DNA of 64,000 nucleotides, taken from assembly GCF_009834125.1 (NCBI RefSeq), contig NZ_CP047146.1, forward strand, positions 8,393,501-8,457,500, given 5' to 3'. Within the stretch, counting starts at the first letter, position 1; every line of letters begins with the position of its first letter. Both the position numbers and the translations under genes were made by a program. Below, one piece after another: positions 1 to 64,000 of this stretch. The DNA comes from Streptomyces sp. GS7. Its GTDB lineage: Bacteria; Actinomycetota; Actinomycetes; Streptomycetales; Streptomycetaceae. Below the pieces are notes generated by a model. That model searched no databases and had not been told where the DNA came from. It was given only the letters and a program-made list of their open reading frames with translations.

Positions 1-521
1 TGATGGTGTTCACCGCCGACCGCGGCGAGGCGGCCCGCTCGGCGATGATGTGGCTGCTCGGCAGCCTGAGCGGGGCCGGCTGGGGCTCGGTGCCGATCGC
101 CGCGGTCGCGGTCGCCGCGGCACTGGCCCACCTCTCGCTCTCCGCGGGCCGGCTGAACGCGCTGGCCATGGGTGACGAGACCGCCGCCGCCCTGGGTGTG
201 GACGCCGGGCGGCTGCGCCGCGAACTGTTCGTGGTGGCCGCCGCGGTCACCGGCGCGGTGGTCGCGGTCAGCGGCGCGATCGGCTTCGTCGGGCTGATGG
301 TGCCGCATGTGGCCCGGATGCTGGTCGGCGCCGACCACCGCCGGGTGCTTGCCGTCGCCCCGCTGCTCGGCGCGGTGCTGCTGGTGTGGGTGGACCTGCT
401 CTCGCGGGTGCTGCTGGCGCCCGTGGAACTGCCGGTCGGGGTCATCACCGCCGTCATCGGCGTGCCCTGCTTCGTGCTGCTGATGCGGCGGCGCGGCTAC
501 TCCTTCGGAGGCGGCGCCTGA
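1..521 (+). CDS. FecCD-family ABC transporter permease (5' partial)
   Basis: C-terminal part of a membrane permease of the BtuC/FecCD type, which moves siderophore-, haem- or cobalamin-like metal chelates across the cell membrane. About 172 residues are visible; the N-terminal half lies before the window. The family hallmark is present: the ALGV helix, then GFVGLMVPHVAR, followed by hydrophobic helices and the end GYSFGGGA. Its stop codon overlaps the ATG of the ATPase gene (TGATG), so the two are translationally coupled. Substrate cannot be told from this fragment; the neighbouring nur gene makes a metal plausible but does not prove it. Confidence 0.9.
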   Translation, partial: MVFTADRGEAARSAMMWLLGSLSGAGWGSVPIAAVAVAAALAHLSLSAGRLNALAMGDETAAALGVDAGRLRRELFVVAAAVTGAVVAVSGAIGFVGLMVPHVARMLVGADHRRVLAVAPLLGAVLLVWVDLLSRVLLAPVELPVGVITAVIGVPCFVLLMRRRGYSFGGGA

Positions 522-1339
522 TGCGGATCGACATCACCGGCCTGTCCGTGGAGGTGGCCGGGCGGCGCCTGGTCCACGACATCACGCTCAGCGCCGGCAG
601 CGGCCGGCTCGTCGGGCTCGTCGGTCCCAACGGCAGCGGGAAGTCAACCCTGTTGCGCTGCGTCTACCGGGCGCTGCGTCCGGCAGCCGGGACCGTACGG
701 CTGGACGGCCGTGATCTGCACGCCATGACCGCCCGCGAGGGCGCCCGGCTGCTGGCCGCGCTCCCCCAAGAGGCGGGTACCGACTTCGACTTCACCGCGG
801 CCGAGGTCGTCGCGATGGGACGGCTGCCGCACCAGCGCGGCTCGGGCCGGGCGAGCGCCGCGGACACCCGGATCTGCGCACGTGCGCTGTCCCGGGTCGG
901 CGCGGCCCACCTGGCGGACCGCGGCTTCCTCAGCCTCTCCGGCGGCGAGAAGCAGCGTGTGCTGATCGCCCGTGCGCTCGCCCAGGAACCGCGGGTGCTC
1001 GTCCTCGACGAGCCCACCAACCACCTGGACATCGCCCAGCAGTTGGAGATCCTGGCGCTCGTCCGCGGCGGCGGCAGCTCCCCGACCGAGCCCGGGGAAC
1101 GGCCGACCGTGCTGACCGCGCTGCACGACCTCAACCTGGCCGCCGTGCACTGCGACGAGCTCCACGTCATCGCCGGCGGGCGGATCGCCGCCTCCGGAAC
1201 GCCGCACGACGTCCTCACGCCGGAGCTGCTGGCCGACGTGTTCGGCGTGCGCGCCCATCGCGTACGCCATCCCGAATCGGGCGCGCTCCAGCTGCTGTTC
1301 GACCGCCTGGACACGCCCCCGTCCCCGCCCCCGTCATGA
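521..1339 (+). CDS. ABC transporter ATP-binding protein (FecE type)
   Basis: Cytoplasmic ATPase subunit of the chelate importer, 272 residues. The Walker A motif GPNGSGKST lies near residue 36, the signature LSGGEKQR near 145, and Walker B VLVLDEP follows at once. Length and the short C-terminal region fit the FecE/FhuC/BtuD group. The ATG at 521 overlaps the permease stop codon; an upstream in-frame start would run antiparallel through permease coding sequence and is not credible. The 3' end overlaps the ATG of the binding-protein gene (ATGA), so permease, ATPase and lipoprotein form one operon. Confidence 0.93.
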   Translation: MRIDITGLSVEVAGRRLVHDITLSAGSGRLVGLVGPNGSGKSTLLRCVYRALRPAAGTVRLDGRDLHAMTAREGARLLAALPQEAGTDFDFTAAEVVAMGRLPHQRGSGRASAADTRICARALSRVGAAHLADRGFLSLSGGEKQRVLIARALAQEPRVLVLDEPTNHLDIAQQLEILALVRGGGSSPTEPGERPTVLTALHDLNLAAVHCDELHVIAGGRIAASGTPHDVLTPELLADVFGVRAHRVRHPESGALQLLFDRLDTPPSPPPS

Positions 1340-2367
1340 GGAGCGCCATGCGCATCCGCCGCCCCGACGCCCTGCTCGCCGTCCTCGCCCTCGCGCTCAC
1401 CGGCTGCGGCGCGCACATCGCCCCCGACACCGGCACCGCAGCCCACCGCCCCTCGGACGACCGCCCCGTCACCCTCACCAACTGCGGTACGCGGACGACC
1501 TATTCCCGCGCGCCGCGCCGGGTCGTCACCAACGACGTCGGCATCACCGAGATCATGTTCGCGCTCGGCCTGGAGGACCGGATGGCCGGCTACGTCATGC
1601 CCGACGACAAGGGCGATCTCAGCACCGTCCCGTGGAAGGCCGCGTACGACAAGGTCCCCTGGCTGTCCAAGAAGGCCATCACCAAGGAGATGGCCCTGGA
1701 CGCCAGGGCCGACCTGGTCTTCGCCGGCTGGAACTACGGCTTCGGCGAGGGCAACGGCCTCACCCCCGCCGCCCTCAAGAAGGTCGGCATCGACAGCTAC
1801 GTCCTGACCGAGTCCTGCCGCAAGGGCCCCGCCGCAAGCGCCCGCGGGGTGATGCCGCCCCTGGAGGCGCTCTACACCGACCTGGCGGCGCTCGGAAGGC
1901 TCTTCCACGTGGAGGACCGCGCCGACGCCCTGATCGCGCGGTACAAGGCGCAGGTCGCCGAGGCCGCCGCGAAGGCCCCCGCCCCCGCCGACCGCCCCTC
2001 CGTCTTCCTCTACGACGACGGCCGCGACAAGCCGCTGACCGCCGGCAGGTACGCCGGGCCGCACGACATCATCACCAAGGCCGGCGGCGACCACGTCATG
2101 AAGGACCTCAAGGACTCCTGGACCACCGTCGGCTGGGAGACCGTCGTCGCCCGCGACCCCGACGTCATCGTCGTCAACAACTACGGCGAGACCTCCGCCG
2201 CGCAGAAGAAGGCGTTCCTGGAGTCCTACGCCCCGCTCGCGAACGTCTCCGCGATCAGGCACCACCGGATCTACGTCATGGACTACGCCGACCTCGTCGA
2301 GAGCCCCCGCAACCCCACCGCCATCAGCGACCTCGCCCGCTATCTCCGGGGCGTGCACACGGACTGA
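1336..2367 (+). CDS. Substrate-binding lipoprotein of the chelate ABC importer
   Basis: Periplasmic-binding-protein-like lipoprotein (FecB/BtuF fold class), about 343 residues. A short basic N-terminus and hydrophobic stretch lead to the lipobox LTGC, so the mature protein should be anchored at the outer face of the membrane. After the anchor come a NCGT...YSRAPRRVV strand typical of this family and a helical linker between two lobes. ATG 1336 overlaps the ATPase stop; ATG 1348 (MRIRRPDALLA) is an equally possible start and gives a neater signal peptide. It ends the importer operon, 21 bases before nur. Confidence 0.9.
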   Translation: MRSAMRIRRPDALLAVLALALTGCGAHIAPDTGTAAHRPSDDRPVTLTNCGTRTTYSRAPRRVVTNDVGITEIMFALGLEDRMAGYVMPDDKGDLSTVPWKAAYDKVPWLSKKAITKEMALDARADLVFAGWNYGFGEGNGLTPAALKKVGIDSYVLTESCRKGPAASARGVMPPLEALYTDLAALGRLFHVEDRADALIARYKAQVAEAAAKAPAPADRPSVFLYDDGRDKPLTAGRYAGPHDIITKAGGDHVMKDLKDSWTTVGWETVVARDPDVIVVNNYGETSAAQKKAFLESYAPLANVSAIRHHRIYVMDYADLVESPRNPTAISDLARYLRGVHTD

Positions 2368-2376
2368 CCGCCCTCC

Positions 2377-2391
2377 TACACTGGCCGTGTG
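2377..2391 (+). promoter_or_regulatory. Leaderless -10 element and start of nur
   Basis: TACACT at 2377-2382, six bases, then the GTG start at 2389. This -10/six-base/start spacing is the usual leaderless Streptomyces arrangement, and there is no Shine-Dalgarno sequence. The same layout occurs before the YgfZ-like gene (TAGGCT at 2855, ATG 2867) and the small gene at 32321 (TAGCGT at 32309). Confidence 0.6.
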
Positions 2392-2835
2392 GTGACCACC
2401 GACTGGCAGAGCGACCTCCGCAGGCGCGGATACCGCCTGACCCCGCAGCGGCAATTGGTGCTGGAGGCGGTGGACAGACTGGAGCACGCCACCCCCGACG
2501 ACATCCTCAACGAGGTGCGCAAGACCGCGGGCGGCATCAACATCTCCACCGTCTACCGCACCCTGGAGCTGCTGGAGGAGCTGGACCTGGTCAGCCACGC
2601 CCACCTCGGGCACGGCGCACCGACGTACCACCTCGCCGACCGGCACCACCACATCCACCTGGTGTGCCGGGACTGCACCGACGTCATCGAGGCCGACCTC
2701 TCGGTCGCCGAGCCGTTCGCCGCCACGCTCCGCAAGCAGTTCGGCTTCGAGACGGACATGAAGCACTTCGCGATCTTCGGACGGTGCAAGGGCTGCGCGG
2801 CCAAGGCGGCCCGGCCCGACCAGGGCGCCAGCTAG
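2389..2835 (+). CDS. nur: Nickel-responsive Fur-family repressor Nur
   Basis: 148-residue Fur-family regulator with an N-terminal winged helix (STVYRTLELLEEL near 53-65) and a C-terminal metal/dimer domain. The residues recalled for S. coelicolor Nur occur at the same numbers: His70, His72 and His126 (nickel site) and His33, His86, His88 and His90 (second metal site). C93/C96 and C133/C136 form the two structural pairs. Nur represses nickel uptake and the iron superoxide dismutase when nickel is plentiful. GTG 2389 follows a TACACT -10 element by six bases, so the mRNA is probably leaderless. No Nur operator was recognised in the window. Confidence 0.93.
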   Translation: MVTTDWQSDLRRRGYRLTPQRQLVLEAVDRLEHATPDDILNEVRKTAGGINISTVYRTLELLEELDLVSHAHLGHGAPTYHLADRHHHIHLVCRDCTDVIEADLSVAEPFAATLRKQFGFETDMKHFAIFGRCKGCAAKAARPDQGAS

Positions 2836-2866
2836 CGCCCGCACCCCCTGGTCGTAGGCTGGCCCC

Positions 2867-3847
2867 ATGCTGCGACATTCATCCGCCAGCCCGCTGCTGT
2901 CGCTGCCCGGCGCCGTCCCCGCCGAGGCCCCCGACGAAGGCGTCGCCGCGCACTACGGCGACCTCTTCCGGGAGCAACGTGCGCTCGCCGACGGCTCCGG
3001 CTTCGTGGACCTCTCGCACCGCGGCGTGGTCACCGTCTCCGGCCCCGAGCGGCTGAGCTGGCTGCACCTGCTGCTCACCCAGCACGTCAGCGACCTGCCG
3101 CCCGGCCAGGCCACCGAGGCGCTGATCCTCTCCGCGCACGGCCACATCGAGCACGCGCTCTACCTGGTCGACGACGGCGAGACGACCTGGATGCACACCG
3201 AGCCCGGCGACCAGGAGGCGCTGCTCGCCTACCTGGAGAGCATGAAGTTCTTCTACCGCGTCGAGATCGCCGACCGCACCGGCGAGATCGCCGTGGTGCA
3301 CCTGCCGGCCGGCTCCATCACCGACGCCCCCGAAGGCACCGTCGTCCGCGAGACCCCGCACGGCCGCGACCTCTTCCTGCCCCGCGAGCAGCTGGAGTCG
3401 TTCGCCGCCGCCAACGGCCCGGCGATCGGCATCCTGGCCATGGAGGCGCTGCGCGTCGAGGCCCACCGCCCGCGGCTGGGGCTGGAGACCGACCATCGCA
3501 CCATCCCGCACGAGCTGGGCTGGATCGGCGTCGCCGTGCACCTCCAGAAGGGCTGCTACCGCGGCCAGGAGACCGTCGCCCGCGTCCAGAACCTCGGCAA
3601 GCCGCCGCGCCGGCTGGTCTTCCTCCACCTGGACGGCAGCGAGGTCCATCTCCCGCCGCACGGCACGCCGGTACGGCTGGCCGCGGACGGCGAGGAGGGC
3701 CGCCAGCTCGGCTTCATCACCACCTCGGCCCGCCACCACGAACTCGGCCCGATCGCGCTGGCGCTGGTCAAGCGCAACGTACCGACCGACGCCCGGCTGA
3801 TGGCGGGCGACACCGCGGCGGCCCAGGAGGTCGTCGTCGAGCCGTAG
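2867..3847 (+). CDS. YgfZ/GcvT-like folate-binding protein
   Basis: 326-residue protein of the YgfZ (CAF17/IBA57-like) family, which resembles the glycine-cleavage T protein and helps assemble or repair Fe-S clusters in a tetrahydrofolate-dependent way. The diagnostic motif KGCYRGQETVAR is present near residue 228; its Cys is the conserved YgfZ cysteine. The N-terminal part carries the GcvT-like DLSHRGVVTVSGP segment. ATG 2867 follows TAGGCT by six bases and looks leaderless. Its position right after nur is conserved in Streptomyces. The gene ends in a long inverted repeat shared with convergent dtd. Confidence 0.88.
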   Translation: MLRHSSASPLLSLPGAVPAEAPDEGVAAHYGDLFREQRALADGSGFVDLSHRGVVTVSGPERLSWLHLLLTQHVSDLPPGQATEALILSAHGHIEHALYLVDDGETTWMHTEPGDQEALLAYLESMKFFYRVEIADRTGEIAVVHLPAGSITDAPEGTVVRETPHGRDLFLPREQLESFAAANGPAIGILAMEALRVEAHRPRLGLETDHRTIPHELGWIGVAVHLQKGCYRGQETVARVQNLGKPPRRLVFLHLDGSEVHLPPHGTPVRLAADGEEGRQLGFITTSARHHELGPIALALVKRNVPTDARLMAGDTAAAQEVVVEP

Positions 3848-3867
3848 CGGTCGGCGCGCGCGGGCGG

Positions 3868-3897
3868 GTCCGGTGCCTGTCCGTCCGGTGCCTGTCC
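3868..3897. repeat. 15-base tandem duplication beside the terminator stem
   Basis: GTCCGGTGCCTGTCC occurs twice head to tail (3868-3882 and 3883-3897). The second copy forms the start of the left arm of the inverted repeat that follows. Confidence 0.8.
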
Positions 3898-3945
3898 AAT
3901 GGGGCGGGGCGGGCACTGGGTTCCGCCCCATTGGACAGGCACCGG
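3885..3945. terminator. Perfect 23-bp inverted repeat between convergent genes
   Basis: The left arm 3885-3907 and right arm 3923-3945 are perfectly complementary over 23 bp with a 15-base loop. It sits between the stops of the YgfZ-like gene (+) and dtd (-), which suggests a bidirectional factor-independent terminator. There is no T-tract, which is common in Streptomyces. Confidence 0.75.
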
Positions 3946-3977
3946 GGTCGGCCCGATGGGGCGGGGTCGGACAGACC

Positions 3978-4403
3978 CTAGACCTCCAACAGCACCGTGA
4001 ACGGCCCGTCGTTGGTCAGCGACACCTTCATGTCCGCGCCGAACCGCCCGGTCTCCACCTGCGCCCCGAGCGCCCGCAGCCGCGCCACGACCTCGTCGAC
4101 CAGCGGTTCGGCGACCGGCCCGGGAGCGGCGGCGTTCCAGGTGGGGCGACGGCCCTTGCGGGCGTCACCGTAGAGAGTGAACTGGCTGATCACCAGCAGC
4201 GGCGCCCCATTGTCCGAACAGGACTTCTCCCCCTGGAGAATCCGCACCGACCACAGCTTCCGGGCGAGCTGCGCGGCCTTCTCCGGGGTGTCGTCATGAG
4301 TGACCCCCACCAGCACGCACAGCCCTTCTCCGACGATCTCCCCGACCGTCTCGCCCGCCACCACGACGCGCGCGCCATCCACTCTCTGCACCACAGCTCG
4401 CAT
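3978..4403 (-). CDS. dtd: D-aminoacyl-tRNA deacylase
   Basis: 141-residue DTD protein, the usual family length. It hydrolyses D-amino acids (such as D-tyrosine) wrongly attached to tRNA, protecting translation. The protein opens MRAVVQRV; the catalytic-pocket motif [12 protein letters not shown] lies at 69-80, and the second family motif appears here as [13 protein letters not shown] at the C-terminus in place of the usual MxxxLxNDGPVT form. The ATG at 4403 gives exactly the expected N-terminus. Convergent with the YgfZ-like gene across the long inverted repeat. Confidence 0.93.
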
Positions 4404-4577
4404 ACCCGCCATCATGCCGGGCGGCCCGGGGCCTGCGGGACTGGTACCCCCACAAGGGCCGTTCGGGTGCCATGGCCCTGCACATGGACCTCGCAGAGTG
4501 GCACGATGCGTGCACGCGGTGCGTTTCACGGACAACATGCCCTGGATGCGGCACCGGACGAGGGGACGGAACGATTC

Positions 4578-5342
4578 ATGAGCACCATCGGCGCCGGACA
4601 GACACCCGGCCCCGTACCACCTGCCCGTACGACTCCCGGCGGCGCCACGCCATCCTCCGGCCGTACGGCGCCCGGCGACGCCACCCCGCCGTCCGGCCGT
4701 TCGAGACCGACCGCCCCGGAGACCCCGGCCGCCCCGACCACCACCACGACCCCGGCGCCCGCTCGCGGCGAGCCCGCCCGCACCAAGGATGGCCCCATGC
4801 TCCAGGCAGGCCAGGCGAAGACCCCCCGCCCTCCGCAGCAGCGCGACCGCCTCCGGCCGGCCGACACCCCGGAGCTGTCCGGCCTGGGCCTGCCCGAACT
4901 CCGCGTCGTGCGCCGCGACTCCCAGCAGGAGGAGGCCGACCTCAGCTATCTGCGGCGGCTGCTCCAGGGCCGGATCGACATCCTCCGGGCGGAGATCGCC
5001 CGCCGTACGGCGCCGCACTCGCCGGTCCTCGACCGGCTCCCGGAGATCCTCACGGACGTCCCGTCGCGGCAGCGCTCGTCCGCCCGGCATGTGACGCTCG
5101 GCACCCCGCACAGCGAGGAGTACCGACGGCTGGCGGACGAGATGCTCGGCGAGGTCGAGCTGTCGGACCTCACGGCCCGTACGGACGACGAGCTGCACGA
5201 CGCCATGGGGCGGCTGATCCGCTACGAGCGGCAGATCTCGCAGCGCCGTCAGTCCCTGCAGCGCACGACCGACGATTGCAGTGCCGAAATCGCCCGCAGG
5301 TACCGTGAAGGAGAAGCGCAAGTCGACGACCTGCTGTCCTGA
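4578..5342 (+). CDS. rsiG: RsiG, c-di-GMP-binding anti-sigma factor of WhiG
   Basis: Two copies of the RsiG c-di-GMP-binding pattern E(X)3S(X)2R(X)3Q(X)3D are exact: [16 protein letters not shown] (residues 119-134) and [16 protein letters not shown] (217-232), each in a predicted long helix. In Streptomyces RsiG, bound to c-di-GMP, holds sigma WhiG inactive and so delays sporulation. The first 73 residues are a Pro/Thr-rich low-complexity extension. An in-frame ATG at 4797 with AAGGA eight bases upstream would give a 181-residue protein without that extension and may be the true start. Confidence 0.9.
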
Positions 5343-5391
5343 CCGGGCCAGAAGCCTCCGGGGCGCGGGTCATGTCCCCGGAAGGCCGCCG

Positions 5392-6414
5392 ATGACCTCG
5401 TCCTCGCCCACCCCGATACCCGAGCCGTCGGCCTCGCCGGAGGCGGTGCCGTCCGTGCCGTCCGCTCCGTCGGTGCCGTCTCCCGTGCTCGCCGAGGTGT
5501 TCCGCTCCGGCTTCGTCGAGGGGCGGCACCGCGGCTCGCTGGTGGTGCTGGCGGCCGACGGCAGCGTGGACTGGGCCCTCGGCGATGTCACCGCGCCCGT
5601 CTTCCCGCGCTCCACGAACAAGCCCATGCAGGCCGCGGCCATCCTGCGCGCGGGGCTCGACCTCTCCGGTGAGCGGCTCGCGCTGGCCGCCGCGAGCCAC
5701 TCCGGCGAAACGTTCCATCTCGATCTTGTGCGCAGCATGCTCGCCGAGTACGACCTCACCGCCGAGCACCTCCAGACACCGCCGGACCTGCCGCTGGATC
5801 CGGAGGAGGCGGAACACTACCTCGCGGCCGGCAACGTCCGCGACCGCCTCACGATGAACTGCTCCGGCAAGCACACCGCGATGCTCGCCGCGTGCGCGCT
5901 GAACGGCTGGCCGCTGGACACGTACCTGGAGCAGGGTCACCCGCTCCAGCAGCTGATCCTCGACGTGGTGCGCACGGCCGGCGGCGAGGATGTCGCGCAC
6001 ATCGGCACCGACGGGTGCGGGGCGCCCCTGATGTCGCTGTCGCTCACCGGTCTGGCGCGCTCGTACCGGTACTTCGTGTGCGCGGAGCCGGGGACGCCGG
6101 AGCGCCGGGTCGCCGACGCGATGCGGGCCCACCCCGAGTACGTCGCGGGGACGCGGCGGCCGGACACCTGGCTGATGCGGGCGCTGCCGGGCACCCTCTC
6201 CAAGATGGGCGCCGAGGCCGTCCAGGCGCTGGCGCTGCCCGATGGGCGGGCCCTCGCGTTCAAGATCGACGATGGTGCCACGCGCACGCTGGGGCCGGTT
6301 CTGGCCCGCGTGCTGCGCCACCTGGGGATCGACGATCCGGTGCTGTCGCGCATCGAGGACGTGCCGCTGCATGGCGGCGGCGTCCGCGTGGGGGAGATTC
6401 GCGCGGCGTTCTGA
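5392..6414 (+). CDS. Asparaginase (AnsA/asparaginase II family)
   Basis: 340-residue protein of the asparaginase II family that is unrelated in fold to the classical E. coli enzymes. Visible family landmarks are PRSTNKPMQAAA, ASHSGETFH, NCSGKHTAML and GTDGCGAPLMSLSL. The expected reaction is hydrolysis of L-asparagine to aspartate and ammonia. The first 30 residues are a Pro/Ser-rich tail that may be disordered. GGAAGG sits about seven bases before ATG 5392. It lies 50 bases after rsiG and could be cotranscribed with it. Activity on asparagine is inferred from family only. Confidence 0.85.
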   Translation: MTSSSPTPIPEPSASPEAVPSVPSAPSVPSPVLAEVFRSGFVEGRHRGSLVVLAADGSVDWALGDVTAPVFPRSTNKPMQAAAILRAGLDLSGERLALAAASHSGETFHLDLVRSMLAEYDLTAEHLQTPPDLPLDPEEAEHYLAAGNVRDRLTMNCSGKHTAMLAACALNGWPLDTYLEQGHPLQQLILDVVRTAGGEDVAHIGTDGCGAPLMSLSLTGLARSYRYFVCAEPGTPERRVADAMRAHPEYVAGTRRPDTWLMRALPGTLSKMGAEAVQALALPDGRALAFKIDDGATRTLGPVLARVLRHLGIDDPVLSRIEDVPLHGGGVRVGEIRAAF

Positions 6415-6432
6415 GGTTCGCGGTGGGGCTCG

Positions 6433-6484
6433 CTCTGTGGGTGGGGCGGGCCTCGTTGCCCTGTGGGTGGGGGTGGGCCTCGCT
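6433..6484 (+). repeat. Imperfect GT-rich direct repeat
   Basis: Two imperfect copies of TGTGGGTGGGxxxGGCCTCG, about 27 bases apart, occupy the gap between the asparaginase-like and ankyrin genes. G-rich on the + strand. No function recognised. Confidence 0.5.
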
Positions 6485-6663
6485 ACATCCCTCCGGCCCT
6501 GCGCCGTCGCCGGCCGGCGGACGGTGGCGCCGACCCACGGTGCCGGACGGCGTCCGTGTGCTGTGCGCAAACGGCGTTGCGTCACCGCTGCCGCAGCAAT
6601 GGTGACCTGCATAAAGTGGCGATGAGACAGCGCACCATCCACCACAGCAGGAGGCCGGCGACC

Positions 6664-7095
6664 ATGAGCGACGCGAATACCGAGCCGCAGGGGCCCGAGG
6701 CGATCGAGCACGCGCATGACCCCGAGGTGCTGCAGCTCGCGGCCAAGGTGTTCGACCTGGTGCGGCACGGCGACACCGATACCGTCGCCGCGTACGTGGA
6801 CGCGGGCGTGCCCGCCAACCTCACGAACGACAAGGGCGACTCCCTCGTGATGCTCGCCGCGTACCACGGCCACGCCGCCACCGTGGAGGCCCTGTTGCAG
6901 CGCGGCGGCGATGCCAACCGGGTCAACGACCGGGGGCAGACCCCCATCGCCGGTGCGGTGTTCAAGGGGGAGGACGAGGTCGTCAAGGTCCTGCTGGCGC
7001 ACGGTGCGGACCCGGCTGCCGGGACGCCGTCGGCGATCGAGACGGCCCGGATGTTCCAGAAGGCGGAGTTGCTGGAGCTGTTCGGCGCGGAGTGA
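6664..7095 (+). CDS. Ankyrin-repeat protein
   Basis: 143-residue soluble protein made almost entirely of three or four ankyrin repeats: GDTDTVAAYVDAGVPANLTN, then KGDSLVMLAAYHGHAATVEALL, then RGQTPIAGAVFKGEDEVVKVLL, then a degenerate end. Ankyrin stacks bind other proteins; the partner is unknown. GGAGG is present nine bases before ATG 6664. It stands alone between an asparaginase-like and a flavin-reductase gene, so context gives no role. Confidence 0.85.
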   Translation: MSDANTEPQGPEAIEHAHDPEVLQLAAKVFDLVRHGDTDTVAAYVDAGVPANLTNDKGDSLVMLAAYHGHAATVEALLQRGGDANRVNDRGQTPIAGAVFKGEDEVVKVLLAHGADPAAGTPSAIETARMFQKAELLELFGAE

Positions 7096-7125
7096 GGGCG
7101 GGGCGGGGGTGCCGCACCCCCGCCC

Positions 7126-7156
7126 TTGACCTCAAGTCCAGTTGGGGTCTTAGCGT
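7126..7156 (+). promoter_or_regulatory. SoxR/MerR-type promoter with SoxR-box-like operator
   Basis: TTGACC (-35, 7126-7131) and TAGCGT (-10, 7151-7156) are separated by 19 bp, the overlong spacing used by MerR-class activators. The dyad CCTCAAGTCCAGTTGGGG (7130-7147) fills the spacer and matches the SoxR consensus CCTCAAGTTAACTTGAGG at 14 of 18 positions. It drives the flavin-reductase gene that starts at 7217. SoxR itself is not in the window. Confidence 0.75.
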
Positions 7157-7216
7157 CTGGGCGTGACGCGGCGACAGCGCCGTGTGTCTCCATCCCTCCA
7201 TGACGAAGGACCCCGC

Positions 7217-7783
7217 ATGTCCGCGCCCCGCTACACCCTCGCCGTCATCGTCAGCAGCACCCGGGAAGGCCGGTTCGCCCCGGTCATTGCGAACTGGTTC
7301 ACCCGGCACGCTTCGGCCCACCCGGAGATCGACCTCGACGTCATCGACCTGGACGTCGTCCGCCCGTACGAACTCCGGCCCGGCAGCGAGGAGTTCGAGA
7401 GCTTCGCGAAGCGCGTCGAGCAGGCGGACGCCTACGTGGTGATCACCCCGGAGTACAACCACTCCTTCCCGGCGCCGCTCAAGCACGCCATCGACCTGCT
7501 GTACGCGCAGTGGCGGGCCAAGCCGGTCGGCTTCGTCTCGTACGGCGGGATCTCCGGTGGCCTGCGCGCGGTCGAGCAACTGCGCCTGGTATTCGCCGAG
7601 TTGCATGCCACAACGGTCCGCGAGACGGTCAGTTTCGTGCTCACCGCCAAGCCCTTCGACGAGGCGGGGCAGCTGCGCGACCCGGCGCCCGCGGGCCAGG
7701 CCGCCGACGCCCTGCTCCGCCAGCTGACCTGGTGGGCGGTGGCCCTCAGGGAAGCGCGTACGGTGCGCCCGTACGCCGCCTAG
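7217..7783 (+). CDS. NADPH-dependent FMN reductase, probable SoxR regulon member
   Basis: 188-residue flavodoxin-like NAD(P)H:FMN reductase. The N-terminal VIVSSTREGRFAPVIANWF holds the phosphate-binding S-x-R loop, and ITPEYNHSFPAPLKHAIDLL is the family signature. A small cytosolic quinone/flavin reductase of this type belongs to the S. coelicolor SoxR regulon, which responds to redox-active compounds, and the SoxR-like promoter directly upstream agrees. GAAGGA lies eight bases before ATG 7217; a GTG at 7163 in the same frame is less likely because it has no ribosome site. Confidence 0.87.
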   Translation: MSAPRYTLAVIVSSTREGRFAPVIANWFTRHASAHPEIDLDVIDLDVVRPYELRPGSEEFESFAKRVEQADAYVVITPEYNHSFPAPLKHAIDLLYAQWRAKPVGFVSYGGISGGLRAVEQLRLVFAELHATTVRETVSFVLTAKPFDEAGQLRDPAPAGQAADALLRQLTWWAVALREARTVRPYAA

Positions 7784-8064
7784 TGCCGCGGTAGCCGTCT
7801 GCCCTCGTCGCCGTCGATCCCCCGCACGCGTTCTGCCGTCCCGTCGGCGTGGCAGCCGATCGGGGTGGGTCATCCCGGACCGGCCGACTGGCGATCCGGC
7901 GGAAGGATCACTGCTTCAGACTGCTTCGGCTTCACAGGCCGGGCAGGAGCGGAGTCGAAGACCGTTCTTCGGTACAGCCGGGCGGGGTTCTCGTGCCTGC
8001 CGTCGGCCGCAGTCTCCCGGCCCCCGCACGAGGCGGGTGCCGGGAGGGAACAGCTGCGAGAACC

Positions 8065-8364
8065 TCACAGGCCGCCGACGCCGACACCTTCGTTGCCGTT
8101 GCGGCCGAGGCCGCCGACACCGACGGTGGCGCAGGCGTCGACGCCGCCGACACCGACACCGACGTCACGGGCGCCGTCGCCGACACCGCCTACACCGACG
8201 CCGCCGCCGTGGCCGTGGCCGCAGCCGTGGCCACCGTGGCCGCCTTGCACTTGCTGGGTGACCGCAGGGGCCTGGGGCTGGTCGGGCGCGGCGTTGGCTA
8301 TACCGGCGCCCAGGAGGCCGGTGAGGGCGGTAGCGGCCAGTACCGTGGCAGTCGAGCGGAACAT
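8065..8364 (-). CDS. Small secreted glycine-rich protein
   Basis: 99 residues. A clear signal peptide (MFRSTATVLAATALTGLLGAG, cleavage after IANA) is followed by QQVQGGHGGHGCGHGHGGG and then by GVGVGG-type repeats to the end. The His/Gly/Cys stretch could bind metal, but this is a guess. AAAGGA lies eight bases before the ATG at 8364. No known chaplin or rodlin domain is visible. Codon position 3 stays GC-rich and signal peptide and ribosome site agree, so the gene is probably real although low in complexity. Confidence 0.7.
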   Translation of the reverse strand: MFRSTATVLAATALTGLLGAGIANAAPDQPQAPAVTQQVQGGHGGHGCGHGHGGGVGVGGVGDGARDVGVGVGGVDACATVGVGGLGRNGNEGVGVGGL

Positions 8365-8801
8365 GATCAGATCCTTTCGCTTCCCCCCTTGTGTCCCGCC
8401 CATCCTCACCGCGGTCGGACGGTTCTGCCGGTCGGCGCGGGCCATCGCGGTGACGTCGCCCGGTGCCGGTTCCGACCCAGACTCTCTCTGCACCGCCCGG
8501 CGCGGGGCATGCTCAGCCGACGCTCCCGGCCGCATGCCGCGGTGCGAAACCCTCACGGAGCCGCGACGGCGACCGCACGTGGACTGGACCACCGCGATCC
8601 CCGGCCGCGGGTGCGACTCGTCCGCGGCGGTGCGCGCGGGCCCTGCGGTCACGCGCGAGAGACGCACGAGGCGTCTGACGCGCAACAGCTACAGCGCCGG
8701 CAGCCTCGGCTGCGCGCGCTCTGCCGGCGTCGATCACACATCAACCTGTCGATCGACGTGGCACTTGGAGCCCAAGGAGGCGAACGTCGCCCGACGGGGC
8801 C
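8365..8801. other. Intergenic region, no gene seen
   Basis: Separates two minus-strand genes. Frames open across it lack a ribosome site and family similarity. It presumably holds the promoter of the glycine-rich secreted protein and the end of the TetR gene transcript. Confidence 0.5.
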
Positions 8802-9377
8802 CTAGTCGGGCCCGACAGTGCGGTCGACCAGCGCCGCGATCAGCCCGTCGGTCTCCCCTTCCGGCACCACCCCGGGCAGCGTGAGCTGCTCCAGCATCAG
8901 TCCGGTCATCGCGAGATAGATCAGGACCACGGCCGTACGGTCGCCCGGCAGTCCGCCCTCCAGGTGGAAGCGGATGTCGTCGTCCAGCGTCTCGCGGATG
9001 ACCTGGGTCAGCGCCGTCCGCAGTTCCGGCCGCCGCGTCGCCTCCAGCCGCAGTTCCAGCATCGCCAGGTATCCGGTGCGGTTCTCGGCGACCCGGCGGT
9101 TGATCCAGCGCATCAGCTCGGCGACCAGCGCCCGGGTCGGCGGCGCCTGCATCACCGCGGTCACCTCGGCCGGATCGGGCGCGATGCGCTGGTGGATCTG
9201 CCCGGTGACCTGGGCCAGCAGATCGTCCCTGCTGGCGAAGTAGTTGGAGGCGGTGCCCACCGGCACCGCCGCTTCCGCGTCGACGGCACGGAAGGTCAGC
9301 CCCCGCGCCCCGTCCCGTGCCAGCACCTCGATCGCGGCGTCCAGCAGCGCCGTACGCCGCTGCGGGTTTCGCACCAT
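8802..9377 (-). CDS. TetR-family transcriptional regulator
   Basis: 191 residues with an N-terminal helix-turn-helix (RRTALLDAAIEVLARDGARGLTFRAVDAEA..VGTASNYFASRDDLL) and a helical ligand-binding domain. The start at 9377 is chosen because GAGGAGGT lies just upstream; the longer form has no ribosome site. It is divergent from a VOC-family gene at 9500, and the 122-base gap holds an inverted repeat, so it probably represses that gene and itself. The ligand is unknown. Confidence 0.9.
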   Translation of the reverse strand: MVRNPQRRTALLDAAIEVLARDGARGLTFRAVDAEAAVPVGTASNYFASRDDLLAQVTGQIHQRIAPDPAEVTAVMQAPPTRALVAELMRWINRRVAENRTGYLAMLELRLEATRRPELRTALTQVIRETLDDDIRFHLEGGLPGDRTAVVLIYLAMTGLMLEQLTLPGVVPEGETDGLIAALVDRTVGPD

Positions 9378-9429
9378 GCGGACCTCCTCTTTCCCCTTCC
9401 GGGAACTTTGCCACGCCAAAGGACTTGCA

Positions 9430-9463
9430 ACCACTACAGTCAGAGTACTACAACTGGAGTGGT
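9430..9463. promoter_or_regulatory. Candidate TetR operator between divergent genes
   Basis: ACCACTACAGT (9430-9440) and ACTGGAGTGGT (9453-9463) are inverted repeats matching at 10 of 11 positions with a 12-base spacer. The site lies midway between the TetR gene and the divergent VOC gene, the expected place for a shared operator. Confidence 0.6.
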
Positions 9464-9499
9464 CGCAATCGTGCGGCTTCCATTTCGGAGGGGACCCCC

Positions 9500-9913
9500 A
9501 TGCGTTTCACCAAACTCGGCACCGCCCTGCTCACCGACGACCTCGCCGCCAGCGTCCGCTTCTACGTCGACCACTTCGGCTTCGAGCCGCTGGTCGACCT
9601 CGGCTGGTACGCCAGCCTTCAGCACCCCCAACACCCCGACTTCGCACTGGACTTCATGGTGCGCGGCCACGAGTCCATGCCCGAGCGGTTCCGCGCGCAG
9701 GAGACCGGCGGCGTACTGCTGGGGTTCCTGGTGGCGGATGCCGCCGCCGAGGAGGCCGCACTGCGCGCCAAGGACGTCCCCATCGCCGAACCCCTGCGGG
9801 ACGAACCCTGGGGTCAGCGCCGCTTCAACGTGTGGGCCCCGGAAGGAACCCTGATCGAGGTACTCCAGACCATCGACGCCGACCCGGACTGGATGGCCGC
9901 GCAGGGACTGTAG
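9500..9913 (+). CDS. VOC-superfamily protein (glyoxalase/bleomycin-resistance fold)
   Basis: 137 residues with the paired beta-alpha-beta-beta-beta modules of the vicinal-oxygen-chelate fold: DDLAASVRFYVDHFGFEPLVDL at the N-terminus and FNVWAPEGTLIEVLQ at the C-terminus, the latter with the usual acidic metal ligand. Members are metal-dependent lyases, dioxygenases or drug-binding proteins, so the exact activity is open. GGAGGGG precedes ATG 9500. It is divergent from the TetR gene and is likely its target. Confidence 0.82.
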   Translation: MRFTKLGTALLTDDLAASVRFYVDHFGFEPLVDLGWYASLQHPQHPDFALDFMVRGHESMPERFRAQETGGVLLGFLVADAAAEEAALRAKDVPIAEPLRDEPWGQRRFNVWAPEGTLIEVLQTIDADPDWMAAQGL

Positions 9914-9963
9914 GGGCGCGCAGGGGCCGTAGGGAAGCGCAGGGGCCGTAGGCGAGCGGCCCC

Positions 9964-10380
9964 TCACGCGCCCCCTTCGGCGGGCCGCTGCTGTACCGCC
10001 CAACCGTTCCCGTCGGGGTCGCGGAAGTAGACGAACGAATTCCACGCCCCGCCGGGCCCGTCGGCCATCTCCCCGTTCTCCACGTGCTGCACGGGCCCGA
10101 CCGCCACCCCGCGCGCGATCAACTCACCCCGGGCCGCGGCCACATCGGACACCACCAGCTGCACGCCCTGCACCGACCCGGGGCTCGCCCCGGCCACACC
10201 GCTGCCGGCACCGAGGACGATCGAGCACCCGGAACCCGGCGGGGTCAGCTGCACGATGCGTACGCCGTCGCCGAGCGAGATGTCGTGGTCGACGACGAAC
10301 CCCACCTGCTCGCTGTAGAAGCGCTTCGCCCGTTCCACATCGCTCACCGGAATCGGTACCAGCTCCAGCTTCCAGTCCAT
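9964..10380 (-). CDS. VOC-superfamily protein
   Basis: 138-residue VOC-fold protein. The opening VPIPVSDVERAKRFYSEQVGFVVDHD and closing FRDPDGNGWAVQQR are the classical first and last motifs of this superfamily. ATG 10380 gives the typical start, 14 residues before the first conserved helix. It is convergent with the preceding VOC gene and, with a third at 11340, makes a group of three non-identical VOC genes in 2.2 kb. Confidence 0.85.
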   Translation of the reverse strand: MDWKLELVPIPVSDVERAKRFYSEQVGFVVDHDISLGDGVRIVQLTPPGSGCSIVLGAGSGVAGASPGSVQGVQLVVSDVAAARGELIARGVAVGPVQHVENGEMADGPGGAWNSFVYFRDPDGNGWAVQQRPAEGGA

Positions 10381-10460
10381 GGTGTGCCGTCCTCCCGTTC
10401 GGTCGGGGGCTCGCAGGGGGTTGGGGTGGGACCGGCGGCCGGGGTGAGCGGCCAGGGGGT

Positions 10461-10488
10461 GGTGGGTCGCGGATGGTGGGTCGCGGAT
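10461..10488 (+). repeat. 14-base tandem duplication
   Basis: GGTGGGTCGCGGAT occurs twice in direct succession (10461-10474 and 10475-10488), upstream of the 13-base repeat array in the same intergenic region. Confidence 0.8.
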
Positions 10489-10532
10489 GGCGGCCGGCGG
10501 TCTTTCCGCACTGCGGGGGAGCCCGCTGCAAA

Positions 10533-10606
10533 GAGTTGCCACAAGGAGTCGCTGCGGAGAGTCGCTGCCAGGAGTCGCCGCAGAGAGCTGTTGCAAAGAG
10601 TTTAGG
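10533..10606 (+). repeat. Degenerate 13-base tandem repeat array
   Basis: Five consecutive 13-base units, each beginning GAG: GAGTTGCCACAAG, GAGTCGCTGCGGA, GAGTCGCTGCCAG, GAGTCGCCGCAGA and GAGCTGTTGCAAA (10533-10597), then a partial sixth starting GAGTTT. The 13-base period is not a multiple of three, so this is not coding repetition. It ends about 35 bases before the promoter of the downstream TetR gene. Confidence 0.75.
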
Positions 10607-10640
10607 GATGCCTGCGGGCGTACGCCTGTTGCGCGAACCC

Positions 10641-10670
10641 TTGACGGAGTGAGCACTCACTCCGTACCGT
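10641..10670 (+). promoter_or_regulatory. Promoter with TetR-type palindrome
   Basis: TTGACG (-35, 10641-10646) overlaps a perfect dyad whose 10-base arms ACGGAGTGAG and CTCACTCCGT flank a CA centre (10644-10665). TACCGT (10665-10670) is the likely -10, seven bases before ATG 10678, so the transcript is probably leaderless. The dyad covers the core promoter of the TetR gene and is most likely its own operator. Confidence 0.8.
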
Positions 10671-10677
10671 GGGGCGC

Positions 10678-11340
10678 ATGACACCACCCACAGCTCCCCA
10701 GGAGTCCCCTGCGCCCCGACGCCGTGCCCCGGGCATGAACGTCGAGCAGCGCCGGGCCATGATCGTCGCGGCGACGCTGCCCCTCGTCGCGGAGTTCGGT
10801 GCGGCGGTCACCACCAGCCAGATCGCCCGCGCCGCCGGTATCGGCGAGGCGACCATCTTCCGCGCGTTCAAGGACAAGGACGAAGTGTTGGACGCCTGCG
10901 TGGCAGAGGCCGTCGGCACGGAACACGTGCTGCGCGAGCTGGCCTCCATCCCCCTCGACGAACCGCTGGACGCACGGCTCACCGAAGCCGCCGAGGCGCT
11001 CTGCGCCCACACGGAGCGGATGGGCGCCGTCGTCGGCAGTCTCTACGCCTCCGGACACCGCCGCGGCCGCGACCGTACGCCCGACGCCGGGCCCGGTGAA
11101 CGCCCCCCGCAGGACAGCCGGGCACAGTCCCTCGCCGCGCTGCGCGAGGCCGTGGCCGAGCTGATCGAACCCGACCGGGACGCGCTGCGCCTCAGCCCCG
11201 AGCGCGTCGCCTCCGCGTTTCTGGGCCTGCTCTTCACCCGCATGACCACGCCGGTGAACGAGGGCGACGCTCCGCTCGCCCCCCAGGAACTCCTCTCCGT
11301 ACTCCTCCACGGCACCCTGAAGACCCCCGGGGGCAACTGA
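10678..11340 (+). CDS. TetR-family transcriptional regulator
   Basis: 220 residues. The N-terminal helix-turn-helix reads VEQRRAMIVAATLPLVAEFG..VTTSQIARAAGIGEATIFRAFKDKDEVL. The rest is the variable ligand domain, with a charged loop GHRRGRDRTPDAGPGERPPQD. Start ATG 10678 fits a leaderless transcript; a GTG at 10669 overlaps the -10 and is unlikely. The stop codon overlaps the ATG of a VOC gene (TGATG), so regulator and VOC protein are translated together and both should be repressed through the upstream palindrome. Confidence 0.9.
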   Translation: MTPPTAPQESPAPRRRAPGMNVEQRRAMIVAATLPLVAEFGAAVTTSQIARAAGIGEATIFRAFKDKDEVLDACVAEAVGTEHVLRELASIPLDEPLDARLTEAAEALCAHTERMGAVVGSLYASGHRRGRDRTPDAGPGERPPQDSRAQSLAALREAVAELIEPDRDALRLSPERVASAFLGLLFTRMTTPVNEGDAPLAPQELLSVLLHGTLKTPGGN

Positions 11341-11714
11341 TGGCCGTCACCCTGAACCACACCATCGTCCCGGCCACCGACCACCGCGCGGCGGCCCGCT
11401 TCTTCGCCTCGGTCATGGGCCTCCCGGAACTCCCGCCGGCCGGCCGCAACGGCCACTTCGCCCCGGTGCGGGTGAACGAGACGCTCACCCTCGACTTCAT
11501 GACCGTCCCGGACCCCGAAGGGCACCACCTGGCCTTCGACGTCGACCCGGAAACCTTCGACGCGGTCCTGGCCCGCCTCCGGTCCGCGGGCGTCCCCTAC
11601 GGCAACGACCCCGCCCACCCGGACAACCACCGCATCGACCACCCCCTGTGCCCCCGCGGCCTGTTCTTCGTCGACGCCGACCGCAATCTCTATGAAGTGA
11701 TGTCCCCGGCCTGA
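11340..11714 (+). CDS. VOC-superfamily protein coupled to a TetR gene
   Basis: 124-residue VOC-fold protein (HTIVPATDHRAAARFFASVMGL at the start; RGLFFVDADRNLYEVMSP at the end). Its ATG shares a base with the stop codon of the TetR gene, implying translational coupling and an autoregulated two-gene operon. Likely a glyoxalase, dioxygenase or small-molecule-binding protein; substrate unknown. Confidence 0.85.
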   Translation: MAVTLNHTIVPATDHRAAARFFASVMGLPELPPAGRNGHFAPVRVNETLTLDFMTVPDPEGHHLAFDVDPETFDAVLARLRSAGVPYGNDPAHPDNHRIDHPLCPRGLFFVDADRNLYEVMSPA

Positions 11715-11872
11715 CGGTAGAAGGGGCTGGTGGCGCCTGTCAGAGGGGCGAATGCAGGGGCCACCGGCCTCGGGAAGTGGGCCTGCGGGGCGAGAGACGA
11801 CGCCCGGCGGTCCGGGGGCGAGGGACACCGCCTCCCGGGCCGCCGCCCGCGCGGCTCACGCCTCGCGACGCG

Positions 11873-12859
<987 letters not shown>

Positions 12860-13026
12860 GCTGCTTCCTCCTGGCACGTGCTGCGCCTGCGGTGGCGAGG
12901 GCCACGGCGACTGCGGCGGTGATGTTGCTGCGGGTGTTCCGCATTCCGTTGTAGACGGTATGAGTTGGAGAGCGCTCGAAGTCAACCGCGGCCCGGAACC
13001 GCCGACTCGGCCGCCGTCAGCCGCCG

Positions 13027-13413
13027 TCAGCCGCCACCGCCGGCTATCGCCCGCAGCGCCTGGCAGTGTGCCGCGAACACGGTCCGGCCGTCCCCCGTGA
13101 GGGAGAGCCAGGTGCGCGGGCGCTTGCCCACATATCCCTTGGTGACCGCCACATAGCCGGCCTTCTCCAGAACGGCCACCTGCCGCGACAGGACCGAATC
13201 ACTCACCTCGACCGTGTCGCGGACGAAGGCGAACTCGGCTTTGTCGGCGGCCGCCAGGGTCGCCACGATGGAGAAGCGCACCGGGGCGTGGATGACCTCG
13301 TCGAGCCCATGGCGCGGATGGCTGCCCGCACCTCCCGCACCTCCCGCACTTCCCGCGCGCGGGGCCGCCGCGGCCTGAGGCGGCGGGGTGGTCGCACTGT
13401 GCGGATCCGTCAC
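13027..13413 (-). CDS. Winged-helix transcriptional regulator
   Basis: 128 residues with a MarR/ArsR-like winged helix: [47 protein letters not shown], then [22 protein letters not shown] as the wing. The N-terminal 35 residues are Pro/Ala-rich. Its GTG start overlaps the stop codon of the upstream membrane-protein gene (GTGA), so the two form an operon. Two AAGTACTT-containing direct repeats upstream of that operon are its probable binding sites. Confidence 0.85.
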
Positions 13414-13829
13414 CGCCGGGCCTCCAGATATCCGCCTATCAGGCCGGGGAGGGCAACCACCGCCGCTCCCACCATCCACCAGGCCGCGACTCCCCGGAAC
13501 CAGATCATGCCGGGCGTCAGCACCGCGTTGTGGAGCAGCCCCCATAGGACGATCATCACCGTTTGCCGCCGCCCGAGCCCCAGCCGGGCGACGGGTTGCC
13601 GCACCGCGTAGACCGAAAGCCCGGCGATGGCGGCGCACCAGATCCCGCCGCCGACTGCGACACCGTATGGATGCTTCAACAGACCGATGGACAGCACCAT
13701 CAGACCGGCGGCGAGACCGTAGATCACCTGGTAGCGCACATACCACTTGCCGCCCTCGCGGACCGTTGAACCCAGCGCCTGTGCGCGGGCCAGCGCGGCT
13801 GCCGCGTCGCTTGAGGCGTACTCCCCCAT
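13410..13829 (-). CDS. Small integral membrane protein paired with the regulator
   Basis: 139 residues. After a soluble N-terminus (GEYASSDAAAALARAQALG) come about four hydrophobic helices: YGLAAGLMVLSIGLL, GIWCAAIAGLSVYAV, VMIVLWGLLHNAVLTPGM and WWMVGAAVVALPGLIGGYL. No enzymatic motif is seen. AGGGGGAAG lies upstream of the ATG at 13829. Overlap with the regulator gene downstream suggests the protein is controlled by, or signals to, that regulator. Confidence 0.8.
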   Translation of the reverse strand: MGEYASSDAAAALARAQALGSTVREGGKWYVRYQVIYGLAAGLMVLSIGLLKHPYGVAVGGGIWCAAIAGLSVYAVRQPVARLGLGRRQTVMIVLWGLLHNAVLTPGMIWFRGVAAWWMVGAAVVALPGLIGGYLEARR

Positions 13830-14445
13830 GCCACTTCCCCCTGACTGCTTCGTCCGACCGTTTCGTCGACGTCGTTGCTTTCCTCGACGTCGTCGTCTTC
13901 CTCGTCGTCATGTTCATCCGCTGCGCCTCGCGGATGCCATCTCGCCTACGCCGTCGTCACGTTCCCCCGCCTGCTGCGTCGCGGTCTCCCGCCTCCGGCA
14001 CTCATCATGCTGACAAGTACTTTCCAATATCACAAGTACTTTCCAGCCATCCGCTCGTGGAGGTGGAGAGTGGGGGAAGACCGGCGCGCCGGAAGGACGG
14101 TGGCATGGCAGGCCCGCCCCGATGGACACGGGCGACAACAAGGCGGGAGTGGCTGAACTGCAGCCACGCCGGAAACCGCGGACCACGGCGCCGGCGACCG
14201 TTTCGCGGCGGCAGGGAAGGGAGTTCACGGGGACACGGCCCAGGTCAGGTACTGTTGCCCCGGCCACCGGCGCATCCACGCACCGGTGTGCGCAGGTCGT
14301 CAGCGCACTAACCGAGGAGGTGAGACCGATTCCCCGCCAGACCAGGCAGGTGCTCCCGTCTCATGTCCGTGCGTCCACCCGATTCAGGTGACCGACCGAC
14401 AGACATGACCCGGGAAGCGCCCATCGGCGTCCCGAAAGGTTCCCC
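13830..14445. other. Divergent intergenic region
   Basis: About 600 bases between the membrane-protein gene (-) and the methyltransferase gene (+). It holds the two AAGTACTT repeats and a long leader for the minus-strand operon. Towards the right there is a small dyad, GTGGCTG and CAGCCAC, at about 14147-14165. No convincing gene. Confidence 0.5.
14013..14045 (-). promoter_or_regulatory. Tandem operator repeats
   Basis: ACAAGTACTTTCCA occurs twice in direct orientation (14013-14026 and 14032-14045), spaced 19 bases start to start, close to two helical turns. Each copy contains the palindrome AAGTACTT. The pair lies upstream of the membrane-protein/winged-helix operon on the minus strand. Confidence 0.65.
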
Positions 14446-15384
14446 ATGTCGTCACTCTCGTCATCACACCCTGTTTCTCCGTCGCCCCTCTCGGCCGGGC
14501 TCTCCCGCTCCGCCGTCGTCACCGCGCTCCGCAGCGCCGGCTGTGTCTTCGCCGAGGACGAGGCCGAACTGCTGATCTCCGCCGCGGCCACGCCGGCCGA
14601 CCTCGCCGCCATGGTGGTGCGGCGGACGGCCGGGCGCCCCCTGGAACACGTCCTCGGCTGGGCCGAGTTCGCGGGGCTGCGGATCTCCGTGGACCCCGGG
14701 GTCTTCGTACCGCGGCGGCGCACCGAGTTCCTTCTCGGCCAGGCCGTGGACCTGGGCCGCCGGGCCGCCGGGCGGACCGGGCGGACCGGGCGCGGCACGG
14801 TGGCCGTCGACCTGTGCTGCGGCTCCGGCGCGGTGGGTACCGCGCTGGCCGCGGCCGTGGACGGGGTCGAGCTGTACGCCGCCGACATCGAGCCGGCGGC
14901 GGTACGCTGCGCCCGCCGCAACGTAGCCGCGGCCGGCGGCCAGGTCTACGAGGGCGATCTCTTCGCTCCGCTCCCCGCCCGCCTCCGGGGCCGTATCGAC
15001 GTCCTGGTGGCCAATGTGCCGTACGTCCCCACCGAAGAGGTCGGGCTGCTGCCCCCGGAGGCGCGCGAGTACGAACCTCTGGTGGCGCTCGACGGCGGCG
15101 CGGACGGGCTCGATGTGCTGCGGCGGGTGACCGCCGAGGCGCCGCGGTGGCTGGCGCCCGGCGGCCATCTGCTGGTCGAGACGAGCGAACTCCAGGCGCC
15201 GCGGGCCGTGGAGACCTTCGCCCGCAACGGTCTGGCCCCTCGGGTGGCCACCTGCGACGAGCTCTACGCCACGGTCGTCATCGGCACCCGGCCGGACGGC
15301 AGAGGGGCGGACAACAGAGGGGCGGATGGCAGAGGGGCGGATGGCAGAGGGGCGGACGGCCGGGAGGCGGCGACAGGAGGCTGA
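14446..15384 (+). CDS. Putative protein N5-glutamine methyltransferase (PrmC paralogue)
   Basis: 312-residue SAM-dependent methyltransferase of the HemK/PrmC type. The N-terminal helical domain is followed by motif I, VAVDLCCGSGAVGTALA, motif II ELYAADIEP, and a variant active-site motif NVPYVP in place of canonical NPPY. It belongs to the PrmC-related group that accompanies but does not replace true PrmC, so the substrate may not be a release factor. GAAAGG precedes ATG 14446. The last 25 residues consist of a five-residue repeat, RGADG. Confidence 0.85.
   Translation: MSSLSSSHPVSPSPLSAGLSRSAVVTALRSAGCVFAEDEAELLISAAATPADLAAMVVRRTAGRPLEHVLGWAEFAGLRISVDPGVFVPRRRTEFLLGQAVDLGRRAAGRTGRTGRGTVAVDLCCGSGAVGTALAAAVDGVELYAADIEPAAVRCARRNVAAAGGQVYEGDLFAPLPARLRGRIDVLVANVPYVPTEEVGLLPPEAREYEPLVALDGGADGLDVLRRVTAEAPRWLAPGGHLLVETSELQAPRAVETFARNGLAPRVATCDELYATVVIGTRPDGRGADNRGADGRGADGRGADGREAATGG
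15301..15360 (+). repeat. 15-base tandem repeat inside the methyltransferase gene
   Basis: Four 15-base units starting AGAGGGGCGGA at 15301, 15316, 15331 and 15346. They encode the RGADG/RGADN repeats at the C-terminus of the PrmC paralogue. In-frame, so copy number can change without breaking the gene. Confidence 0.85.
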
Positions 15385-15416
15385 GCGCTGTCAGTGGCGC
15401 GATTTACGGTGGGGGC

Positions 15417-15614
15417 ATGGGTTCGCTGAGCTTTGACCGCCACTGGGTCGAAACCACCGCACAGACCGCGCTGTTGACGTCCCATGCCGACGGCGCGGAC
15501 TTCGCGGCGCCCGTCCCCGGCTGCCCTGGCCGGACACTCCGCGAGCTGATACGGCACATCGGCGGCGCCCACCGCCGGGCGGACCGGATCGTACGGACCA
15601 GGGCGACGTCCGGC
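15417..15614 (+). pseudogene. Truncated maleylpyruvate-isomerase-family (MDMPI) gene
   Basis: The first 60 or so residues match the N-terminus of mycothiol-dependent maleylpyruvate isomerases: LSFDRHWVETTAQTALL, then VPGCPGRTLRELIRHIGGA and HRRADRIVRTRAT. Intact members are about 200-270 residues with a DinB-like four-helix domain. Here similarity stops near 15614 and the next stretch is the antisense of another gene. A leaderless promoter (TACGGT at 15405, ATG 15417) survives. Best read as a deletion remnant. Confidence 0.65.
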
Positions 15615-15659
15615 AGTGAGGGGCGGCGGCCGGCTCGTGCAACCCCCTTCGCCCACCGG

Positions 15660-16025
15660 TCAGTTGCTGCTGTCCCCGGCGATCGCGTCGAACAGCGGCC
15701 AGCCGTCGAGTTCCGTCACGCCGGGGGCCGACGGCAGCCGGCCGCGCGATCGCGCCTCGTCGAGGAAACGGCGTACGACGCCCGGCTCGTGCAGGTTGAG
15801 CACCCGGCGCCGATCGTCCATCACCGCTCCGGAGTGCAGCAGCCCGTCGGGCACCCGGCGCCCCGGGCCGGCCCGGAAGACGATGCGGAGCACCGCCCGG
15901 GTGCCGTCGCGGCGCAGCGAGAGGACCTCGCGGCAGGGCGTCTGCCCGTCGTGCCGGTGGCGCACCGACCACAGCCAGCACTCCTCGCCGACGGTCAGCC
16001 GCCGGAGCTGGTGGTCCTTTCTCAC
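15660..16025 (-). CDS. Conserved hypothetical protein
   Basis: About 121 residues beginning RKDHQLRRLTVGEECWLWSVRHRH, with a repeated pattern of short strands, then LNLHEPGVVRRFLDEARSRG and LDGWPLFDAI at the end. I recognise this as a family common in Streptomyces but know no function. The GTG at 16025 with GGGGCGG upstream is preferred; a GTG at 16058 adds eleven non-conserved residues. No signal peptide or membrane segment. Confidence 0.7.
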   Translation of the reverse strand: MRKDHQLRRLTVGEECWLWSVRHRHDGQTPCREVLSLRRDGTRAVLRIVFRAGPGRRVPDGLLHSGAVMDDRRRVLNLHEPGVVRRFLDEARSRGRLPSAPGVTELDGWPLFDAIAGDSSN

Positions 16026-16222
16026 CCGCCCCACGGTAGGCCGGGGGCGGTGGCGCACGCGCGGCGGTGTCAGGACACCGGTGGGCGCGGGTGTGCCAAC
16101 ACTGTCGGGCGCGGGTGTGCCACATCACGCCCGTGGGTTTCCGTGGGCGCGATGATTTCGGCGCGACACGGCAGTCTCCCTGCCGTCACCCTTGAAGAAC
16201 GAAGACCCCAGGAGCGAGTCCC

Positions 16223-16819
16223 ATGCGCATCGTGATCAGCGAGTTCATCAGCCTGGACGGCGTCGTACAGGCGCCGGGCGGCCCCGAGGAGGACACCGAC
16301 GGCGACTTCGCCCACGGCGGCTGGTCGCACCCGTTCTTCGACCCGGAGGTCGTGGGCGGCGCCTTCGCCGACGCGCTGACCAAGGCCGAGGCGCTGCTGT
16401 TCGGGCGCCGTACGTGGCAGACGATGGCTGCGGCGTGGCCCGAGCGGGCCGGCGACCCGTTCGCCGACCGGATGAACGCCATCCCGAAGTACGTGGTGTC
16501 CCACACGCTCGGCGACAACGAGTTGACGTGGGATCACACCACCCGCATCCCCGGTGACGAGGCCGTCGCCCGTATCCGGGAGCTGCGCGGCACCGAGGGC
16601 GGCGACCTGCTGGTCATGGGGAGCCCCACCCTCGTCCGCACCCTGCTGCGCGAGGGCCTGGTCGACGAACTCCGGCTCGTGATCATGCCGGTGCTGCTGG
16701 GCGGCGGAAAGACGATCTTCCCCGACGACGGTGTGCAGCGCCCGCTGGAGCTGGTCTCCACGGTCACCAGCGGCACCGGCGTCCACGTGTGCACATACCG
16801 GCCGACCGCGAAGGGTTAG
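16223..16819 (+). CDS. Dihydrofolate-reductase-like protein (RibD C-terminal fold)
   Basis: 198 residues of the RibD C-terminal/DHFR-like fold: ISEFISLDGVVQAPGGPEED at the start, ALLFGRRTWQTMAAAWP in the middle and DLLVMGSPTLVRTLLREGLVDEL near the end. Such stand-alone proteins bind NADPH and probably reduce a small molecule; they are not the housekeeping DHFR. AGGAG lies ten bases before ATG 16223. Monocistronic by context. Confidence 0.87.
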   Translation: MRIVISEFISLDGVVQAPGGPEEDTDGDFAHGGWSHPFFDPEVVGGAFADALTKAEALLFGRRTWQTMAAAWPERAGDPFADRMNAIPKYVVSHTLGDNELTWDHTTRIPGDEAVARIRELRGTEGGDLLVMGSPTLVRTLLREGLVDELRLVIMPVLLGGGKTIFPDDGVQRPLELVSTVTSGTGVHVCTYRPTAKG

Positions 16820-16937
16820 GGCAGGCGCGGCGGGCCCTACGGGCCCGCCCCCGGCGGCGAAACGGCTCGGCGTCCGCGTACGTCGCGGCGGCTGCGGGCG
16901 CGTACCGCGCACGTTTCGGGTGCGGCGGCGGAAGGGG

Positions 16938-16970
16938 TTGACCCTGCCCCTGCGTCAGGGTTGGAGCCTG
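16938..16970 (+). promoter_or_regulatory. MerR-type promoter of the hydrolase gene
   Basis: TTGACC (-35, 16938-16943) overlaps a dyad ACCCTG (16941-16946) and CAGGGT (16956-16961). The -10 is probably GAGCCT or a near variant, giving the long spacing of MerR-activated promoters and a leaderless ATG at 16976. A MerR regulator is encoded just downstream. Confidence 0.6.
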
Positions 16971-16975
16971 GTCGC

Positions 16976-17887
16976 ATGACGAACAACAGCACTTCCCCGA
17001 CGCGGCTCGCGCCGCCGATCGGAGGGTTCCAGGAGATCGACGGCCGTCGCGTCTTCGTGCATCGGTCGGGCGGCGGCGGACCGGCCGTGGTGTTCCTGCC
17101 GGGCGCCAGCGCGGTCGGCCTGGACTACTTCGGTGTCCAGCAACAGGTTTCGCGGTTCACCACCGCCGTGGTGTACGACCGCGGCGGCACGGGCTACAGC
17201 GATCCCCTCCCGCTGCCGCGCACCGCCACCGCGGTCGCCACGGAACTGCGCGAGGTGCTGCGCGCCCAGGACATCGCCGCCCCCTACGTTCTGGTGCCGC
17301 ACTCCCTCGGCGGCTTCTACGCGCACCGGTTCGCGCAGCTGTACCCGCAGGACGTGGCCGGGCTGGTCTGGTTGGATGCCCTGCACCGCGACTGGGACGA
17401 CTTCATGCCGCCCGCGGCGGGTCTGGCCGCGGTCGAGCAGATGGCACCTGATCGGGAGCAGTTGGAACGGATGCGCCCGGCCCTGCGCGAGATGGGCGCC
17501 GAGTTGCTCGCGGACTACCCGGAGCACATACGGCAGGCGCTGATCGATGCCAAGGCGAGTGACGAATGGACCCGGTCCGGCATCGCCGAGCGCACCAAGT
17601 TGGCCGAACTCGCCACCGAACTGCGGGCCGGGCCGGACCTTCCCGACGTCCCGTTGGTCGCTCTCACCGTGGTCGGCAGCGACCCCGCCCAGCAGGCGCT
17701 GACGTCGGAGCGGACGCTGCGAGAGATGCATGACGGCCACACGAGGATGGACGCGGCCCTGGTGAGCGCGGTCTCGGACGGGGAACAACGCATCCTCTCC
17801 GACACCGTCCACCACCGGCTCTGCTTCGACCGGCCCGATGCCGTGGTCCAGGCGATTCGCGACGCCCTCGACCGAGTTCGCCCCTAA
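16976..17887 (+). CDS. Alpha/beta hydrolase
   Basis: 303-residue alpha/beta-hydrolase-fold enzyme. The oxyanion strand VVFLPGASAVGLDYF, the nucleophile elbow VPHSLGGFYAHRFA (Ser near residue 112) and a late His in SDTVHHRLCFDRP are visible. Likely an esterase or related hydrolase; substrate unknown. The gene has a MerR-type promoter and precedes a MerR gene by 44 bases, so enzyme and regulator probably form an effector-induced pair. Confidence 0.87.
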   Translation: MTNNSTSPTRLAPPIGGFQEIDGRRVFVHRSGGGGPAVVFLPGASAVGLDYFGVQQQVSRFTTAVVYDRGGTGYSDPLPLPRTATAVATELREVLRAQDIAAPYVLVPHSLGGFYAHRFAQLYPQDVAGLVWLDALHRDWDDFMPPAAGLAAVEQMAPDREQLERMRPALREMGAELLADYPEHIRQALIDAKASDEWTRSGIAERTKLAELATELRAGPDLPDVPLVALTVVGSDPAQQALTSERTLREMHDGHTRMDAALVSAVSDGEQRILSDTVHHRLCFDRPDAVVQAIRDALDRVRP

Positions 17888-17931
17888 CTAGACTCGGCGC
17901 GACCACGTTTGACGAAGACCCGAGGGGGACG

Positions 17932-18669
17932 GTGCTCACGATCAGCCAGCTCGCGGCAACCGCCGGCGTGACCGTGCGCACCGTTCGCCACTACCACCAC
18001 GTCGGGCTGTTGCCCGAGCCCGAGCGCGATGCCTCCGGCTACCGCCGCTACGGCGCGCAGGCGGCGGTGGATCTCATCCGGATCAGGACCCTCGCCGATG
18101 CGGGGGTGCCGCTGGCCCGTATCGACGCGATGCTGCATGCGCAGCCGGCCGAATTCGCCGCGGCCGTCACCGACCTCGACGCCGCATTGCAGCGCAAGAT
18201 CGACCAGCTCACCGCATACCGCCGCCGGATCGCCGAACTGGCCGGCGGCGAAAGGCTTGTGCTGCCCCCCGAGGTGGTCGCGCTCCTGGACCGGATGCGC
18301 GGTCTCGGGATCGGCGAACTGAGGGTACGGGTCGAGCGCGACGCGTGGATCCTGATGCAGGCGCTGGAGCCGCACGCCGTGCCGCAGCGGATACGGGAGA
18401 AGAACGCCGGCTTCGACGACCCCGAGACGACGCGCCTGTATCTCGCCTGTGACCGATCAGTCGACTGGGATCCGCACGATCCACGCCTGGACCGGCTCAT
18501 CGACGAGCTGGACACCTGGGAGATCGCACACGAACGGGACGGCAGCCGGGCGGGGTACCGGAAGCTGGTCTCCTCCCGGATCTCCGATGCGTCACCGGCA
18601 TGGCAACGCATCGTCGATGCGCTCGCACACCGCGCCGAGCGGCGCCGAACCGCCGGGCACGACAGCTGA
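17932..18669 (+). CDS. MerR-family transcriptional regulator
   Basis: 245 residues. The N-terminal MerR helix-turn-helix reads LTISQLAATAGVTVRTVRHYHHVGLLPEP, then GYRRYGAQAAVDLIRIRTLADAGVPL. A coiled-coil dimer helix follows (ALQRKIDQLTAYRRRIAEL), and a roughly 130-residue C-terminal effector domain of unknown ligand. GTG 17932 gives the usual MerR N-terminus. It lies directly after the hydrolase gene whose promoter has a MerR-type dyad. Confidence 0.9.
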   Translation: MLTISQLAATAGVTVRTVRHYHHVGLLPEPERDASGYRRYGAQAAVDLIRIRTLADAGVPLARIDAMLHAQPAEFAAAVTDLDAALQRKIDQLTAYRRRIAELAGGERLVLPPEVVALLDRMRGLGIGELRVRVERDAWILMQALEPHAVPQRIREKNAGFDDPETTRLYLACDRSVDWDPHDPRLDRLIDELDTWEIAHERDGSRAGYRKLVSSRISDASPAWQRIVDALAHRAERRRTAGHDS

Positions 18670-18983
18670 AGCCGGCACCCCGGCCACGTGCCGGAGTGCC
18701 GCGGTAGCCGCTGCCCCGGCACCGGACCGAGCACGCCGGCCGGCCACTCCGAGCGTCGCGGCCGGCCGGCCCGACGAACGGCCCGGTGCGGCCCGCCCGA
18801 TGGCTGCGCGCAGGCGAGTGCTCCAGCCGTCAGGCGTCGCGGCGGCGGGCGGTCTCCCAGCGACCGACTACTCGCGCGCTCGACCACATGCGGCGGGAAC
18901 ACACGGCTGGAACACCACGCAACAACACACACTCCAGCTAGCGCTTGCTTGCAAAAGTTAGCACCAGCGTGCACCATCGAGAC
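18670..18983. other. Intergenic region before the XRE gene
   Basis: No gene recognised. The last 50 bases hold an imperfect dyad beginning GCTAGCGCTTGC and ending GTTAGC, just before the XRE start. It may be the XRE gene's own promoter/operator. Confidence 0.4.
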
Positions 18984-19439
18984 ATGGCATCACTCAATGT
19001 CGGCAATCTCGGCGAGTTCCTGCGGGAGCAGCGGCGCACCGCGCAGCTGAGCCTGCGGCAGCTGGCCGATGCCGCGGGGGTGTCCAACCCGTACCTCAGC
19101 CAGATCGAGCGCGGCCTGCGCAAGCCGAGTGCGGAGATCCTGCAGCAGCTGGCCAAGGCGCTGCGGATATCCGCGGAGACGCTGTACGTCCAGGCCGGGA
19201 TCCTCGACGAGCGGCGCGGTCTGGACGGGGTCGAGGTGCAGACCGCGATACTCACCGACCCGTCGCTGAACGAGCGGCAGAAGCAGGTGCTGCTCCAGAT
19301 CTACGAGTCCTTCCGCAAGGAGAACGGGATCGCCGGCGACGGCGCGGACGACAGCGGCGCGAGCGGCGGAGAAGAAGAAGGCCCCGGCGCGACGCACCCC
19401 CATGAGGCAGAGGCCGACGGCGGCCCGCACGCCACCTGA
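18984..19439 (+). CDS. XRE-family helix-turn-helix regulator
   Basis: 151 residues. A lambda-repressor-type HTH occupies residues 9-65: LGEFLREQRRTAQLSLRQLA, then SNPYLSQIERGLRKPSAEILQQLAKALRIS. A short helical segment follows (SLNERQKQVLLQIYESFRKE), then a disordered acidic tail (EEEGPGATHPHEAEADGG). It lies 33 bases before an HBHA-like gene and is probably cotranscribed with it. ATG 18984 places the HTH at the normal distance from the N-terminus. Confidence 0.88.
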   Translation: MASLNVGNLGEFLREQRRTAQLSLRQLADAAGVSNPYLSQIERGLRKPSAEILQQLAKALRISAETLYVQAGILDERRGLDGVEVQTAILTDPSLNERQKQVLLQIYESFRKENGIAGDGADDSGASGGEEEGPGATHPHEAEADGGPHAT

Positions 19440-19472
19440 GCAACCGCATTCGTTTCCAGGAGGAACCACGTC

Positions 19473-20114
19473 ATGGCCATCAACACCGATGACCTCCGCA
19501 AGGCCCTGACCGACGCGACCCCGCTGTACGCGCTGGCCGGCACCGCCGATCTCGCCGCCGAGAAGCTGGGCGAGGTGCCGCAGTTGGTCGAGCGGATCCG
19601 GGCCGAGGCGCCCAAGCGCTTCGAGTCCGTCCGCAGCACCGACCCCAAGGACGTCCAGGCGCTGGTCGCCAAGCAGGCCAAGGAGGCCCAGGACAAGCTC
19701 GTCGAGCTGCTGGGCTCGCTGGACGGCGACCTGAAGAAGTTCCGCGACCAGGCCCAGGAGCTGGCGCTGCGCGGCGTCGGCCGGGCCGCCGAGGTCGCGG
19801 TGCAGGCCCGCGAGACGTACGACGAGCTGGCCGAGCGCGGCCGGGGCGCCGTGCAGACCTGGCGCGGCGGAGCCGCCGAGCAGGTCGAGGAGCTGGCGGT
19901 GGCGATCGAGCCGGAGCAGGCGGGCAAGAGCGACGCGAAGAACAGCTCGGACGCCGCCGGCCGCCCGAAGACCGTGCCCGCCAACGGGGCCCGTACCGAG
20001 GCCAAGGCCACCGCGTCGACGCAGCCCCGGCCCGCCGAGGCCAAGAAGCCCGCCGCGCCGCGCAAGCCGGCGTCGGGCCCGGCGCGGAAGAACACCCCGC
20101 CGACCTCGAAGTGA
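19473..20114 (+). CDS. Heparin-binding-hemagglutinin-like (HBHA) protein
   Basis: 213 residues. An alpha-helical coiled-coil region (about 1-145: LRKALTDATPLYALAGTADL, then DVQALVAKQAKEAQDKLVEL) is followed by a Lys/Ala/Pro-rich basic tail ending KPASGPARKNTPPTSK. This is the architecture of mycobacterial HBHA, whose tail binds polyanions. Streptomyces members are widespread but of uncertain role, perhaps in cell-surface or nucleoid organisation. AGGAGGAA precedes ATG 19473. Likely in one operon with the XRE regulator. Confidence 0.8.
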   Translation: MAINTDDLRKALTDATPLYALAGTADLAAEKLGEVPQLVERIRAEAPKRFESVRSTDPKDVQALVAKQAKEAQDKLVELLGSLDGDLKKFRDQAQELALRGVGRAAEVAVQARETYDELAERGRGAVQTWRGGAAEQVEELAVAIEPEQAGKSDAKNSSDAAGRPKTVPANGARTEAKATASTQPRPAEAKKPAAPRKPASGPARKNTPPTSK

Positions 20115-20352
20115 GCCGGAGCACAGGACGGCACGGCGGCAGCCGGCCTGCCGTGCGCGGCTGACCGATCGGCGGCACCCCGGATCGCAGCGGATTCCCG
20201 CGGATCCGAACGGGCCGGGCACTCCCCACGTGTCCGGCCCGTTGTGCGGGTACGGTGGGCGCAGAGGTTCGGGCAGAAGGTCCGGCGGAAGTTCTAGCGG
20301 CCACTAGAGACCGAGTGACAGACCGAGATTGCTGGCGAACGGCCAACGGGCG

Positions 20353-20709
20353 GTGGATGGCGTGCTGATTTACGGGTTCCAGAGCATTCTGAGCTGGGTG
20401 CAGCTCGCCCTCGGCGTGTTCGCCGCGGTGATGCTCGTCGACGCGGCGGTGCGCCGCGAGGACGCCTATCGCGCGGCGAGCAAGCAGAACAAGGGCATGT
20501 GGCTGATCTTCCTGGGGCTCGCCACGGCGCTGCTGTTCCTGCTGCCGCTGATGTCGTTCCTGCCGATCATCGGCGTGATCGCGGTGATCGTCTACACCGT
20601 GGACGTCCGCCCCGCGCTGCGCGAGGTCACCGGCGGCGGGCGCGGACCGCGGCGCGGCGGCGGCTCCAGCTCGGACGGTCCCTACGGGCCGTACAACGGC
20701 CGCCGGTGA
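20353..20709 (+). CDS. DUF2516-family membrane protein
   Basis: About 118 residues. Two hydrophobic segments (SILSWVQLALGVFAAVMLVD and MWLIFLGLATALLFLLPLMS) are followed by a third (FLPIIGVIAVIVYTVDVRPA) and a Gly/Arg-rich cytosolic tail. Matches the actinobacterial DUF2516 pattern, function unknown. The start is uncertain: GTG 20353, GTG 20362 or TTG 20329 are in frame; 20353 is chosen to keep the first helix at the N-terminus. Confidence 0.75.
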   Translation: MDGVLIYGFQSILSWVQLALGVFAAVMLVDAAVRREDAYRAASKQNKGMWLIFLGLATALLFLLPLMSFLPIIGVIAVIVYTVDVRPALREVTGGGRGPRRGGGSSSDGPYGPYNGRR

Positions 20710-20738
20710 GCACACCCGAGCGCGGCGACTGACGACAG

Positions 20739-20771
20739 ACCGGGCAGGTCCCCCCGAGGGACCTGCCCGGT
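20739..20771. terminator. Bidirectional terminator hairpin
   Basis: ACCGGGCAGGTCCC (20739-20752) pairs perfectly with GGGACCTGCCCGGT (20758-20771) around a five-base loop, followed by TTTCGT. It separates the DUF2516 gene (+) from the convergent PP2C phosphatase gene (-). Confidence 0.85.
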
Positions 20772-20817
20772 TTCGTCGGTGCCGCGGTAGTGCGTCCGGC
20801 GCCCCGCCGGCCCGTGC

Positions 20818-22416
20818 CTAACGGCGGTCGAGCAGCAGCACGGCCACGTCGTCGGTGAGTTCCCCGCCGTTCAGATCGCGCACCTCGCGGACCGAGGCGT
20901 CCAGCAGTTCCTCGCCCTGGAGGCCGGCGGCCAGCTGGCGGGTGACGAGTTCGGCCATGCCCTCCTGGCCGAGGCGCTGGTTGCCCTCGCCGATGCGGCC
21001 CTCGATGAGACCGTCGGTGTACATCATCAGGCTCCAGGCGCTGCCCAGTTCGACCTGGCGGCGCGGCCAGCGGGCGTCGGGCAGCAGCCCCAGCGCCGGG
21101 CCGCCGAACTCGTACGGCAGCAGCTGCGGCTGCTCCCCGGCGCGGGCCAGCAGGGGCGCGGGGTGGCCCGCCAGGCACAGGCCGGCCCGACGGCCGTCCT
21201 CGGAGATGTCGACGGTGCACAGCGTCGCGAAGATCTCGTCGTCGGCACGCTCGTTCTCCAGCACCTTCTGGAGGGTGGCCAGCAGCTCGTCGCCGTACAG
21301 CCCGGCGAAGGTCAACGCCCGCCAGGCGATGCGGAGTTCCACGCCGAGCGCGGCCTCGTCGGGGCCGTGGCCGCAGACGTCGCCGATCATGGCGTGGACG
21401 GTGCCGTCCGGAGTGCGGACCGTGTCGTAGAAGTCGCCGCCCAAAAGGGCGCGGCTGCGCCCGGGGCGGTAGCAGGCGGCGAACCGCAGGTCGGAGCCGT
21501 CCAGCAGGGGTGTCGGCAGCAGGCCGCGCTCCAGGCGGGCGTTCTCCTGGGCGAGCATCCGGGACTCGGTGAGCTGGCGCTGGGCCAGATCGGCGCGTTT
21601 GCGTTCCACGGCGTAGCGCACCGCGCGGCTGAGCACCGCGCCGTCCAGCTCGTCGCGGAAGAGGTAGTCCTGGGCGCCGACGCGCACCGCGTCCGCGGCC
21701 CGCTCGGCGTCCGTCTCGCAGGTGAGGACGAGGACGGCGTGTGCGGGAGCCATCCGCAGCACGTCGTGGAGCGCGCCCAGCTCGTCGCCCCGGGCGGCGT
21801 CGGCGGCCCGCTCCTCGCCGTCGGCCGGGGTGAGGTCGAGCAGGATGCAGTGCACGTCGTCGGTGAGCAGCCGCTCGGCCTCGGTGAGGTTGCGGGCGGT
21901 GCGCAGCCGGACCTTGCGGCCGGCCCAGTCCCACATCTCCGGGACGTGGTTGTTCGGGTCCTCGCCTATGAGGAGCAGGGTCAGGCCCTGGGGTGTGGAC
22001 ACCTGGGGACGGGAGTCCGGGGTGGCCGATTCCTCGCGGGTGGACTCCCCGCCGGCGGCGCCCTTGGCCGAGGACCCGTCGGACGTGGCGGGGGTCACCA
22101 CACCGGTCGCGGGGTCGGCGGCATGGTCGTCGGCCAGGTGGGCAGCAGCCTCTTCGGCCGAAAGTCGACGCTCGGTGGCCTGGTGCGGAAGCCGGGACTC
22201 CGGGAGGCCCTTGGGCAGCGGGGCGGAGCCGGTGGCCGCAGGAGACGCCGCCAGGGGCGTACCGACCGCCTCCGGCGTGCGCGCAGTCCCGAGGCAGCCC
22301 CCGTGCGCCGGTACGCCGACGGCCGCCGCGCGGGCGTTCTCCGCGCAGCCGTCGTCCACCGGTGCCGCCTGGTGCGGCAGCACGACCGACCGCCGGTGCG
22401 GTGCGGGTACGGGCAT
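20818..22416 (-). CDS. RsbU-type PP2C phosphatase with receiver-like domain
   Basis: 532 residues in three parts. The first 140 are low-complexity and Ala/Pro-rich. Residues about 142-265 resemble a response-regulator receiver (LTLLLIGEDPNN, CILLDLTPAD, HAVLVLTCETDAE, GAQDYLFRDEL). A PP2C/SpoIIE phosphatase domain follows, with metal-binding motifs GGDFYDTV, IGDVCGHGPDEAALG and MYTDGLIE. Such proteins dephosphorylate anti-anti-sigma factors in stress or developmental signalling. The receiver-like part keeps the Asp-containing LLDLTP strand. Confidence 0.88.
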   Translation of the reverse strand: MPVPAPHRRSVVLPHQAAPVDDGCAENARAAAVGVPAHGGCLGTARTPEAVGTPLAASPAATGSAPLPKGLPESRLPHQATERRLSAEEAAAHLADDHAADPATGVVTPATSDGSSAKGAAGGESTREESATPDSRPQVSTPQGLTLLLIGEDPNNHVPEMWDWAGRKVRLRTARNLTEAERLLTDDVHCILLDLTPADGEERAADAARGDELGALHDVLRMAPAHAVLVLTCETDAERAADAVRVGAQDYLFRDELDGAVLSRAVRYAVERKRADLAQRQLTESRMLAQENARLERGLLPTPLLDGSDLRFAACYRPGRSRALLGGDFYDTVRTPDGTVHAMIGDVCGHGPDEAALGVELRIAWRALTFAGLYGDELLATLQKVLENERADDEIFATLCTVDISEDGRRAGLCLAGHPAPLLARAGEQPQLLPYEFGGPALGLLPDARWPRRQVELGSAWSLMMYTDGLIEGRIGEGNQRLGQEGMAELVTRQLAAGLQGEELLDASVREVRDLNGGELTDDVAVLLLDRR

Positions 22417-22793
22417 GGGTCTGCTTCCTTCCCTCCCCCCGAGGGGTGCGGTGGTGCGCCGACCGGCACATCACCACGTCCGGCTCGGCCGCGCTCGTTG
22501 GTCGAATGAGTGGGGTTCTGCCGGGCGTCGAATGGCGACCATAGCGCCAGTACGGCCCGGCATGGAATGGGCCAAGGCAATCCGCCAACGTCATATGCCG
22601 CGGCTCATAAGCGATTTCACCTGGGGCGGGTGGAAATCGGAATGACGAACATCACCCCGGACGACCGCATTCAGCTACGAGTCCACTACGGATGGGCACC
22701 TGTTCGCACCCCTCGGCCACTCCTCCGAAATTAAACAATCCGGCCCTTCGCACCGCCATTCGGCAAATACTGGCCGGCCGAAAATGTCCGGGA
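22417..22793. other. Intergenic region with reduced GC
   Basis: About 380 bases between two minus-strand genes, with more A/T than its surroundings (for example around 22600-22780). No ORF with a ribosome site or family similarity; the proximal part must hold the phosphatase promoter. Confidence 0.45.
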
Positions 22794-23969
22794 TCACTCC
22801 ACCCCGCTATTGACACCGCCGCCGGAATCCCCGTCGGGGCGTACGACACCGAGGATCGGCATCGAGCCGGCACCGGTGATCGTCACCTGCCGCCCGGGCC
22901 GCGGCGCGTGCACGATCGCGCCGTCGCCGAGATACATGCCGACATGGCTGGCGTCGGAAAAATAAATGATCAAGTCGCCGGGCCGCATTTCCCTGAGCGC
23001 CACCCTCGGGAGCTGCCGCCACTGCTCCTGCGAGGTCCGCGGAATCGTCCGGCCGGCGGCCTGCCAGGACCGCAGGGTCAGCCCGGAGCAGTCGAACGTG
23101 TCCGGACCCACCGCCCCCCAGACGTAATCCTTGCCGATCTGCGTGGTCGCGTACGAAATCGCCTTCTTGCCCTGATCGGATGCTTTGTTGGTGATCTCTT
23201 TCAGTACGCCGGAGTCGAGCCATTTCTGCTGGGCCAGCAGCGCCTGGTCGTCCTCCAGTTTCCGCAGCCGGTCCTTTTCCTTGGCGGCCAGCCGGGATTC
23301 CAGCGCTTTCGCCGCGTCGATCTTGCTATTGATCTCCTTGCGGGCCGCGTCCTTCTTCTTGCGGTTGGCCTCCAGCTGCTCCCACCGGTCGCTGGCGGAC
23401 CGCGCATAGCCCTCCAAGTCGCTTTTCAGATGCGTGAGTTGGTTGATCACGCCCTTGGCCGCCTGCTGCCCCTTGCGGGCCAGGTCGGCATTGTCGAGAA
23501 AGGCTTCCGGGTCGGCGCTGAGGATCAGCTTCGCCTCGGTGGGGATCCCGCCGCCGCGGTACTGGGCACTGGCCAGCGCGCCGGCCTGGCGTTTGAGGGC
23601 GGCGAGTTTGCGCTGCGCGCCGTCGATGGTGCGGGCGAGGTCGACGATCTCCTTTTCCTGGAGCCGTACCTGTTCCTCCGCGGCGTCATAGGCGTCGGTG
23701 GCCTGCTCCGCCTTGCGGTAGAGGCCCTCGATCTCCTTGCGGACGTCCTCCAGGTGCCGGGCCTCGCCGGTCGGGTCCGGACTGCGCTGCGCCGCGGTCG
23801 CCGTGCCGCCGAGCAGCCCCGTCGCACAGAGGACGACCGTGGTGCAGACCGCCAGCCGGCCGCCTCTGACCGCCCGCGCGGCCTGCGTCGCCGTTACGCC
23901 CCGTACACCCCGTACGCCCCGATCCTCACCCACGCCCCGAACGCCCTGTCGTGCCCCCTGGCTCCCCAC
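22794..23969 (-). CDS. Secreted NlpC/P60 peptidoglycan endopeptidase
   Basis: 391 residues. A signal sequence (LAVCTTVVLCATGLLGGTATAA) precedes a long coiled coil (about 70-260, rich in K/E/R/Q) and a C-terminal NlpC/P60 domain. The catalytic Cys is in TFDCSGLTLRSW, the His in SDASHVGMYLGDG, and the third polar residue in IVHAPRPG. It should cleave stem peptides of peptidoglycan, the coil acting as regulatory cap or spacer. The GTG at 23969 is supported by GGAGGTGACT. Divergent from pstS across about 300 bases. Confidence 0.9.
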   Translation of the reverse strand: MGSQGARQGVRGVGEDRGVRGVRGVTATQAARAVRGGRLAVCTTVVLCATGLLGGTATAAQRSPDPTGEARHLEDVRKEIEGLYRKAEQATDAYDAAEEQVRLQEKEIVDLARTIDGAQRKLAALKRQAGALASAQYRGGGIPTEAKLILSADPEAFLDNADLARKGQQAAKGVINQLTHLKSDLEGYARSASDRWEQLEANRKKKDAARKEINSKIDAAKALESRLAAKEKDRLRKLEDDQALLAQQKWLDSGVLKEITNKASDQGKKAISYATTQIGKDYVWGAVGPDTFDCSGLTLRSWQAAGRTIPRTSQEQWRQLPRVALREMRPGDLIIYFSDASHVGMYLGDGAIVHAPRPGRQVTITGAGSMPILGVVRPDGDSGGGVNSGVE

Positions 23970-24114
23970 CAGTCACCTCCGGTCGTTCCGCACCGATTCG
24001 TGCGCGCTCCTTCGGCGCGGATGCTGCCATACCGACCGGTACTTCAACAGAGCGACGAGCCGTTTTGTACGGGATACGGAGTGCTTCTCGCCTCGCACCC
24101 AGCTGACGGCCGAG

Positions 24115-24158
24115 GTTCACCGTGCGTTCACTCTGCTCCATCGGCCGCTTCACCTGAT
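24115..24158 (+). promoter_or_regulatory. PHO box upstream of pstS
   Basis: Four contiguous 11-base direct-repeat units: GTTCACCGTGC, GTTCACTCTGC, TCCATCGGCCG and CTTCACCTGAT. This matches the Streptomyces PhoP operator, made of 11-nt GTTCACC-type units, and lies about 120 bases before the pstS start. PhoP binding should activate the pst operon under phosphate starvation. Confidence 0.85.
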
Positions 24159-24276
24159 CTACCTAATTTCGGCCGTACCGAGTGCGCGTCACGCCGGAAG
24201 GCAACGTGATGCCGCCCTATCCCGTCACCACCCGCACGCCGAGGAAACGGCGCGCACCAGGAAGGAACTCTCGACA

Positions 24277-25404
24277 GTGAAGCTTCAGCGCAAGAACCGG
24301 GTTCGCGCCCTCGCCGTTGGCGCTCTCGCCGTCTCCGGTGCCCTGGCCCTGACCGCGTGCGGCTCCGACAACACCAGCGGCTCCAGCGGCGGCAGCGGCA
24401 GCTCCGCCAAGGCGGCCAACATCAAGTGCGACGGCAAGGGCAAGCTCCTCGCGTCCGGCTCGACGGCGCAGAAGAACGCCATGGACGTCTGGGTGCAGAG
24501 CTACTCGGGCGCCTGCTCGGGCACCGAGATCAACTACCAGGGCACGGGCTCGGGTGCCGGTGTCACCACCTTCCTCCAGGGCCAGACCGCCTTCGCCGGC
24601 TCCGACTCGGCCCTCAAGCCGGACGAGATCGCCAAGTCGAAGGCCGTCTGCAAGGGCGGCCAGGCCATCGACCTGCCGATGGTCGGCGGCCCGATCGCGG
24701 TCGGCTACAACGTCCCCGGCGTCGACAGCCTCGTCCTGGACGCGCCGACCCTGGCGAAGATCTTCGACTCGCAGATCACCAACTGGAACGACCCCGCGAT
24801 CAAGAAGCTGAACCCGGGCGCCAAGCTCCCGGACCTCAAGATCCAGGCGTTCCACCGCTCCGACGACTCGGGCACCACCGACAACTTCACCAAGTACCTC
24901 AAGGGCGCCGCCCCCGACGCCTGGAAGCACGAGCCGGGCAAGAAGTGGGAGGGCACCGGCGGCCAGGCGGCGTCCGGCTCGGCCGGCGTCTCCTCGCAGG
25001 TCAAGCAGACCAGCGGCGCGATCTCCTACTTCGAGCTGTCCTACGCGACGTCCGGCAAGATCCCGACGGTCAAGATCAACACCGGCGCCAAGGCCCCGGT
25101 CGAGGCCACCGTCGACAACGCCTCCAAGGCGATCGCCGAGGCCAAGCCGGCCGGGCAGGGCAACGACCTGGCGCTGAAGCTCAACTACGCCACCAAGGCC
25201 GAGGGCGCCTACCCGCTCACCCTCGTGACGTACGAGATCGCCTGCGACAAGGGCAACAAGGCCGACACCCTCGCCGCGACCAAGTCCTTCCTGACCTACG
25301 TCTCCAGCCAGGACGGCCAGAACGCCCTCAAGGCGCTCGGCTACGCCCCCATCCCCAACGAGACGATCGACAAGGTCCGCAAGACCGTCGCCTCGCTCTC
25401 CTGA
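24277..25404 (+). CDS. pstS: Phosphate ABC transporter, phosphate-binding lipoprotein
   Basis: 375-residue PstS. Lipobox LTACGSDN (Cys near 28) after a signal sequence, then a Ser/Gly linker, then the phosphate-binding fold: GSTAQKNAMDVW, YQGTGSGAGVTTFLQGQTAFAGSDSALK split over two strands, and RSDDSGTTDNFTKYL. The GTG at 24277 has GAAGGA ten bases upstream. It captures phosphate outside the membrane for PstCAB. Strong GC-rich codon use and a double hairpin after the stop suggest it is made in excess over the membrane subunits. Confidence 0.96.
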   Translation: MKLQRKNRVRALAVGALAVSGALALTACGSDNTSGSSGGSGSSAKAANIKCDGKGKLLASGSTAQKNAMDVWVQSYSGACSGTEINYQGTGSGAGVTTFLQGQTAFAGSDSALKPDEIAKSKAVCKGGQAIDLPMVGGPIAVGYNVPGVDSLVLDAPTLAKIFDSQITNWNDPAIKKLNPGAKLPDLKIQAFHRSDDSGTTDNFTKYLKGAAPDAWKHEPGKKWEGTGGQAASGSAGVSSQVKQTSGAISYFELSYATSGKIPTVKINTGAKAPVEATVDNASKAIAEAKPAGQGNDLALKLNYATKAEGAYPLTLVTYEIACDKGNKADTLAATKSFLTYVSSQDGQNALKALGYAPIPNETIDKVRKTVASLS

Positions 25405-25436
25405 CATTCCGGGCGGCGGCCCCAGTTCCCGCCGTA

Positions 25437-25502
25437 GGGGGTGAGGGGCCCGCTCCAGGGCCCCTCACCCCCGTACGGACCGGAGCCCTCCGGTCCGTAC
25501 GG
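25437..25502 (+). terminator. Double hairpin between pstS and pstC
   Basis: First stem: 15 perfect base pairs, 25437-25451 with 25458-25472, six-base loop. Second stem: CCGTACGGACCGG (25471-25483) with CCGGTCCGTACGG (25490-25502). They directly follow the pstS stop and probably act as a partial terminator or 3' stabiliser that lowers pstCAB relative to pstS. Confidence 0.75.
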
Positions 25503-25574
25503 CCACGGGGCCGCCGCCCGTCCGGTGCACCGCCGCGCCAGGAGCCCCCGCGGGCTCCGCAGACCGGAGAAACC

Positions 25575-26564
25575 ATGGACTACTCAGCGCCCCCAATAAC
25601 CAACACGCCTCCACCGGCGACCAGTTCGGTCTCCGGCAAGGCGGTCCGCCCCGGTGACCGGATCTTCCTCGGGCTCTCCCGCGGCTCCGGGATCGCCCTC
25701 CTGGTGATCATGGCCGCCATCGGGGCCTTCCTCACCTACCGCTCCGTGCTCGCCATATCCGGCGACAAGAGCAACTTCTTCACCACCCTCGACTGGAACG
25801 CCGCCGGCCTGGAGCCCAAGTTCGGCATCGCGGTGCTCGCCTTCGGCACCGTGGTCAGCTCGGTCGTCGCGATGCTCATCGCGGTCCCGGTCGCGGTCGG
25901 CATCGCCCTCTTCATCTCGCACTACGCGCCGCGCAAGCTGGCCTCGCCGCTCGGCTACGTCATCGACCTGCTCGCGGCCGTCCCCAGCATCGTCTACGGC
26001 CTGTGGGGCGCGCTCTTCCTCGTACCGCACCTCGGCGGCCTCTACAGCTGGCTGAACGACTACCTCGGCTGGACCGGGATCTTCAGCTACAGCAACGGGG
26101 CCGCCCGCTCGCTGTTCACCGTCGGCATCCTGCTCGCGATCATGATCCTGCCGATCGTGACCAGCGTCAGCCGCGAGGTCTTCCTCCAGGTCCCCAAGAT
26201 GCACGAGGAGGCCGCGCTGGCCCTCGGCGCCACCCGCTGGGAAGTCATCCGGATGTCGGTGCTCCCCTTCGGCCGCTCCGGCGTCATCAGCGCCTCGATG
26301 CTGGGCCTGGGCCGGGCGCTGGGCGAGACGATGGCCGTCGCCACGGTCCTCTCCCCGAGCTTCCTGATCAACGCCAGCCTGCTGGACCCGGGCGGCGGCA
26401 CCTTCGCCCAGAACATCGCCAGCAAGTTCAGCGAGGCCGACACCTTCGGGCAGAACGCGCTGATCGCCTCCGGCCTCGTTCTCTTCGTGATCACGCTGCT
26501 CGTCAACGGCGCGGCACGCCTGATCATCGCCCGCCGCAAGGAGTACTCGGGGGCCGCAGCATGA
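25575..26564 (+). CDS. pstC: Phosphate ABC transporter permease PstC
   Basis: 329 residues with six transmembrane segments. The first is GIALLVIMAAIGAFLTY; the conserved permease loop is EEAALALGATRWEVIRMSVLP, which contacts PstB. The N-terminal 35 residues are hydrophilic, as usual. The stop codon overlaps the pstA ATG (ATGA), so the two half-channels are translated in equal amounts. Confidence 0.95.
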   Translation: MDYSAPPITNTPPPATSSVSGKAVRPGDRIFLGLSRGSGIALLVIMAAIGAFLTYRSVLAISGDKSNFFTTLDWNAAGLEPKFGIAVLAFGTVVSSVVAMLIAVPVAVGIALFISHYAPRKLASPLGYVIDLLAAVPSIVYGLWGALFLVPHLGGLYSWLNDYLGWTGIFSYSNGAARSLFTVGILLAIMILPIVTSVSREVFLQVPKMHEEAALALGATRWEVIRMSVLPFGRSGVISASMLGLGRALGETMAVATVLSPSFLINASLLDPGGGTFAQNIASKFSEADTFGQNALIASGLVLFVITLLVNGAARLIIARRKEYSGAAA

Positions 26565-27634
26565 CTGTCACCACCAGCCACCGTCGCCGCCGGGTCGCCG
26601 AACCCCGCAGCACCCTCTCCCTCAAGCAGGCCCGGCTCCCCCGCTGGACCCCGCCGGTCCTCGCGCTGGTCGCGGTCGGCGCCGGCTGCGGCATCGGACT
26701 GGGCGCCGGCCTGGACAGCACCGTCCAGTGGGGCCTGATCGCCGCACTGGTCTTCATCCTCGGGACGTACGTGCTGACCGCCGCCGTCGAGGGCGCCCGC
26801 CAGGCAAAGGACCGGCTGGCCACCAGCATGGTCTGGATCGCCTTCCTGCTCGCCGTCGTGCCGCTCGCCTCCCTCCTGTGGGAGACGGTCGCCCGCGGCA
26901 GCAAGGTCCTCAACGGCTACTTCCTGTCCCACTCGATGGGCACCCTCCCGGACGCGATGCCCGGCGGCGGTATCTACCACGCGATCATCGGCACCCTGGA
27001 GCAGGTCGGGCTGGCGACCCTGATCGCCGCGCCGATCGGTCTGCTGACGGCGATCTACCTGGTCGAGTACGGCCGCGGCAGACTCGCCCGGGTCGTCACC
27101 TTCTTCGTGGACGTGATGACCGGCATCCCCTCCATCGTGGCGGGACTCTTCATCCTCTCCGTGTGGATCCTGATCCTCGGCTTCGGCCCGTCCGGCTTCG
27201 CCGGCTCGATGGCCCTGGCGATCCTGATGATGCCGGTCGTGGTCCGCTCCACCGAGGAGATGCTCAAGCTCGTCCCGAACGAGCTGCGCGAAGCGTCCCT
27301 CGCCCTCGGCGTCCCCAAGTGGCGCACGATCCTGAAGGTCGTCCTCCCCACCTCGATCGGCGGCATCACCACCGGTGTCATGCTCGCCATCGCCCGGATC
27401 ACCGGTGAGACCGCCCCGGTGCTGCTCCTGGTGTGGGGCGCGAAGACGATCAACAACAACCCCTTCGAAGGCGCCCAGCAGTCGCTGCCGCTCTACGTGT
27501 TCCAGCAGTGGCAGCAGGGCTCCGACGCCTCGTACGACCGCGCCTGGTCCGCGGCGCTCGTGCTCATCGCCTTCGTCATGATCCTCAACCTGGTGGCCCG
27601 CGGCATCGCCCGCTGGAAAGCCCCGAAGCACTGA
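26561..27634 (+). CDS. pstA: Phosphate ABC transporter permease PstA
   Basis: 357 residues, with a basic N-terminus, two extra hydrophobic segments ([40 protein letters not shown]) and the six-helix PstA core. The EAA loop reads [20 protein letters not shown], and IPSIVAGLF is the typical core motif. Forms the phosphate channel with PstC. ATG 26561 overlaps the pstC stop. Confidence 0.95.
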
Positions 27635-27672
27635 CCCGCGGCGCCCCGCCTGAGAAAGAAGCAGTGATCTAC

Positions 27673-28449
27673 ATGGCCAAGCGAATCGACGTCAGCGGCC
27701 TGAACGCGTACTACGGCACCCACAAGGCCATCGACGACATCTCCATGACCATCGAGCCGCGCTCGGTGACCGCCTTCATCGGCCCCTCCGGCTGCGGCAA
27801 GTCGACCTTCCTGCGCACCCTGAACCGGATGCACGAGGTCACCCCCGGCGGCCGGGTCGAGGGCAAGGTGATGCTGGACGACGAGAACCTCTACGGCTCC
27901 GGCGTCGACCCGGTCGCGGTCCGCCGCACCGTCGGCATGGTCTTCCAGCGCCCCAACCCGTTCCCGACGATGTCGATCTTCGACAACGTCGCGGCCGGGC
28001 TGCGGCTGAACGGCTCGTACAAGAAGAGCCGGCTCAAGGACATCGTCGAGAAGTCCCTCATCGGCGCCAACCTGTGGAACGAGGTCAAGGACCGTCTCCA
28101 CAAGCCCGGCTCCGGCCTCTCCGGCGGCCAGCAGCAGCGGCTGTGCATCGCCCGCGCCATCGCGGTCGAGCCGCAGGTGCTGCTGATGGACGAGCCCTGC
28201 TCGGCGCTCGACCCGATCTCCACCCTCGCCATCGAGGACCTGATCGGCGAGCTGAAGGAGCGCTTCACGATCGTCATCGTGACGCACAACATGCAGCAGG
28301 CCGCGCGGGTCTCGGACCGCACCGCGTTCTTCAACCTGGCGGCCGTCGGCAAGCCCGGCAAGCTGATCGAGATCGACGAGACCGAGCGGATCTTCTCCAA
28401 CCCCTCGGTCCAGGCCACGGAGGACTACATCTCCGGCCGCTTCGGCTAG
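27673..28449 (+). CDS. pstB: Phosphate ABC transporter ATP-binding protein PstB
   Basis: 258 residues, normal PstB length. Walker [10 protein letters not shown] at 37-45, the PstB-specific VFQRPNPFP in the Q-loop, signature LSGGQQQRL, Walker [17 protein letters not shown], and the end [10 protein letters not shown], which is nearly invariant in PstB. Cytoplasmic motor of the importer. It follows pstA after 38 bases; the transcript ends at the hairpin at 28534. Confidence 0.97.
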
Positions 28450-28533
28450 GGCGCACCGCCGGGCCCGGCCGCCAGGTCCCGCCCGGCCCCCTCCGCGTCC
28501 TGCGGTGCTGCATGGCGGTGCCACCGCATGACG

Positions 28534-28569
28534 AAGGGCCCGCCCCTCCTTCCCGGGGGGCGGGCCCTT
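28534..28569. terminator. Terminator between pstB and pitH1
   Basis: AAGGGCCCGCCCC (28534-28546) pairs with GGGGCGGGCCCTT (28557-28569) around a 10-base loop, followed by TCCTCTT. Placed between convergent pstB and pitH1. Confidence 0.85.
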
Positions 28570-28633
28570 TCCTCTTGCCCTTCTTGCCGCGGCCGTCTGC
28601 TCGCCGCGGCCGGCGGCCTGCGGTGACGTCGCG

Positions 28634-29632
28634 TCAGCCGAAGGCCAGCCGGATCAGCCAGTACGCCAGCCCGGCGACCAGCGCCGCCGCCGGCATGGTG
28701 ATGAACCAGCCCATCACGATGTTCTTGGCCACGCCCCAGCGCACCGCGCGCGGGCCCTTGGTCGAGCCGACGCCCATGATCGAGGCGGTGATGACGTGCG
28801 TGGTGGAGATCGGCGCGTGGAACATGAACGACGCGACGTACATCACCGAGGCGGACGTGGTCTCCGCGGCGAAGCCCTGCGGCGGGTCCAGCTCGATGAT
28901 CCGCCGGCCCAGCGTCCGCATGATCCGCCAGCCGCCCGCGTACGTACCGAGCGACATGGTGATCGCGCAGGCCAGCTTGACCCACAGCGGAATGGCGTCG
29001 TTCGGCTTCTCGATGTCGGCGATGACCAGGGCCATCACCACGACGCCCATGGTCTTCTGCGCGTCCTGGAGGCCGTGGCCGAGGGCCATGCCCGCCGCCG
29101 AGACGGTCTGCGCTATGCGGAAACCGCGCTTGGCCTTGTGCGGATTGGCCTTACGGAACAGCCACAGGATCAGCACCATCACGAGGTAGCCGAGGATCAG
29201 CCCTATCACCGGCGAGATGAACATCGGCAGGACGACCTTCGAGATCACCCCGGACCAGATCACCGTCGTGCCGCCGGCGAGCGCCGCACCGACCATGCCG
29301 CCGAACAGCGCGTGCGAGGACGACGACGGCAGCCCGAAGTACCAGGTGACGAGGTTCCAGACGACCGCGCCGAGCAGCGCGGCGAAGAGGATGCCCATCC
29401 CCTTGCTGCCGTGGGGGGACTCGATCAGCCCTTCGCTGACCGTCTTGGCGACGCCGCTGCCCAGGAAGGCACCGGCGAGGTTCATCACGGCCGCCATCGC
29501 CAGCGCGGCCCGCGGGGTCAGCGCCCTCGTCGACACCGAGGTCGCGATGGCGTTCGCGGAGTCGTGGAAGCCGTTGGTGTAGGTGAAACCGAGCGCGACC
29601 GCAATGGTCACGACGAGCGCGAAGGTGTCCAT
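28634..29632 (-). CDS. pitH1: Low-affinity inorganic phosphate transporter (PiT family)
   Basis: 332-residue PiT permease with about ten membrane segments. The two PiT signature repeats are present: GFTYTNGFHDSANAIATSVS (N-terminal) and APISTTHVITASIMGVGS (C-terminal), plus LPSSSSHALFGGMVG. It takes up metal-phosphate by proton symport when phosphate is abundant, complementing PstSCAB. Its place beside pstB and next to a DUF47 gene matches S. coelicolor pitH1; the symbol rests on that synteny. Confidence 0.93.
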   Translation of the reverse strand: MDTFALVVTIAVALGFTYTNGFHDSANAIATSVSTRALTPRAALAMAAVMNLAGAFLGSGVAKTVSEGLIESPHGSKGMGILFAALLGAVVWNLVTWYFGLPSSSSHALFGGMVGAALAGGTTVIWSGVISKVVLPMFISPVIGLILGYLVMVLILWLFRKANPHKAKRGFRIAQTVSAAGMALGHGLQDAQKTMGVVVMALVIADIEKPNDAIPLWVKLACAITMSLGTYAGGWRIMRTLGRRIIELDPPQGFAAETTSASVMYVASFMFHAPISTTHVITASIMGVGSTKGPRAVRWGVAKNIVMGWFITMPAAALVAGLAYWLIRLAFG

Positions 29633-29641
29633 GGCCGGGGC

Positions 29642-30262
29642 TCAGGACTCCTTGACCGCGATGGTCTCGACCGTGTTGGCGACGTGCTCGAACGCGTCCG
29701 CCGCCTCCTCCAGGATGTCCACGATCTGCTTGAGCTTGAGCACCTCGATGGCGTCGTACTTGCCGTTGAAGAGGTGGGCCAGCAGCTTGCGGTGGATCTG
29801 GTCGGCCTGGTTCTCCAGGCGGTTGACCTCGATCCAGTACTCGGTGAGGTTCGACATCGTGCGCAGGTTCGGCATCGCCTCGGCGGTCAGCTCGGCCGCC
29901 CGCGCCAGCACCTCGATCTGCTGCTCGATGCCCTTCGGCAGTTCCTCGACCTTGTAGAGGACGACCAGGTCGACCGCCTCTTCCATGAAGTCCATGATGT
30001 CGTCGAGGGACGAGGCGAGGTTGTAGATGTCCTCGCGGTCGAACGGCGTGATGAACGAGGAGTTCAGCTGGTGGAAGATCGCGTGCGTCGCGTCGTCTCC
30101 CGCGTGCTCAGCCGCCCGCATCCGCTCGGAGATCTCTGCCCGTGCGGAGGCGTCCGCCCCGAGCAGTTCCATCAGGAGCTTGGAGCCCGTGACGATGTTG
30201 TCCGCGGATGCGGCGAACATGTCGTAGAAGCTCGTCTCCCTGGGGGTCAGACGAAAGCGCAC
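29642..30262 (-). CDS. DUF47/PhoU-like accessory protein of the phosphate transporter
   Basis: 206-residue all-helical DUF47 protein, related to PhoU. It begins RFRLTPRETSFYDMFAASADN and carries conserved acidic helices, FDREDIYNLASSLDDIMDFMEE and EVNRLENQADQIHRKLL, typical of PhoU-type metal binding. Members are encoded beside PiT permeases and control or assist them. GTG 30262 has GAGGA upstream; nine bases separate it from pitH1, so they are one operon. No PHO box is seen before it. Confidence 0.92.
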   Translation of the reverse strand: MRFRLTPRETSFYDMFAASADNIVTGSKLLMELLGADASARAEISERMRAAEHAGDDATHAIFHQLNSSFITPFDREDIYNLASSLDDIMDFMEEAVDLVVLYKVEELPKGIEQQIEVLARAAELTAEAMPNLRTMSNLTEYWIEVNRLENQADQIHRKLLAHLFNGKYDAIEVLKLKQIVDILEEAADAFEHVANTVETIAVKES

Positions 30263-30407
30263 GTGAAATCCTCGGGGTGCATCGGATTCGGTCGAGTTGA
30301 TGCTAGGCGCATCATCCAGCCACAGCTAACCGGCATTCCTTCAGTGTCGCCCATCGGGCAGCATGCTCTGCACGGGGTACCTCGGGTGCCCGCAAACTTC
30401 GCTACGA

Positions 30408-30426
30408 TATACCCACCAGGGGTATA
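30408..30426 (+). promoter_or_regulatory. CsoR operator
   Basis: TATACCC (30408-30414) and GGGTATA (30420-30426) form a perfect dyad over a five-base centre; the core ATACCCACCAGGGGTAT matches the G/C-tract copper-repressor operators known for CsoR. It lies 31 bases before the csoR start, so csoR is autoregulated. Confidence 0.85.
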
Positions 30427-30456
30427 CGGATCGCCTCAATACCACGGGAGATGGCC

Positions 30457-30897
30457 ATGACGACGACGGACGCCGACACCAACGGCAGCACCGCAGCCGC
30501 CGCGGCCTGCCACGGCCCCGACCCCGAATCCGCCCCCCTCGACGGCCCCGGCGCTGTGACCGACGACGCTGCACAGACCTCCCCGCACGCCCCGCACGGC
30601 TACGCCAAGCAAAAGGACGCGCACATCAAGCGACTGCGCCGTATCGAGGGCCAGATCCGCGGGCTCCAGCGCATGCTCGAAGAGGACGTCTACTGCATCG
30701 ACATCCTCACCCAGGTCTCGGCGAGCACGAAGGGCCTGCAGTCCTTCGGCCTCCAGCTGCTGGAGGAGCACCTCCGGCACTGCGTCGCCGCCGCGGTCAT
30801 CGAGAGCTCCGCTCCGGGCGCCGTGAAGGGCCCCGAGGCCATCGACGCCAAGGTCCGGGAGGCGACCAGGGCCATCGAGCGGATGCTGCGCACCTGA
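30457..30897 (+). CDS. csoR: Copper-sensing repressor CsoR
   Basis: 146 residues. After a poorly conserved 50-residue N-terminal extension comes the four-helix CsoR/RcnR domain: HIKRLRRIEGQIRGLQRML, DVYCIDILTQVSA, LLEEHLRHCVAAAV. The Cu(I) ligands Cys80, His105 and Cys109 have the same 25/4 spacing as the Cys-His-Cys site of S. lividans CsoR. It releases DNA on binding Cu(I). ATG 30457 is preferred over 30451 because GGGAG is then seven bases upstream. A dyad operator precedes the gene. Confidence 0.93.
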   Translation: MTTTDADTNGSTAAAAACHGPDPESAPLDGPGAVTDDAAQTSPHAPHGYAKQKDAHIKRLRRIEGQIRGLQRMLEEDVYCIDILTQVSASTKGLQSFGLQLLEEHLRHCVAAAVIESSAPGAVKGPEAIDAKVREATRAIERMLRT

Positions 30898-30941
30898 CGT
30901 CCGGCGACCGGTCCGGTCACGTCGGATCGAGTCAGGCCGGG

Positions 30942-31118
30942 TCAGGAGGTCTCGGCCGCCTCGCGGTCGACCCCGTCCACGTGCAGCACCTCGTCGATCC
31001 GGTCCGCACTGAGCCGGTCCTCGTTCGCCGCGGCCGCCGCGATCATCAACTCACCGGTGAGGTCGATCTCGGCGAGGGCCACATGGTCCTGAACCGTCGG
31101 ATGGCGATGGGCGGGCAC
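30942..31118 (-). CDS. Small conserved hypothetical protein
   Basis: 58 residues: PAHRHPTVQDHVALAEIDLT, then GELMIAAAAANEDRLSADRI and DEVLHVDG. Helical, acidic, no signal or membrane segment. It has an excellent ribosome site (GAGGAGGT) before the GTG at 31118 and a stop at the right place, and the sequence looks like a small Streptomyces family I have seen without function. Convergent with csoR. Confidence 0.7.
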   Translation of the reverse strand: MPAHRHPTVQDHVALAEIDLTGELMIAAAAANEDRLSADRIDEVLHVDGVDREAAETS

Positions 31119-31288
31119 GTCCAACACCTCCTCTTTCGAGCGCCTTCCCACGCCTGTGGTGGTTACCCGCCAGCGTAGGGACGGCCGCACGCCCCGCACA
31201 TGGCACGGAAGGACCATTTCCGCCACCAGGCAGAGACCTCCGGCGCCTGCCACGGGCATACCCACGGCCCCGAAAGCGGCGGCCGCCC

Positions 31289-32149
31289 CTAGGGCTTCGC
31301 CTCCGCGATCTTCCCGGAGTAGATGTCCCGCCGGTCCGGCAGCCGCACCGCCGACTTCGCACCGAATCCGTACAACTCGGTCGTGGCGGTCACCAACGCC
31401 CCCTGCGGCGAGCCGTTGGCGAACCGGAACCGCTCCCGCACCCTGCGCAGCCGCCCGGCCTCGTCCAGATACGCGTCGAACGGCACCACACCCGTGGTGA
31501 ACCCTTTTTCCGCCGCGACCAGCGCCGGCCTGGTCCGCGCCGACGCCGCGCCCGCCGCCGCGGTCAGGTCGGTCGTCCCGCGGTAGTGCCGCACCTCGAC
31601 CCCGCCGAGCCGCTCCGGGCCCTGGTAGGTCACCTTCCGCGCCCCGCGCAGCAGTTCGGCGGCGGCCAGCGGATCGGTCGCCCCGCCGGTGACCAGGTTC
31701 CCGTCGGCCAGCGAGGCGGTGTCCACCCGCACCCACTTGTCGGCCGGCACCCCCGCACCGCGGTTCTTCATGAACAGCGCACCGGGCGCCAGGATTTCCG
31801 TGATCGGCTGATGGCCGCCGCTCGGCTTGCCCTTCAGATCCGGCAGCACCACCCGCAGCTGCCCGCTACCGGCCGCGAAGTCATAGCTCCCGGCGCCCCG
31901 GATGGCCACCCGGGTCCCGCCGCTGACCGTCTCCATCTCCGTCCGGACCTTGGCGGAGCCGGCCCTGGCGAGGGTGTCGGGGCTGTGCCGCACCACCTCG
32001 GCGGCTGCCGCCCGGGGCGGCGCCGCCTGGTCGTCCGCGGCGGCGCCGCTCGGTGAGCAGCCCGTCGCCAGCAGTCCCGCCATCAGTCCCGTCCCGCACA
32101 CCACGGCCGTGGCCACCGCACCGCCGCCGCGCCTGTCCTGCACCACCAT
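31289..32149 (-). CDS. Secreted lipoprotein, LolA/LppX-like
   Basis: 286 residues. N-terminal signal ending in the lipobox LATGCSPSG, an Ala-rich linker, then a beta-rich domain of the LppX/LprG/LolA-like type (SGGTRVAIRGAGSYDFAAG, KVTYQGPERLGGVEVRHYRG, FDAYLDEAGRLRRVRERF). Such lipoproteins bind lipids or hydrophobic ligands at the outer face of the membrane. Function here is inferred from fold only. Monocistronic. Confidence 0.82.
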   Translation of the reverse strand: MVVQDRRGGGAVATAVVCGTGLMAGLLATGCSPSGAAADDQAAPPRAAAAEVVRHSPDTLARAGSAKVRTEMETVSGGTRVAIRGAGSYDFAAGSGQLRVVLPDLKGKPSGGHQPITEILAPGALFMKNRGAGVPADKWVRVDTASLADGNLVTGGATDPLAAAELLRGARKVTYQGPERLGGVEVRHYRGTTDLTAAAGAASARTRPALVAAEKGFTTGVVPFDAYLDEAGRLRRVRERFRFANGSPQGALVTATTELYGFGAKSAVRLPDRRDIYSGKIAEAKP

Positions 32150-32320
32150 GCGTACGAGCCCCCTCGGCCGCTGTGTCCGGGACCGCCTGGGCCGGCCGGT
32201 CCGCTCGGGACGGTCGGACGTTCCGCCGCCCGCTCGACTGACGGTGCGTCGACCGATCCTTTCAACGACTGTTCCGGGGGCTCGTCACGCAACGGCACCT
32301 GGGGCGCGTAGCGTGGCGGG

Positions 32321-32506
32321 GTGCCCGACCGCCCCCCGCACCGCCTCGTCACCGTCGAACGCGGATCCTTCTGCCTGGCCCGCTGCGACTGCGGCTGGAC
32401 CGGCATGGCCCGCCGCGCCCGCTCCCAGGCGCGTACGGATGCCGAGCGCCATCTCGCCGAGGCCGGGGGCGGCCCGGAGCCGGCCGCCGGCCGCCCCGTG
32501 GAATGA
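32321..32506 (+). CDS. Small Cys-containing conserved protein
   Basis: 61 residues: HRLVTVERGSFCLARCDCGW followed by TGMARRARSQARTDAERHLAEA. The Cys-x3-Cys-x-Cys group could hold zinc. A TAGCGT -10 at 32309 is six bases before the GTG, the leaderless arrangement, which supports a real gene. I recall the sequence as a Streptomyces-conserved small protein of unknown role. Confidence 0.7.
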   Translation: MPDRPPHRLVTVERGSFCLARCDCGWTGMARRARSQARTDAERHLAEAGGGPEPAAGRPVE

Positions 32507-32748
32507 GCCCGTCCGTTCCGGGAACCCGTTACCCCCCGCGCCGCATCTGAGGAGTGGGGGACACAAGAGCACCGCGCGGTAACGGATTTCACTCACGACA
32601 CCGGACGGCGGGGTGCCCCGGCGGATTGCGGCCACAGGGGAAACGCGGCCCCGCCGGGTGCGGTGTCCCGGCACACGCCCCACGACCACGGCCGGCCCGC
32701 CGGCCGGCAGGGGCCGGACCGTACGACAATCAAGGGGGATTCATCCCA

Positions 32749-34326
32749 GTGAAGCGGCGCACACTCCTCACGGCCGGCGGCCTGACGGCCACCTCCCTCG
32801 CCCTGGCCACCGGCTGCGACGGCCCGTCCGGCGGGGCCGACGCCGCCTCCGGCACCACCGCAGGCACCATGAACACCGCGGCCTCCGCCAAGACCCCCGC
32901 CACCCAGGCATCCTGGAGCGCGCTGGGCAAAAGCCTCGACGGCCGGCTGATACGCGGCTCGGACGCGGCGTACGCCACCGCCCGGCGCCTCTACAACACC
33001 CGCTACGACGGCCTCAAGCCGTCCGCCATCGCCTATGTGAAGCACCCCGGCGACATCGCCGAATGCCTCTCCTTCGCCCGCCGCTACAACGCCCCGATAG
33101 CCATACGCAGCGGCGGCCACTCCTACGCGGGCTACTCCAGCGGCAACGGCAAGCTCATCATCGACGTCTCCTCGCTCGCCAAGGTCGGCGCGCCCTCCGG
33201 CGGCGTCACCCGGATCGGCGCCGGCGCCAAGCTCATCGACGTCTACGAGGGCCTGGCCGCGCACGGGGTGACGGTCCCCGGCGGCTCCTGCCCCACCGTC
33301 GGCATATCCGGCCTCACCCTCGGCGGCGGCCACGGCGTGGTCTCCCGGGCGTACGGCCTGACCTGCGACAGCCTGGTCGGCGCCACCGTCGTGACGGCCG
33401 ACGGGAAGACCGTCGACTGCGACAAGGACCACCACTCCGACCTCTTCTGGGCACTGCGCGGCGCCGGCAACGGCAACTTCGGCGTGGTCACCGAACTCCG
33501 CTTCCGTACGCACCCGGCGCCCCGCGCGGTGATGGGGTACATGACCTGGCCGTGGGCCAAGGCCGCGGCGGTGCTGGGCTCCTGGCAGAAGTGGGGCCCG
33601 GCGCAGGCCGACGAGATATGGTCCACCGCCCACTTCGACGCCCGCCCCGGCGGCACCCCGGCCGTCTCCGTCGCGGCCTTCTCCCTCGGCAGCCACGACG
33701 ACCTCCAGAACGCCGTCGACAAGCTCGCCGACCAGCCCGGCGGCCCCGGCCCGGCCACCAGCGTGCACCTCACCCCGATCGGCTACCTCGACGCGATGGA
33801 GGCGTACGCGGGCTGCTCCTCCAAGTCGAACGCGCAGTGCCACATGCCGGGTTCGCTGCCCGGCCACACCGGGGACGGCCGGCTGGGCCGGGAGACCTAC
33901 GCCGCCCGCTCGCACTTCTTCGACCGCTCGCTGTCCGCGGACGGCATCCACACCCTGCTGGCCCAGATAGAGAGCGGCGGGCGCAAGGGCGTCACCGGCA
34001 ATGTCGCGCTGACCGCGCTGGGCGGGGCGGTCAACCGCGTGGGCGCCTCGGAGACCGCCTTCGTCCACCGCGGATCGCGGTTCCTGGCCCAGTACTTGAC
34101 GTCCTGGCCGGCCGACGGCACCCCCGGCGCGCGGACCGCCTGGCTGGATGCCTTCCATGGCGCGATGCAGCGCCACTCCTCCGGCGCCGCGTACCAGAAC
34201 TACACCGACCCCGGCCTGTCCGACTGGAAGGCCGCCTACTACGGCAACGCCGCCACCCGCCTCGCCCAGGTCAAGCAGACCTACGACCCGCAGCGGCTGT
34301 TCAGCACCTTCGCCCAGGCGCTCTGA
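32749..34326 (+). CDS. Secreted FAD-linked oxidoreductase (berberine-bridge type)
   Basis: 525 residues. The N-terminus KRRTLLTAGGLTATSLAL with ATGCDG combines a twin-arginine-like start and a lipobox, so it is probably exported folded and lipid-anchored. The FAD domain has both expected covalent attachment points: His in IRSGGHSYAGYSSG and Cys in GGSCPTVGISGLTLGGGHG. The berberine-bridge C-terminal segment ends YGNAATRLAQVKQTYDPQRL. Members oxidise alcohols, sugars or secondary-metabolite intermediates. Start GTG 32749 follows AAGGGGGA. Confidence 0.9.
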   Translation: MKRRTLLTAGGLTATSLALATGCDGPSGGADAASGTTAGTMNTAASAKTPATQASWSALGKSLDGRLIRGSDAAYATARRLYNTRYDGLKPSAIAYVKHPGDIAECLSFARRYNAPIAIRSGGHSYAGYSSGNGKLIIDVSSLAKVGAPSGGVTRIGAGAKLIDVYEGLAAHGVTVPGGSCPTVGISGLTLGGGHGVVSRAYGLTCDSLVGATVVTADGKTVDCDKDHHSDLFWALRGAGNGNFGVVTELRFRTHPAPRAVMGYMTWPWAKAAAVLGSWQKWGPAQADEIWSTAHFDARPGGTPAVSVAAFSLGSHDDLQNAVDKLADQPGGPGPATSVHLTPIGYLDAMEAYAGCSSKSNAQCHMPGSLPGHTGDGRLGRETYAARSHFFDRSLSADGIHTLLAQIESGGRKGVTGNVALTALGGAVNRVGASETAFVHRGSRFLAQYLTSWPADGTPGARTAWLDAFHGAMQRHSSGAAYQNYTDPGLSDWKAAYYGNAATRLAQVKQTYDPQRLFSTFAQAL

Positions 34327-34434
34327 GGATCCCGCGGGGTCCCGCGCACACGGATGCCCCGGCTCCTCCAGGAGGGGCCGGGCCATCCGCGCCCGCCAGG
34401 TCTTCGCCGCGCCGTCCGCCGAACTGAACGGCCG

Positions 34435-35163
34435 TCAGGCCGCCAGGTCCTTGTCCCGCTCGTCGTGCCGCCGCACCGCCGGCTCCGTGGCCACCACCGG
34501 GCCGCTCTCACCGCCGCGGCCGGCCGGTGCCGCCTCCGCCGCCGGTACGCCCGGGGCCCGCACCAGCCAGGCCAGCCGCGACCGGCCGGCCGCGCTCGCC
34601 AGCGGCACCAGCAGCGCCTGCGCGAGCGGCGCCAGCAGCAGCGCGACGGCCGTGCCGAGGGCGAAGCCGCCGATGACGTCGGTCGGGTAGTGGACGCCCA
34701 GGTAGACCCGGCTGAAGCCCTCCAGCAGCGCCAACCCGATACCGATCAGGCCGTACTTGCGGTGCGCGACGAACAGGCCGACACCGACCGCCATCGTGAG
34801 CGTCGCATGGTCGCTGACGAACGAGAAGTCGGTCTTGCCGGGGATCAGCACGTCGAGTCCGGCATGCTCCTTGAACGGCCGCGGGCGCCCGACGAAGCCC
34901 CGGATCGGGATGTTGGCCAGCAGCGCCAGTCCGGCGGCGAGCGGCGCCCACAGCAGCCCGGCGATGGCGGCCGGCCCGTCCGGCCTGCGCCGGGCGGCCC
35001 ACCAGGCGATCAGACACAGCACTCCGAGGGCGGCGACGATGCCGTACTCGCCGAGAAACTCCATCGCGCGGTTGACCCAGTGCGGGGCAGCCTTCGCGAG
35101 GCCGTTGATGCCGTCGAGCACGTCGACGTCAGGGTTCGGCCCCTCCAGTGCGAGTCCAGCCAT
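34435..35163 (-). CDS. PAP2-family membrane phosphatase
   Basis: 242 residues with five or six membrane helices. The three phosphatase motifs are present: GRPRPFKEHAG, FVSDHATLTMAVG and RVYLGVHYPTDVIGG (catalytic His residues in the last two). Likely a lipid phosphate or undecaprenyl-pyrophosphate phosphatase acting at the outer side of the membrane. The C-terminal 50 residues are a polar tail. Confidence 0.9.
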   Translation of the reverse strand: MAGLALEGPNPDVDVLDGINGLAKAAPHWVNRAMEFLGEYGIVAALGVLCLIAWWAARRRPDGPAAIAGLLWAPLAAGLALLANIPIRGFVGRPRPFKEHAGLDVLIPGKTDFSFVSDHATLTMAVGVGLFVAHRKYGLIGIGLALLEGFSRVYLGVHYPTDVIGGFALGTAVALLLAPLAQALLVPLASAAGRSRLAWLVRAPGVPAAEAAPAGRGGESGPVVATEPAVRRHDERDKDLAA

Positions 35164-35390
35164 CTGACGTGGCCCCTTATCTTTCGCGCGCGCGAGCGCC
35201 GTGGTGTGCTGCCAACCCCCGTTGCCCCGTCGTGTGGTCGTCGAGCGTGTGCGGCCTACGAGCCCTGCTGTGGCGCTGTGTCCCCACGCCAGGAAAACGC
35301 GTCGCCCACCCCCGGCGTTCCACTCTCCACCGGATGATCACCAGGACGTTATCGAAGCTTGATTCGTCCTCGCAGTTCAGGGCCTTATGT
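35164..35390. other. Intergenic region between PAP2 and transglycosylase genes
   Basis: Both flanking genes are on the minus strand. No gene recognised; it should hold the PAP2 promoter and the end of the transglycosylase transcript. Confidence 0.4.
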
Positions 35391-36413
35391 TCACGCAGCG
35401 TTTCCGGCGGGGAGCGCTTTTGCGCCATCGGACGTGACGCGGGTGGCGCCGATGTAGTCCGGCGTGTCGATCTTGTCGAAGCGGATCACCGCCCCGGTGT
35501 ACGGCGCGTTGATCATGTACCCGCCGCCCACGTAGATCCCGACGTGGTGGATGGACCGCGGATCGTTCAGGTCGTTCGCGAAGAACACCAGGTCCCCCGG
35601 GAGCAGTTCGTTCCGGTTCGGGTGCGGCCCGGCGTTCCACTGGTCGTTCGCCACCCGCGGCAGCTCGATGCCCACCGAGTGGTACGCAGCCTTCGTCAGC
35701 CCGGAGCAGTCGAACCGCCCACCCTGGTCCGCCGTCCCGTCGCCGCCCCACAGATAGCGCTTGCCCAGCTGCTCCTGCGCGAAGTAGATGGCCGCCGCGG
35801 CCTGGTGGGAGGACGCCACCGGCCCGATCGGCGCCTCGAAGCTCTTGGCCAGCGTCGTGATCGACTTCACGTAGCCCTGCGTCTCGCCGTACGGCGGCAC
35901 GCCGTTGTACTGGATGACGCGGTACGCGCCCGCGTTGTACGCCGCGAGCATGTTCTCCGTCGCGTCGCCCGGCGCGTCCTTCACATAGCGCGCCAGCTCG
36001 CAGTCGTACGAGGCCGCCGACGCGATCGCGTCGGCGGGGTCCCATATGTCCTTCTTGCCGTCGCCGTCCCCGTCGACGGCGTGCGCCGCCCAGGTCTCCG
36101 GGATGAACTGGGCGAGCCCCTGCGCACCCGCCGGGCTCTGCGCCCGCGGATTCCAGCCGCTCTCCTGATAGAGCTGCGCGGCCAGCAGCGCCGGGTTGAT
36201 CGCCGGGCAGAGATTGCCCCACTTCTGAACCATCGGCTGGTACGCGGCCGGTACCGCCCCCTTCGCCAGCCCGACCGCCCGGCCGGTCGCCCCCGCCAGC
36301 CCCGCCGCCGCACCGTACGTACCGATCACGAGCAGCCCGACCAGGCAGAGCAGCAGCCCCACCCCGATCCCGCTCGCCATCCAGAATTTCCGCACCCCCC
36401 AACCCTCCCCCAT
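35391..36413 (-). CDS. Bifunctional lytic transglycosylase/NlpC-P60 peptidase
   Basis: 340 residues. One N-terminal membrane anchor (GIGVGLLLCLVGLLVIGTYG); a lytic transglycosylase domain with catalytic Glu in LYQESGWNPRAQ and the motifs GAQGLAQFIPETW and MLAAYNAGA; then an NlpC/P60 peptidase with Cys in FDCSGLTKAAY and His in IHHVGIYVGGG. It can cut both glycan and peptide bonds. VirB1-like enzymes of this type accompany type IV secretion systems, and it stands divergently just before the cmd cluster, so it may open the wall for that apparatus. Confidence 0.92.
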   Translation of the reverse strand: MGEGWGVRKFWMASGIGVGLLLCLVGLLVIGTYGAAAGLAGATGRAVGLAKGAVPAAYQPMVQKWGNLCPAINPALLAAQLYQESGWNPRAQSPAGAQGLAQFIPETWAAHAVDGDGDGKKDIWDPADAIASAASYDCELARYVKDAPGDATENMLAAYNAGAYRVIQYNGVPPYGETQGYVKSITTLAKSFEAPIGPVASSHQAAAAIYFAQEQLGKRYLWGGDGTADQGGRFDCSGLTKAAYHSVGIELPRVANDQWNAGPHPNRNELLPGDLVFFANDLNDPRSIHHVGIYVGGGYMINAPYTGAVIRFDKIDTPDYIGATRVTSDGAKALPAGNAA

Positions 36414-36554
36414 TCAGGCCCGGTTCACAGCGGTTTCGACGCGCTCCGCGCGAGATGCCGCCGCACCGCGGCGCACCCGACGGCGCAGGGGGCGGCCCGA
36501 GGGGCGCTGCCCAGAAGGTGCGATTCCACACATCCCGCACACCACCGCCACCGG

Positions 36555-36719
36555 ATGAGCGACACTGCACGGACGACGCAAGACAGGGCGGGAGCAGTGG
36601 ACCCCAACAATCCGAAGCAGCAGAGCCGGCACCTCTGGTTCCGGGTGGGCTATTTCCTCTTCGCCATCCACCTGGTGGCGCTCCTCATGATCTTCGCGAT
36701 GTCGCACGCCCCCAAGTAG
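36555..36719 (+). CDS. Small membrane protein (DUF6126-like)
   Basis: 54 residues: a hydrophilic N-terminus (SDTARTTQDRAGAVDPNNPK) and one membrane helix (YFLFAIHLVALLMIFAMS) ending HAPK. Matches a small Streptomyces membrane-protein family of unknown function. Divergent from the transglycosylase gene, 141 bases away. No strong ribosome site, but the amino-acid pattern is clear. Confidence 0.75.
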   Translation: MSDTARTTQDRAGAVDPNNPKQQSRHLWFRVGYFLFAIHLVALLMIFAMSHAPK

Positions 36720-36950
36720 GCCGACACCCGGCGATCATTGCCCAGCGTTATCCACCGTGATACACACGGTGAGACAATGCGGCCCCACGGGCGGTACACG
36801 CCTCCCCGCACACCCCACTCCCACGGGATCCGTCAAAGAAAGCCGTCGAGTCGCCGTCTGATGGCGACTTTGTCAGCGAAGATAGAGACCCCGGTCCGCG
36901 CCGTGCGGCGCGGGCACACAACTACCCATAATAGGGCGGTGAGTTCACAC
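36720..36950 (+). promoter_or_regulatory. Upstream region of the cmd-like cluster with a dyad
   Basis: CACCGTG (36753-36759) and CACGGTG (36765-36771) form a 7-bp inverted repeat with an ATACA centre. It probably lies in or near the promoter of the six-gene cluster. No match to a named regulator was accepted. Confidence 0.45.
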
Positions 36951-37259
36951 ATGTTCATGGCGGCCTCAAAAGGCGACATCACCACCATCATCGGCGGAAT
37001 CGCCCCGGACTGGGGGCCGTTCGGCAGCCTGGGCAACGAGGCGCGCGTCATGGTCGAAGTGATCATGGCGGTCGCGATCCTGCTCTGCCTCGGCATCGCC
37101 ATCTGGGGCGCCGCCAAGCAGCGCATCGGCGCCACCGCGCTCCGTGACACCTTCAGCGCCGAACAGGGCAAGGGCCTCATCGTGGCCGGCCTCACCGGCG
37201 TCTTCATCATCGGGTCCCTGGGCACGCTGTTCACCATCGTCTACGGCATGGCGGTCTAG
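36951..37259 (+). CDS. cmdF: Small integral membrane protein, first gene of the cmd-like cluster
   Basis: 102 residues with two membrane helices (MVEVIMAVAILLCLGIAIWG and GLIVAGLTGVFIIGSLGTLF). Size and topology recall VirB2/TrbC pilin-like subunits, but sequence identity to pilins is not claimed. The symbol follows S. coelicolor SCO4131 by gene order: small membrane protein first, two ATPase-like genes last. ATG 36951 or ATG 36957 may be used. A 647-base gap separates it from the next gene. Confidence 0.7.
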   Translation: MFMAASKGDITTIIGGIAPDWGPFGSLGNEARVMVEVIMAVAILLCLGIAIWGAAKQRIGATALRDTFSAEQGKGLIVAGLTGVFIIGSLGTLFTIVYGMAV

Positions 37260-37906
37260 CCCTCCACCCAGCCCCCCCACAGCACGGCGGCCGGACACCT
37301 CGGCCGCCGGACGTCTCCGGCGCCCCTCAGACGGGGCCGGGCCCCCACCCCTGCGCCCTGCCCCTCGCCACCGGTCACCACACCGCGCATCCAGGCACGC
37401 GCCCGTCCCGGCGCCGCCACCCCTGCGCCCCCGCCCGCCATCTCTCCGCCGCCCCGTGCCCACTCGTACCCCCACAGGTCCCCCCTCACCGCCCGAGGCC
37501 CCATGCTGACGCCCACTCACCCCGGTCCGACGGGCCCCGTGCCACGGTTGTGCCACCCCCGCCACCAGCGGGCCGATTGGGCTGCCCGCGCCGCGGGGAC
37601 AGGTGCATCCGGGGGGCCAGTCCGGAAACAGGTCCGCAGGCGGGTCCGGAACCGCGACCGGAGTCAAGTGCGGACACCAGCAGGCCGTGGCGGACACCGG
37701 GGGGACGATGGGCACAAACAGCCCAGAGTCCCCCATTCGCCGCTGCCGCCCAGCATCTGAGGAACCGTCACCGTGAGATGTACTCGTACCACTTCGCCCG
37801 AGCCGCCGCCCACGCGGCTACGGTCATATGAAGGCGGCACAACAACAGCACGGACGGCGACGGCGGCAGCGGCGACGGCGACGGCGGCAGAGGGGGCACA
37901 GACGCG
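37260..37906. other. Long intergenic gap inside the cmd-like cluster
   Basis: No frame shows a ribosome site together with recognisable sequence. The end (about 37848-37892) is a low-complexity run of GGCGAC/GGCGGC units. It may hold a second promoter for the five downstream genes. Confidence 0.5.
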
Positions 37907-38758
37907 ATGAGCATCGGCGAAGACGGCGGCTACGGCGACGACCGTGGCCCCGGCACGGGCCAGACACGAACCAGACTCCCCGACGGCGAGGGCGACCCCT
38001 ACAGCGCGGCCCGTCGCTCCCGGTCCGGCCTCTCCAGCCGCAACCTCGTCACGATCGTCGGCGTGGTCGTACTGCTGATCGCGGCCATCGCCTTCGCCAA
38101 CCGCGGCGGCAGCGGCAACAGCGAGACCGCCGCCGGCTCCGGCGACTCCGCCAAGGGCCCGGCCGCCGCCCAACCGACGGCCCCCACCGGCACGAAGCCG
38201 GTCACCGGCAAGAACGGCGGCATCGCCTCGGGCTTCGCCAAGACCCAGCAGGGGGCGGAGTCGGCGGCGGCCAATTATGCGGTGGCGCTGGTCTCCGCCA
38301 ACATCCTCAAGCCGAAGGAACGTCAGGCGATCGTCCAGCAGGTGTTCGTCCCCGCCAAAGTCGACGAGATGCAGACCAAGCTCAACGCCGCCTACTCCGT
38401 CGACTTCCTCAAGAAGCTCGGCCTGGATGCGAACGGCAACGCCGCCCAGGGGATGACCTACGTCTCGCGCACGGTCCCCGTCGGCACCAAGCTCGTGAAG
38501 CTCTCGGGCGACACCGCGAACCTCGAAGTGTGGTGCACGGGCCTGTTCGGCACGGCCGGTGCCCAGTCGACCAATCCGGTGACCAGCAGTTGGTTCACCA
38601 TGCGCCTCCAACTTCAGTGGGCGAACGGGGACTGGAAGGTCGACGGTTTCTCCCAGCAGGACGGTCCCGCCCCGGTCAACGGGGACGTCAAGACGTCCGG
38701 TGCAGACCAGATCGCCAAGGCAGTTCAGCAGTACGGAGGGTTCACTTATGCGCGGTAA
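37907..38758 (+). CDS. cmdE: Bitopic membrane protein of the cmd-like cluster (VirB8-like topology)
   Basis: 283 residues. A polar cytosolic N-terminus is followed by one membrane helix (NLVTIVGVVVLLIAAIAFA, about 47-65), a Thr/Pro/Gly linker and an extracytoplasmic alpha/beta domain (AESAAANYAVALVSANILKP to WANGDWKVDGFSQQDGP). Short cytosolic tail, single anchor and NTF2-like outer domain match VirB8/TcpC-type scaffold proteins. AGAGGGGG precedes ATG 37907. The 3' end overlaps the next gene by 11 bases. Confidence 0.72.
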   Translation: MSIGEDGGYGDDRGPGTGQTRTRLPDGEGDPYSAARRSRSGLSSRNLVTIVGVVVLLIAAIAFANRGGSGNSETAAGSGDSAKGPAAAQPTAPTGTKPVTGKNGGIASGFAKTQQGAESAAANYAVALVSANILKPKERQAIVQQVFVPAKVDEMQTKLNAAYSVDFLKKLGLDANGNAAQGMTYVSRTVPVGTKLVKLSGDTANLEVWCTGLFGTAGAQSTNPVTSSWFTMRLQLQWANGDWKVDGFSQQDGPAPVNGDVKTSGADQIAKAVQQYGGFTYAR

Positions 38759-40055
38759 CCCGAGGCGCGCCCTCACCATCACCGGCATTGCGGTGTCCGT
38801 ACAAACCACACTCTTCATGCTCGCCACCCGGGCTTTGGCCGCACCGACGCCCAGCCCGTCCCCCAAGGACAATTGCGACCTGATCGTCGGCCCCGCCAAG
38901 GACTACTGCCAATCCGGCGACAAAGCCGGTTCCGGGGCGCCGAAGTTGCCGCCGAACAATCCGCTCGACAACAACCCCCTCGATCCCCTCGACTCGTTGG
39001 CCAGGGGGTGTGCGAAAGCCGCCGCGTGGATTGTCAACAAGCTGTCGGAGGCGGTGAATGCCACTTCTCAGGTGGATTTCACGAATGCCGCGTTCCTGCG
39101 GCAGTACGCGGTCGTCTTCGCCGCGTCCACCGTGCTCACGCTCGTGCTCTGGCTGCTCGCCGTGGCCAAGCGGGCGGTGCGCGGGGTGCGGCTCACGGAG
39201 GCGATCAGTGAAGCCGTCGGGTTTCTCTGGCTGACGGTGCTGGCGTCCGCGTTCACGCCGTTGATTCTCTACACGGTGGTCTCGGCGACCGACGGGGTCA
39301 CCGACATCATCGCGAAGGCGACGGGGGCCCAGACCAATACGTTCTTCGGCGCGTTCTCGCAGGCGCTGACCAAGGGGACGGACATCGGCGGCGGGCCGAT
39401 CATGCTGATCGTGGTCGCGCTGGTGTCCGTGCTGGCCGCGGGGGTGCTCTGGCTGGAGCTGGTGATCCGGGCCGCGCTGCTGTACGTGGGGGCGTTGCTG
39501 GGGACCGTGGTGTACGCCGGGCTGGTCGACAAGAACATGTGGGGGCATGTCCGGCGCTGGGCGGGCATCATGATCGCGGTGATCCTGGTCAAACCGGTGA
39601 TCGTGATCGTGCTCGGAGTCGCCGGGGCGCTGTCGGGTGACAAGGGTCCGAACGCGTTCTCGGCCGTGGTGTCCGGGCTGGCGATCATTGTGCTGGCGAT
39701 CTTCGCCAGTGCGGTGATCTACCGTTTCGTGCCCGGGTTCGGGGACGAGATGGTGTCGGCGCGGACGAACAAGGGCCGGGCCACGGACGGCAGTCAGGCG
39801 GCTGCGATGATCTCCTCGCCGGCGGCGCTGGTGTCGCAGGGGATCAAGACGCACAGTTCCCGCCGCTCCGGCGGGGACGGCGGCGGCCAGCCGCAGGGCG
39901 GGCAGTCCCGGCCGGCCGATGCGGTGGCCGGCGGGGTGTCCGCGCACGGTTCGCGTACCGGCGGCGGCTCGTCCACACCCGTTCCGGTGCCCCGTACGAA
40001 CCCCGGTCCGAGCGGCGCCCGCACCGGCAAGACAGCAGGAGGTGAAGGGCGTTGA
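38748..40055 (+). CDS. cmdD: Polytopic membrane protein of the cmd-like cluster (VirB6/TrbL-like)
   Basis: 435 residues. Signal-like N-terminus (TITGIAVSVQTTLFMLATRA), an extracellular Pro/Asp-rich part with three Cys, then six or seven hydrophobic helices (YAVVFAASTVLTLVLWLLAV; FLWLTVLASAFTPLILYTVV; PIMLIVVALVSVLAAGVLWL; AGIMIAVILVKPVIVIVLGV) and a long Gly/Ser/Pro-rich tail. Helix count and arrangement resemble VirB6/TrbL channel proteins. GGAGGG precedes ATG 38748. Its stop overlaps the next start (TTGA). Confidence 0.75.
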   Translation: MRGNPRRALTITGIAVSVQTTLFMLATRALAAPTPSPSPKDNCDLIVGPAKDYCQSGDKAGSGAPKLPPNNPLDNNPLDPLDSLARGCAKAAAWIVNKLSEAVNATSQVDFTNAAFLRQYAVVFAASTVLTLVLWLLAVAKRAVRGVRLTEAISEAVGFLWLTVLASAFTPLILYTVVSATDGVTDIIAKATGAQTNTFFGAFSQALTKGTDIGGGPIMLIVVALVSVLAAGVLWLELVIRAALLYVGALLGTVVYAGLVDKNMWGHVRRWAGIMIAVILVKPVIVIVLGVAGALSGDKGPNAFSAVVSGLAIIVLAIFASAVIYRFVPGFGDEMVSARTNKGRATDGSQAAAMISSPAALVSQGIKTHSSRRSGGDGGGQPQGGQSRPADAVAGGVSAHGSRTGGGSSTPVPVPRTNPGPSGARTGKTAGGEGR

Positions 40056-41614
40056 GCACGCCGTCCCATCCGATCGCGCCGCGGCGCACCTATCTGATCG
40101 GGCGCGCCCGGCCCAATGCCATCGTGGGCAAGAACCGCGAGACCGGCGAGATCGCGCTGATCATCGCGGGGGCGTTCCTGGGCATGATGTGCGGGTTGCT
40201 GGTGCCCGCGCTGCCGTTGCGGATCGCGTCGCTGACGGGCTTTCCGATGGTGGGGCTCGCCGCGGTGTATGTGCCGTACAAGGGGCGGACGTTCTACAAG
40301 TGGTTTGAGATTCGCCGGAGTTTTCGGCGTACGGTGCGTAATGGGGCGGTTTACCGCTCCGGTGCTGCGGAGGCGGGCGTGCGGCTGGACGGACGGGAAG
40401 TGGAGATCGGGCCACCGCCCGGTATCGGGCGGATCAACTGGCTGGCGGCGCCGTTCGGGCCGGACGAGATCGCGGTGCTGCTGCATGCCGACCGGCGGAC
40501 GGTGACGGCCGCCATCGAGATCGAGGGGCCGGGCGTCGGGCTGCGGGACAGCGAGGACCAGGAGGCCCTGGTCGACCGGTTCGGGACGCTGCTCAAGCAT
40601 GTGGCCAACGGGGACGGGTTCGTGACCCGGTTGCAGATGCTGGCGCGGACGCTGCCCGCCGACCCGGACGCGCATGCCAAGGACGTCGCCCAGCGCGGGG
40701 ATGCCCAGTCCCCGCACTGGTTGCAGGAGTCGTACGACCAGTTGCAGTCGATGGTCTCCACGTCCTCCGAGCAGCACCGGGCCTATCTGGTGGCCTGTAT
40801 GCACTACACGCGCGAGCTGGCGGCCGAGGCGCACGCCATGGCGCGGGCCGCGCGGGCGACCCGCGGCGGGCTGCTGCGCCCGAAGCTGGACCGGGACGCG
40901 GGTCTCGCGGTGGTGATGGCCCGTGAGTTGACCGATATCTGCGCCCGGCTGGCGGAGGCGGACATCCGGGTGCGCCAGCCGCTGGGGCAGGCCCGGCTGG
41001 CGTCGCTGGTGCACTCGATGTACGACCCGGACCACCCGATCGACCACATCCAGGCGATGAGCCGGCGCAACGCCTGGCCGGCCGAGCTGGACGCGATGGA
41101 GCCGACCTACCTCCAGGCGAAGACCCGGGAGTCGTCGACGCGGGCGCCGTGGTGCCACGCCACCGCCTGGGTCAAGGAGTGGCCGCTGACCCCGGTGGGC
41201 GTCAACTTCCTGGCCCCGCTGCTGGTGCACACCCCGGACGTGATCCGTACGGTCGCGGTCTGCATGGACCTGGAGCCCACCGAGGTCGCCATCGAGCGGA
41301 TGCTGACGGAGAAGACCAACGACGACGCGGAGGCCAGCCGTGCGGCGAAGATGAACCGGGTGGTGGACCCGCGGGACGTCGCGCACCACGGGCGGGTCGA
41401 CCAGCGCGGCGAGGACCTGGCGTCCGGCGCGGCCGGGGTCAACCTCGTCGGCTACATCACCGTCTCGTCCCGTTCGCCCGAGGCGCTGGGCCGCGACAAG
41501 CGGACCATCCGGGCCTCGGCCGGCAAGTCCTACCTCAAGCTGGAGTGGTGCGACCGTGAGCACCACCGGGCCTTTGTGAACACCCTTCCGTTCGCGACCG
41601 GTATCCGCCGCTGA
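40052..41614 (+). CDS. cmdC: SCO6880-family/VirB3-B4-like membrane protein
   Basis: 520 residues. Near the N-terminus two membrane helices (EIALIIAGAFLGMMCGLLVP and a second at 57-75) recall VirB3/PrgI. The large soluble part (GRINWLAAPFGPDEIAVLLH to AGKSYLKLEWCDREHHRAFVN) resembles the N-terminal domain of VirB4-type ATPases and lacks a P-loop. The TTG start at 40052 overlaps the preceding stop. With the following ATPase gene it looks like VirB3-VirB4 redistributed over two proteins. Confidence 0.78.
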   Translation: MSTPSHPIAPRRTYLIGRARPNAIVGKNRETGEIALIIAGAFLGMMCGLLVPALPLRIASLTGFPMVGLAAVYVPYKGRTFYKWFEIRRSFRRTVRNGAVYRSGAAEAGVRLDGREVEIGPPPGIGRINWLAAPFGPDEIAVLLHADRRTVTAAIEIEGPGVGLRDSEDQEALVDRFGTLLKHVANGDGFVTRLQMLARTLPADPDAHAKDVAQRGDAQSPHWLQESYDQLQSMVSTSSEQHRAYLVACMHYTRELAAEAHAMARAARATRGGLLRPKLDRDAGLAVVMARELTDICARLAEADIRVRQPLGQARLASLVHSMYDPDHPIDHIQAMSRRNAWPAELDAMEPTYLQAKTRESSTRAPWCHATAWVKEWPLTPVGVNFLAPLLVHTPDVIRTVAVCMDLEPTEVAIERMLTEKTNDDAEASRAAKMNRVVDPRDVAHHGRVDQRGEDLASGAAGVNLVGYITVSSRSPEALGRDKRTIRASAGKSYLKLEWCDREHHRAFVNTLPFATGIRR

Positions 41615-41647
41615 AACGCCGCTGAAGCCCTGGGAGGCGCGTACGTC

Positions 41648-43123
41648 ATGGCCATGTTCGATCCGCTCGGTGCCCTCACCGAGGCTTTCACCAGCTTCCT
41701 GTTCGGGAAGGTGGAGACGACACGGCTGCCCGTACGCACCTCCACCGGCCAGGCGCAGGCGGTCTATCTGCCCACCGCCGCCCCCGGCCTCGGCGACTCC
41801 GGCGTGATCATCGGCCGCGAGGTCTACAGCGGCAAGGGCTATATCTACGACCCCTTCCAGCTGTACGGGCAGCAGCTGCCGGCCCCGCACTGGCTGGTGC
41901 TCGGCGAGTCCGGCAACGGCAAGTCCGCGCTGGAGAAGACCTATGTCCTGCGGCAGTTGCGGTTCCGCGACCGGCAGGTGGTCGTGCTGGACGCCCAGGG
42001 CGAGGACGGCGTCGGCGAGTGGAACCTGATCGCCCAGGAGCTGGGGATAACGCCCATCCGGCTGGACCCGACGGCCGCCCTGAACGGCGGGATCCGGCTG
42101 AACCCGCTCGACCCGTCCATCACCACCACCGGCCAGCTGGCCCTGCTCCGGACGATCATCGAGGTCGCGATGGGGCACGGCCTGGACGAGCGCTCCGGCT
42201 TCGCGCTGAAGGTCGCGCATGCCGCGGTGCTCAGCGAGCACGAGGACACGGAGGGCGGGGACGACGACGAGGCCGCGCGAGCCCGGCCGCGGCGGCAGCC
42301 GGTGCTCACGGACATCGTCGAGCAGCTGAGGCACCCCGAGCCGGCCTCCGCGGAGGCGATGAACGTCGACATAGACGACGTCCGCGCCTGGGGCCTGGAC
42401 GTGGCGCTGGTGCTGGACCGGCTGGTCGACGGCGACCTGCGCGGGATGTTCGACGGCCCGACGACGGCGGGCATCGACCTGGACGCGCCGCTCATCGTCT
42501 TCGACCTGTCCCACATCGACCGCAACTCCATCGCGATGCCGATCCTGATGGCGATCGTCGGCGTCTGGCTGGAGCACACCTGGATCCGCCCGGACCGCAA
42601 GAAGCGCATCTTCCTGGTCGAGGAAGCCTGGCACATCATCAACTCCCCCTTCGTGGCGCAGCTCTTCCAGCGGCTGCTGAAGTTCGGCCGGCGGCTGGGG
42701 CTGTCGTTCGTGGCGGTGGTCCACCACCTCAGCGACGTGGTCGACGGGGCGGCGGCGAAGGAGGCCGCGGCGATCCTGAAGATGGCGTCCACCCGCACCA
42801 TCTACGCCCAGAAGGCGGACGAGGCGCGGGCCACGGGGCGGGTGCTCGGCCTGCCCCGCTGGGCCGTGGAGATCATCCCGACGCTGACCCCCGGTATCGC
42901 CGTCTGGGACGTCAACGGCAATGTCCAGGTCGTCAAGCACCTCATCACCGAGGCCGAGCGCCCGCTGGTCTACACCGACCGGGCGATGACCGAGTCCTCC
43001 GCCCTGCCGACGGACGAGGCGCGGGCGATCTCGCTGGCGGCGGACGCGGAGGCCGAGGCGCGCGCCGAAGCCATCGCGATGGAACGGCAGTTGAGGGACG
43101 AGTCGAGCGAGACGGTGGCGTGA
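41648..43123 (+). CDS. cmdB: VirB4/TraC-like ATPase of the cmd-like cluster
   Basis: 491 residues. Walker A LGESGNGKSALEK at about 85-97, Walker B RKKRIFLVEEAWHI near 318-331, and the VirB4-type SFVAVVHHLSDVVDGAA with a sensor-like Arg in STRTIYAQ. Inserted acidic segment EDTEGGDDDEAARARPRR near 200. It should energise the membrane complex. S. coelicolor cmdB (SCO4127), with an ATP-binding site, is the expected orthologue; cmd mutants are recalled to overproduce actinorhodin and to differentiate abnormally. Confidence 0.85.
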   Translation: MAMFDPLGALTEAFTSFLFGKVETTRLPVRTSTGQAQAVYLPTAAPGLGDSGVIIGREVYSGKGYIYDPFQLYGQQLPAPHWLVLGESGNGKSALEKTYVLRQLRFRDRQVVVLDAQGEDGVGEWNLIAQELGITPIRLDPTAALNGGIRLNPLDPSITTTGQLALLRTIIEVAMGHGLDERSGFALKVAHAAVLSEHEDTEGGDDDEAARARPRRQPVLTDIVEQLRHPEPASAEAMNVDIDDVRAWGLDVALVLDRLVDGDLRGMFDGPTTAGIDLDAPLIVFDLSHIDRNSIAMPILMAIVGVWLEHTWIRPDRKKRIFLVEEAWHIINSPFVAQLFQRLLKFGRRLGLSFVAVVHHLSDVVDGAAAKEAAAILKMASTRTIYAQKADEARATGRVLGLPRWAVEIIPTLTPGIAVWDVNGNVQVVKHLITEAERPLVYTDRAMTESSALPTDEARAISLAADAEAEARAEAIAMERQLRDESSETVA

Positions 43124-44787
43124 CGCCCGGATACGACGAGGACGGATACGGCCGCCCGCGGTACGACGGCGGCCGGGGCCGGGGCTACGACGGCCGGGAC
43201 TACGACGGCAGAGGCTACGGCGGCGGCTACCGCGACGGCCCCGGCGGCGACCGGCCCAGGGGACGGGGCATCCCCGACTCCCTGCTGGTCGGGCTGCTGG
43301 CCTTCCTGCTGGGGCTGACCCTGGTGGTGTGGACGGCGACCGGACTCGCCGGGCTGTTCGCGCACGGTGCCTGGCCGGACGGCGTGTCGTATCCCGGTAC
43401 GCCGATCGCGCTGCAGCATCTGGTCTCGGCGCCGCACGACATCACGGCGGCCTGGCCCGGCACCCCGAAGGACCAACTCCCGGGATACGGCCTGTTCTGG
43501 GGCATCTTCATCGGTGAGCTGATGGTGCTGCTGGTGCTGTCGATCTTCACACTGGGCACCATCGCCCGCTACCGGGCCGTACGGGCGGCGCGGCGGGCGA
43601 AGCGGTGCCGGGAGCGGGGCGGGGCACCGGGCACCGCGGAGCCGGCGGCGCGGGAGGCCGTACGTGAGGCGCCACCGGCAGCGGCACCGGCCGCGACGCC
43701 CGCCGCCGCCCGGGAGGCCCCGCCCGCGGAGCCGGTGTCCCCGGCGGTTCCGGTGCCCCCGGCGGTGGCGGAACCGGTCCCCGCCGCCGCCCCCGAGCAG
43801 CGCGCGACCGCCACCACCGCCGATGCCCCGGAGCCCGCCCCCGCCGCGGAACCCGCCCTGCCCCGTGTGCAGTTCGGCAGCGACCGCGCGGTCGCCCGGG
43901 CCGCGGCGCTGGCCGCCGCCACCGCTGCCCCCGGGCCGCTGATCGTCGCCACCACCGACCCCGCCCTGTGGTCCGGGACCAAGGACGCCCGCGCCAAGCT
44001 GGGCCCGGTGCTGGCCTACGACCCCACGCACCGCCTGGACACCCCGGCCCGGCTGCGCTGGTCGCCCACCTCCGGGTGCGAGGACATCGCCACCGCCACC
44101 GCCCGCGCCACCGCGCTGCTGGCCCCCGTACGCCCGGCGAGCACCCTGGACTCGGCGGTCGCGGACGCCGCGCAGACGCTGCTGCGGTGCTGGCTGCACG
44201 CCGCCGCGCTGGACGGCCGCCCGTTCCGCCAGCTGCACCGCTGGGCGCACGCCGCCGGGGCCGCGCAGGAGCCGGTGAAGATCCTGCGCACCCACCCCAA
44301 GGCGTCCGCCGGCCAGGCGGGCGAGCTGGAGTCGGCGCTCACCGCGCATGCCGAACGCCGGGAAATGGCGAAGGAGTTGGTCGGCCGGGCGCTGACCGCG
44401 CTCTCCTCGATTCATATCCGCGACTCCAGCAATCCGCTGCGATCGGATGCGCTCGTTCTTGATTCATTCATCGACGAGGGGGGAACGCTCTACCTGGTGG
44501 GCGAGTCCATCGAGGATCCGCGCACCGACCCGGGTGCGATGCCGCTGATCACCGCACTCCTCTCGCACGTGGTCGAGCACGGCCGCCGCATGGCCGAACG
44601 GTCATCTGACGGTCGGCTCGACCCACCACTCACCCTCGTCCTGGACGACATCGCGGCGCTCGCCCCGCTGCCCGCCCTTCCCGGGCTGCTCGCGACGGGC
44701 CGCTCGCACGGTCTGCTGACCCTGGCCACCATGCGCTCACGGGAACAGGCCCGCGCCCGCTGGCCGCAGGACCCCCTGCCGGCCTGA
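43120..44787 (+). CDS. cmdA: VirD4/TraG-like membrane protein lacking a recognisable P-loop
   Basis: 555 residues. A Tyr/Gly/Asp-rich N-terminus is followed by two membrane helices (SLLVGLLAFLLGLTLVVWTA; ELMVLLVLSIFTLGTIARYR), an Ala/Pro-rich linker (about 165-245) and a VirD4-like domain: GPLIVATTDPALWSGTKD, RWSPTSGCEDIATATARA, LTLVLDDIAALAPLPALPGL and SHGLLTLATMRSREQAR. The expected Walker A GxxxxGK[ST] is not visible before the IVATTDP strand. GTG 43120 overlaps the cmdB stop. Last gene of the cluster. Confidence 0.78.
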   Translation: MTPGYDEDGYGRPRYDGGRGRGYDGRDYDGRGYGGGYRDGPGGDRPRGRGIPDSLLVGLLAFLLGLTLVVWTATGLAGLFAHGAWPDGVSYPGTPIALQHLVSAPHDITAAWPGTPKDQLPGYGLFWGIFIGELMVLLVLSIFTLGTIARYRAVRAARRAKRCRERGGAPGTAEPAAREAVREAPPAAAPAATPAAAREAPPAEPVSPAVPVPPAVAEPVPAAAPEQRATATTADAPEPAPAAEPALPRVQFGSDRAVARAAALAAATAAPGPLIVATTDPALWSGTKDARAKLGPVLAYDPTHRLDTPARLRWSPTSGCEDIATATARATALLAPVRPASTLDSAVADAAQTLLRCWLHAAALDGRPFRQLHRWAHAAGAAQEPVKILRTHPKASAGQAGELESALTAHAERREMAKELVGRALTALSSIHIRDSSNPLRSDALVLDSFIDEGGTLYLVGESIEDPRTDPGAMPLITALLSHVVEHGRRMAERSSDGRLDPPLTLVLDDIAALAPLPALPGLLATGRSHGLLTLATMRSREQARARWPQDPLPA

Positions 44788-44794
44788 GGGGCCG

Positions 44795-45622
44795 TCACAG
44801 CGCTTCTCCGCCAACCCCGGTGATGTGGTCGGCCAGGTCCGCCCAGTGCCGGGTGATGGCGAAGTGGTCGCCGCCGGGGAAGACCCGCAACCGGAAGCCG
44901 CCGCTGGTGTGCGCGTGCCAGGCAGCCGCCTCGTCGACGGCGACCAGCGGGTCGCTGTCGCCGATCAGCGCGGTGACCGGCGTGGTCAGGGGCGGCCCCG
45001 GGCGGTGGCGGTAGGTCTCCACGGCCTTGTAGTCGCTGCGTACGACGGGCAGGGCCATGGCGAGGACGTCCCGGTTGTCCAGCAGCCGGGGGTCGGTGCC
45101 CTGGGTCCGCCGGATCTCGTCGACGAGGCCGTCGTCGTCCCGCAGGTGGACGGTGCCGCCGGGTACCCGGCTCGGGGCCCAGGCGCTGGAGACGATCAGC
45201 CGGTCCGGGCCCGCTCCGGCGCGCTCCAGGAGGCGCGCCACCTCGTACGCCACCAGGGCGCCCATGCTGTGCCCCAGCAGGGTCAGCGGGCGGCCGGCGA
45301 GCGGCGCCAGCGCCCGGTACGCGCGGGCCGCCAGCTCCGCCAGGTCCTCGATCCGGGCCTCGCGGATCCGGTCGTTGCGTCCCGGGTACTGGACGGCCAG
45401 CGTCTCGTACGGGCTGCCGTCCGCGGTGCGGGCGGCGACGGCGGTGGCCAGCGGCCGGAAGGCGCCGGCGCCGCCGCCCGCGTGCGGGAAGCAGACCACG
45501 CGGGCGAGTGCCGCCGTGCGGTGCGCGGGCCCGGGACGCAGCCGGCGCAGCCACGGGTCCGGGGCGGGCGCCACGGCCCGGCGGGGCCGGATGGCGGTGG
45601 CCGTTCGGGCGCTACATGCCAC
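44795..45622 (-). CDS. Type II thioesterase
   Basis: 275-residue alpha/beta-hydrolase of the external thioesterase class used with polyketide and peptide synthases. VVCFPHAGGGAGAF opens the domain, GHSMGALVAYEVARLL holds the nucleophilic Ser, and GDHFAITRHW the catalytic His. It should remove aberrant acyl groups from the ACP or help release the product. GTG 45622 overlaps the preceding SDR gene by 11 bases, so it is the last gene of the biosynthetic operon. Confidence 0.9.
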   Translation of the reverse strand: MACSARTATAIRPRRAVAPAPDPWLRRLRPGPAHRTAALARVVCFPHAGGGAGAFRPLATAVAARTADGSPYETLAVQYPGRNDRIREARIEDLAELAARAYRALAPLAGRPLTLLGHSMGALVAYEVARLLERAGAGPDRLIVSSAWAPSRVPGGTVHLRDDDGLVDEIRRTQGTDPRLLDNRDVLAMALPVVRSDYKAVETYRHRPGPPLTTPVTALIGDSDPLVAVDEAAAWHAHTSGGFRLRVFPGGDHFAITRHWADLADHITGVGGEAL

Positions 45623-46439
45623 GGGTGTAGCCCCCGTCGACGGTCAGGCTCTGCGCCGTGATGGCGGCGGCCCGGTCGGACACCAGGAACCCGATGAGGT
45701 CAGCGGCCTCCCGTGCCTCCACCAGCCGCCGCAGCGGGATGGACTTGCGGGCCTGGCGCAGCATCCGTGCCGGGTCGGCGCCGATCTCGTCCGCGGACGC
45801 GGCGAGTTCCCGGCGCAGCATCGGGGTGTCGATCCAGCCCGGCAGTACGGCGTTGACCGTGATCCCCCGGGAGGCGAGGTCCAGCGCCAGGCCCTTGGTG
45901 TAGCCGATCAGTCCGTGCTTGGAGGCGCAGTACGCGGTGTTCCGCATCTTGCCGGCCTTGCCGAGGATCGAGGACACGTTGACGATCCGGCCCTTGTCGA
46001 CCAGGTGTTCCAGGCAGGCGGCGGTGACCGCGAAGGTGCCGTGCAGGTTGACGTCCAGGACCCGCAGCCAGGTGGACTCGTCGTCGGGGGCGTTCTCGTC
46101 GGCGACCCCGGCGTTGTTCACCAGGATGTCCAGCTTGCCGGCGGAACGGAGCGCGGCCCGCAGTTCGGTGCGTACCCGGTCCCGTTCGCGCAGGTCCAGA
46201 GGGAGCGCGGTGACACGTGCGCCCAGGTCGCCGACGTCCTTGACCACGGTCTCCAGTCGGCCTGCGTCCCGGTCGAGCAGGATGAGGTGCGCGGCGCCCG
46301 ACTCGGCCAGCAGGAGGGCCACTTCGCGGCCGATGCCCTGGGCGGCGCCGGTGACGACCGCGGTCCGGCCGGCCAGTTCGCCGGGTGACGGACGCCCGCC
46401 GGGCGCGCCGGACGGTACGGAGGTGTCGATGTCGTTCAT
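45612..46439 (-). CDS. SDR-family oxidoreductase (ketoreductase-like)
   Basis: 275 residues. NAD(P)-binding TGAAQGIGREVALLLAESG, NNAG in DILVNNAGVA, catalytic Ser in NVSSILGKAG and Tyr/Lys in YCASKHG. C-terminal end SLTVDGGYTRGM is FabG-like. Probably a beta-ketoacyl reductase or a dehydrogenase of the biosynthetic pathway. A 22-residue N-terminal extension before the fold is polar. Lies 10 bases after the second SDR gene and overlaps the thioesterase gene. Confidence 0.9.
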   Translation of the reverse strand: MNDIDTSVPSGAPGGRPSPGELAGRTAVVTGAAQGIGREVALLLAESGAAHLILLDRDAGRLETVVKDVGDLGARVTALPLDLRERDRVRTELRAALRSAGKLDILVNNAGVADENAPDDESTWLRVLDVNLHGTFAVTAACLEHLVDKGRIVNVSSILGKAGKMRNTAYCASKHGLIGYTKGLALDLASRGITVNAVLPGWIDTPMLRRELAASADEIGADPARMLRQARKSIPLRRLVEAREAADLIGFLVSDRAAAITAQSLTVDGGYTRGM

Positions 46440-46449
46440 GGCCGGCCTC

Positions 46450-47196
46450 TCACGCCATCTTCAGGCCGCCGTCGATGTGCAGTACCTCGCCCGTCGTGTA
46501 CGTGTTGCGGGGGCTGGCGAGGTACGCCACGGCGTCGGCGATCGTCTCGGGTTCGGCGTAGGTCTTCAGCAGCAGCCGGCTCATGATCTCGTCCTCGCCG
46601 TGGCTGCGGATGGTGTCCGTCATGTCGGTGTTGATGACGCCCGGGGCGACGGCGTTGACGAGGATCCCGCGGGAGGCGAGTTCCACCGCCATCGCCTTGG
46701 TGAACGCCTCCAGACCGCCCTTGGCCGCCGCGTAGTTGGACTGCCCGCGGCCGGGCTTGGAGGCCGCGGACGACGAGATGTTGACGATCCGCCCGTACCG
46801 CTGGCGCAGCATGGCGGGGGCCACGGCCTGCACGGTGAGCATCGGGGCGACGAGGTTGGTGCCGAGGACGTCCTGGATGTCCTTGAGGCTCTGGTTGACC
46901 AGCAGTTCGTCGCGGGTGATGCCGGCGTTGTTGACCAGCACGTCGATCCGGCCGAAGGAGGCGCGGACGCCGGACACGGTCTTCTGCGGCACCTCGGGGT
47001 CGGAGATGTCGCCCTGGAACAGCTCGACCCTGCGGCCCAGCTTGGCGATCTGCTCGGCGACCTGTTCCGCTTCCGCCGTCGCGCTGCGGTAGGTGAGCGC
47101 GATGTCGCACCCTTCCTCCGCGAGCCGGACGGCGATGGCGCGGCCGATGCCCCGGCTGCCGCCGGTCACCAGGGCCACCTGTCCTGCGAATTCCAT
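46450..47196 (-). CDS. 3-oxoacyl-ACP reductase (FabG-like)
   Basis: 248 residues, FabG length. TGGSRGIGRAIAVRLAEEG binds NADPH; VLVNNAGITRDELLV, NISSSAASKPGRGQSNYAAA with KGG, and GVINTDMTDTI follow the FabG pattern, including catalytic Ser, Tyr and Lys. Expected to reduce the beta-keto group formed by the KS/CLF pairs. ATG 47196 gives the family start; a longer form adds 12 unconserved residues. It follows the aminotransferase/reductase gene by 125 bases. Confidence 0.92.
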   Translation of the reverse strand: MEFAGQVALVTGGSRGIGRAIAVRLAEEGCDIALTYRSATAEAEQVAEQIAKLGRRVELFQGDISDPEVPQKTVSGVRASFGRIDVLVNNAGITRDELLVNQSLKDIQDVLGTNLVAPMLTVQAVAPAMLRQRYGRIVNISSSAASKPGRGQSNYAAAKGGLEAFTKAMAVELASRGILVNAVAPGVINTDMTDTIRSHGEDEIMSRLLLKTYAEPETIADAVAYLASPRNTYTTGEVLHIDGGLKMA

Positions 47197-47321
47197 GGGG
47201 CTGGGATCCTCTCCAACTCGTGCCGGTTTCAAGGGATATGGGACTTGCTGGTGTCAGGGACATGGGGACCGGGCGCCGCGCGCGGTGGTGCGGGCGACGG
47301 GATGCGCGCGGCGCCCGGGGC

Positions 47322-50234
47322 TCACACCGAGTGCGCGCTCTTGTAGTCGGCCAGCCGCAGCCCGTGCGCGTCGGCCAGCGCGGCGATCTCGGTGACCTGG
47401 CGGCGGCTGATGTTCCCGTAGGAGTAGTGCCGGTCGAGTCCGGCCAGGCCCATCAGCGCGGTCTCCGCCATGCAGGCGAAGAGCTGGCCGGCCTCCAGGA
47501 AGGCGCGTGCCGAGGGGTGCAGGCTCTCGCCGTGGGGCGTGGCGACGATGCCGCCGAGCATGTACGCCAGGTCGGGCCGCCGCTCGGCCAGGTCCGGCAC
47601 CGCGTTGTTGGGCACCGCGATGTCGCAGACCACCGCGTCCCGGGCGAAGTGCTCGCCGGTCAGGAACGGTTCGGGGCTGTTGGAGGCGCACAGCACCAGC
47701 TGCGCCTCGCGGAGCGCGTCGCCGTCCTGGGTGACGGTCAGGAACGGGTCCCGGCCGTACCGTTCGTCCAGGTACGCGGCGATGGCCCGGCCGCGGTCGG
47801 CGTCGTCCGCGGACGGGTCCTCGGCCAGCCACTTGGTGATCAGCGGCTCCTCGGCCAGCCTGGCCGGGATGCCGGTCAGTTCGCCGCCGGCCGCGATGCG
47901 GGCCCAGCACTCCTGGTAGATGCCGTGCACGGTGTTCCGCAGCCGCCGCGCCGAACCGTCCCGGCGGCTGCCGACCAGCAGGATCCGGGTCAGCTTCTCG
48001 GCGAACAGCTGGCTGTAGACGGAGGCGATGTTGCCGGCCGCGCCGACCACCGCCAGCGTCGAGTCGGCGACGGTGCAGCCGCGGTCGCGGGCCCCGCGCT
48101 CCATGGCCTGTACGCCCATCGCGACGGTCAGCGCGTTCCCGGAGGTCAGCGCGATGCCCGGCACCTTCAGCGAGGTGCAGTTGTTCGTGACGATCGAGGT
48201 GTACATACCGAGCCCGGCGACCTCGCAGCCGTCGTCCCGGGCCGCCTGCACCCGCTCCTCGATGTCCGCCCGGATCCCGGTGACGTCCCCGGAGGCGAGA
48301 TAGCGGCCCATCTGCTCGGAGCCGACCATCAGCGGGTAGAGCGCGAACTCCACCGCGCTGCCCAACGGCGAGGTGATCCGCACGCCCGGGTACGGCGCCG
48401 CCTTCTTCACCGGGTCCATGCCCAGCACGAAGGAGCGCAGCCCGGCGTCGCTCAGGTCGGCCAGCGCCGGGTCCACCTGCCGCAGATGGGCCGGGGTGAT
48501 CAGGTGGTTGACGAACGCCACCTTGCGGACCGGCCCGCTCACCGGCCGCGCCGCGCCCTGCTCGTAGCCCTCGACGGCGCCCCGGAAGTCCCGGATCTCC
48601 GCACGCGGCTTGGGGATCGTCCGGTCGCTGGCCGGGTGGACCAGGTGGAGGGTGTCCTCGTAGCGCAGGATGCGGCAGAGCCGGTCCAGCGCGCCGCGCA
48701 GCCGCTCGATCTCCTCGTCCGTGATGTACGCGGACGGCTGGATGCGCAGGACGTTGCCGGCGCTGCCGGTCGGCGCGATCCGGATGCGCTCCTGGCGCAG
48801 CAGGTAGCCGGAGAGCAGATAGCCCAGCGAACCGGTGTACGCGCCGCCGCGCAGCACCATGGAGCGGGCCTGGCCCTGGTCGCGCAGCTGGACGCCGAGG
48901 AACAGGCCCTTGCCGCGGATGTCCTCGATGACGTCCGGGTACGCCGACCTGAGGTCGGCCAGCATCTCCACCAGCCGCTCGCCGCGCTCGGTGACCTGCC
49001 GGTACGCCGCGCCGCCGTCGGCCTCCAGCATCTCGACGACCTTGCGCGCGACGGACGAGGAGAAGTCGTCCATGGCGAACGTCGAGCTGTGGATCAGGTC
49101 GAACTCGCCCTGGTAGAGCGATCGGCGGACCAGCATCGCGGAGATCTTGGCGAGGCCGCCGCCCAGCGACTTGGACAGCGTGTAGTAGTCGCCGCGCAGC
49201 CCGATCAGCGAGCTGGCCAGGAAGGCGCCGCAGCGGCCCATACCGCTCTGCACCTCGTCGATGATCAGCGCGGTGCCGACCTTGTTGCAGAACAGCCGGA
49301 TGGCCCGGCCCGCTTCGGTGGTCAGCGCGTGGATGCCGCCCTCGCCCTGCACCGGCTCGACGAGGAAGGCGGTGATGACCGGGAGGTCCCGCTCCACGAC
49401 CCGCACCCGGCCGTCGGCGACCTCGGTGTCGAGCAGCACCACCCGCTCGTCCTCGGCGATCCGGTCCAGCAGCTCCAGCCGGTCCATCGGGACGAAGCGG
49501 ACCCGCGTCCCGAGGTTCTGGAACGGCGCGCGGAAGCCGGAGTTGTAGGTCAGCTGGACGCTGCCGACGAGCTTGCCGTGGAAGGACCGCTCCAGGGCCA
49601 GGAACAGCGGCCGGGTGGCCAGCGCCGCGGCGTTGTGCGCGCCGACCGCCGCCAGCAGCCCCTCGATCCCGTCGGCCGGCGCCGCCTGGCCCTGGACGGC
49701 GGGCAGTTGGAAGGCTTCCGGGTCCACCGCGGCCGCGCCGCGGCGGACCGCCTCCCGGGCGGCCTCGGCGTGTGCGGCGGTCTCGTCCGCCAGCGCCGCC
49801 GCCTGGCGCACCCGCACCAGCTCGGCATGTTTGACGGCCGCCTCGACCGCCTCCGCGCCGCTGTTCCCGAAGGTGGCCAGGTACGGCTCCTTGACGGAGG
49901 TCTCGCGGCGCACCGCGTCGCTGAGCGCGGCGCCGAGCCGGCCGGCCTCGCCGCGCAGCGAGAACTGCGCGTGCACCGCGCGGTTGTGGTCCAGCAGCTC
50001 CTTGGCGTGCGCCACGATCTCGGGGTGGTTGTGCCCGAAGATCAGCGAGCCGTAGCCGCCCATCAGGTCCAGGACGGGCACCAGCTCGCCCCGGTCGTCG
50101 CGGTGGTGGAGGGTGTTGCCCTCGGCCCGCTCGTACTCGACGTCCAGCCCCAGGGCGGTGAGCACCCGCCCCATCTGTGGCTGCACGAATTCGGTGAACG
50201 CCGACATTGCCGTTGTGGCTGACATCGCTGACAT
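47322..50234 (-). CDS. Fusion of class III aminotransferase and acyl-ACP-reductase-like domain
   Basis: 970 residues. Residues about 40-530 are a class III PLP aminotransferase: GNSGAEAVEAAVKHA, LIIDEVQSGMGRCG, and the PLP-lysine motif YYTLSKSLGGGLAK (Lys355). From about 560 on the protein resembles long-chain acyl-ACP reductases: GMYTSIVTNNCTSLK, ALTSGNALTVAMGVQAMERG, then a Rossmann segment STLAVVGAAGNIASVYSQLF and LLVGSRRDG. Together they should reduce an ACP-bound chain to an aldehyde and transaminate it to an amine. The order is the reverse of that recalled for PigE. Confidence 0.88.
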   Translation of the reverse strand: MSAMSATTAMSAFTEFVQPQMGRVLTALGLDVEYERAEGNTLHHRDDRGELVPVLDLMGGYGSLIFGHNHPEIVAHAKELLDHNRAVHAQFSLRGEAGRLGAALSDAVRRETSVKEPYLATFGNSGAEAVEAAVKHAELVRVRQAAALADETAAHAEAAREAVRRGAAAVDPEAFQLPAVQGQAAPADGIEGLLAAVGAHNAAALATRPLFLALERSFHGKLVGSVQLTYNSGFRAPFQNLGTRVRFVPMDRLELLDRIAEDERVVLLDTEVADGRVRVVERDLPVITAFLVEPVQGEGGIHALTTEAGRAIRLFCNKVGTALIIDEVQSGMGRCGAFLASSLIGLRGDYYTLSKSLGGGLAKISAMLVRRSLYQGEFDLIHSSTFAMDDFSSSVARKVVEMLEADGGAAYRQVTERGERLVEMLADLRSAYPDVIEDIRGKGLFLGVQLRDQGQARSMVLRGGAYTGSLGYLLSGYLLRQERIRIAPTGSAGNVLRIQPSAYITDEEIERLRGALDRLCRILRYEDTLHLVHPASDRTIPKPRAEIRDFRGAVEGYEQGAARPVSGPVRKVAFVNHLITPAHLRQVDPALADLSDAGLRSFVLGMDPVKKAAPYPGVRITSPLGSAVEFALYPLMVGSEQMGRYLASGDVTGIRADIEERVQAARDDGCEVAGLGMYTSIVTNNCTSLKVPGIALTSGNALTVAMGVQAMERGARDRGCTVADSTLAVVGAAGNIASVYSQLFAEKLTRILLVGSRRDGSARRLRNTVHGIYQECWARIAAGGELTGIPARLAEEPLITKWLAEDPSADDADRGRAIAAYLDERYGRDPFLTVTQDGDALREAQLVLCASNSPEPFLTGEHFARDAVVCDIAVPNNAVPDLAERRPDLAYMLGGIVATPHGESLHPSARAFLEAGQLFACMAETALMGLAGLDRHYSYGNISRRQVTEIAALADAHGLRLADYKSAHSV

Positions 50235-50248
50235 GACTGGTGGTCCCC

Positions 50249-51622
50249 TCAGGAGAGATGCGGCCGTCGGGCGAGCAGAGCTCCCGCGAACCCGTTGAAG
50301 GTGCTGTGCAGACTGAGCACGGAGTCGATCCGCCGCTTCCTGGCGGTACCGGTGACGAAGTCGGTGCCGTCGTCCGGCGGCGACTCCAGATGCGCGACGG
50401 GCGGCAGCTCACCGGCCGCGAACAGGCTGGGCGCCAGGGCCAGTTCGGCCAGCGGTCCGGCGGCCCCCAGCGTGCCCAGGATCGGCCGTACGGAGCTGAC
50501 CGGGACGCCGCTGTCCTTCAGCAGCGCCCGCAGCAGCTCGGCCTCGGCGGCGTCGTGGTGGACGGTGCCCTTGCCGTCGGCCAGCACGGCGCCCAGCGAC
50601 TCCGGCGCCAGCCCGTGCGCGGCGATCAGCCCGCGGGCGCTCTCCGCCGGCCCGGCCGGGCCGACCCCGCCGTCCGCGGCGGGCCGCAGCGTCGCGCCCA
50701 GCACCTCCACCAGCGGGACGGCGCCGCGCGCCACGGCGTCCCCGGCCCGCTCCAGTACGAGCGCCACCGCGCCCTCGCCGAGGACCGTGCCGTCCCGCCC
50801 GGCGTCGAAGCTGCGCAGCGAGTCACCGCCGCGGCCGCCCGCGCTCAGATGCCCGGCGCGGTACTGCGCGGCCAGCTTCAGCGGCTCGTTGTAGCTGCCC
50901 GCGCCGACCACCATGGCGGTGTCGCAGTCGCCCCGGCGCAGGCTGAACGCGGCCCGCTGCAGGGCACTCAGCGCCGCGCCCGCGTCCTGCACGAACGCCG
51001 CGCAGTCGCCGCGGAACCGCTGGGCGATGCTGATCAGCGCCAGGGTGTTGTTGTTCAGCGCCCGGATGACGGTGAACGGGTTGAAGGTCGCCGCGTTGCC
51101 GAACGCCTCCGCCACCACCCGCGTAAGGTCCGCGCCCACCTGCCCCGAGGTGTCCGTCCGGGCCTGGTCGAGGGCCTTGTGGAAGGCCGCCACGCTCAGC
51201 TCCGTCGAGTCGTCCTGGGCCACGTACAGCCCGCGCCGCTCCTCGGGGATCGCCTGCCAGCCCTCCCCCGCCTGGGCCATGGCGTCCTGGGCGGCGAGCA
51301 CCGCGTTGAAGGTGAACGAGGCGCCGAACTTGCGCAGTTTGTGGGGCACGCTGTCCCGGCTCGCCCGCTGGAGCTCGTCCGGGACGTGCCCGAAGTGGGT
51401 GATCTTCCGGGTCCGTACGTACGGGTCCCGGTAGGGCGCCAGCGCGGGCCGCGCCTCGCGCCAGGCCGTCCACAGGGCCTCGGCGCCGCGCCCGGTGGGC
51501 AGCACCGCGCCGATGCCGGTGACGACGACGGCGTCGGAGCCGTACGACCGCTGCGCGGAGCCGCCGTCGGCGCTGTCGGCGCCAGAAGTGACGCCCGTGC
51601 TCGAATCGATGTCAGTGCTCAT
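50249..51622 (-). CDS. Chain-length-factor-like ketosynthase homologue
   Basis: 457-residue thiolase-fold protein. VVVTGIGAVLPTGRGAEALW opens a KS-like fold, but the nucleophile region reads RGDCAAFVQDAGAALSALQ with Asp in the expected Cys place, the first His region reads ADGKGTVHHDAAEAE, and the GH motif reads LGTLGAAGPLAE. It is therefore a chain-length-factor (KS-beta) type subunit. ATG 51622 overlaps the stop codon of the catalytic KS gene by 11 bases, giving a KS-CLF pair. Confidence 0.85.
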   Translation of the reverse strand: MSTDIDSSTGVTSGADSADGGSAQRSYGSDAVVVTGIGAVLPTGRGAEALWTAWREARPALAPYRDPYVRTRKITHFGHVPDELQRASRDSVPHKLRKFGASFTFNAVLAAQDAMAQAGEGWQAIPEERRGLYVAQDDSTELSVAAFHKALDQARTDTSGQVGADLTRVVAEAFGNAATFNPFTVIRALNNNTLALISIAQRFRGDCAAFVQDAGAALSALQRAAFSLRRGDCDTAMVVGAGSYNEPLKLAAQYRAGHLSAGGRGGDSLRSFDAGRDGTVLGEGAVALVLERAGDAVARGAVPLVEVLGATLRPAADGGVGPAGPAESARGLIAAHGLAPESLGAVLADGKGTVHHDAAEAELLRALLKDSGVPVSSVRPILGTLGAAGPLAELALAPSLFAAGELPPVAHLESPPDDGTDFVTGTARKRRIDSVLSLHSTFNGFAGALLARRPHLS

Positions 51623-52886
51623 AACCACGCACCACCAGACTGGCGTTGAGTCCGCCGAAGCCGAAGGAATTGCTCACTGCCACCGACACCTCCTGGTGCC
51701 GCGCCTTCTCCGGCACGTAGTCCAGGTCGCAGGCCGGATCCGGGTTCTCCAGATTCAGCGTCGGGGGCACGATGCCGTCGCGTACGGACAGCACGGTGGC
51801 AATCAGTTCGGGCGCTCCGGCGGCGGCGATCAGATGGCCGAGCATGGTCTTGTTGGCGGTGACCGCCAGCTTCCGGTAGTGCTCGTCCGCCGCGAAGACG
51901 TCCTTGATCGCCCGGGTCTCGATCGGGTCGTTGAGCGGAGTGGAGGTGCCGTGCGCGTTGACCGAGTCCACCTCGCCCGGCGCCACCTCCCCGTCCGCCA
52001 GCGCCCGGCTCATGGCGAGTGCCGCGCCGTGCCCCTCGGGATGCGGCGCGGTGACCTGGTACGCGTCCAGCGAGCTGCCGAACCCGGCCACCTCGGCGTA
52101 GACGGCCGCACCGCGCCGCCGGGCGCTCTCCTCGCTCTCCAGCACCAGCATGGCCGCGCCCTCCGCGGCGACCAGCCCGCTGCGGTCCCGGTCGAAGGCC
52201 CGGCACAGCCGGTCCCCGAACAGCTCGGAGGTGGAGGGCGCACCGAGCAGGTGCAGCCCGGTCATGGTGGGCAGGTTCAGCACCGAGTCGGCACCGCCCA
52301 CCAGCATCGCGTCCACCTCGCCGCGCCGGATCATCCGGAAGCCGTGGCCGATGGCGTGGGTGGCCCCGGCACAGGCGGTGGAGAAGTTCAGCGCGGGCCC
52401 GCGCAGCCGGTGCCGGGCGGCGATCCCGGCGGCCAGCGCGTCGTTGGTGCAGAACAGGCCGCTGGCCCGGTCCAGTTGCGAGCGCCGCGCGAAGAGCGTC
52501 TGCCAGCTGGGCCGCCCGTCCTCGCCGACCGCGTGCAGCAGCTCGTACGGGTCCCGTTCCGGTACGCCCGAGCCGACGGCCGTACCGACCCGGCCCAGCG
52601 CCCCCGGCTCCTCGATCCCGGCGTCCGCCAGCGCCTGCCCGGCGGCGGCCAGCCCGAAGCGGGCCCGCCGCTCCATGGGGGCCGGCCCCTCGTCGGCGCC
52701 GTACCGCCCGGCGAACGCCGCGTCGTCGACCGGTGCCGCATAGCGCACCGGGAAGTCCTCGACGCCGGGCAGCCGCCACCGGCGGATCGCCGAACGGCCC
52801 GCGGTCAGGCCCTCCCACATGGTCTGCCAGTCGAGCCCCAGTCCGCAGACGGCGCCCAGCCCGGTCACCACGACGCGGCGGCTCAT
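51612..52886 (-). CDS. Beta-ketoacyl synthase (catalytic KS)
   Basis: 424 residues. Complete Cys-His-His triad: Cys in NFSTACAGATHAIG (about 170), His in VNAHGTSTPLND and His in NKTMLGHLIAAAG. The end SNSFGFGGLNASLVVRGY is typical of KS-alpha. It catalyses decarboxylative condensation of malonyl-ACP with the growing chain. The ATG at 52886 overlaps the previous CLF stop codon (ATGA), so the two are coupled. Confidence 0.94.
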   Translation of the reverse strand: MSRRVVVTGLGAVCGLGLDWQTMWEGLTAGRSAIRRWRLPGVEDFPVRYAAPVDDAAFAGRYGADEGPAPMERRARFGLAAAGQALADAGIEEPGALGRVGTAVGSGVPERDPYELLHAVGEDGRPSWQTLFARRSQLDRASGLFCTNDALAAGIAARHRLRGPALNFSTACAGATHAIGHGFRMIRRGEVDAMLVGGADSVLNLPTMTGLHLLGAPSTSELFGDRLCRAFDRDRSGLVAAEGAAMLVLESEESARRRGAAVYAEVAGFGSSLDAYQVTAPHPEGHGAALAMSRALADGEVAPGEVDSVNAHGTSTPLNDPIETRAIKDVFAADEHYRKLAVTANKTMLGHLIAAAGAPELIATVLSVRDGIVPPTLNLENPDPACDLDYVPEKARHQEVSVAVSNSFGFGGLNASLVVRGYEH

Positions 52887-54067
52887 TTCCCGACTCCTTC
52901 CAGTACGACGGCGCACACCTGGCCGCGCGCACCGCAGGCCAGCACCAGCGCCCGGGGCTCCGGCAGCGCCTCCTCGCGCACCCCGTCACCGCCGTCCGCC
53001 AGCCGCCGGCCGCCGGCCAGCCCGTGCAGCGCCAGCAGCACATGGGCCAGCGGATGGGCGGGGCCGAGCACACCGGTGGCCCGCTCGCTGGTGAACTCCG
53101 CGGGCCGGTGCGCGAGCGCCCCGAAGACCCGGTCGAGCGCGGCGCGCTGCGCCCGCGCCCCGGCCGCCGACCACACGGCGTCCGGCAGCACCCAGCCGAT
53201 CCCCGCGGCGTCCGTACGGGCCGTCTCCAGTGCCGCGTGCACGGCCTCCGCGATCGCCTCCGCACGGTCGCCCTCGGTGGCGCCGAACGCCCGCCCGTAG
53301 CCGGCCAGTCGGGCCGCCGGTACACCGTCCCCGGTGCCGTCCCCGGCCCGCTCGGCGAGCAGGAAGGCCGCCCCCTCGCCGGGGACCGCCCCGTTCCAGT
53401 CCAGTTCCTCGTACTGCGCGAAGAGCAGCGGATGCACCTTGGGGCTGACCGCGCCGACCACCGCCGCCGCGTTCTCCCCCTCGGCGACCGACAGCGCCCC
53501 GTCGATCAGTGCTTCGAGGCCGGCGTCCGAGAACGGCGAGTACGCCGCCATCGCGCCGGTCAGCCCGAAGACCGCCGAGATGTGCGCCGCGGCCGTGCTG
53601 TTGAGGTGCGAGAGCCCGCTGAACGGCGGGACCTCCCGCGCGAAGAGGGCGGCCACCTCCTGGGGCGAGTCGGCGGCCCGGTGCAGCCGGTCCAGCGCGC
53701 CGAACCGCAGCAACTCCTCGTCCACCGTGGGCAGTCCGAGGTACAGCCCCCAGCCGGGCCCGCCCACCGGACCCCGCGCGCCCGGCCCGGCCAGTGCGAG
53801 CCGCGCCCCGTACAGCGCCATCCGCGCCTGCTTCTCCGAGGTGCGCAGCACCCGGCGGTGCACGCCCAGCGTGGCGGCGTCCGGGTCGTCCACCAGGAAG
53901 GCGGTGTCCGTCTCCGGCCAGGGCCCTGCCAGGAACTCGGACGGCCGGCCGGTGTCCTTGCCGGCGACCAGGGCCTCCCACAGGGCGCCCGGGTCCGTAC
54001 CGGCCGCGGTGTATAAGCCCGGTGCGGTCAGCCGCACCGTGTCACGCGTCGTCATGGTCGCGCTCAC
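52883..54067 (-). CDS. Chain-length-factor-like ketosynthase homologue
   Basis: 394 residues, shorter and more divergent than the other CLF. KS-like landmarks survive (SHLNSTAAAHISAVFGL; NGAVPGEGAAFLLAERAG; LGPAHPLAHVLLALHG), but no nucleophilic Cys or the two catalytic His motifs. It should form a heterodimer with the KS encoded upstream. GTG 54067 overlaps that KS stop codon (GTGA); ATG 54055 is an alternative. Confidence 0.82.
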   Translation of the reverse strand: MSATMTTRDTVRLTAPGLYTAAGTDPGALWEALVAGKDTGRPSEFLAGPWPETDTAFLVDDPDAATLGVHRRVLRTSEKQARMALYGARLALAGPGARGPVGGPGWGLYLGLPTVDEELLRFGALDRLHRAADSPQEVAALFAREVPPFSGLSHLNSTAAAHISAVFGLTGAMAAYSPFSDAGLEALIDGALSVAEGENAAAVVGAVSPKVHPLLFAQYEELDWNGAVPGEGAAFLLAERAGDGTGDGVPAARLAGYGRAFGATEGDRAEAIAEAVHAALETARTDAAGIGWVLPDAVWSAAGARAQRAALDRVFGALAHRPAEFTSERATGVLGPAHPLAHVLLALHGLAGGRRLADGGDGVREEALPEPRALVLACGARGQVCAVVLEGVGK

Positions 54068-55371
54068 CCCGCCTGGGCCAGGATCAGGGAACAGTTCTGG
54101 CCGCCGAAGCCGAAGGAGTTCGACAGCACCGCGGTCACCCGCGCGGCACGCCGCTCGGTGACCACGTCCAGGCCGGCGGTGACCTCGTCCGGTTCGGCGA
54201 AGTTGAGGGTCGGCAGCACGGTCTGCCGCTGCAGGCTGAGCACCGAGAGCACCGCCTCCGCCGCACCGCTGTTGGCCAGCGAGTGCCCCATGGCGGACTT
54301 GTTGCCGGTGATCGGGACGCCGGCGGCCCGCTCCCCGAAGACGGTGTGCAGGGCCGCCGCCTCACAGGTGTCGTTGGCCTGGGTCGAGGTGGCGTGCGCG
54401 TTGATGTGGTCGATGTCGTCCGGGGCGAGCCCGGCGTCCGCCAGCGCCGCCCGGATGCAGTCGGCGTAGTCCGAACCGTCCCGCGAACTGGACGTCATCT
54501 TCACCGCCTCGGTCACCCCGGCGTACCCGGCGACCCTGGCCAGGATGCGGGCCCCGCGCGCCTCGGCGTGCGCCCGCGACTCCAGGACGAGGAAGGCCGC
54601 GCCGTCCCCGATGACGAAGCCCGAGCGGTCCTTGTCGAACGGGCGGCTGATCTCCGCCGGCTCCTTGCCGGCCGACGGGGCGAGCGCGCCCACCCCGTAG
54701 AAGGCGGCGACGGAGGTCAGCGTGGTCAGGCTCTCGGCGCCCCCGGCCAGCGCCACGTCGAGCGCGCCGCTGCGGATGTAGCGGTACGCGCTGCCGATCG
54801 CCATCCCGCCCGCGGCACAGGCGTCCGCATGGGTCTCCAGGACGCCGGCCGCGCCGAAGTAGTCGGCGAGGCTGCCGGTGGCGGTGTCCGGCTGGATCCG
54901 CGCATGGCGCCGCGGGTCGGGCCCGGCGTCCGCGTCGAGGTAGCCGTCCAGGTCGAACGCCCCGGCCCCGTAGTCCACATGGGCGGCCAGGCCGGTGAGT
55001 TCGGCCGGCTCCATGACCATGCGGTTGCAGGCCAGGAAGACGCCGCCGCGCTCGCTGTCCAGCCGCCGCGGCAGTCCGCTGCGCTCCCACGCCTGGGCGG
55101 CGGCGTGCCAGGCGAGGACGCCGGCCGGCCCCAGGGGCCCGGCCTCCTCCGGCGCCGCGTCCTCCAGGGCCTGCCGGACCTGCGGGTCGATGTGCGCCGA
55201 GACGGCGCAGGGGACGCCCCACTCCTTGTGGCGGGGGTGCTCGGTGATGAGAGTGCGCCCTTGCGCGATGTGGTCGAACAGCGCCTCGGGGTCGGTCAGT
55301 TGCCCGGCGACCAGGCCGATCCCGGTCACCACGACCTCGTGTTCGGCCCCGTTGGGTATGAGGGGGTTCAA
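54064..55371 (-). CDS. Beta-ketoacyl synthase (catalytic KS)
   Basis: 435 residues. Triad: Cys in ETHADACAAGGMAIG (about 183), His in INAHATSTQAND and His in NKSAMGHSLANSG; terminal motif LSNSFGFGGQNCSLILAQ. The TTG start at 55371 is chosen because GGAAGG is four bases upstream and it places EVVVTGIGLVAG correctly; a GTG at 55410 would add 13 odd residues. First KS after the ACP gene; pairs with the CLF that follows. Confidence 0.92.
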   Translation of the reverse strand: MNPLIPNGAEHEVVVTGIGLVAGQLTDPEALFDHIAQGRTLITEHPRHKEWGVPCAVSAHIDPQVRQALEDAAPEEAGPLGPAGVLAWHAAAQAWERSGLPRRLDSERGGVFLACNRMVMEPAELTGLAAHVDYGAGAFDLDGYLDADAGPDPRRHARIQPDTATGSLADYFGAAGVLETHADACAAGGMAIGSAYRYIRSGALDVALAGGAESLTTLTSVAAFYGVGALAPSAGKEPAEISRPFDKDRSGFVIGDGAAFLVLESRAHAEARGARILARVAGYAGVTEAVKMTSSSRDGSDYADCIRAALADAGLAPDDIDHINAHATSTQANDTCEAAALHTVFGERAAGVPITGNKSAMGHSLANSGAAEAVLSVLSLQRQTVLPTLNFAEPDEVTAGLDVVTERRAARVTAVLSNSFGFGGQNCSLILAQAG

Positions 55372-55424
55372 TTGCCTTCCTTTCGCACGACGTAGCGACG
55401 CCTTCCGCACAGGCCGCCGCGCCG

Positions 55425-56003
55425 TCAGCCGACCGGCTGGGCGTGCCCGATCGCCTCCAGCGCCGCGCGGACGCCGTCGGCCATCACCTCGTCACCGGTG
55501 GCCGCCTCCAGCGCCGCGCCGCAGCCGGCGCAGACGGCCTTGCCGGACACCGCGAGTTCGGCCTTGTCGGCGCCGCACTCGGTGCAGGTCGCGGGCAGGT
55601 GGTCGAAGATCGCGTGGGTGAAGGAGGCCCAGTGGGCGCTGGTGGCCGCCGCGGCGACCTCGTACGGCCGCATCCCGGCGTGCACCTGCTCCTCGGAGTA
55701 GCCGAACGCGCTGCGGCGCAGCACCTCGGCGGCCAGCTCGGAGATTCCGCCGCGCTCGTCGTAGAGCTGCTCGGAGCCGCCGAGCGCGGTCGCGAGCAGG
55801 TCCAGGACGTTCGACTTGGGCAGTGCCACGCCGAGCTTGGTCTCCATCTCGAAGCGGAATTCGACCAGGTCGAGGGATTCCGCACCCAGGTCCGCGACAA
55901 GGGTGGCGTCCGGCGTGATCTCGTCGGCGCCGGTGCCCAGTACCTGGGCCAGCCCTTCTCGGACAATCTCGTGGATCTGCGCCGCCTCGTAGGGGTTCTG
56001 CAT
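55425..56003 (-). CDS. Acyl carrier protein with C-terminal zinc-ribbon extension
   Basis: 192 residues, more than twice a normal ACP. Residues 1-75 are an ACP with the phosphopantetheine site DLGAESLDLVEF (Ser43). A helical linker follows, then Cys140-x2-Cys143 and Cys158-x2-Cys161 (CTECGADKAE and CAGCGAAL), a probable zinc ribbon, and a short helix to the end. It should carry the growing chain for the KS/CLF pairs; the zinc domain may dock a partner. GAGGAGAC precedes the ATG at 56003. First gene of the core operon. Confidence 0.9.
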   Translation of the reverse strand: MQNPYEAAQIHEIVREGLAQVLGTGADEITPDATLVADLGAESLDLVEFRFEMETKLGVALPKSNVLDLLATALGGSEQLYDERGGISELAAEVLRRSAFGYSEEQVHAGMRPYEVAAAATSAHWASFTHAIFDHLPATCTECGADKAELAVSGKAVCAGCGAALEAATGDEVMADGVRAALEAIGHAQPVG

Positions 56004-56722
56004 GGTTGTCTCCTCGTTTCCTAGTACTCCGAGCACCACCGTTTACCGGCCATTCGAAACCCGGAAAACGGCAGCAGAAATTACCCGGCAACGTGCGTTG
56101 GGTAGCCGCTCGCCAACGCCCGGAAAGCCTGACGGCACAGTGAATTCGAGGTTACGAGCGCCCGCTTTCGCAGACGCCAGGAAAGCCGTTCAGGAATTCA
56201 CGTCACGACTGCCGCAGCGACCGGCGGTCGGCGATGAGTTGATGGGAAGCCCTCGGGCGAGATGACATGACACCGTCACAACGGCGAGGTCAGCCCTGGG
56301 GCAGTAGACAGGGGCACACTTCCGGACACCAGGAAGTCCCCACTTCAGACACCTTAAAAGGCGCTACACATGCCATCCCCCGTAGCAAAAAGGATCCCCC
56401 GACACCTGCATGCTCAAGAACAGGCCATTTCCGGTCGGCAGTCACACCGTCGTGACGCACTCACGAAGCCCGTCCCGCCTCAACTGGAGGCGCGATAAAA
56501 ACGTTACCACCGCCACCCAGGACCGTCACTCATTTGTGCGATAGGTCACGCGACCGAGTCGGGTACTAGAGGGGCCCGCAATAAATGTTCTGTGGTATCG
56601 CAAAACTTAACGCGGCATTCACATTCCGGAGAGTCTGATTCCCCTCCGGCAGGATTTCGCTTGTTACCCCGAGTAATCTCACGACGGGCACGCCCTTTTC
56701 GGCCGCCCCGGCACACACCGCC
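56004..56722. other. Long AT-richer upstream region of the ACP-KS operon
   Basis: About 720 bases, visibly richer in A and T than its surroundings (for example 56580-56640). No gene is supported. It must contain the promoter of the core operon and holds a near-copy of the palindrome found before the saccharopine-dehydrogenase-like gene. Confidence 0.6.
56541..56558 (-). promoter_or_regulatory. Second copy of the cluster palindrome
   Basis: ATAGGTCACGCGACCGAG. It matches the perfect-arm site at 61307-61324 at 16 of 18 positions, including an uninterrupted 14-base core (TAGGTCACGCGACC). Probable binding site of the cluster's TetR regulator in the upstream region of the ACP-KS operon. Confidence 0.75.
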
Positions 56723-57952
56723 TCACGCGACCGACCCGCCCGGCACCGGCTCGCCGGCCCGCTCCTCCTGGAGCCGCCCCGCATACGCCGCCAGCCGCCG
56801 CCCCAGATTCACACTCACCGCACCGACCAGCCGGCCCTCCCGGTAGTGCGCCTCCACCAGCTTCCCCGAGTCCGGATCCCCCTCCTCGACGACCACCCGG
56901 TCCCCGGTCCCCGGCAGCCCCACCGACCTGATCCGCAGCCCGAACGCCGACGTCCAGAACGACGGCACATGCACATACGGCTCCGCGGCCGCCGGCCCCG
57001 CCAGCAGATTCCCGGCCGCCAACTCCCCCTGCGCAGCCGCGTTGCTCCAGTGCTCCAGCGGCACCGGCCCGTCCGCCGCACGCACCGCGTCGCACCACGC
57101 GACATCCCCGGCCACCACGATCCGCGGATCCGTCACCCCGGCCACCCCCGCCGTCCGCGCGAACAGCCGCTCGTCGCAGTGGACCCGCCCGGACGGCAGC
57201 GCCAGCCCGGCACCCACCAGCCACCCGGTCGCCGGCGCCATCCCGATCGCCACCACCACCAGCTCCGCCGGCAGCACCTGCCCGTCGGCCAGCTCGACCC
57301 CGCCGACCCGCTCCCCCACCGACCGGAAGCCCCGCACCCCGACCCCGAGCCGCAGCTCGACGCCCGCCCGCCGCGCCGCCCCCGCCACCAGACCGGACAC
57401 CGCTCCGCCCAGCGCCCGCAACGGCCGCGCGAACGGCTCCACCAGCGTCACCCGCACCCCGAGCCCCAGCTCGGTCAGCGACGACGCCAGCTCCACACCG
57501 ACGAACCCCGCCCCGACGACAACCACCTCACGGGCCCCGCCGTCCACCGCCGCCCGCAGCCCGCGCACGTCGTCCAGCCCGCGCACCGTCAGCACCCCGG
57601 CCGCCGGCACCTCCCCGGGCCAGGCCCGCGCCCGCGCACCGGTCGCCAGCACCAGCCCGTCGTACGAAAGCTCCGACCCGTCCGCGAGCCGCACCCGCCG
57701 CCGCTCCCGGTCCAACCCGACCGCCGCGGCACCCCGCACCCAGCGGGCGCCGAAGTCCTCGGCGCCCGCCAGCCGGATATCGGCCTCCGCAACGGCCCCG
57801 GTGATCAGCTGCTTCGTCAACGGCGGCCGGTCATACGGCAGTTCCCGCTCGTCCGACACCACGGTCAGCGCCCCGGAGAACCCCCGCGCCCGCAGCGAGC
57901 CACCGGCCCGGACACCCGCCAGGCCCGCGCCCACCACGACGACCTCGTGCAA
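56723..57952 (-). CDS. Ferredoxin reductase (FAD/NADH type)
   Basis: 409 residues. Starts EVVVVGAGLAGVRAGGSLRA (FAD-binding GxGxxG), has a second dinucleotide motif VVVVGAGFVGVELASSL and the FAD-contact motif RIVVAGDVAWCDA. Matches the putidaredoxin-reductase group that passes electrons from NADH to a small ferredoxin and then to a P450. The start is a TTG at 57952, three bases after the ferredoxin stop codon, with GAGGGGG upstream inside the ferredoxin gene. Confidence 0.9.
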   Translation of the reverse strand: MHEVVVVGAGLAGVRAGGSLRARGFSGALTVVSDERELPYDRPPLTKQLITGAVAEADIRLAGAEDFGARWVRGAAAVGLDRERRRVRLADGSELSYDGLVLATGARARAWPGEVPAAGVLTVRGLDDVRGLRAAVDGGAREVVVVGAGFVGVELASSLTELGLGVRVTLVEPFARPLRALGGAVSGLVAGAARRAGVELRLGVGVRGFRSVGERVGGVELADGQVLPAELVVVAIGMAPATGWLVGAGLALPSGRVHCDERLFARTAGVAGVTDPRIVVAGDVAWCDAVRAADGPVPLEHWSNAAAQGELAAGNLLAGPAAAEPYVHVPSFWTSAFGLRIRSVGLPGTGDRVVVEEGDPDSGKLVEAHYREGRLVGAVSVNLGRRLAAYAGRLQEERAGEPVPGGSVA

Positions 57953-57955
57953 GGC

Positions 57956-58147
57956 TCAGGCCCCCTCGACCGCGATCGCGCGCACCGGGCAGGCCCGCGC
58001 CGCGGCAGCCACCCTCCCGGCCAGCTCCGGCGCCGGATCCGGCGCCACCACCAGCCGCTCGTCGTCGTCCAGCGAGAAGACCTCGGGCGCGACCAGAGCA
58101 CACTGCCCCAGCCCGTCACACAGGTCGTGGTCCACCGTGATCCGCAT
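57956..58147 (-). CDS. Small ferredoxin for the P450
   Basis: 63 residues: RITVDHDLCDGLGQCALVAP, then EVFSLDD and ACPVRAIAVEG. Three cluster Cys (C-x5-C and CP near the end) give a 3Fe-4S-type ferredoxin, the class usually paired with Streptomyces P450s. The ATG at 58147 gives the standard N-terminus. Sits between P450 and ferredoxin-reductase genes on the same strand. Confidence 0.93.
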   Translation of the reverse strand: MRITVDHDLCDGLGQCALVAPEVFSLDDDERLVVAPDPAPELAGRVAAAARACPVRAIAVEGA

Positions 58148-58235
58148 ACCGACCTCCCCCAACTCCCTTACGCATGACATCCCGTACGCACCGGTCACCG
58201 CGGACCGGCACCAGCTCCTGCCTGACGGGCAGGCC

Positions 58236-59423
58236 CTACACCGACCCCCGCGCATACCGCAGCGGCAGCTCCTCCAGCCCGCGGATCGCGTCCGAGGCCA
58301 GCCACCGCACCTCCCCCTCCGGAACCGCCAGCTCCAGCGTCGGGAACCGCGCCAGGATCTCCGTCAGCGCGATCGTCGCCTCCTGGCGGGCCAGCCGCTG
58401 CCCCAGGCAGAAGTGCGGCCCCATCCCGAACGCGACATGCCGCGCGGTCGCCCGCCCGATGTCGAAGACGTGCCCGTCCTCCCGCACCGCCGCGTCCCGG
58501 TTCGCCGCGTTCAGCAGGAACCGCACCAGCTCGCCCCTGCGGATGGTGACCCCGCCGGCCTCGATGTCCTCCAGCGCCACCCGGTTGACCGTCGTCATCG
58601 CCGACCCCCGGAACCGCAGCGCCTCCTCCACCGCACTGGCGACCAGCGACGGATCCCGCCGCAGCGCGGCCAGTTGCTCCGGATGCGTCAGCAGCTCGTA
58701 CAGGGCGTTGGCCAGCAGGTTCGTCACCGTGTCATGGCCCGCGATCAGCAGCACCGCGGCGAACGACGACAGCTCCTCGTCCGTCAGCGCACTCCCGTCC
58801 TCGAACCGCGCCGCGATCAGCTCGCCGAGCAGATCCTCGGTCGGCCGCTCCCGCTTCGCCCCGATCAGCCCGATGCAGTACCCGAACAGCTCGGCCGCCG
58901 ACGCCTGCATCACCTCCAGCGACGGCGCCGCGGAGATGTCCATCGCCCACTTCCGGAACGGATCCCGGTCCTCGCCCGGCACCCCCAGCAGATCGCAGAT
59001 CACCTCCAGCGGCATCGGATAGGTGAACGCGTCGATGAAGTCCGCGGTCCCGCCGTCCCCCAGTTTGTCCAGCAGCTGCCGGGTGATCTCCTCGATACGC
59101 GGCTCCAGCCGACGCACCGCCTTCGACGCGAACGCCGCGGTCACCAGCCGCCGGTACCGGGCGTGCCCCGGGTCGTCCTGCTCCAGGAGCATCACCTGGA
59201 GCCCCGGAACCAGTGCCCCGTGCGGCGCGTGCGTGTGCACATCGTTGGACAGCCGCGGATCGCTCAGCAGCTCCCGGGTCAGCGCCGCGCCCAGCACCGT
59301 CCAGGTCTCCTGCTGGTTCAGCTGACGCGTACGGATGATGCCGTGGCTCCCGGCCAGCCGCGCCAGCTCCTGCTCCAGACCGGCCGACGCCGCGAGCTCG
59401 GCAAGATCGATCACCTCGGACAT
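58236..59423 (-). CDS. Cytochrome P450
   Basis: 395-residue bacterial P450. Haem-binding loop FGMGPHFCLGQRLARQEA, oxygen-activating I-helix LLIAGHDTVTN and ExxR in EEALRFRG (with EALR). With its own ferredoxin and reductase encoded downstream it is a complete three-component monooxygenase, expected to hydroxylate or otherwise oxidise the product of the polyketide-like pathway. ATG 59423; the gap before it lies downstream of the TetR gene, so partial read-through is possible. Confidence 0.95.
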   Translation of the reverse strand: MSEVIDLAELAASAGLEQELARLAGSHGIIRTRQLNQQETWTVLGAALTRELLSDPRLSNDVHTHAPHGALVPGLQVMLLEQDDPGHARYRRLVTAAFASKAVRRLEPRIEEITRQLLDKLGDGGTADFIDAFTYPMPLEVICDLLGVPGEDRDPFRKWAMDISAAPSLEVMQASAAELFGYCIGLIGAKRERPTEDLLGELIAARFEDGSALTDEELSSFAAVLLIAGHDTVTNLLANALYELLTHPEQLAALRRDPSLVASAVEEALRFRGSAMTTVNRVALEDIEAGGVTIRRGELVRFLLNAANRDAAVREDGHVFDIGRATARHVAFGMGPHFCLGQRLARQEATIALTEILARFPTLELAVPEGEVRWLASDAIRGLEELPLRYARGSV

Positions 59424-59569
59424 GACGAAACTCCCCCTATCCCCCTGGATGTTCCTCACCTGACGGAGCGCCGACCCGCCGCCCACAGACGGCCCGGGCC
59501 GGCCCGCCCCGGAAAACCCCCGCCCCCGACACCACCGGACGGCGGCCACACCGCCGCCGCCCCGGCACC

Positions 59570-60238
59570 TCAGTCGCGGAGCAACTGCACAGCCTGCTGC
59601 GCGAGTTGTTCGTCCATCGCGCCCGACCGGCTCCCGGCGATCCCCGACCTCATCAGGGCCGCCCCCTCGACCAACGCCACAAACGTCTCGGCGCGCGCCC
59701 GGCACAGCTCGGCCGACCAGTCCGGCCGCCCCTGCTGCACATAGGCCTCCACATGGGCCACGTACTTCCGGTAGAACTCCCGGACCACCGCGGCGATCTC
59801 GTCATCCCGCGCCGCCAGCGCCCACACCTCGACATACAGCCGGACCAGCTGCGGATCCTCCTGCTCGGCCAGCACCACCGCCACCACGTCGGCGGGGTTC
59901 GCCCGGCCCTCCGGGATCTCGATGACCGACGGATCATCCCGCGTCAGCCGCAGCCCGGTCGTCTCCGCCAGCCGCTCCAGCGACCGGTCCAGCGCCCGCT
60001 CCAGTACGGCCTTTATCAAGTCCGCCCGGGTCGGGAAGTAATGCTGCAGATGCCCGACCCGCACCCCCGCCTCACCGGCGATGGCCCGCAGCGACGCATC
60101 CGCGTTCCCCTTGGCGACCAGCACGGTCTCCGCGGCGTCCAGCAGACTCGTCCGCCGGATACTCCCCTGCCGCGTCAACTGCGGCTTCCCGCCGGCGCGC
60201 TTCTCGCTCTCCTCGTTCTCCTCGTTCTCCTCGCTCAT
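59570..60238 (-). CDS. TetR-family regulator of the biosynthetic cluster
   Basis: 222 residues. A polar Glu/Asn repeat start (EENEENEESEKRAGG) precedes the helix-turn-helix IRRTSLLDAAETVLVAKGNA, DASLRAIAGEAGVRVGHLQHYFPTRADLIK split by no gap. The C-terminal domain resembles the BetI/PfmR group. Its ATG overlaps the stop of the saccharopine-dehydrogenase-like gene (ATGA). It is the only regulator in the cluster, so it is the natural candidate to bind the palindromes at 61307 and 56541. Confidence 0.9.
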   Translation of the reverse strand: MSEENEENEESEKRAGGKPQLTRQGSIRRTSLLDAAETVLVAKGNADASLRAIAGEAGVRVGHLQHYFPTRADLIKAVLERALDRSLERLAETTGLRLTRDDPSVIEIPEGRANPADVVAVVLAEQEDPQLVRLYVEVWALAARDDEIAAVVREFYRKYVAHVEAYVQQGRPDWSAELCRARAETFVALVEGAALMRSGIAGSRSGAMDEQLAQQAVQLLRD

Positions 60239-61296
60239 GACACCGCGACCTCGACCCCCGCCTTCTCCAGCGCGGAGACGACATCCTGCGGCACCGGCGT
60301 CATCTCGGGGAAAACCACCCCGTCCGGCGCCGCGGCACCGTCCTCGCCCAGCACCCGGCGCAGCCCCAACAGCCCGCCCAGCGCGGTCAGATGAGCCTGC
60401 CCCGCGGTGTCCTTCAGCACGGCGGTACGGCGCTCGCCGCCCCGCCCCCGGACATCGATCCGCAGCAGCGCACTGCCGCCCTCGCCCGGCGAGTACAGCA
60501 TCGATCGCCGGGTCTTCTCGAACCTGTCGCCCCGCCCCCACCGGAAGAACCCGGTCTTCTTCAGCGCGAGCAGCGACGACGTCGACGAGTTGGCGCTGAA
60601 CCCGATCCGGGTGACCGCCGTGTCGACCCCCAGCGCCAGCGGCAGCGTGAACTGCTCCGGTGTGTCGATCCGCGCCACCTTCGTCCGGTGCTCACCGATC
60701 GCCACGTAACCGGCCCCGGTCAACGGCATGATCATCCGCCGTCGGCCGCCCTCGGTCACCTCGTAGTCCAGCCCCAGCCGGTCCATGAACTCCACCGAGT
60801 CGGTCCCCGCCCGGTCCTTGAGGTCGTACCGGATGGCGATCTCCACCGCCGACGCCCCACCCAGCTCGGCCGCCAGCGCCGCGGTGACCAGCGCGGTCAC
60901 CCCGCCCATCCAGCTCGACGACAGCAGCACCGGCGCCTTCGGCGGGTGCACCGCCGCCACCGCCGTGGCCCGCTGCAACCGCGCCGTCCACCGGGTGATG
61001 TCCACATACGGCACACCCCCGCGGATCGCCGCCCGCAGCACCCGGTCCTCCGGGTCGTTCACCGTACTGATCACGGCCCGCACCCGCGCCGAGAACGGCT
61101 CCGGATCACCGAGATCCCAGCGCCGCACCTCCGCCCCGACCTCATCGGCCAGCGCCCGCCCCTTCTCGGGCGTACGCCCCGTGAGCAGCAACGGCCAAGA
61201 GGGAGCGGCGAGCCGGGCCAGATCGCCGCCCACGGTCCCGTATCCGCCGACCACGAGCACCGGACCTGTCACATCAAGCTGGATGTCATCGTCCAC
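60235..61296 (-). CDS. Saccharopine-dehydrogenase-like NAD(P)-binding protein
   Basis: 353 residues. Rossmann start PVLVVGGYGTVGGDLARLA, then LLTGRTPEKGRALADE and ISTVNDPEDRVLRAAIRGGV with PYVDITRW, the pattern of short saccharopine-dehydrogenase-like reductases. Reaction unknown; in this setting it could reduce an imine or carbonyl intermediate, which is inference. GTG 61296 lies seven bases after the -10 TAGTGT, so the mRNA is probably leaderless. First gene of an operon with TetR. Confidence 0.82.
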   Translation of the reverse strand: MDDDIQLDVTGPVLVVGGYGTVGGDLARLAAPSWPLLLTGRTPEKGRALADEVGAEVRRWDLGDPEPFSARVRAVISTVNDPEDRVLRAAIRGGVPYVDITRWTARLQRATAVAAVHPPKAPVLLSSSWMGGVTALVTAALAAELGGASAVEIAIRYDLKDRAGTDSVEFMDRLGLDYEVTEGGRRRMIMPLTGAGYVAIGEHRTKVARIDTPEQFTLPLALGVDTAVTRIGFSANSSTSSLLALKKTGFFRWGRGDRFEKTRRSMLYSPGEGGSALLRIDVRGRGGERRTAVLKDTAGQAHLTALGGLLGLRRVLGEDGAAAPDGVVFPEMTPVPQDVVSALEKAGVEVAVS

Positions 61297-61303
61297 ACCG
61301 CAG

Positions 61304-61332
61304 ACACTAGGTCACGCGACCTAGAATCTCAA
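61304..61332 (-). promoter_or_regulatory. Promoter with palindromic operator in the spacer
   Basis: On the minus strand: TTGAGA (-35, 61332-61327), a 17-base spacer, TAGTGT (-10, 61309-61304). The dyad CTAGGTC-ACGC-GACCTAG (61307-61324) fills the spacer and overlaps the -10, ideal for repression. It precedes the saccharopine-dehydrogenase-like/TetR operon and is also about 90 bases before the divergent phosphopantetheinyl transferase gene. Confidence 0.85.
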
Positions 61333-61416
61333 CGCCCGACTCTGTCGGCCACGTCACATAAAGTCGCAAGCCCACCACCCCGCCGACCGGGAGCCACACC
61401 AAAGGAGTTGGGCCCG

Positions 61417-62085
61417 ATGCTCATCGAGAACGTCCTCCCCCCGACCGCCATCGGCGAGGACGCCCTCGGCGACCCGCTCCCGGCCACGTCCCCACCCCTC
61501 TTCCCCGTCGAGGAACAGCAGATCGCCCACGCCGGCGACAAACGCCGCCGCGAATTCACCACCGCCCGCCAGTGCGCCCACCGCGCCCTGACCCGCCTGG
61601 GCCTCCCGCCCACACCCCTGCCCCCGGACCCCACCGGCGCCCCCGCCTGGCCCCCCGGCATCACCGGCAGCATCACCCACTGCGACGGCTACCGCGCCGC
61701 CGCCGTGGCCCACACCACCGACATCCCCCACCTCGGCATCGACGCCGAGCCGCACGCCCCCCTACCGCCCACCGTCCGCGAGGGCATCACCACCCCCGCC
61801 GAACGCACCCACCTCCGCCAACTCCACGGCGCCCACCCGGACATCCACTGGGACCGCCTCCTCTTCAGCGCCAAGGAGTCCGTCTACAAAACCTGCTCCC
61901 GCCTCGCCCCCCGCCCCCTCCAGTTCCACGACGCCGAAATCACCTTCGCCCCCGACACCCACACCTTCACCGCCCGACTCCTCCTGCCCTGGCCCGCCGA
62001 CGTCCCCGCCCCCCTCCTCACCGGCCGCTGGCACACCTCCCACGGCATCGCCCTCACCGCCACCACCCTCCCCCGCCCCACCTGA
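61417..62085 (+). CDS. Sfp/EntD-type 4'-phosphopantetheinyl transferase
   Basis: 222 residues. The three family motifs are visible: GSITHCDGYRAAAVAH, LGIDAEPHAPLP (Mg-binding Asp/Glu) and LLFSAKESVYKTCSRL. It converts the apo-ACP of the cluster to the holo form by transferring the 4'-phosphopantetheine arm of CoA to the ACP serine. AAAGGAG lies ten bases before ATG 61417. Divergent from the saccharopine-dehydrogenase-like gene across the operator; the only plus-strand gene of the cluster and its right boundary. Confidence 0.94.
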   Translation: MLIENVLPPTAIGEDALGDPLPATSPPLFPVEEQQIAHAGDKRRREFTTARQCAHRALTRLGLPPTPLPPDPTGAPAWPPGITGSITHCDGYRAAAVAHTTDIPHLGIDAEPHAPLPPTVREGITTPAERTHLRQLHGAHPDIHWDRLLFSAKESVYKTCSRLAPRPLQFHDAEITFAPDTHTFTARLLLPWPADVPAPLLTGRWHTSHGIALTATTLPRPT

Positions 62086-62113
62086 CACACCCCCTCACGC
62101 CTTACTCGCGCTC

Positions 62114-62641
62114 CTACGCCGCCCTCCGCACCACCATCTCCACCTCCCGCGCCGCCGCGTTCTTCGGATCCGCCATCGTCCGCCCGCTCGCCACGAACCC
62201 CAGCCCCCGGTACACCCCCGCGGCCCGCCCGTTCTCCTCATGCACCCACAGCCGTACGCACTCCACAACCGGCTCCGACAACCCCCACGCCCACTCCATC
62301 GCGGCCTCGAACAACCCCCGCGCCAGCCCCGTCCCCCGACACTCCGGCCGCACGTACACCCCCACGATGTCCACCGCCGGCCCGGCCCCGCCCCCCTCGA
62401 CGAACGCCGTCACCATCCCACCCCAGCGGCCGCCCCCGTCCTCCCCGACGAACGTGACGATCTCCCGCCCCTCCGCACTCCGCCGCGCCCGCTCCCGCCA
62501 CTCCTCATCCGGCAGCGCCGACGCCTTCTCCAAGGTCTGGTTGAACGCAACGTCCGCCACCGGATCCGCCAACGCCGCCAGCCGCAACTCCTTGAGCCGC
62601 CGCCACTCGTCCGCCCGCACCGCCCTGATCAGGTAATCCAT
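62114..62641 (-). CDS. GNAT-family acetyltransferase
   Basis: 175 residues. The acetyl-CoA motif A reads IVGVYVRPECRGTGLARGLF and motif B LWVHEENGRAAGVYRGLGFV. Acceptor unknown. GGGAGGG precedes the ATG at 62641. It lies immediately downstream of the rRNA operon terminators, on the same strand, and is probably not part of the biosynthetic cluster. Confidence 0.9.
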   Translation of the reverse strand: MDYLIRAVRADEWRRLKELRLAALADPVADVAFNQTLEKASALPDEEWRERARRSAEGREIVTFVGEDGGGRWGGMVTAFVEGGGAGPAVDIVGVYVRPECRGTGLARGLFEAAMEWAWGLSEPVVECVRLWVHEENGRAAGVYRGLGFVASGRTMADPKNAAAREVEMVVRRAA

Positions 62642-62690
62642 CACCACACCCTCCCAGCGCCCGCACCCGGCCGGCGGCACAACGCAGAAA

Positions 62691-62724
62691 AGCCCCGCCG
62701 GAAACCGAAGTTCCCAACGGGGCT
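62691..62724 (-). terminator. Second rRNA operon terminator
   Basis: AGCCCCG (62691-62697) pairs with CGGGGCT (62718-62724); on the minus strand the stem is followed by TTTTCTGCG. Back-up terminator after the stronger one at 62773. Confidence 0.65.
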
Positions 62725-62772
62725 CGCCACACAGGGCTTTCCCACCAACTGGACTTGCCCACAAACGCAGAA

Positions 62773-62800
62773 AGGCCCCGCACCATACGGTGCGGGGCCT
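62773..62800 (-). terminator. Main rRNA operon terminator
   Basis: AGGCCCCGCACC (62773-62784) pairs perfectly with GGTGCGGGGCCT (62789-62800) round an ATAC loop; on the minus strand CTTTCTGCGTTTGT follows. Located 14 bases after the 5S rRNA 3' end. Confidence 0.9.
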
Positions 62801-62813
62801 CCCCACAAAGATT

Positions 62814-62933
62814 GTTCGGCGGCGTCCTACTCTCCCACAGGGTCCCCCCTGCAGTACCATCGGCGCTGAAAGGCTTAGCTTCCGGGTTCGAAATGTAACC
62901 GGGCGTTTCCCTAACGCAATAACCACCGAAACA
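62814..62933 (-). rRNA. rrf: 5S ribosomal RNA
   Basis: Reading the minus strand, the 5' end GTTTCGGTGG at 62933, then the universally recognised GAAACGCCCGGTTACATT, GAACCCGGAAGCTAAGCC and GGGAGAGTAGGACGCCGCC near the 3' end. About 120 nt; the outer ends pair. Follows 23S rRNA in the usual 16S-23S-5S order. Exact ends are judged by eye, within a few bases. Confidence 0.96.
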
Positions 62934-63011
62934 CTATGAAGAAAACAAACTCCAGCCGACAAGGCGAGTTCGTTACTTCAGAACCTACACAGTGGACGCG
63001 AGCAACTGAGG

Positions 63012-64000
<989 letters not shown>

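Follow-up and report, generated by a model that had tools for sequence, protein, structure and literature searches.

The window, a 64,000-nucleotide stretch of Streptomyces sp. GS7 DNA, contains a compact group of type II polyketide genes alongside an aminotransferase. What do these genes make, and which of their neighbors belong with them? A preliminary description, made from the letters alone, pictured a cluster for amine-terminated chains and implied that it was new. We examined its gene content, borders and relatives.

Gene content and borders of the locus

The core operon (44795-56003, minus strand) consists of nine genes: ACP, ketosynthase (KS), chain-length factor (CLF), KS, CLF, an aminotransferase/acyl-ACP-reductase fusion, two SDRs and a type II thioesterase. 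Beyond it lie genes for a ferredoxin reductase, ferredoxin, P450, TetR regulator, saccharopine-dehydrogenase-like protein and phosphopantetheinyl transferase (PPTase). Percentages below are identities to Streptomyces nigrescens HEK616.

44795..45574, minus: type II thioesterase (alpha/beta hydrolase, GHSMG; PF00975, E 5.2e-50); orthologue 75%
45612..46439, minus: SDR ketoreductase-like 2 (FabG-like; Pfam, YxxxK); 87%
46450..47196, minus: SDR ketoreductase-like 1 (FabG-like; Pfam); 89%
47322..50234, minus: aminotransferase class III/acyl-ACP reductase fusion (PF00202); 87%
50249..51628, minus: chain-length factor 2 (VQDAG replaces the KS cysteine; Pfam, motif); 78%
51612..52886, minus: ketosynthase 2 (STACAG, NAHGT, GHLIA; Pfam, sequence, motifs); 90%
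52883..54067, minus: chain-length factor 1 (FSDAG at the KS cysteine position; Pfam N-terminal domain only); 77%
54064..55332, minus: ketosynthase 1 (DACAAG, NAHAT, GHSLA; Pfam, motifs); 86%
55425..56003, minus: ACP (S43; PF00550); 88%
56723..57937, minus: ferredoxin reductase (PF07992, PF14759); 74%
57956..58198, minus: ferredoxin, single-cluster type (PF13370/PF13459); 73%
58236..59486, minus: cytochrome P450 (haem motif FGMGPHFCLG; PF00067); 86%
59570..60238, minus: TetR-family regulator (PF00440); 87%
60235..61296, minus: saccharopine-dehydrogenase-like oxidoreductase (predicted structure and Foldseek); 91%
61417..62085, plus: 4'-phosphopantetheinyl transferase, Sfp type (PF17837, PF01648)

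On inspection of the sequence, the catalytic motifs of the core enzymes are intact. The fusion carries a PLP lysine (LSKSLGGG) and a reductase cysteine (FACMAET). Among solved chains it matches the aminotransferase CrmG (491 bits) and also 4ppm, a reductase-aminotransferase chain whose CMAET aligns with the window's cysteine motif. This motif and the nucleotide-binding GAAGNI fit an AAR-type reductase domain, and a catalytic cysteine is described for AAR (PMC10829540). The fusion gene may start at 50207, and the ketosynthase 1 reading frame is open to 55410. SDR 1 scores 264 bits with the NCBIfam 3-oxoacyl-ACP reductase model (cut-off 298), and SDR 2 matches FabG-type NCBIfam models with scores under their cut-offs; both SDRs also match sugar-dehydratase/epimerase models weakly, as SDRs do. 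The best solved chain for the P450 is PikC.

The ACP has a C-terminal extension with four cysteines (C140, C143, C158 and C161). These residues and S43 are invariant in 18 aligned rows. The predicted structure has a pLDDT of 93.8, and a Foldseek search revealed no known fold for the extension: the 50 matches listed span roughly the length of the ACP domain, none with E < 0.001. The conserved extension may mark a wider family.

All the genes named in the preliminary description are present in the interval. Even its saccharopine-dehydrogenase-like call proved right, although an earlier Pfam scan gave no match and the PF03435 match, at E 0.043, falls short of the family cut-off: the predicted structure (pLDDT 92.2) matches carboxyspermidine and saccharopine dehydrogenases, with a best Foldseek E of 8.6e-20. 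Like the earlier reader, we recognised no acyltransferase, cyclase, aromatase or acyl dehydratase gene among the ORFs scanned with Pfam.

Because the two flanking genes lie side by side in three relatives that lack the cluster, we treat 44.79-62.1 kb as one 17.3-kb block. The interval borders (44795..62085) coincide with the insertion ends defined from these three empty sites. Together with a gene order conserved in other genomes, this indicates that the gene set is not a chance assembly. Two further candidates were rejected as simple empty sites: in L107 the left gene is followed by about 4 kb of other DNA and then 5S rRNA, and in L111 the contig breaks off shortly after the left gene. No integrase or transposase marks the block ends, as judged from the genes predicted and scanned across 43.1-62.7 kb. 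Directly beyond the block are a GNAT gene (62114-62680) and then the 5S rRNA of an rRNA operon (62814-62930), which is also the only known RNA element at gathering scores in 44000-63000, a range that includes the leader before the ACP. We rejected a TraG-like gene (41648-43123) as a cluster member, since 196 of 199 genomes contain a match to it with E 1e-200 or better and it lies on a separate contig in the S. swartbergensis, S. composti and S. mashuensis drafts.

The core operon very probably corresponds to the stm cluster

S. nigrescens HEK616 is the characterised streptoaminal and 5-alkyl-tetrahydroquinoline (5aTHQ) producer, and its stm cluster is described as having two KS/CLF sets and an aminotransferase (PMC12187902). 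The cluster is given as nine genes, HEK616_65060-64980 (PMC11272600). The window's core operon has this content. All nine of its genes have orthologues in HEK616 (AP026073.1), in the same order and orientation and with 75-90% identity; judging by gene number and content, these orthologues are HEK616_65060-64980. HEK616 also has the reductase, ferredoxin, P450, TetR and saccharopine-dehydrogenase-like genes, both of the palindromes described below and the left neighbor genes. Across the 14 shared genes, protein identity is 73-91%. The two loci part on the right, where the window's PPTase and GNAT have no match at the HEK616 site, which is followed by an rRNA operon. In a quick, midpoint-rooted tree of 125 fusions (116 of 688 matches plus nine rows), the window and HEK616 fall within one 16-row group with a support of 99.

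We conclude that the window very probably holds the stm (streptoaminal/5-alkyl-1,2,3,4-tetrahydroquinoline) cluster of another Streptomyces, as judged from orthology and synteny. The preliminary description had named these compounds as the nearest case, and that comparison is borne out across all nine genes. Its implied novelty is not, as a characterised cluster with the same genes and known products exists, namely stm of HEK616. The 10-25% protein divergence from HEK616 could nevertheless alter chain length or ring type.

Two other products deserve consideration. In a koreenceine-type cluster, a fatty acyl starter and two extensions would yield 2-alkyl-tetrahydropyridines. The window shares the ACP-KS-CLF-KS-CLF-fusion-SDR-SDR order of kecA-H, which encode an ACP, KS, CLF, KS, CLF, an aminotransferase-reductase fusion and two reductases, and KecF, as described, is a fusion of this kind (PMC6498172). 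However, the window fusion is 87% identical to that of HEK616 and only 44-46% identical to rows named Pseudomonas, which form a separate branch of the quick midpoint-rooted tree (P. koreensis KecF was not identified by name among them). Moreover, our Pfam scan recognised no kecI-K-like membrane or transport genes in the block; the Streptomyces clusters are likewise described as being without kecI-K (PMC6498172). A koreenceine-type product is thus quite improbable. A classical aromatic type II polyketide, which the KS/CLF pairs, ACP and ketoreductases might bring to mind, is more improbable still, to the point of being hardly credible: there are two KS/CLF pairs, a reductase-aminotransferase release enzyme is present, and no cyclase or aromatase was recognised in the interval.

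A P450 module is probably linked to the core

It might be argued that the nine genes alone form the pathway and that the P450, ferredoxin, reductase, TetR, saccharopine-dehydrogenase-like gene and PPTase are unrelated neighbors. The published stm cluster indeed comprises only nine genes (PMC11272600), and S. lividans expressing it made streptoaminals, with 5aTHQs in co-culture (PMC12187902). In addition, the TetR/dehydrogenase pair occurs in six of 199 genomes without a full-length fusion, the PPTase does not adjoin stm in HEK616, and the TetR, dehydrogenase, P450, ferredoxin and reductase are unmatched near five proteobacterial homologues. Yet a P450 of at least 86% identity occurs in exactly the five of 199 genomes whose near-full-length fusion is at least 87% identical, while elsewhere P450 identity is at most 46% among the matches listed. 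The right flanks of S. mashuensis, S. swartbergensis and S. composti differ from one another and from the site shared by the window, HEK616 and S. endophytica, but the module stays attached to the core in all three. A palindrome also precedes both units. The genus survey and flank comparison therefore favor linkage over chance for the P450 module, and we consider unrelated neighbors unlikely. The PPTase is common to only some relatives: seven of 14 have a full-length orthologue (66-95%) on the same contig as the dehydrogenase gene, and two more have cut pieces. Overall, the comparison among relatives suggests an stm-type unit that extends beyond the nine genes described.

Paired palindromes suggest a TetR switch

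The 9.07-Mb genome has just two copies of a 14-bp site embedded in a 16-bp palindrome: one lies ahead of the core operon and one ahead of the dehydrogenase/TetR/P450 unit.

56542..56557, no strand: probable TetR operator, core-operon copy (imperfect palindrome; sequence searches)
61308..61323, no strand: probable TetR operator, 16-bp palindrome (consensus matched on both strands)

Both recur in relatives, including HEK616. A palindrome search of 101 genomes also found matches in G003 and G098, which are outside the dehydrogenase matches. Sites found nowhere else in the genome, one ahead of each unit and both recurring in relatives, point to a single TetR-controlled unit. The block may have its own two-site switch, with transcription of both units most probably regulated by the TetR protein at these paired sites.

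A proposed pathway

Gene sets of the stm type produce fatty-chain polyketides with an amine end that close into antimicrobial ring compounds. Gene content, HEK616 orthology, block borders, catalytic-motif conservation and the paired palindromes were observed directly; from sequence we infer the substrates, reaction order and product, and likewise any P450 step. The ACP would be activated by the block's PPTase or by a host enzyme. Starting from a fatty acyl group, the two KS/CLF pairs would then add malonyl units, with some of the keto groups reduced by the two SDRs; malonyl transfer and the missing dehydration or enoyl reduction would fall to host enzymes. Within the fusion, the C-terminal half would convert the acyl-ACP to an aldehyde, which the N-terminal half would transaminate to an amine. 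The preliminary description foresaw a release of this sort, by reduction and transamination of a reduced type II polyketide chain, and the idea finds support in the HEK616 orthology and in the release logic proposed for KecF (PMC6498172). The amine would close on an internal ketone to give a cyclic imine, which would proceed to a spiro-hemiaminal or, given one more unsaturation, to a tetrahydroquinoline.

Working from the name of the compound, one can account for the tetrahydroquinoline skeleton by a starter and four extensions, with C1, C5 and C9 derived from carbonyls. Four extensions, twice the two proposed for koreenceine, would suit two KS/CLF pairs that alternate between an unreduced and a reduced step.

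A broader reading is possible, though doubtful. Here stm would comprise 14-15 genes governed by a single TetR switch, with the P450, ferredoxin and reductase performing an oxidation absent from the nine-gene model. Most interestingly, this might divert a streptoaminal precursor to the aromatic tetrahydroquinoline, while the saccharopine-dehydrogenase-like enzyme would act on the cyclic imine. A 2025 review describes 5aTHQ formation as strongly co-culture-specific and does not decide between a skipped dehydration and re-oxidation of a streptoaminal as its route (PMC12187902); regulation of both compound families was called unknown in 2024 (PMC11272600). The linked P450 module is a concrete candidate for the oxidase, and the two-site palindrome for the switch. 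The cluster type and its products were already known; the block outline, paired palindromes and four-cysteine ACP extension are added here.

Comparison with known systems

The kec cluster of Pseudomonas koreensis, responsible for koreenceines A-D, orders its eight core genes as the window does and has a KecF-type fusion; the window adds the thioesterase and P450 module. The soil metagenome clone pEAF66 and proteobacterial homologues from Zoogloea and Cellvibrio encode fusions 50-56% identical to the window's, and the eight core genes are ordered alike in L023-L026 of this group. In the stretches compared, the thioesterase (unmatched in all five proteobacterial loci) and P450 module are absent. 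We rejected pEAF66 as the immediate sister of stm because it groups with the Cellvibrio rows in the fusion tree.

Parts of the release enzyme recur in other pathways. The aminotransferase domain of the fusion resembles CrmG of caerulomycin biosynthesis, and PigE of prodigiosin, whose model was also matched, pairs a reductase with an aminotransferase, as TamH of tambjamine is described as doing. In 4ppm, which we take to be PigE, the reductase part comes first, unlike in the window fusion. The polyketide partners of CrmG, PigE and TamH differ from those of the window cluster.

Gene content of the cluster

The window comes from a genome assembled as a single contig of 9.07 Mb, in which it covers 8393501-8457500. 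The gene set listed in the preliminary description is borne out, as all of its genes are found there.

Features of the block and its flanks (window positions)
43120-44787, left flanking gene
44795-45574, minus, type II thioesterase
47322-50234, minus, aminotransferase/acyl-ACP-reductase fusion
55425-56003, minus, ACP
56723-57937, minus, ferredoxin reductase
57956-58198, minus, ferredoxin
58236-59486, minus, P450
59570-60238, minus, TetR
60235-61296, minus, saccharopine-dehydrogenase-like protein
61417-62085, plus (opposite to the rest of the block), PPTase
62114-62680, GNAT gene, right flank

On the minus strand, the core runs from right to left as ACP, KS1, CLF1, KS2, CLF2, fusion, SDR1, SDR2 and type II thioesterase, with a gap of about 0.7 kb between the ferredoxin reductase and the ACP. 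Chain-length factor (CLF) proteins replace the cysteine of the ketosynthase (KS). Here VQDAG and FSDAG replace the cysteine motif in the CLF proteins, while a motif check found both the cysteine and histidine motifs in KS1 and KS2. The fusion retains its PLP lysine motif and reductase cysteine motif, and the window's copy is the single match in its own genome at E 1e-30 or better. That genome also gives 64 matches to ketoacyl synthases; among them are giant modular polyketide genes whose open frames reach 10802 aa.

Extent of the unit and linkage of the P450 module

Empty sites and flanks outline the unit. At three loci without the fusion (L104, L105 and L106, from genomes G137, G064 and G036), the orthologue of the left flanking gene adjoins the GNAT gene, with a flank-to-flank spacing of 29-48 bp (tblastn ends) compared with 17.3 kb in the window. 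The left border is identical in position in stm, the streptoaminal/5-alkyl-1,2,3,4-tetrahydroquinoline (5aTHQ) cluster of S. nigrescens HEK616. To the right of the HEK616 block, no match to the PPTase or the GNAT gene was found, and the rRNA operon comes next. No integrase was recognised at the block ends.

Two further candidates do not show this empty site. The sequence of L111 stops shortly after the left flanking gene, and in L107 (genome G090) that gene is separated from the 5S rRNA by about 4 kb of other DNA; the site at this position may receive other inserts too. In the window, a 5S rRNA gene (62814-62930) places the cluster at the 3' flank of an rRNA operon, likewise in HEK616.

Scanning a species genome collection with the fusion matched 26 loci, 14 of them from Streptomyces (86-95% identity over the best segment). 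The P450 is linked to the core in 12 of these 14, S. composti included; the other two are cut inside the reductase (L013) or end before it (L021). Among 199 Streptomyces genomes, own included, five carry a near-full-length fusion at no less than 87% identity. The identical five carry the P450 at 86% or more, its other listed matches all being at or below 46%. They also encode the dehydrogenase-like protein at no less than 88%; six others have it at 63-68% (E 1e-90 or better). Of the 199 genomes, 196 contain the TraG-like gene of the left flank. Because related species share ancestry, these cases of co-occurrence are not independent events, and differing flanks are the stronger argument for linkage. 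By blastn at 1e-20, the 15.3-kb left flank of S. swartbergensis is unmatched to the window or HEK616 (that of S. mashuensis is cut by a contig end). At the same threshold, no match was found among the right flanks of S. mashuensis (15.7 kb), S. swartbergensis (5.7 kb) and S. composti (7.7 kb), nor between any of them and the window, HEK616 or S. endophytica.

A candidate TetR switch

In an alignment of seven leaders, the window's among them, a conserved palindrome stands ahead of the ACP operon. Its 14-bp core, GGTCRCGYGACCTA, occurs at only two places in the whole genome, within 56542-56557 and 61308-61323. With up to two mismatches, the 16-bp form gives four strand-wise matches in the window, all at these places; none of 100 shuffles reached four (mean 0.78, largest 3). 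The core is exact at both places in HEK616, S. mashuensis, S. swartbergensis, S. composti and S. endophytica. In Streptomyces sp. CB02959 each of the two sites departs from the 16-bp form by one mismatch, the core being exact at the ACP side only, and the ACP site carries two mismatches in S. noursei (L011) and Streptomyces sp. L014.

All six genomes that have the TetR/dehydrogenase pair but lack a full-length fusion (L113-L118) also carry the palindrome beside the dehydrogenase. TAGGTC-N4-GACCTA is exact in five of them; the sixth, L116, carries it twice, with a single mismatch per copy. This looser pattern matched 7 of 101 genomes: five are all the dehydrogenase-match genomes in that set, with the site beside the gene each time, and two (G003, G098) fall outside them. 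From this sequence pattern, we read the palindrome as a candidate operator of TetR. An older TetR/dehydrogenase pair would then have been recruited into the cluster, with a second candidate operator copy ahead of the polyketide operon.

Dehydrogenase relatives at 63-71% identity are common in other actinobacteria. The leader between palindrome and ACP start (56004-56541, about 540 bp) is conserved in blocks and includes a short inverted repeat, CGCCTC/GAGGCG, that five of the seven aligned loci share exactly; the leader has no Rfam match at gathering score.

An extended ACP

The ACP has 192 residues with a C-terminal extension, in which four cysteines are invariant across 18 aligned rows (the window and 17 relatives, from Streptomyces, two metagenome proteins, Zoogloea, the SZAS-77 bin and two Cellvibrio loci). 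Its predicted model has a mean pLDDT of 93.8. The Foldseek matches listed are ACPs of about 70-85 residues, with no solved structure of the four-cysteine extension among them. The pairing of the cysteines suggests a metal site.

Proposed mechanism

Following the proposal for KecF in PMC6498172, together with domain matches, the fusion would reduce the acyl-ACP and then transaminate the product. From the name 5-alkyl-1,2,3,4-tetrahydroquinoline we infer a chain with carbonyl-derived carbons at 1, 5 and 9, which would take four rounds of extension from a fatty starter, every second one followed by reduction. According to a review, 5aTHQs could result from skipped dehydration or from re-oxidation of streptoaminal (PMC12187902), and the P450 set could perform the latter. 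Counting against that role, the same review reports that S. lividans expressing stm also yielded 5aTHQs, in co-culture; the pathway may therefore not need the P450, or another enzyme may stand in for it. Neither the P450 module nor the palindrome was found described in the literature covered, which comprised the accessible parts of papers including PMC12187902, PMC11272600, PMC6498172, PMC9113425, PMC10829540 and PMC11446937, subscription papers being outside its scope.

Comparison with known clusters

One of the 14 Streptomyces fusion loci belongs to HEK616 (AP026073.1), the strain published as making streptoaminals and 5aTHQs. Its stm cluster is described as nine genes (PMC11272600); two KS/CLF sets and an aminotransferase are reported in it, and it has been expressed heterologously (PMC12187902). 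Each of the nine core genes in the window has a syntenic orthologue in HEK616, at identities of 88% (ACP), 86% (KS1), 77% (CLF1), 90% (KS2), 78% (CLF2), 87% (fusion), 89% (SDR1), 87% (SDR2) and 75% (thioesterase). The genus survey and the relatives recovered assign the window to Streptomyces; among the named records encountered, the nearest is S. albospinus JCM 3399, whose fusion is 96% identical.

We placed 125 fusions (116 of 120 listed matches, among 688 found, with the window and eight loci) in a tree built by a quick method with a midpoint root, in which the tool flagged long branches. The window and HEK616 fall in one 16-row group with support 99, whose named rows are all Streptomyces. 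Pseudomonas-named rows, a Cellvibrio/pEAF66 group and a second actinobacterial group are set apart. The preliminary streptoaminal/5aTHQ-type reading is thus supported by synteny of all nine core genes and by the shared tree group.

The second actinobacterial branch stands at about 46% identity. At L112 (genome G160, contig 147, 1-18000), a modular type I polyketide synthase with an ACP at its end is followed directly by a fusion that shares 46% identity with that of the window; downstream lie an apparent MFS exporter and an acyl-CoA-dehydrogenase-like gene, both named from sequence. Release enzymes of the fusion type may serve type I assembly lines as well.

In the koreenceine cluster (kec) of Pseudomonas koreensis, the order kecA-H, as described in PMC6498172, is that of eight core genes of the window. 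The cluster type is already known; the present analysis adds an outline of the unit, a candidate switch and the feature described for the ACP.
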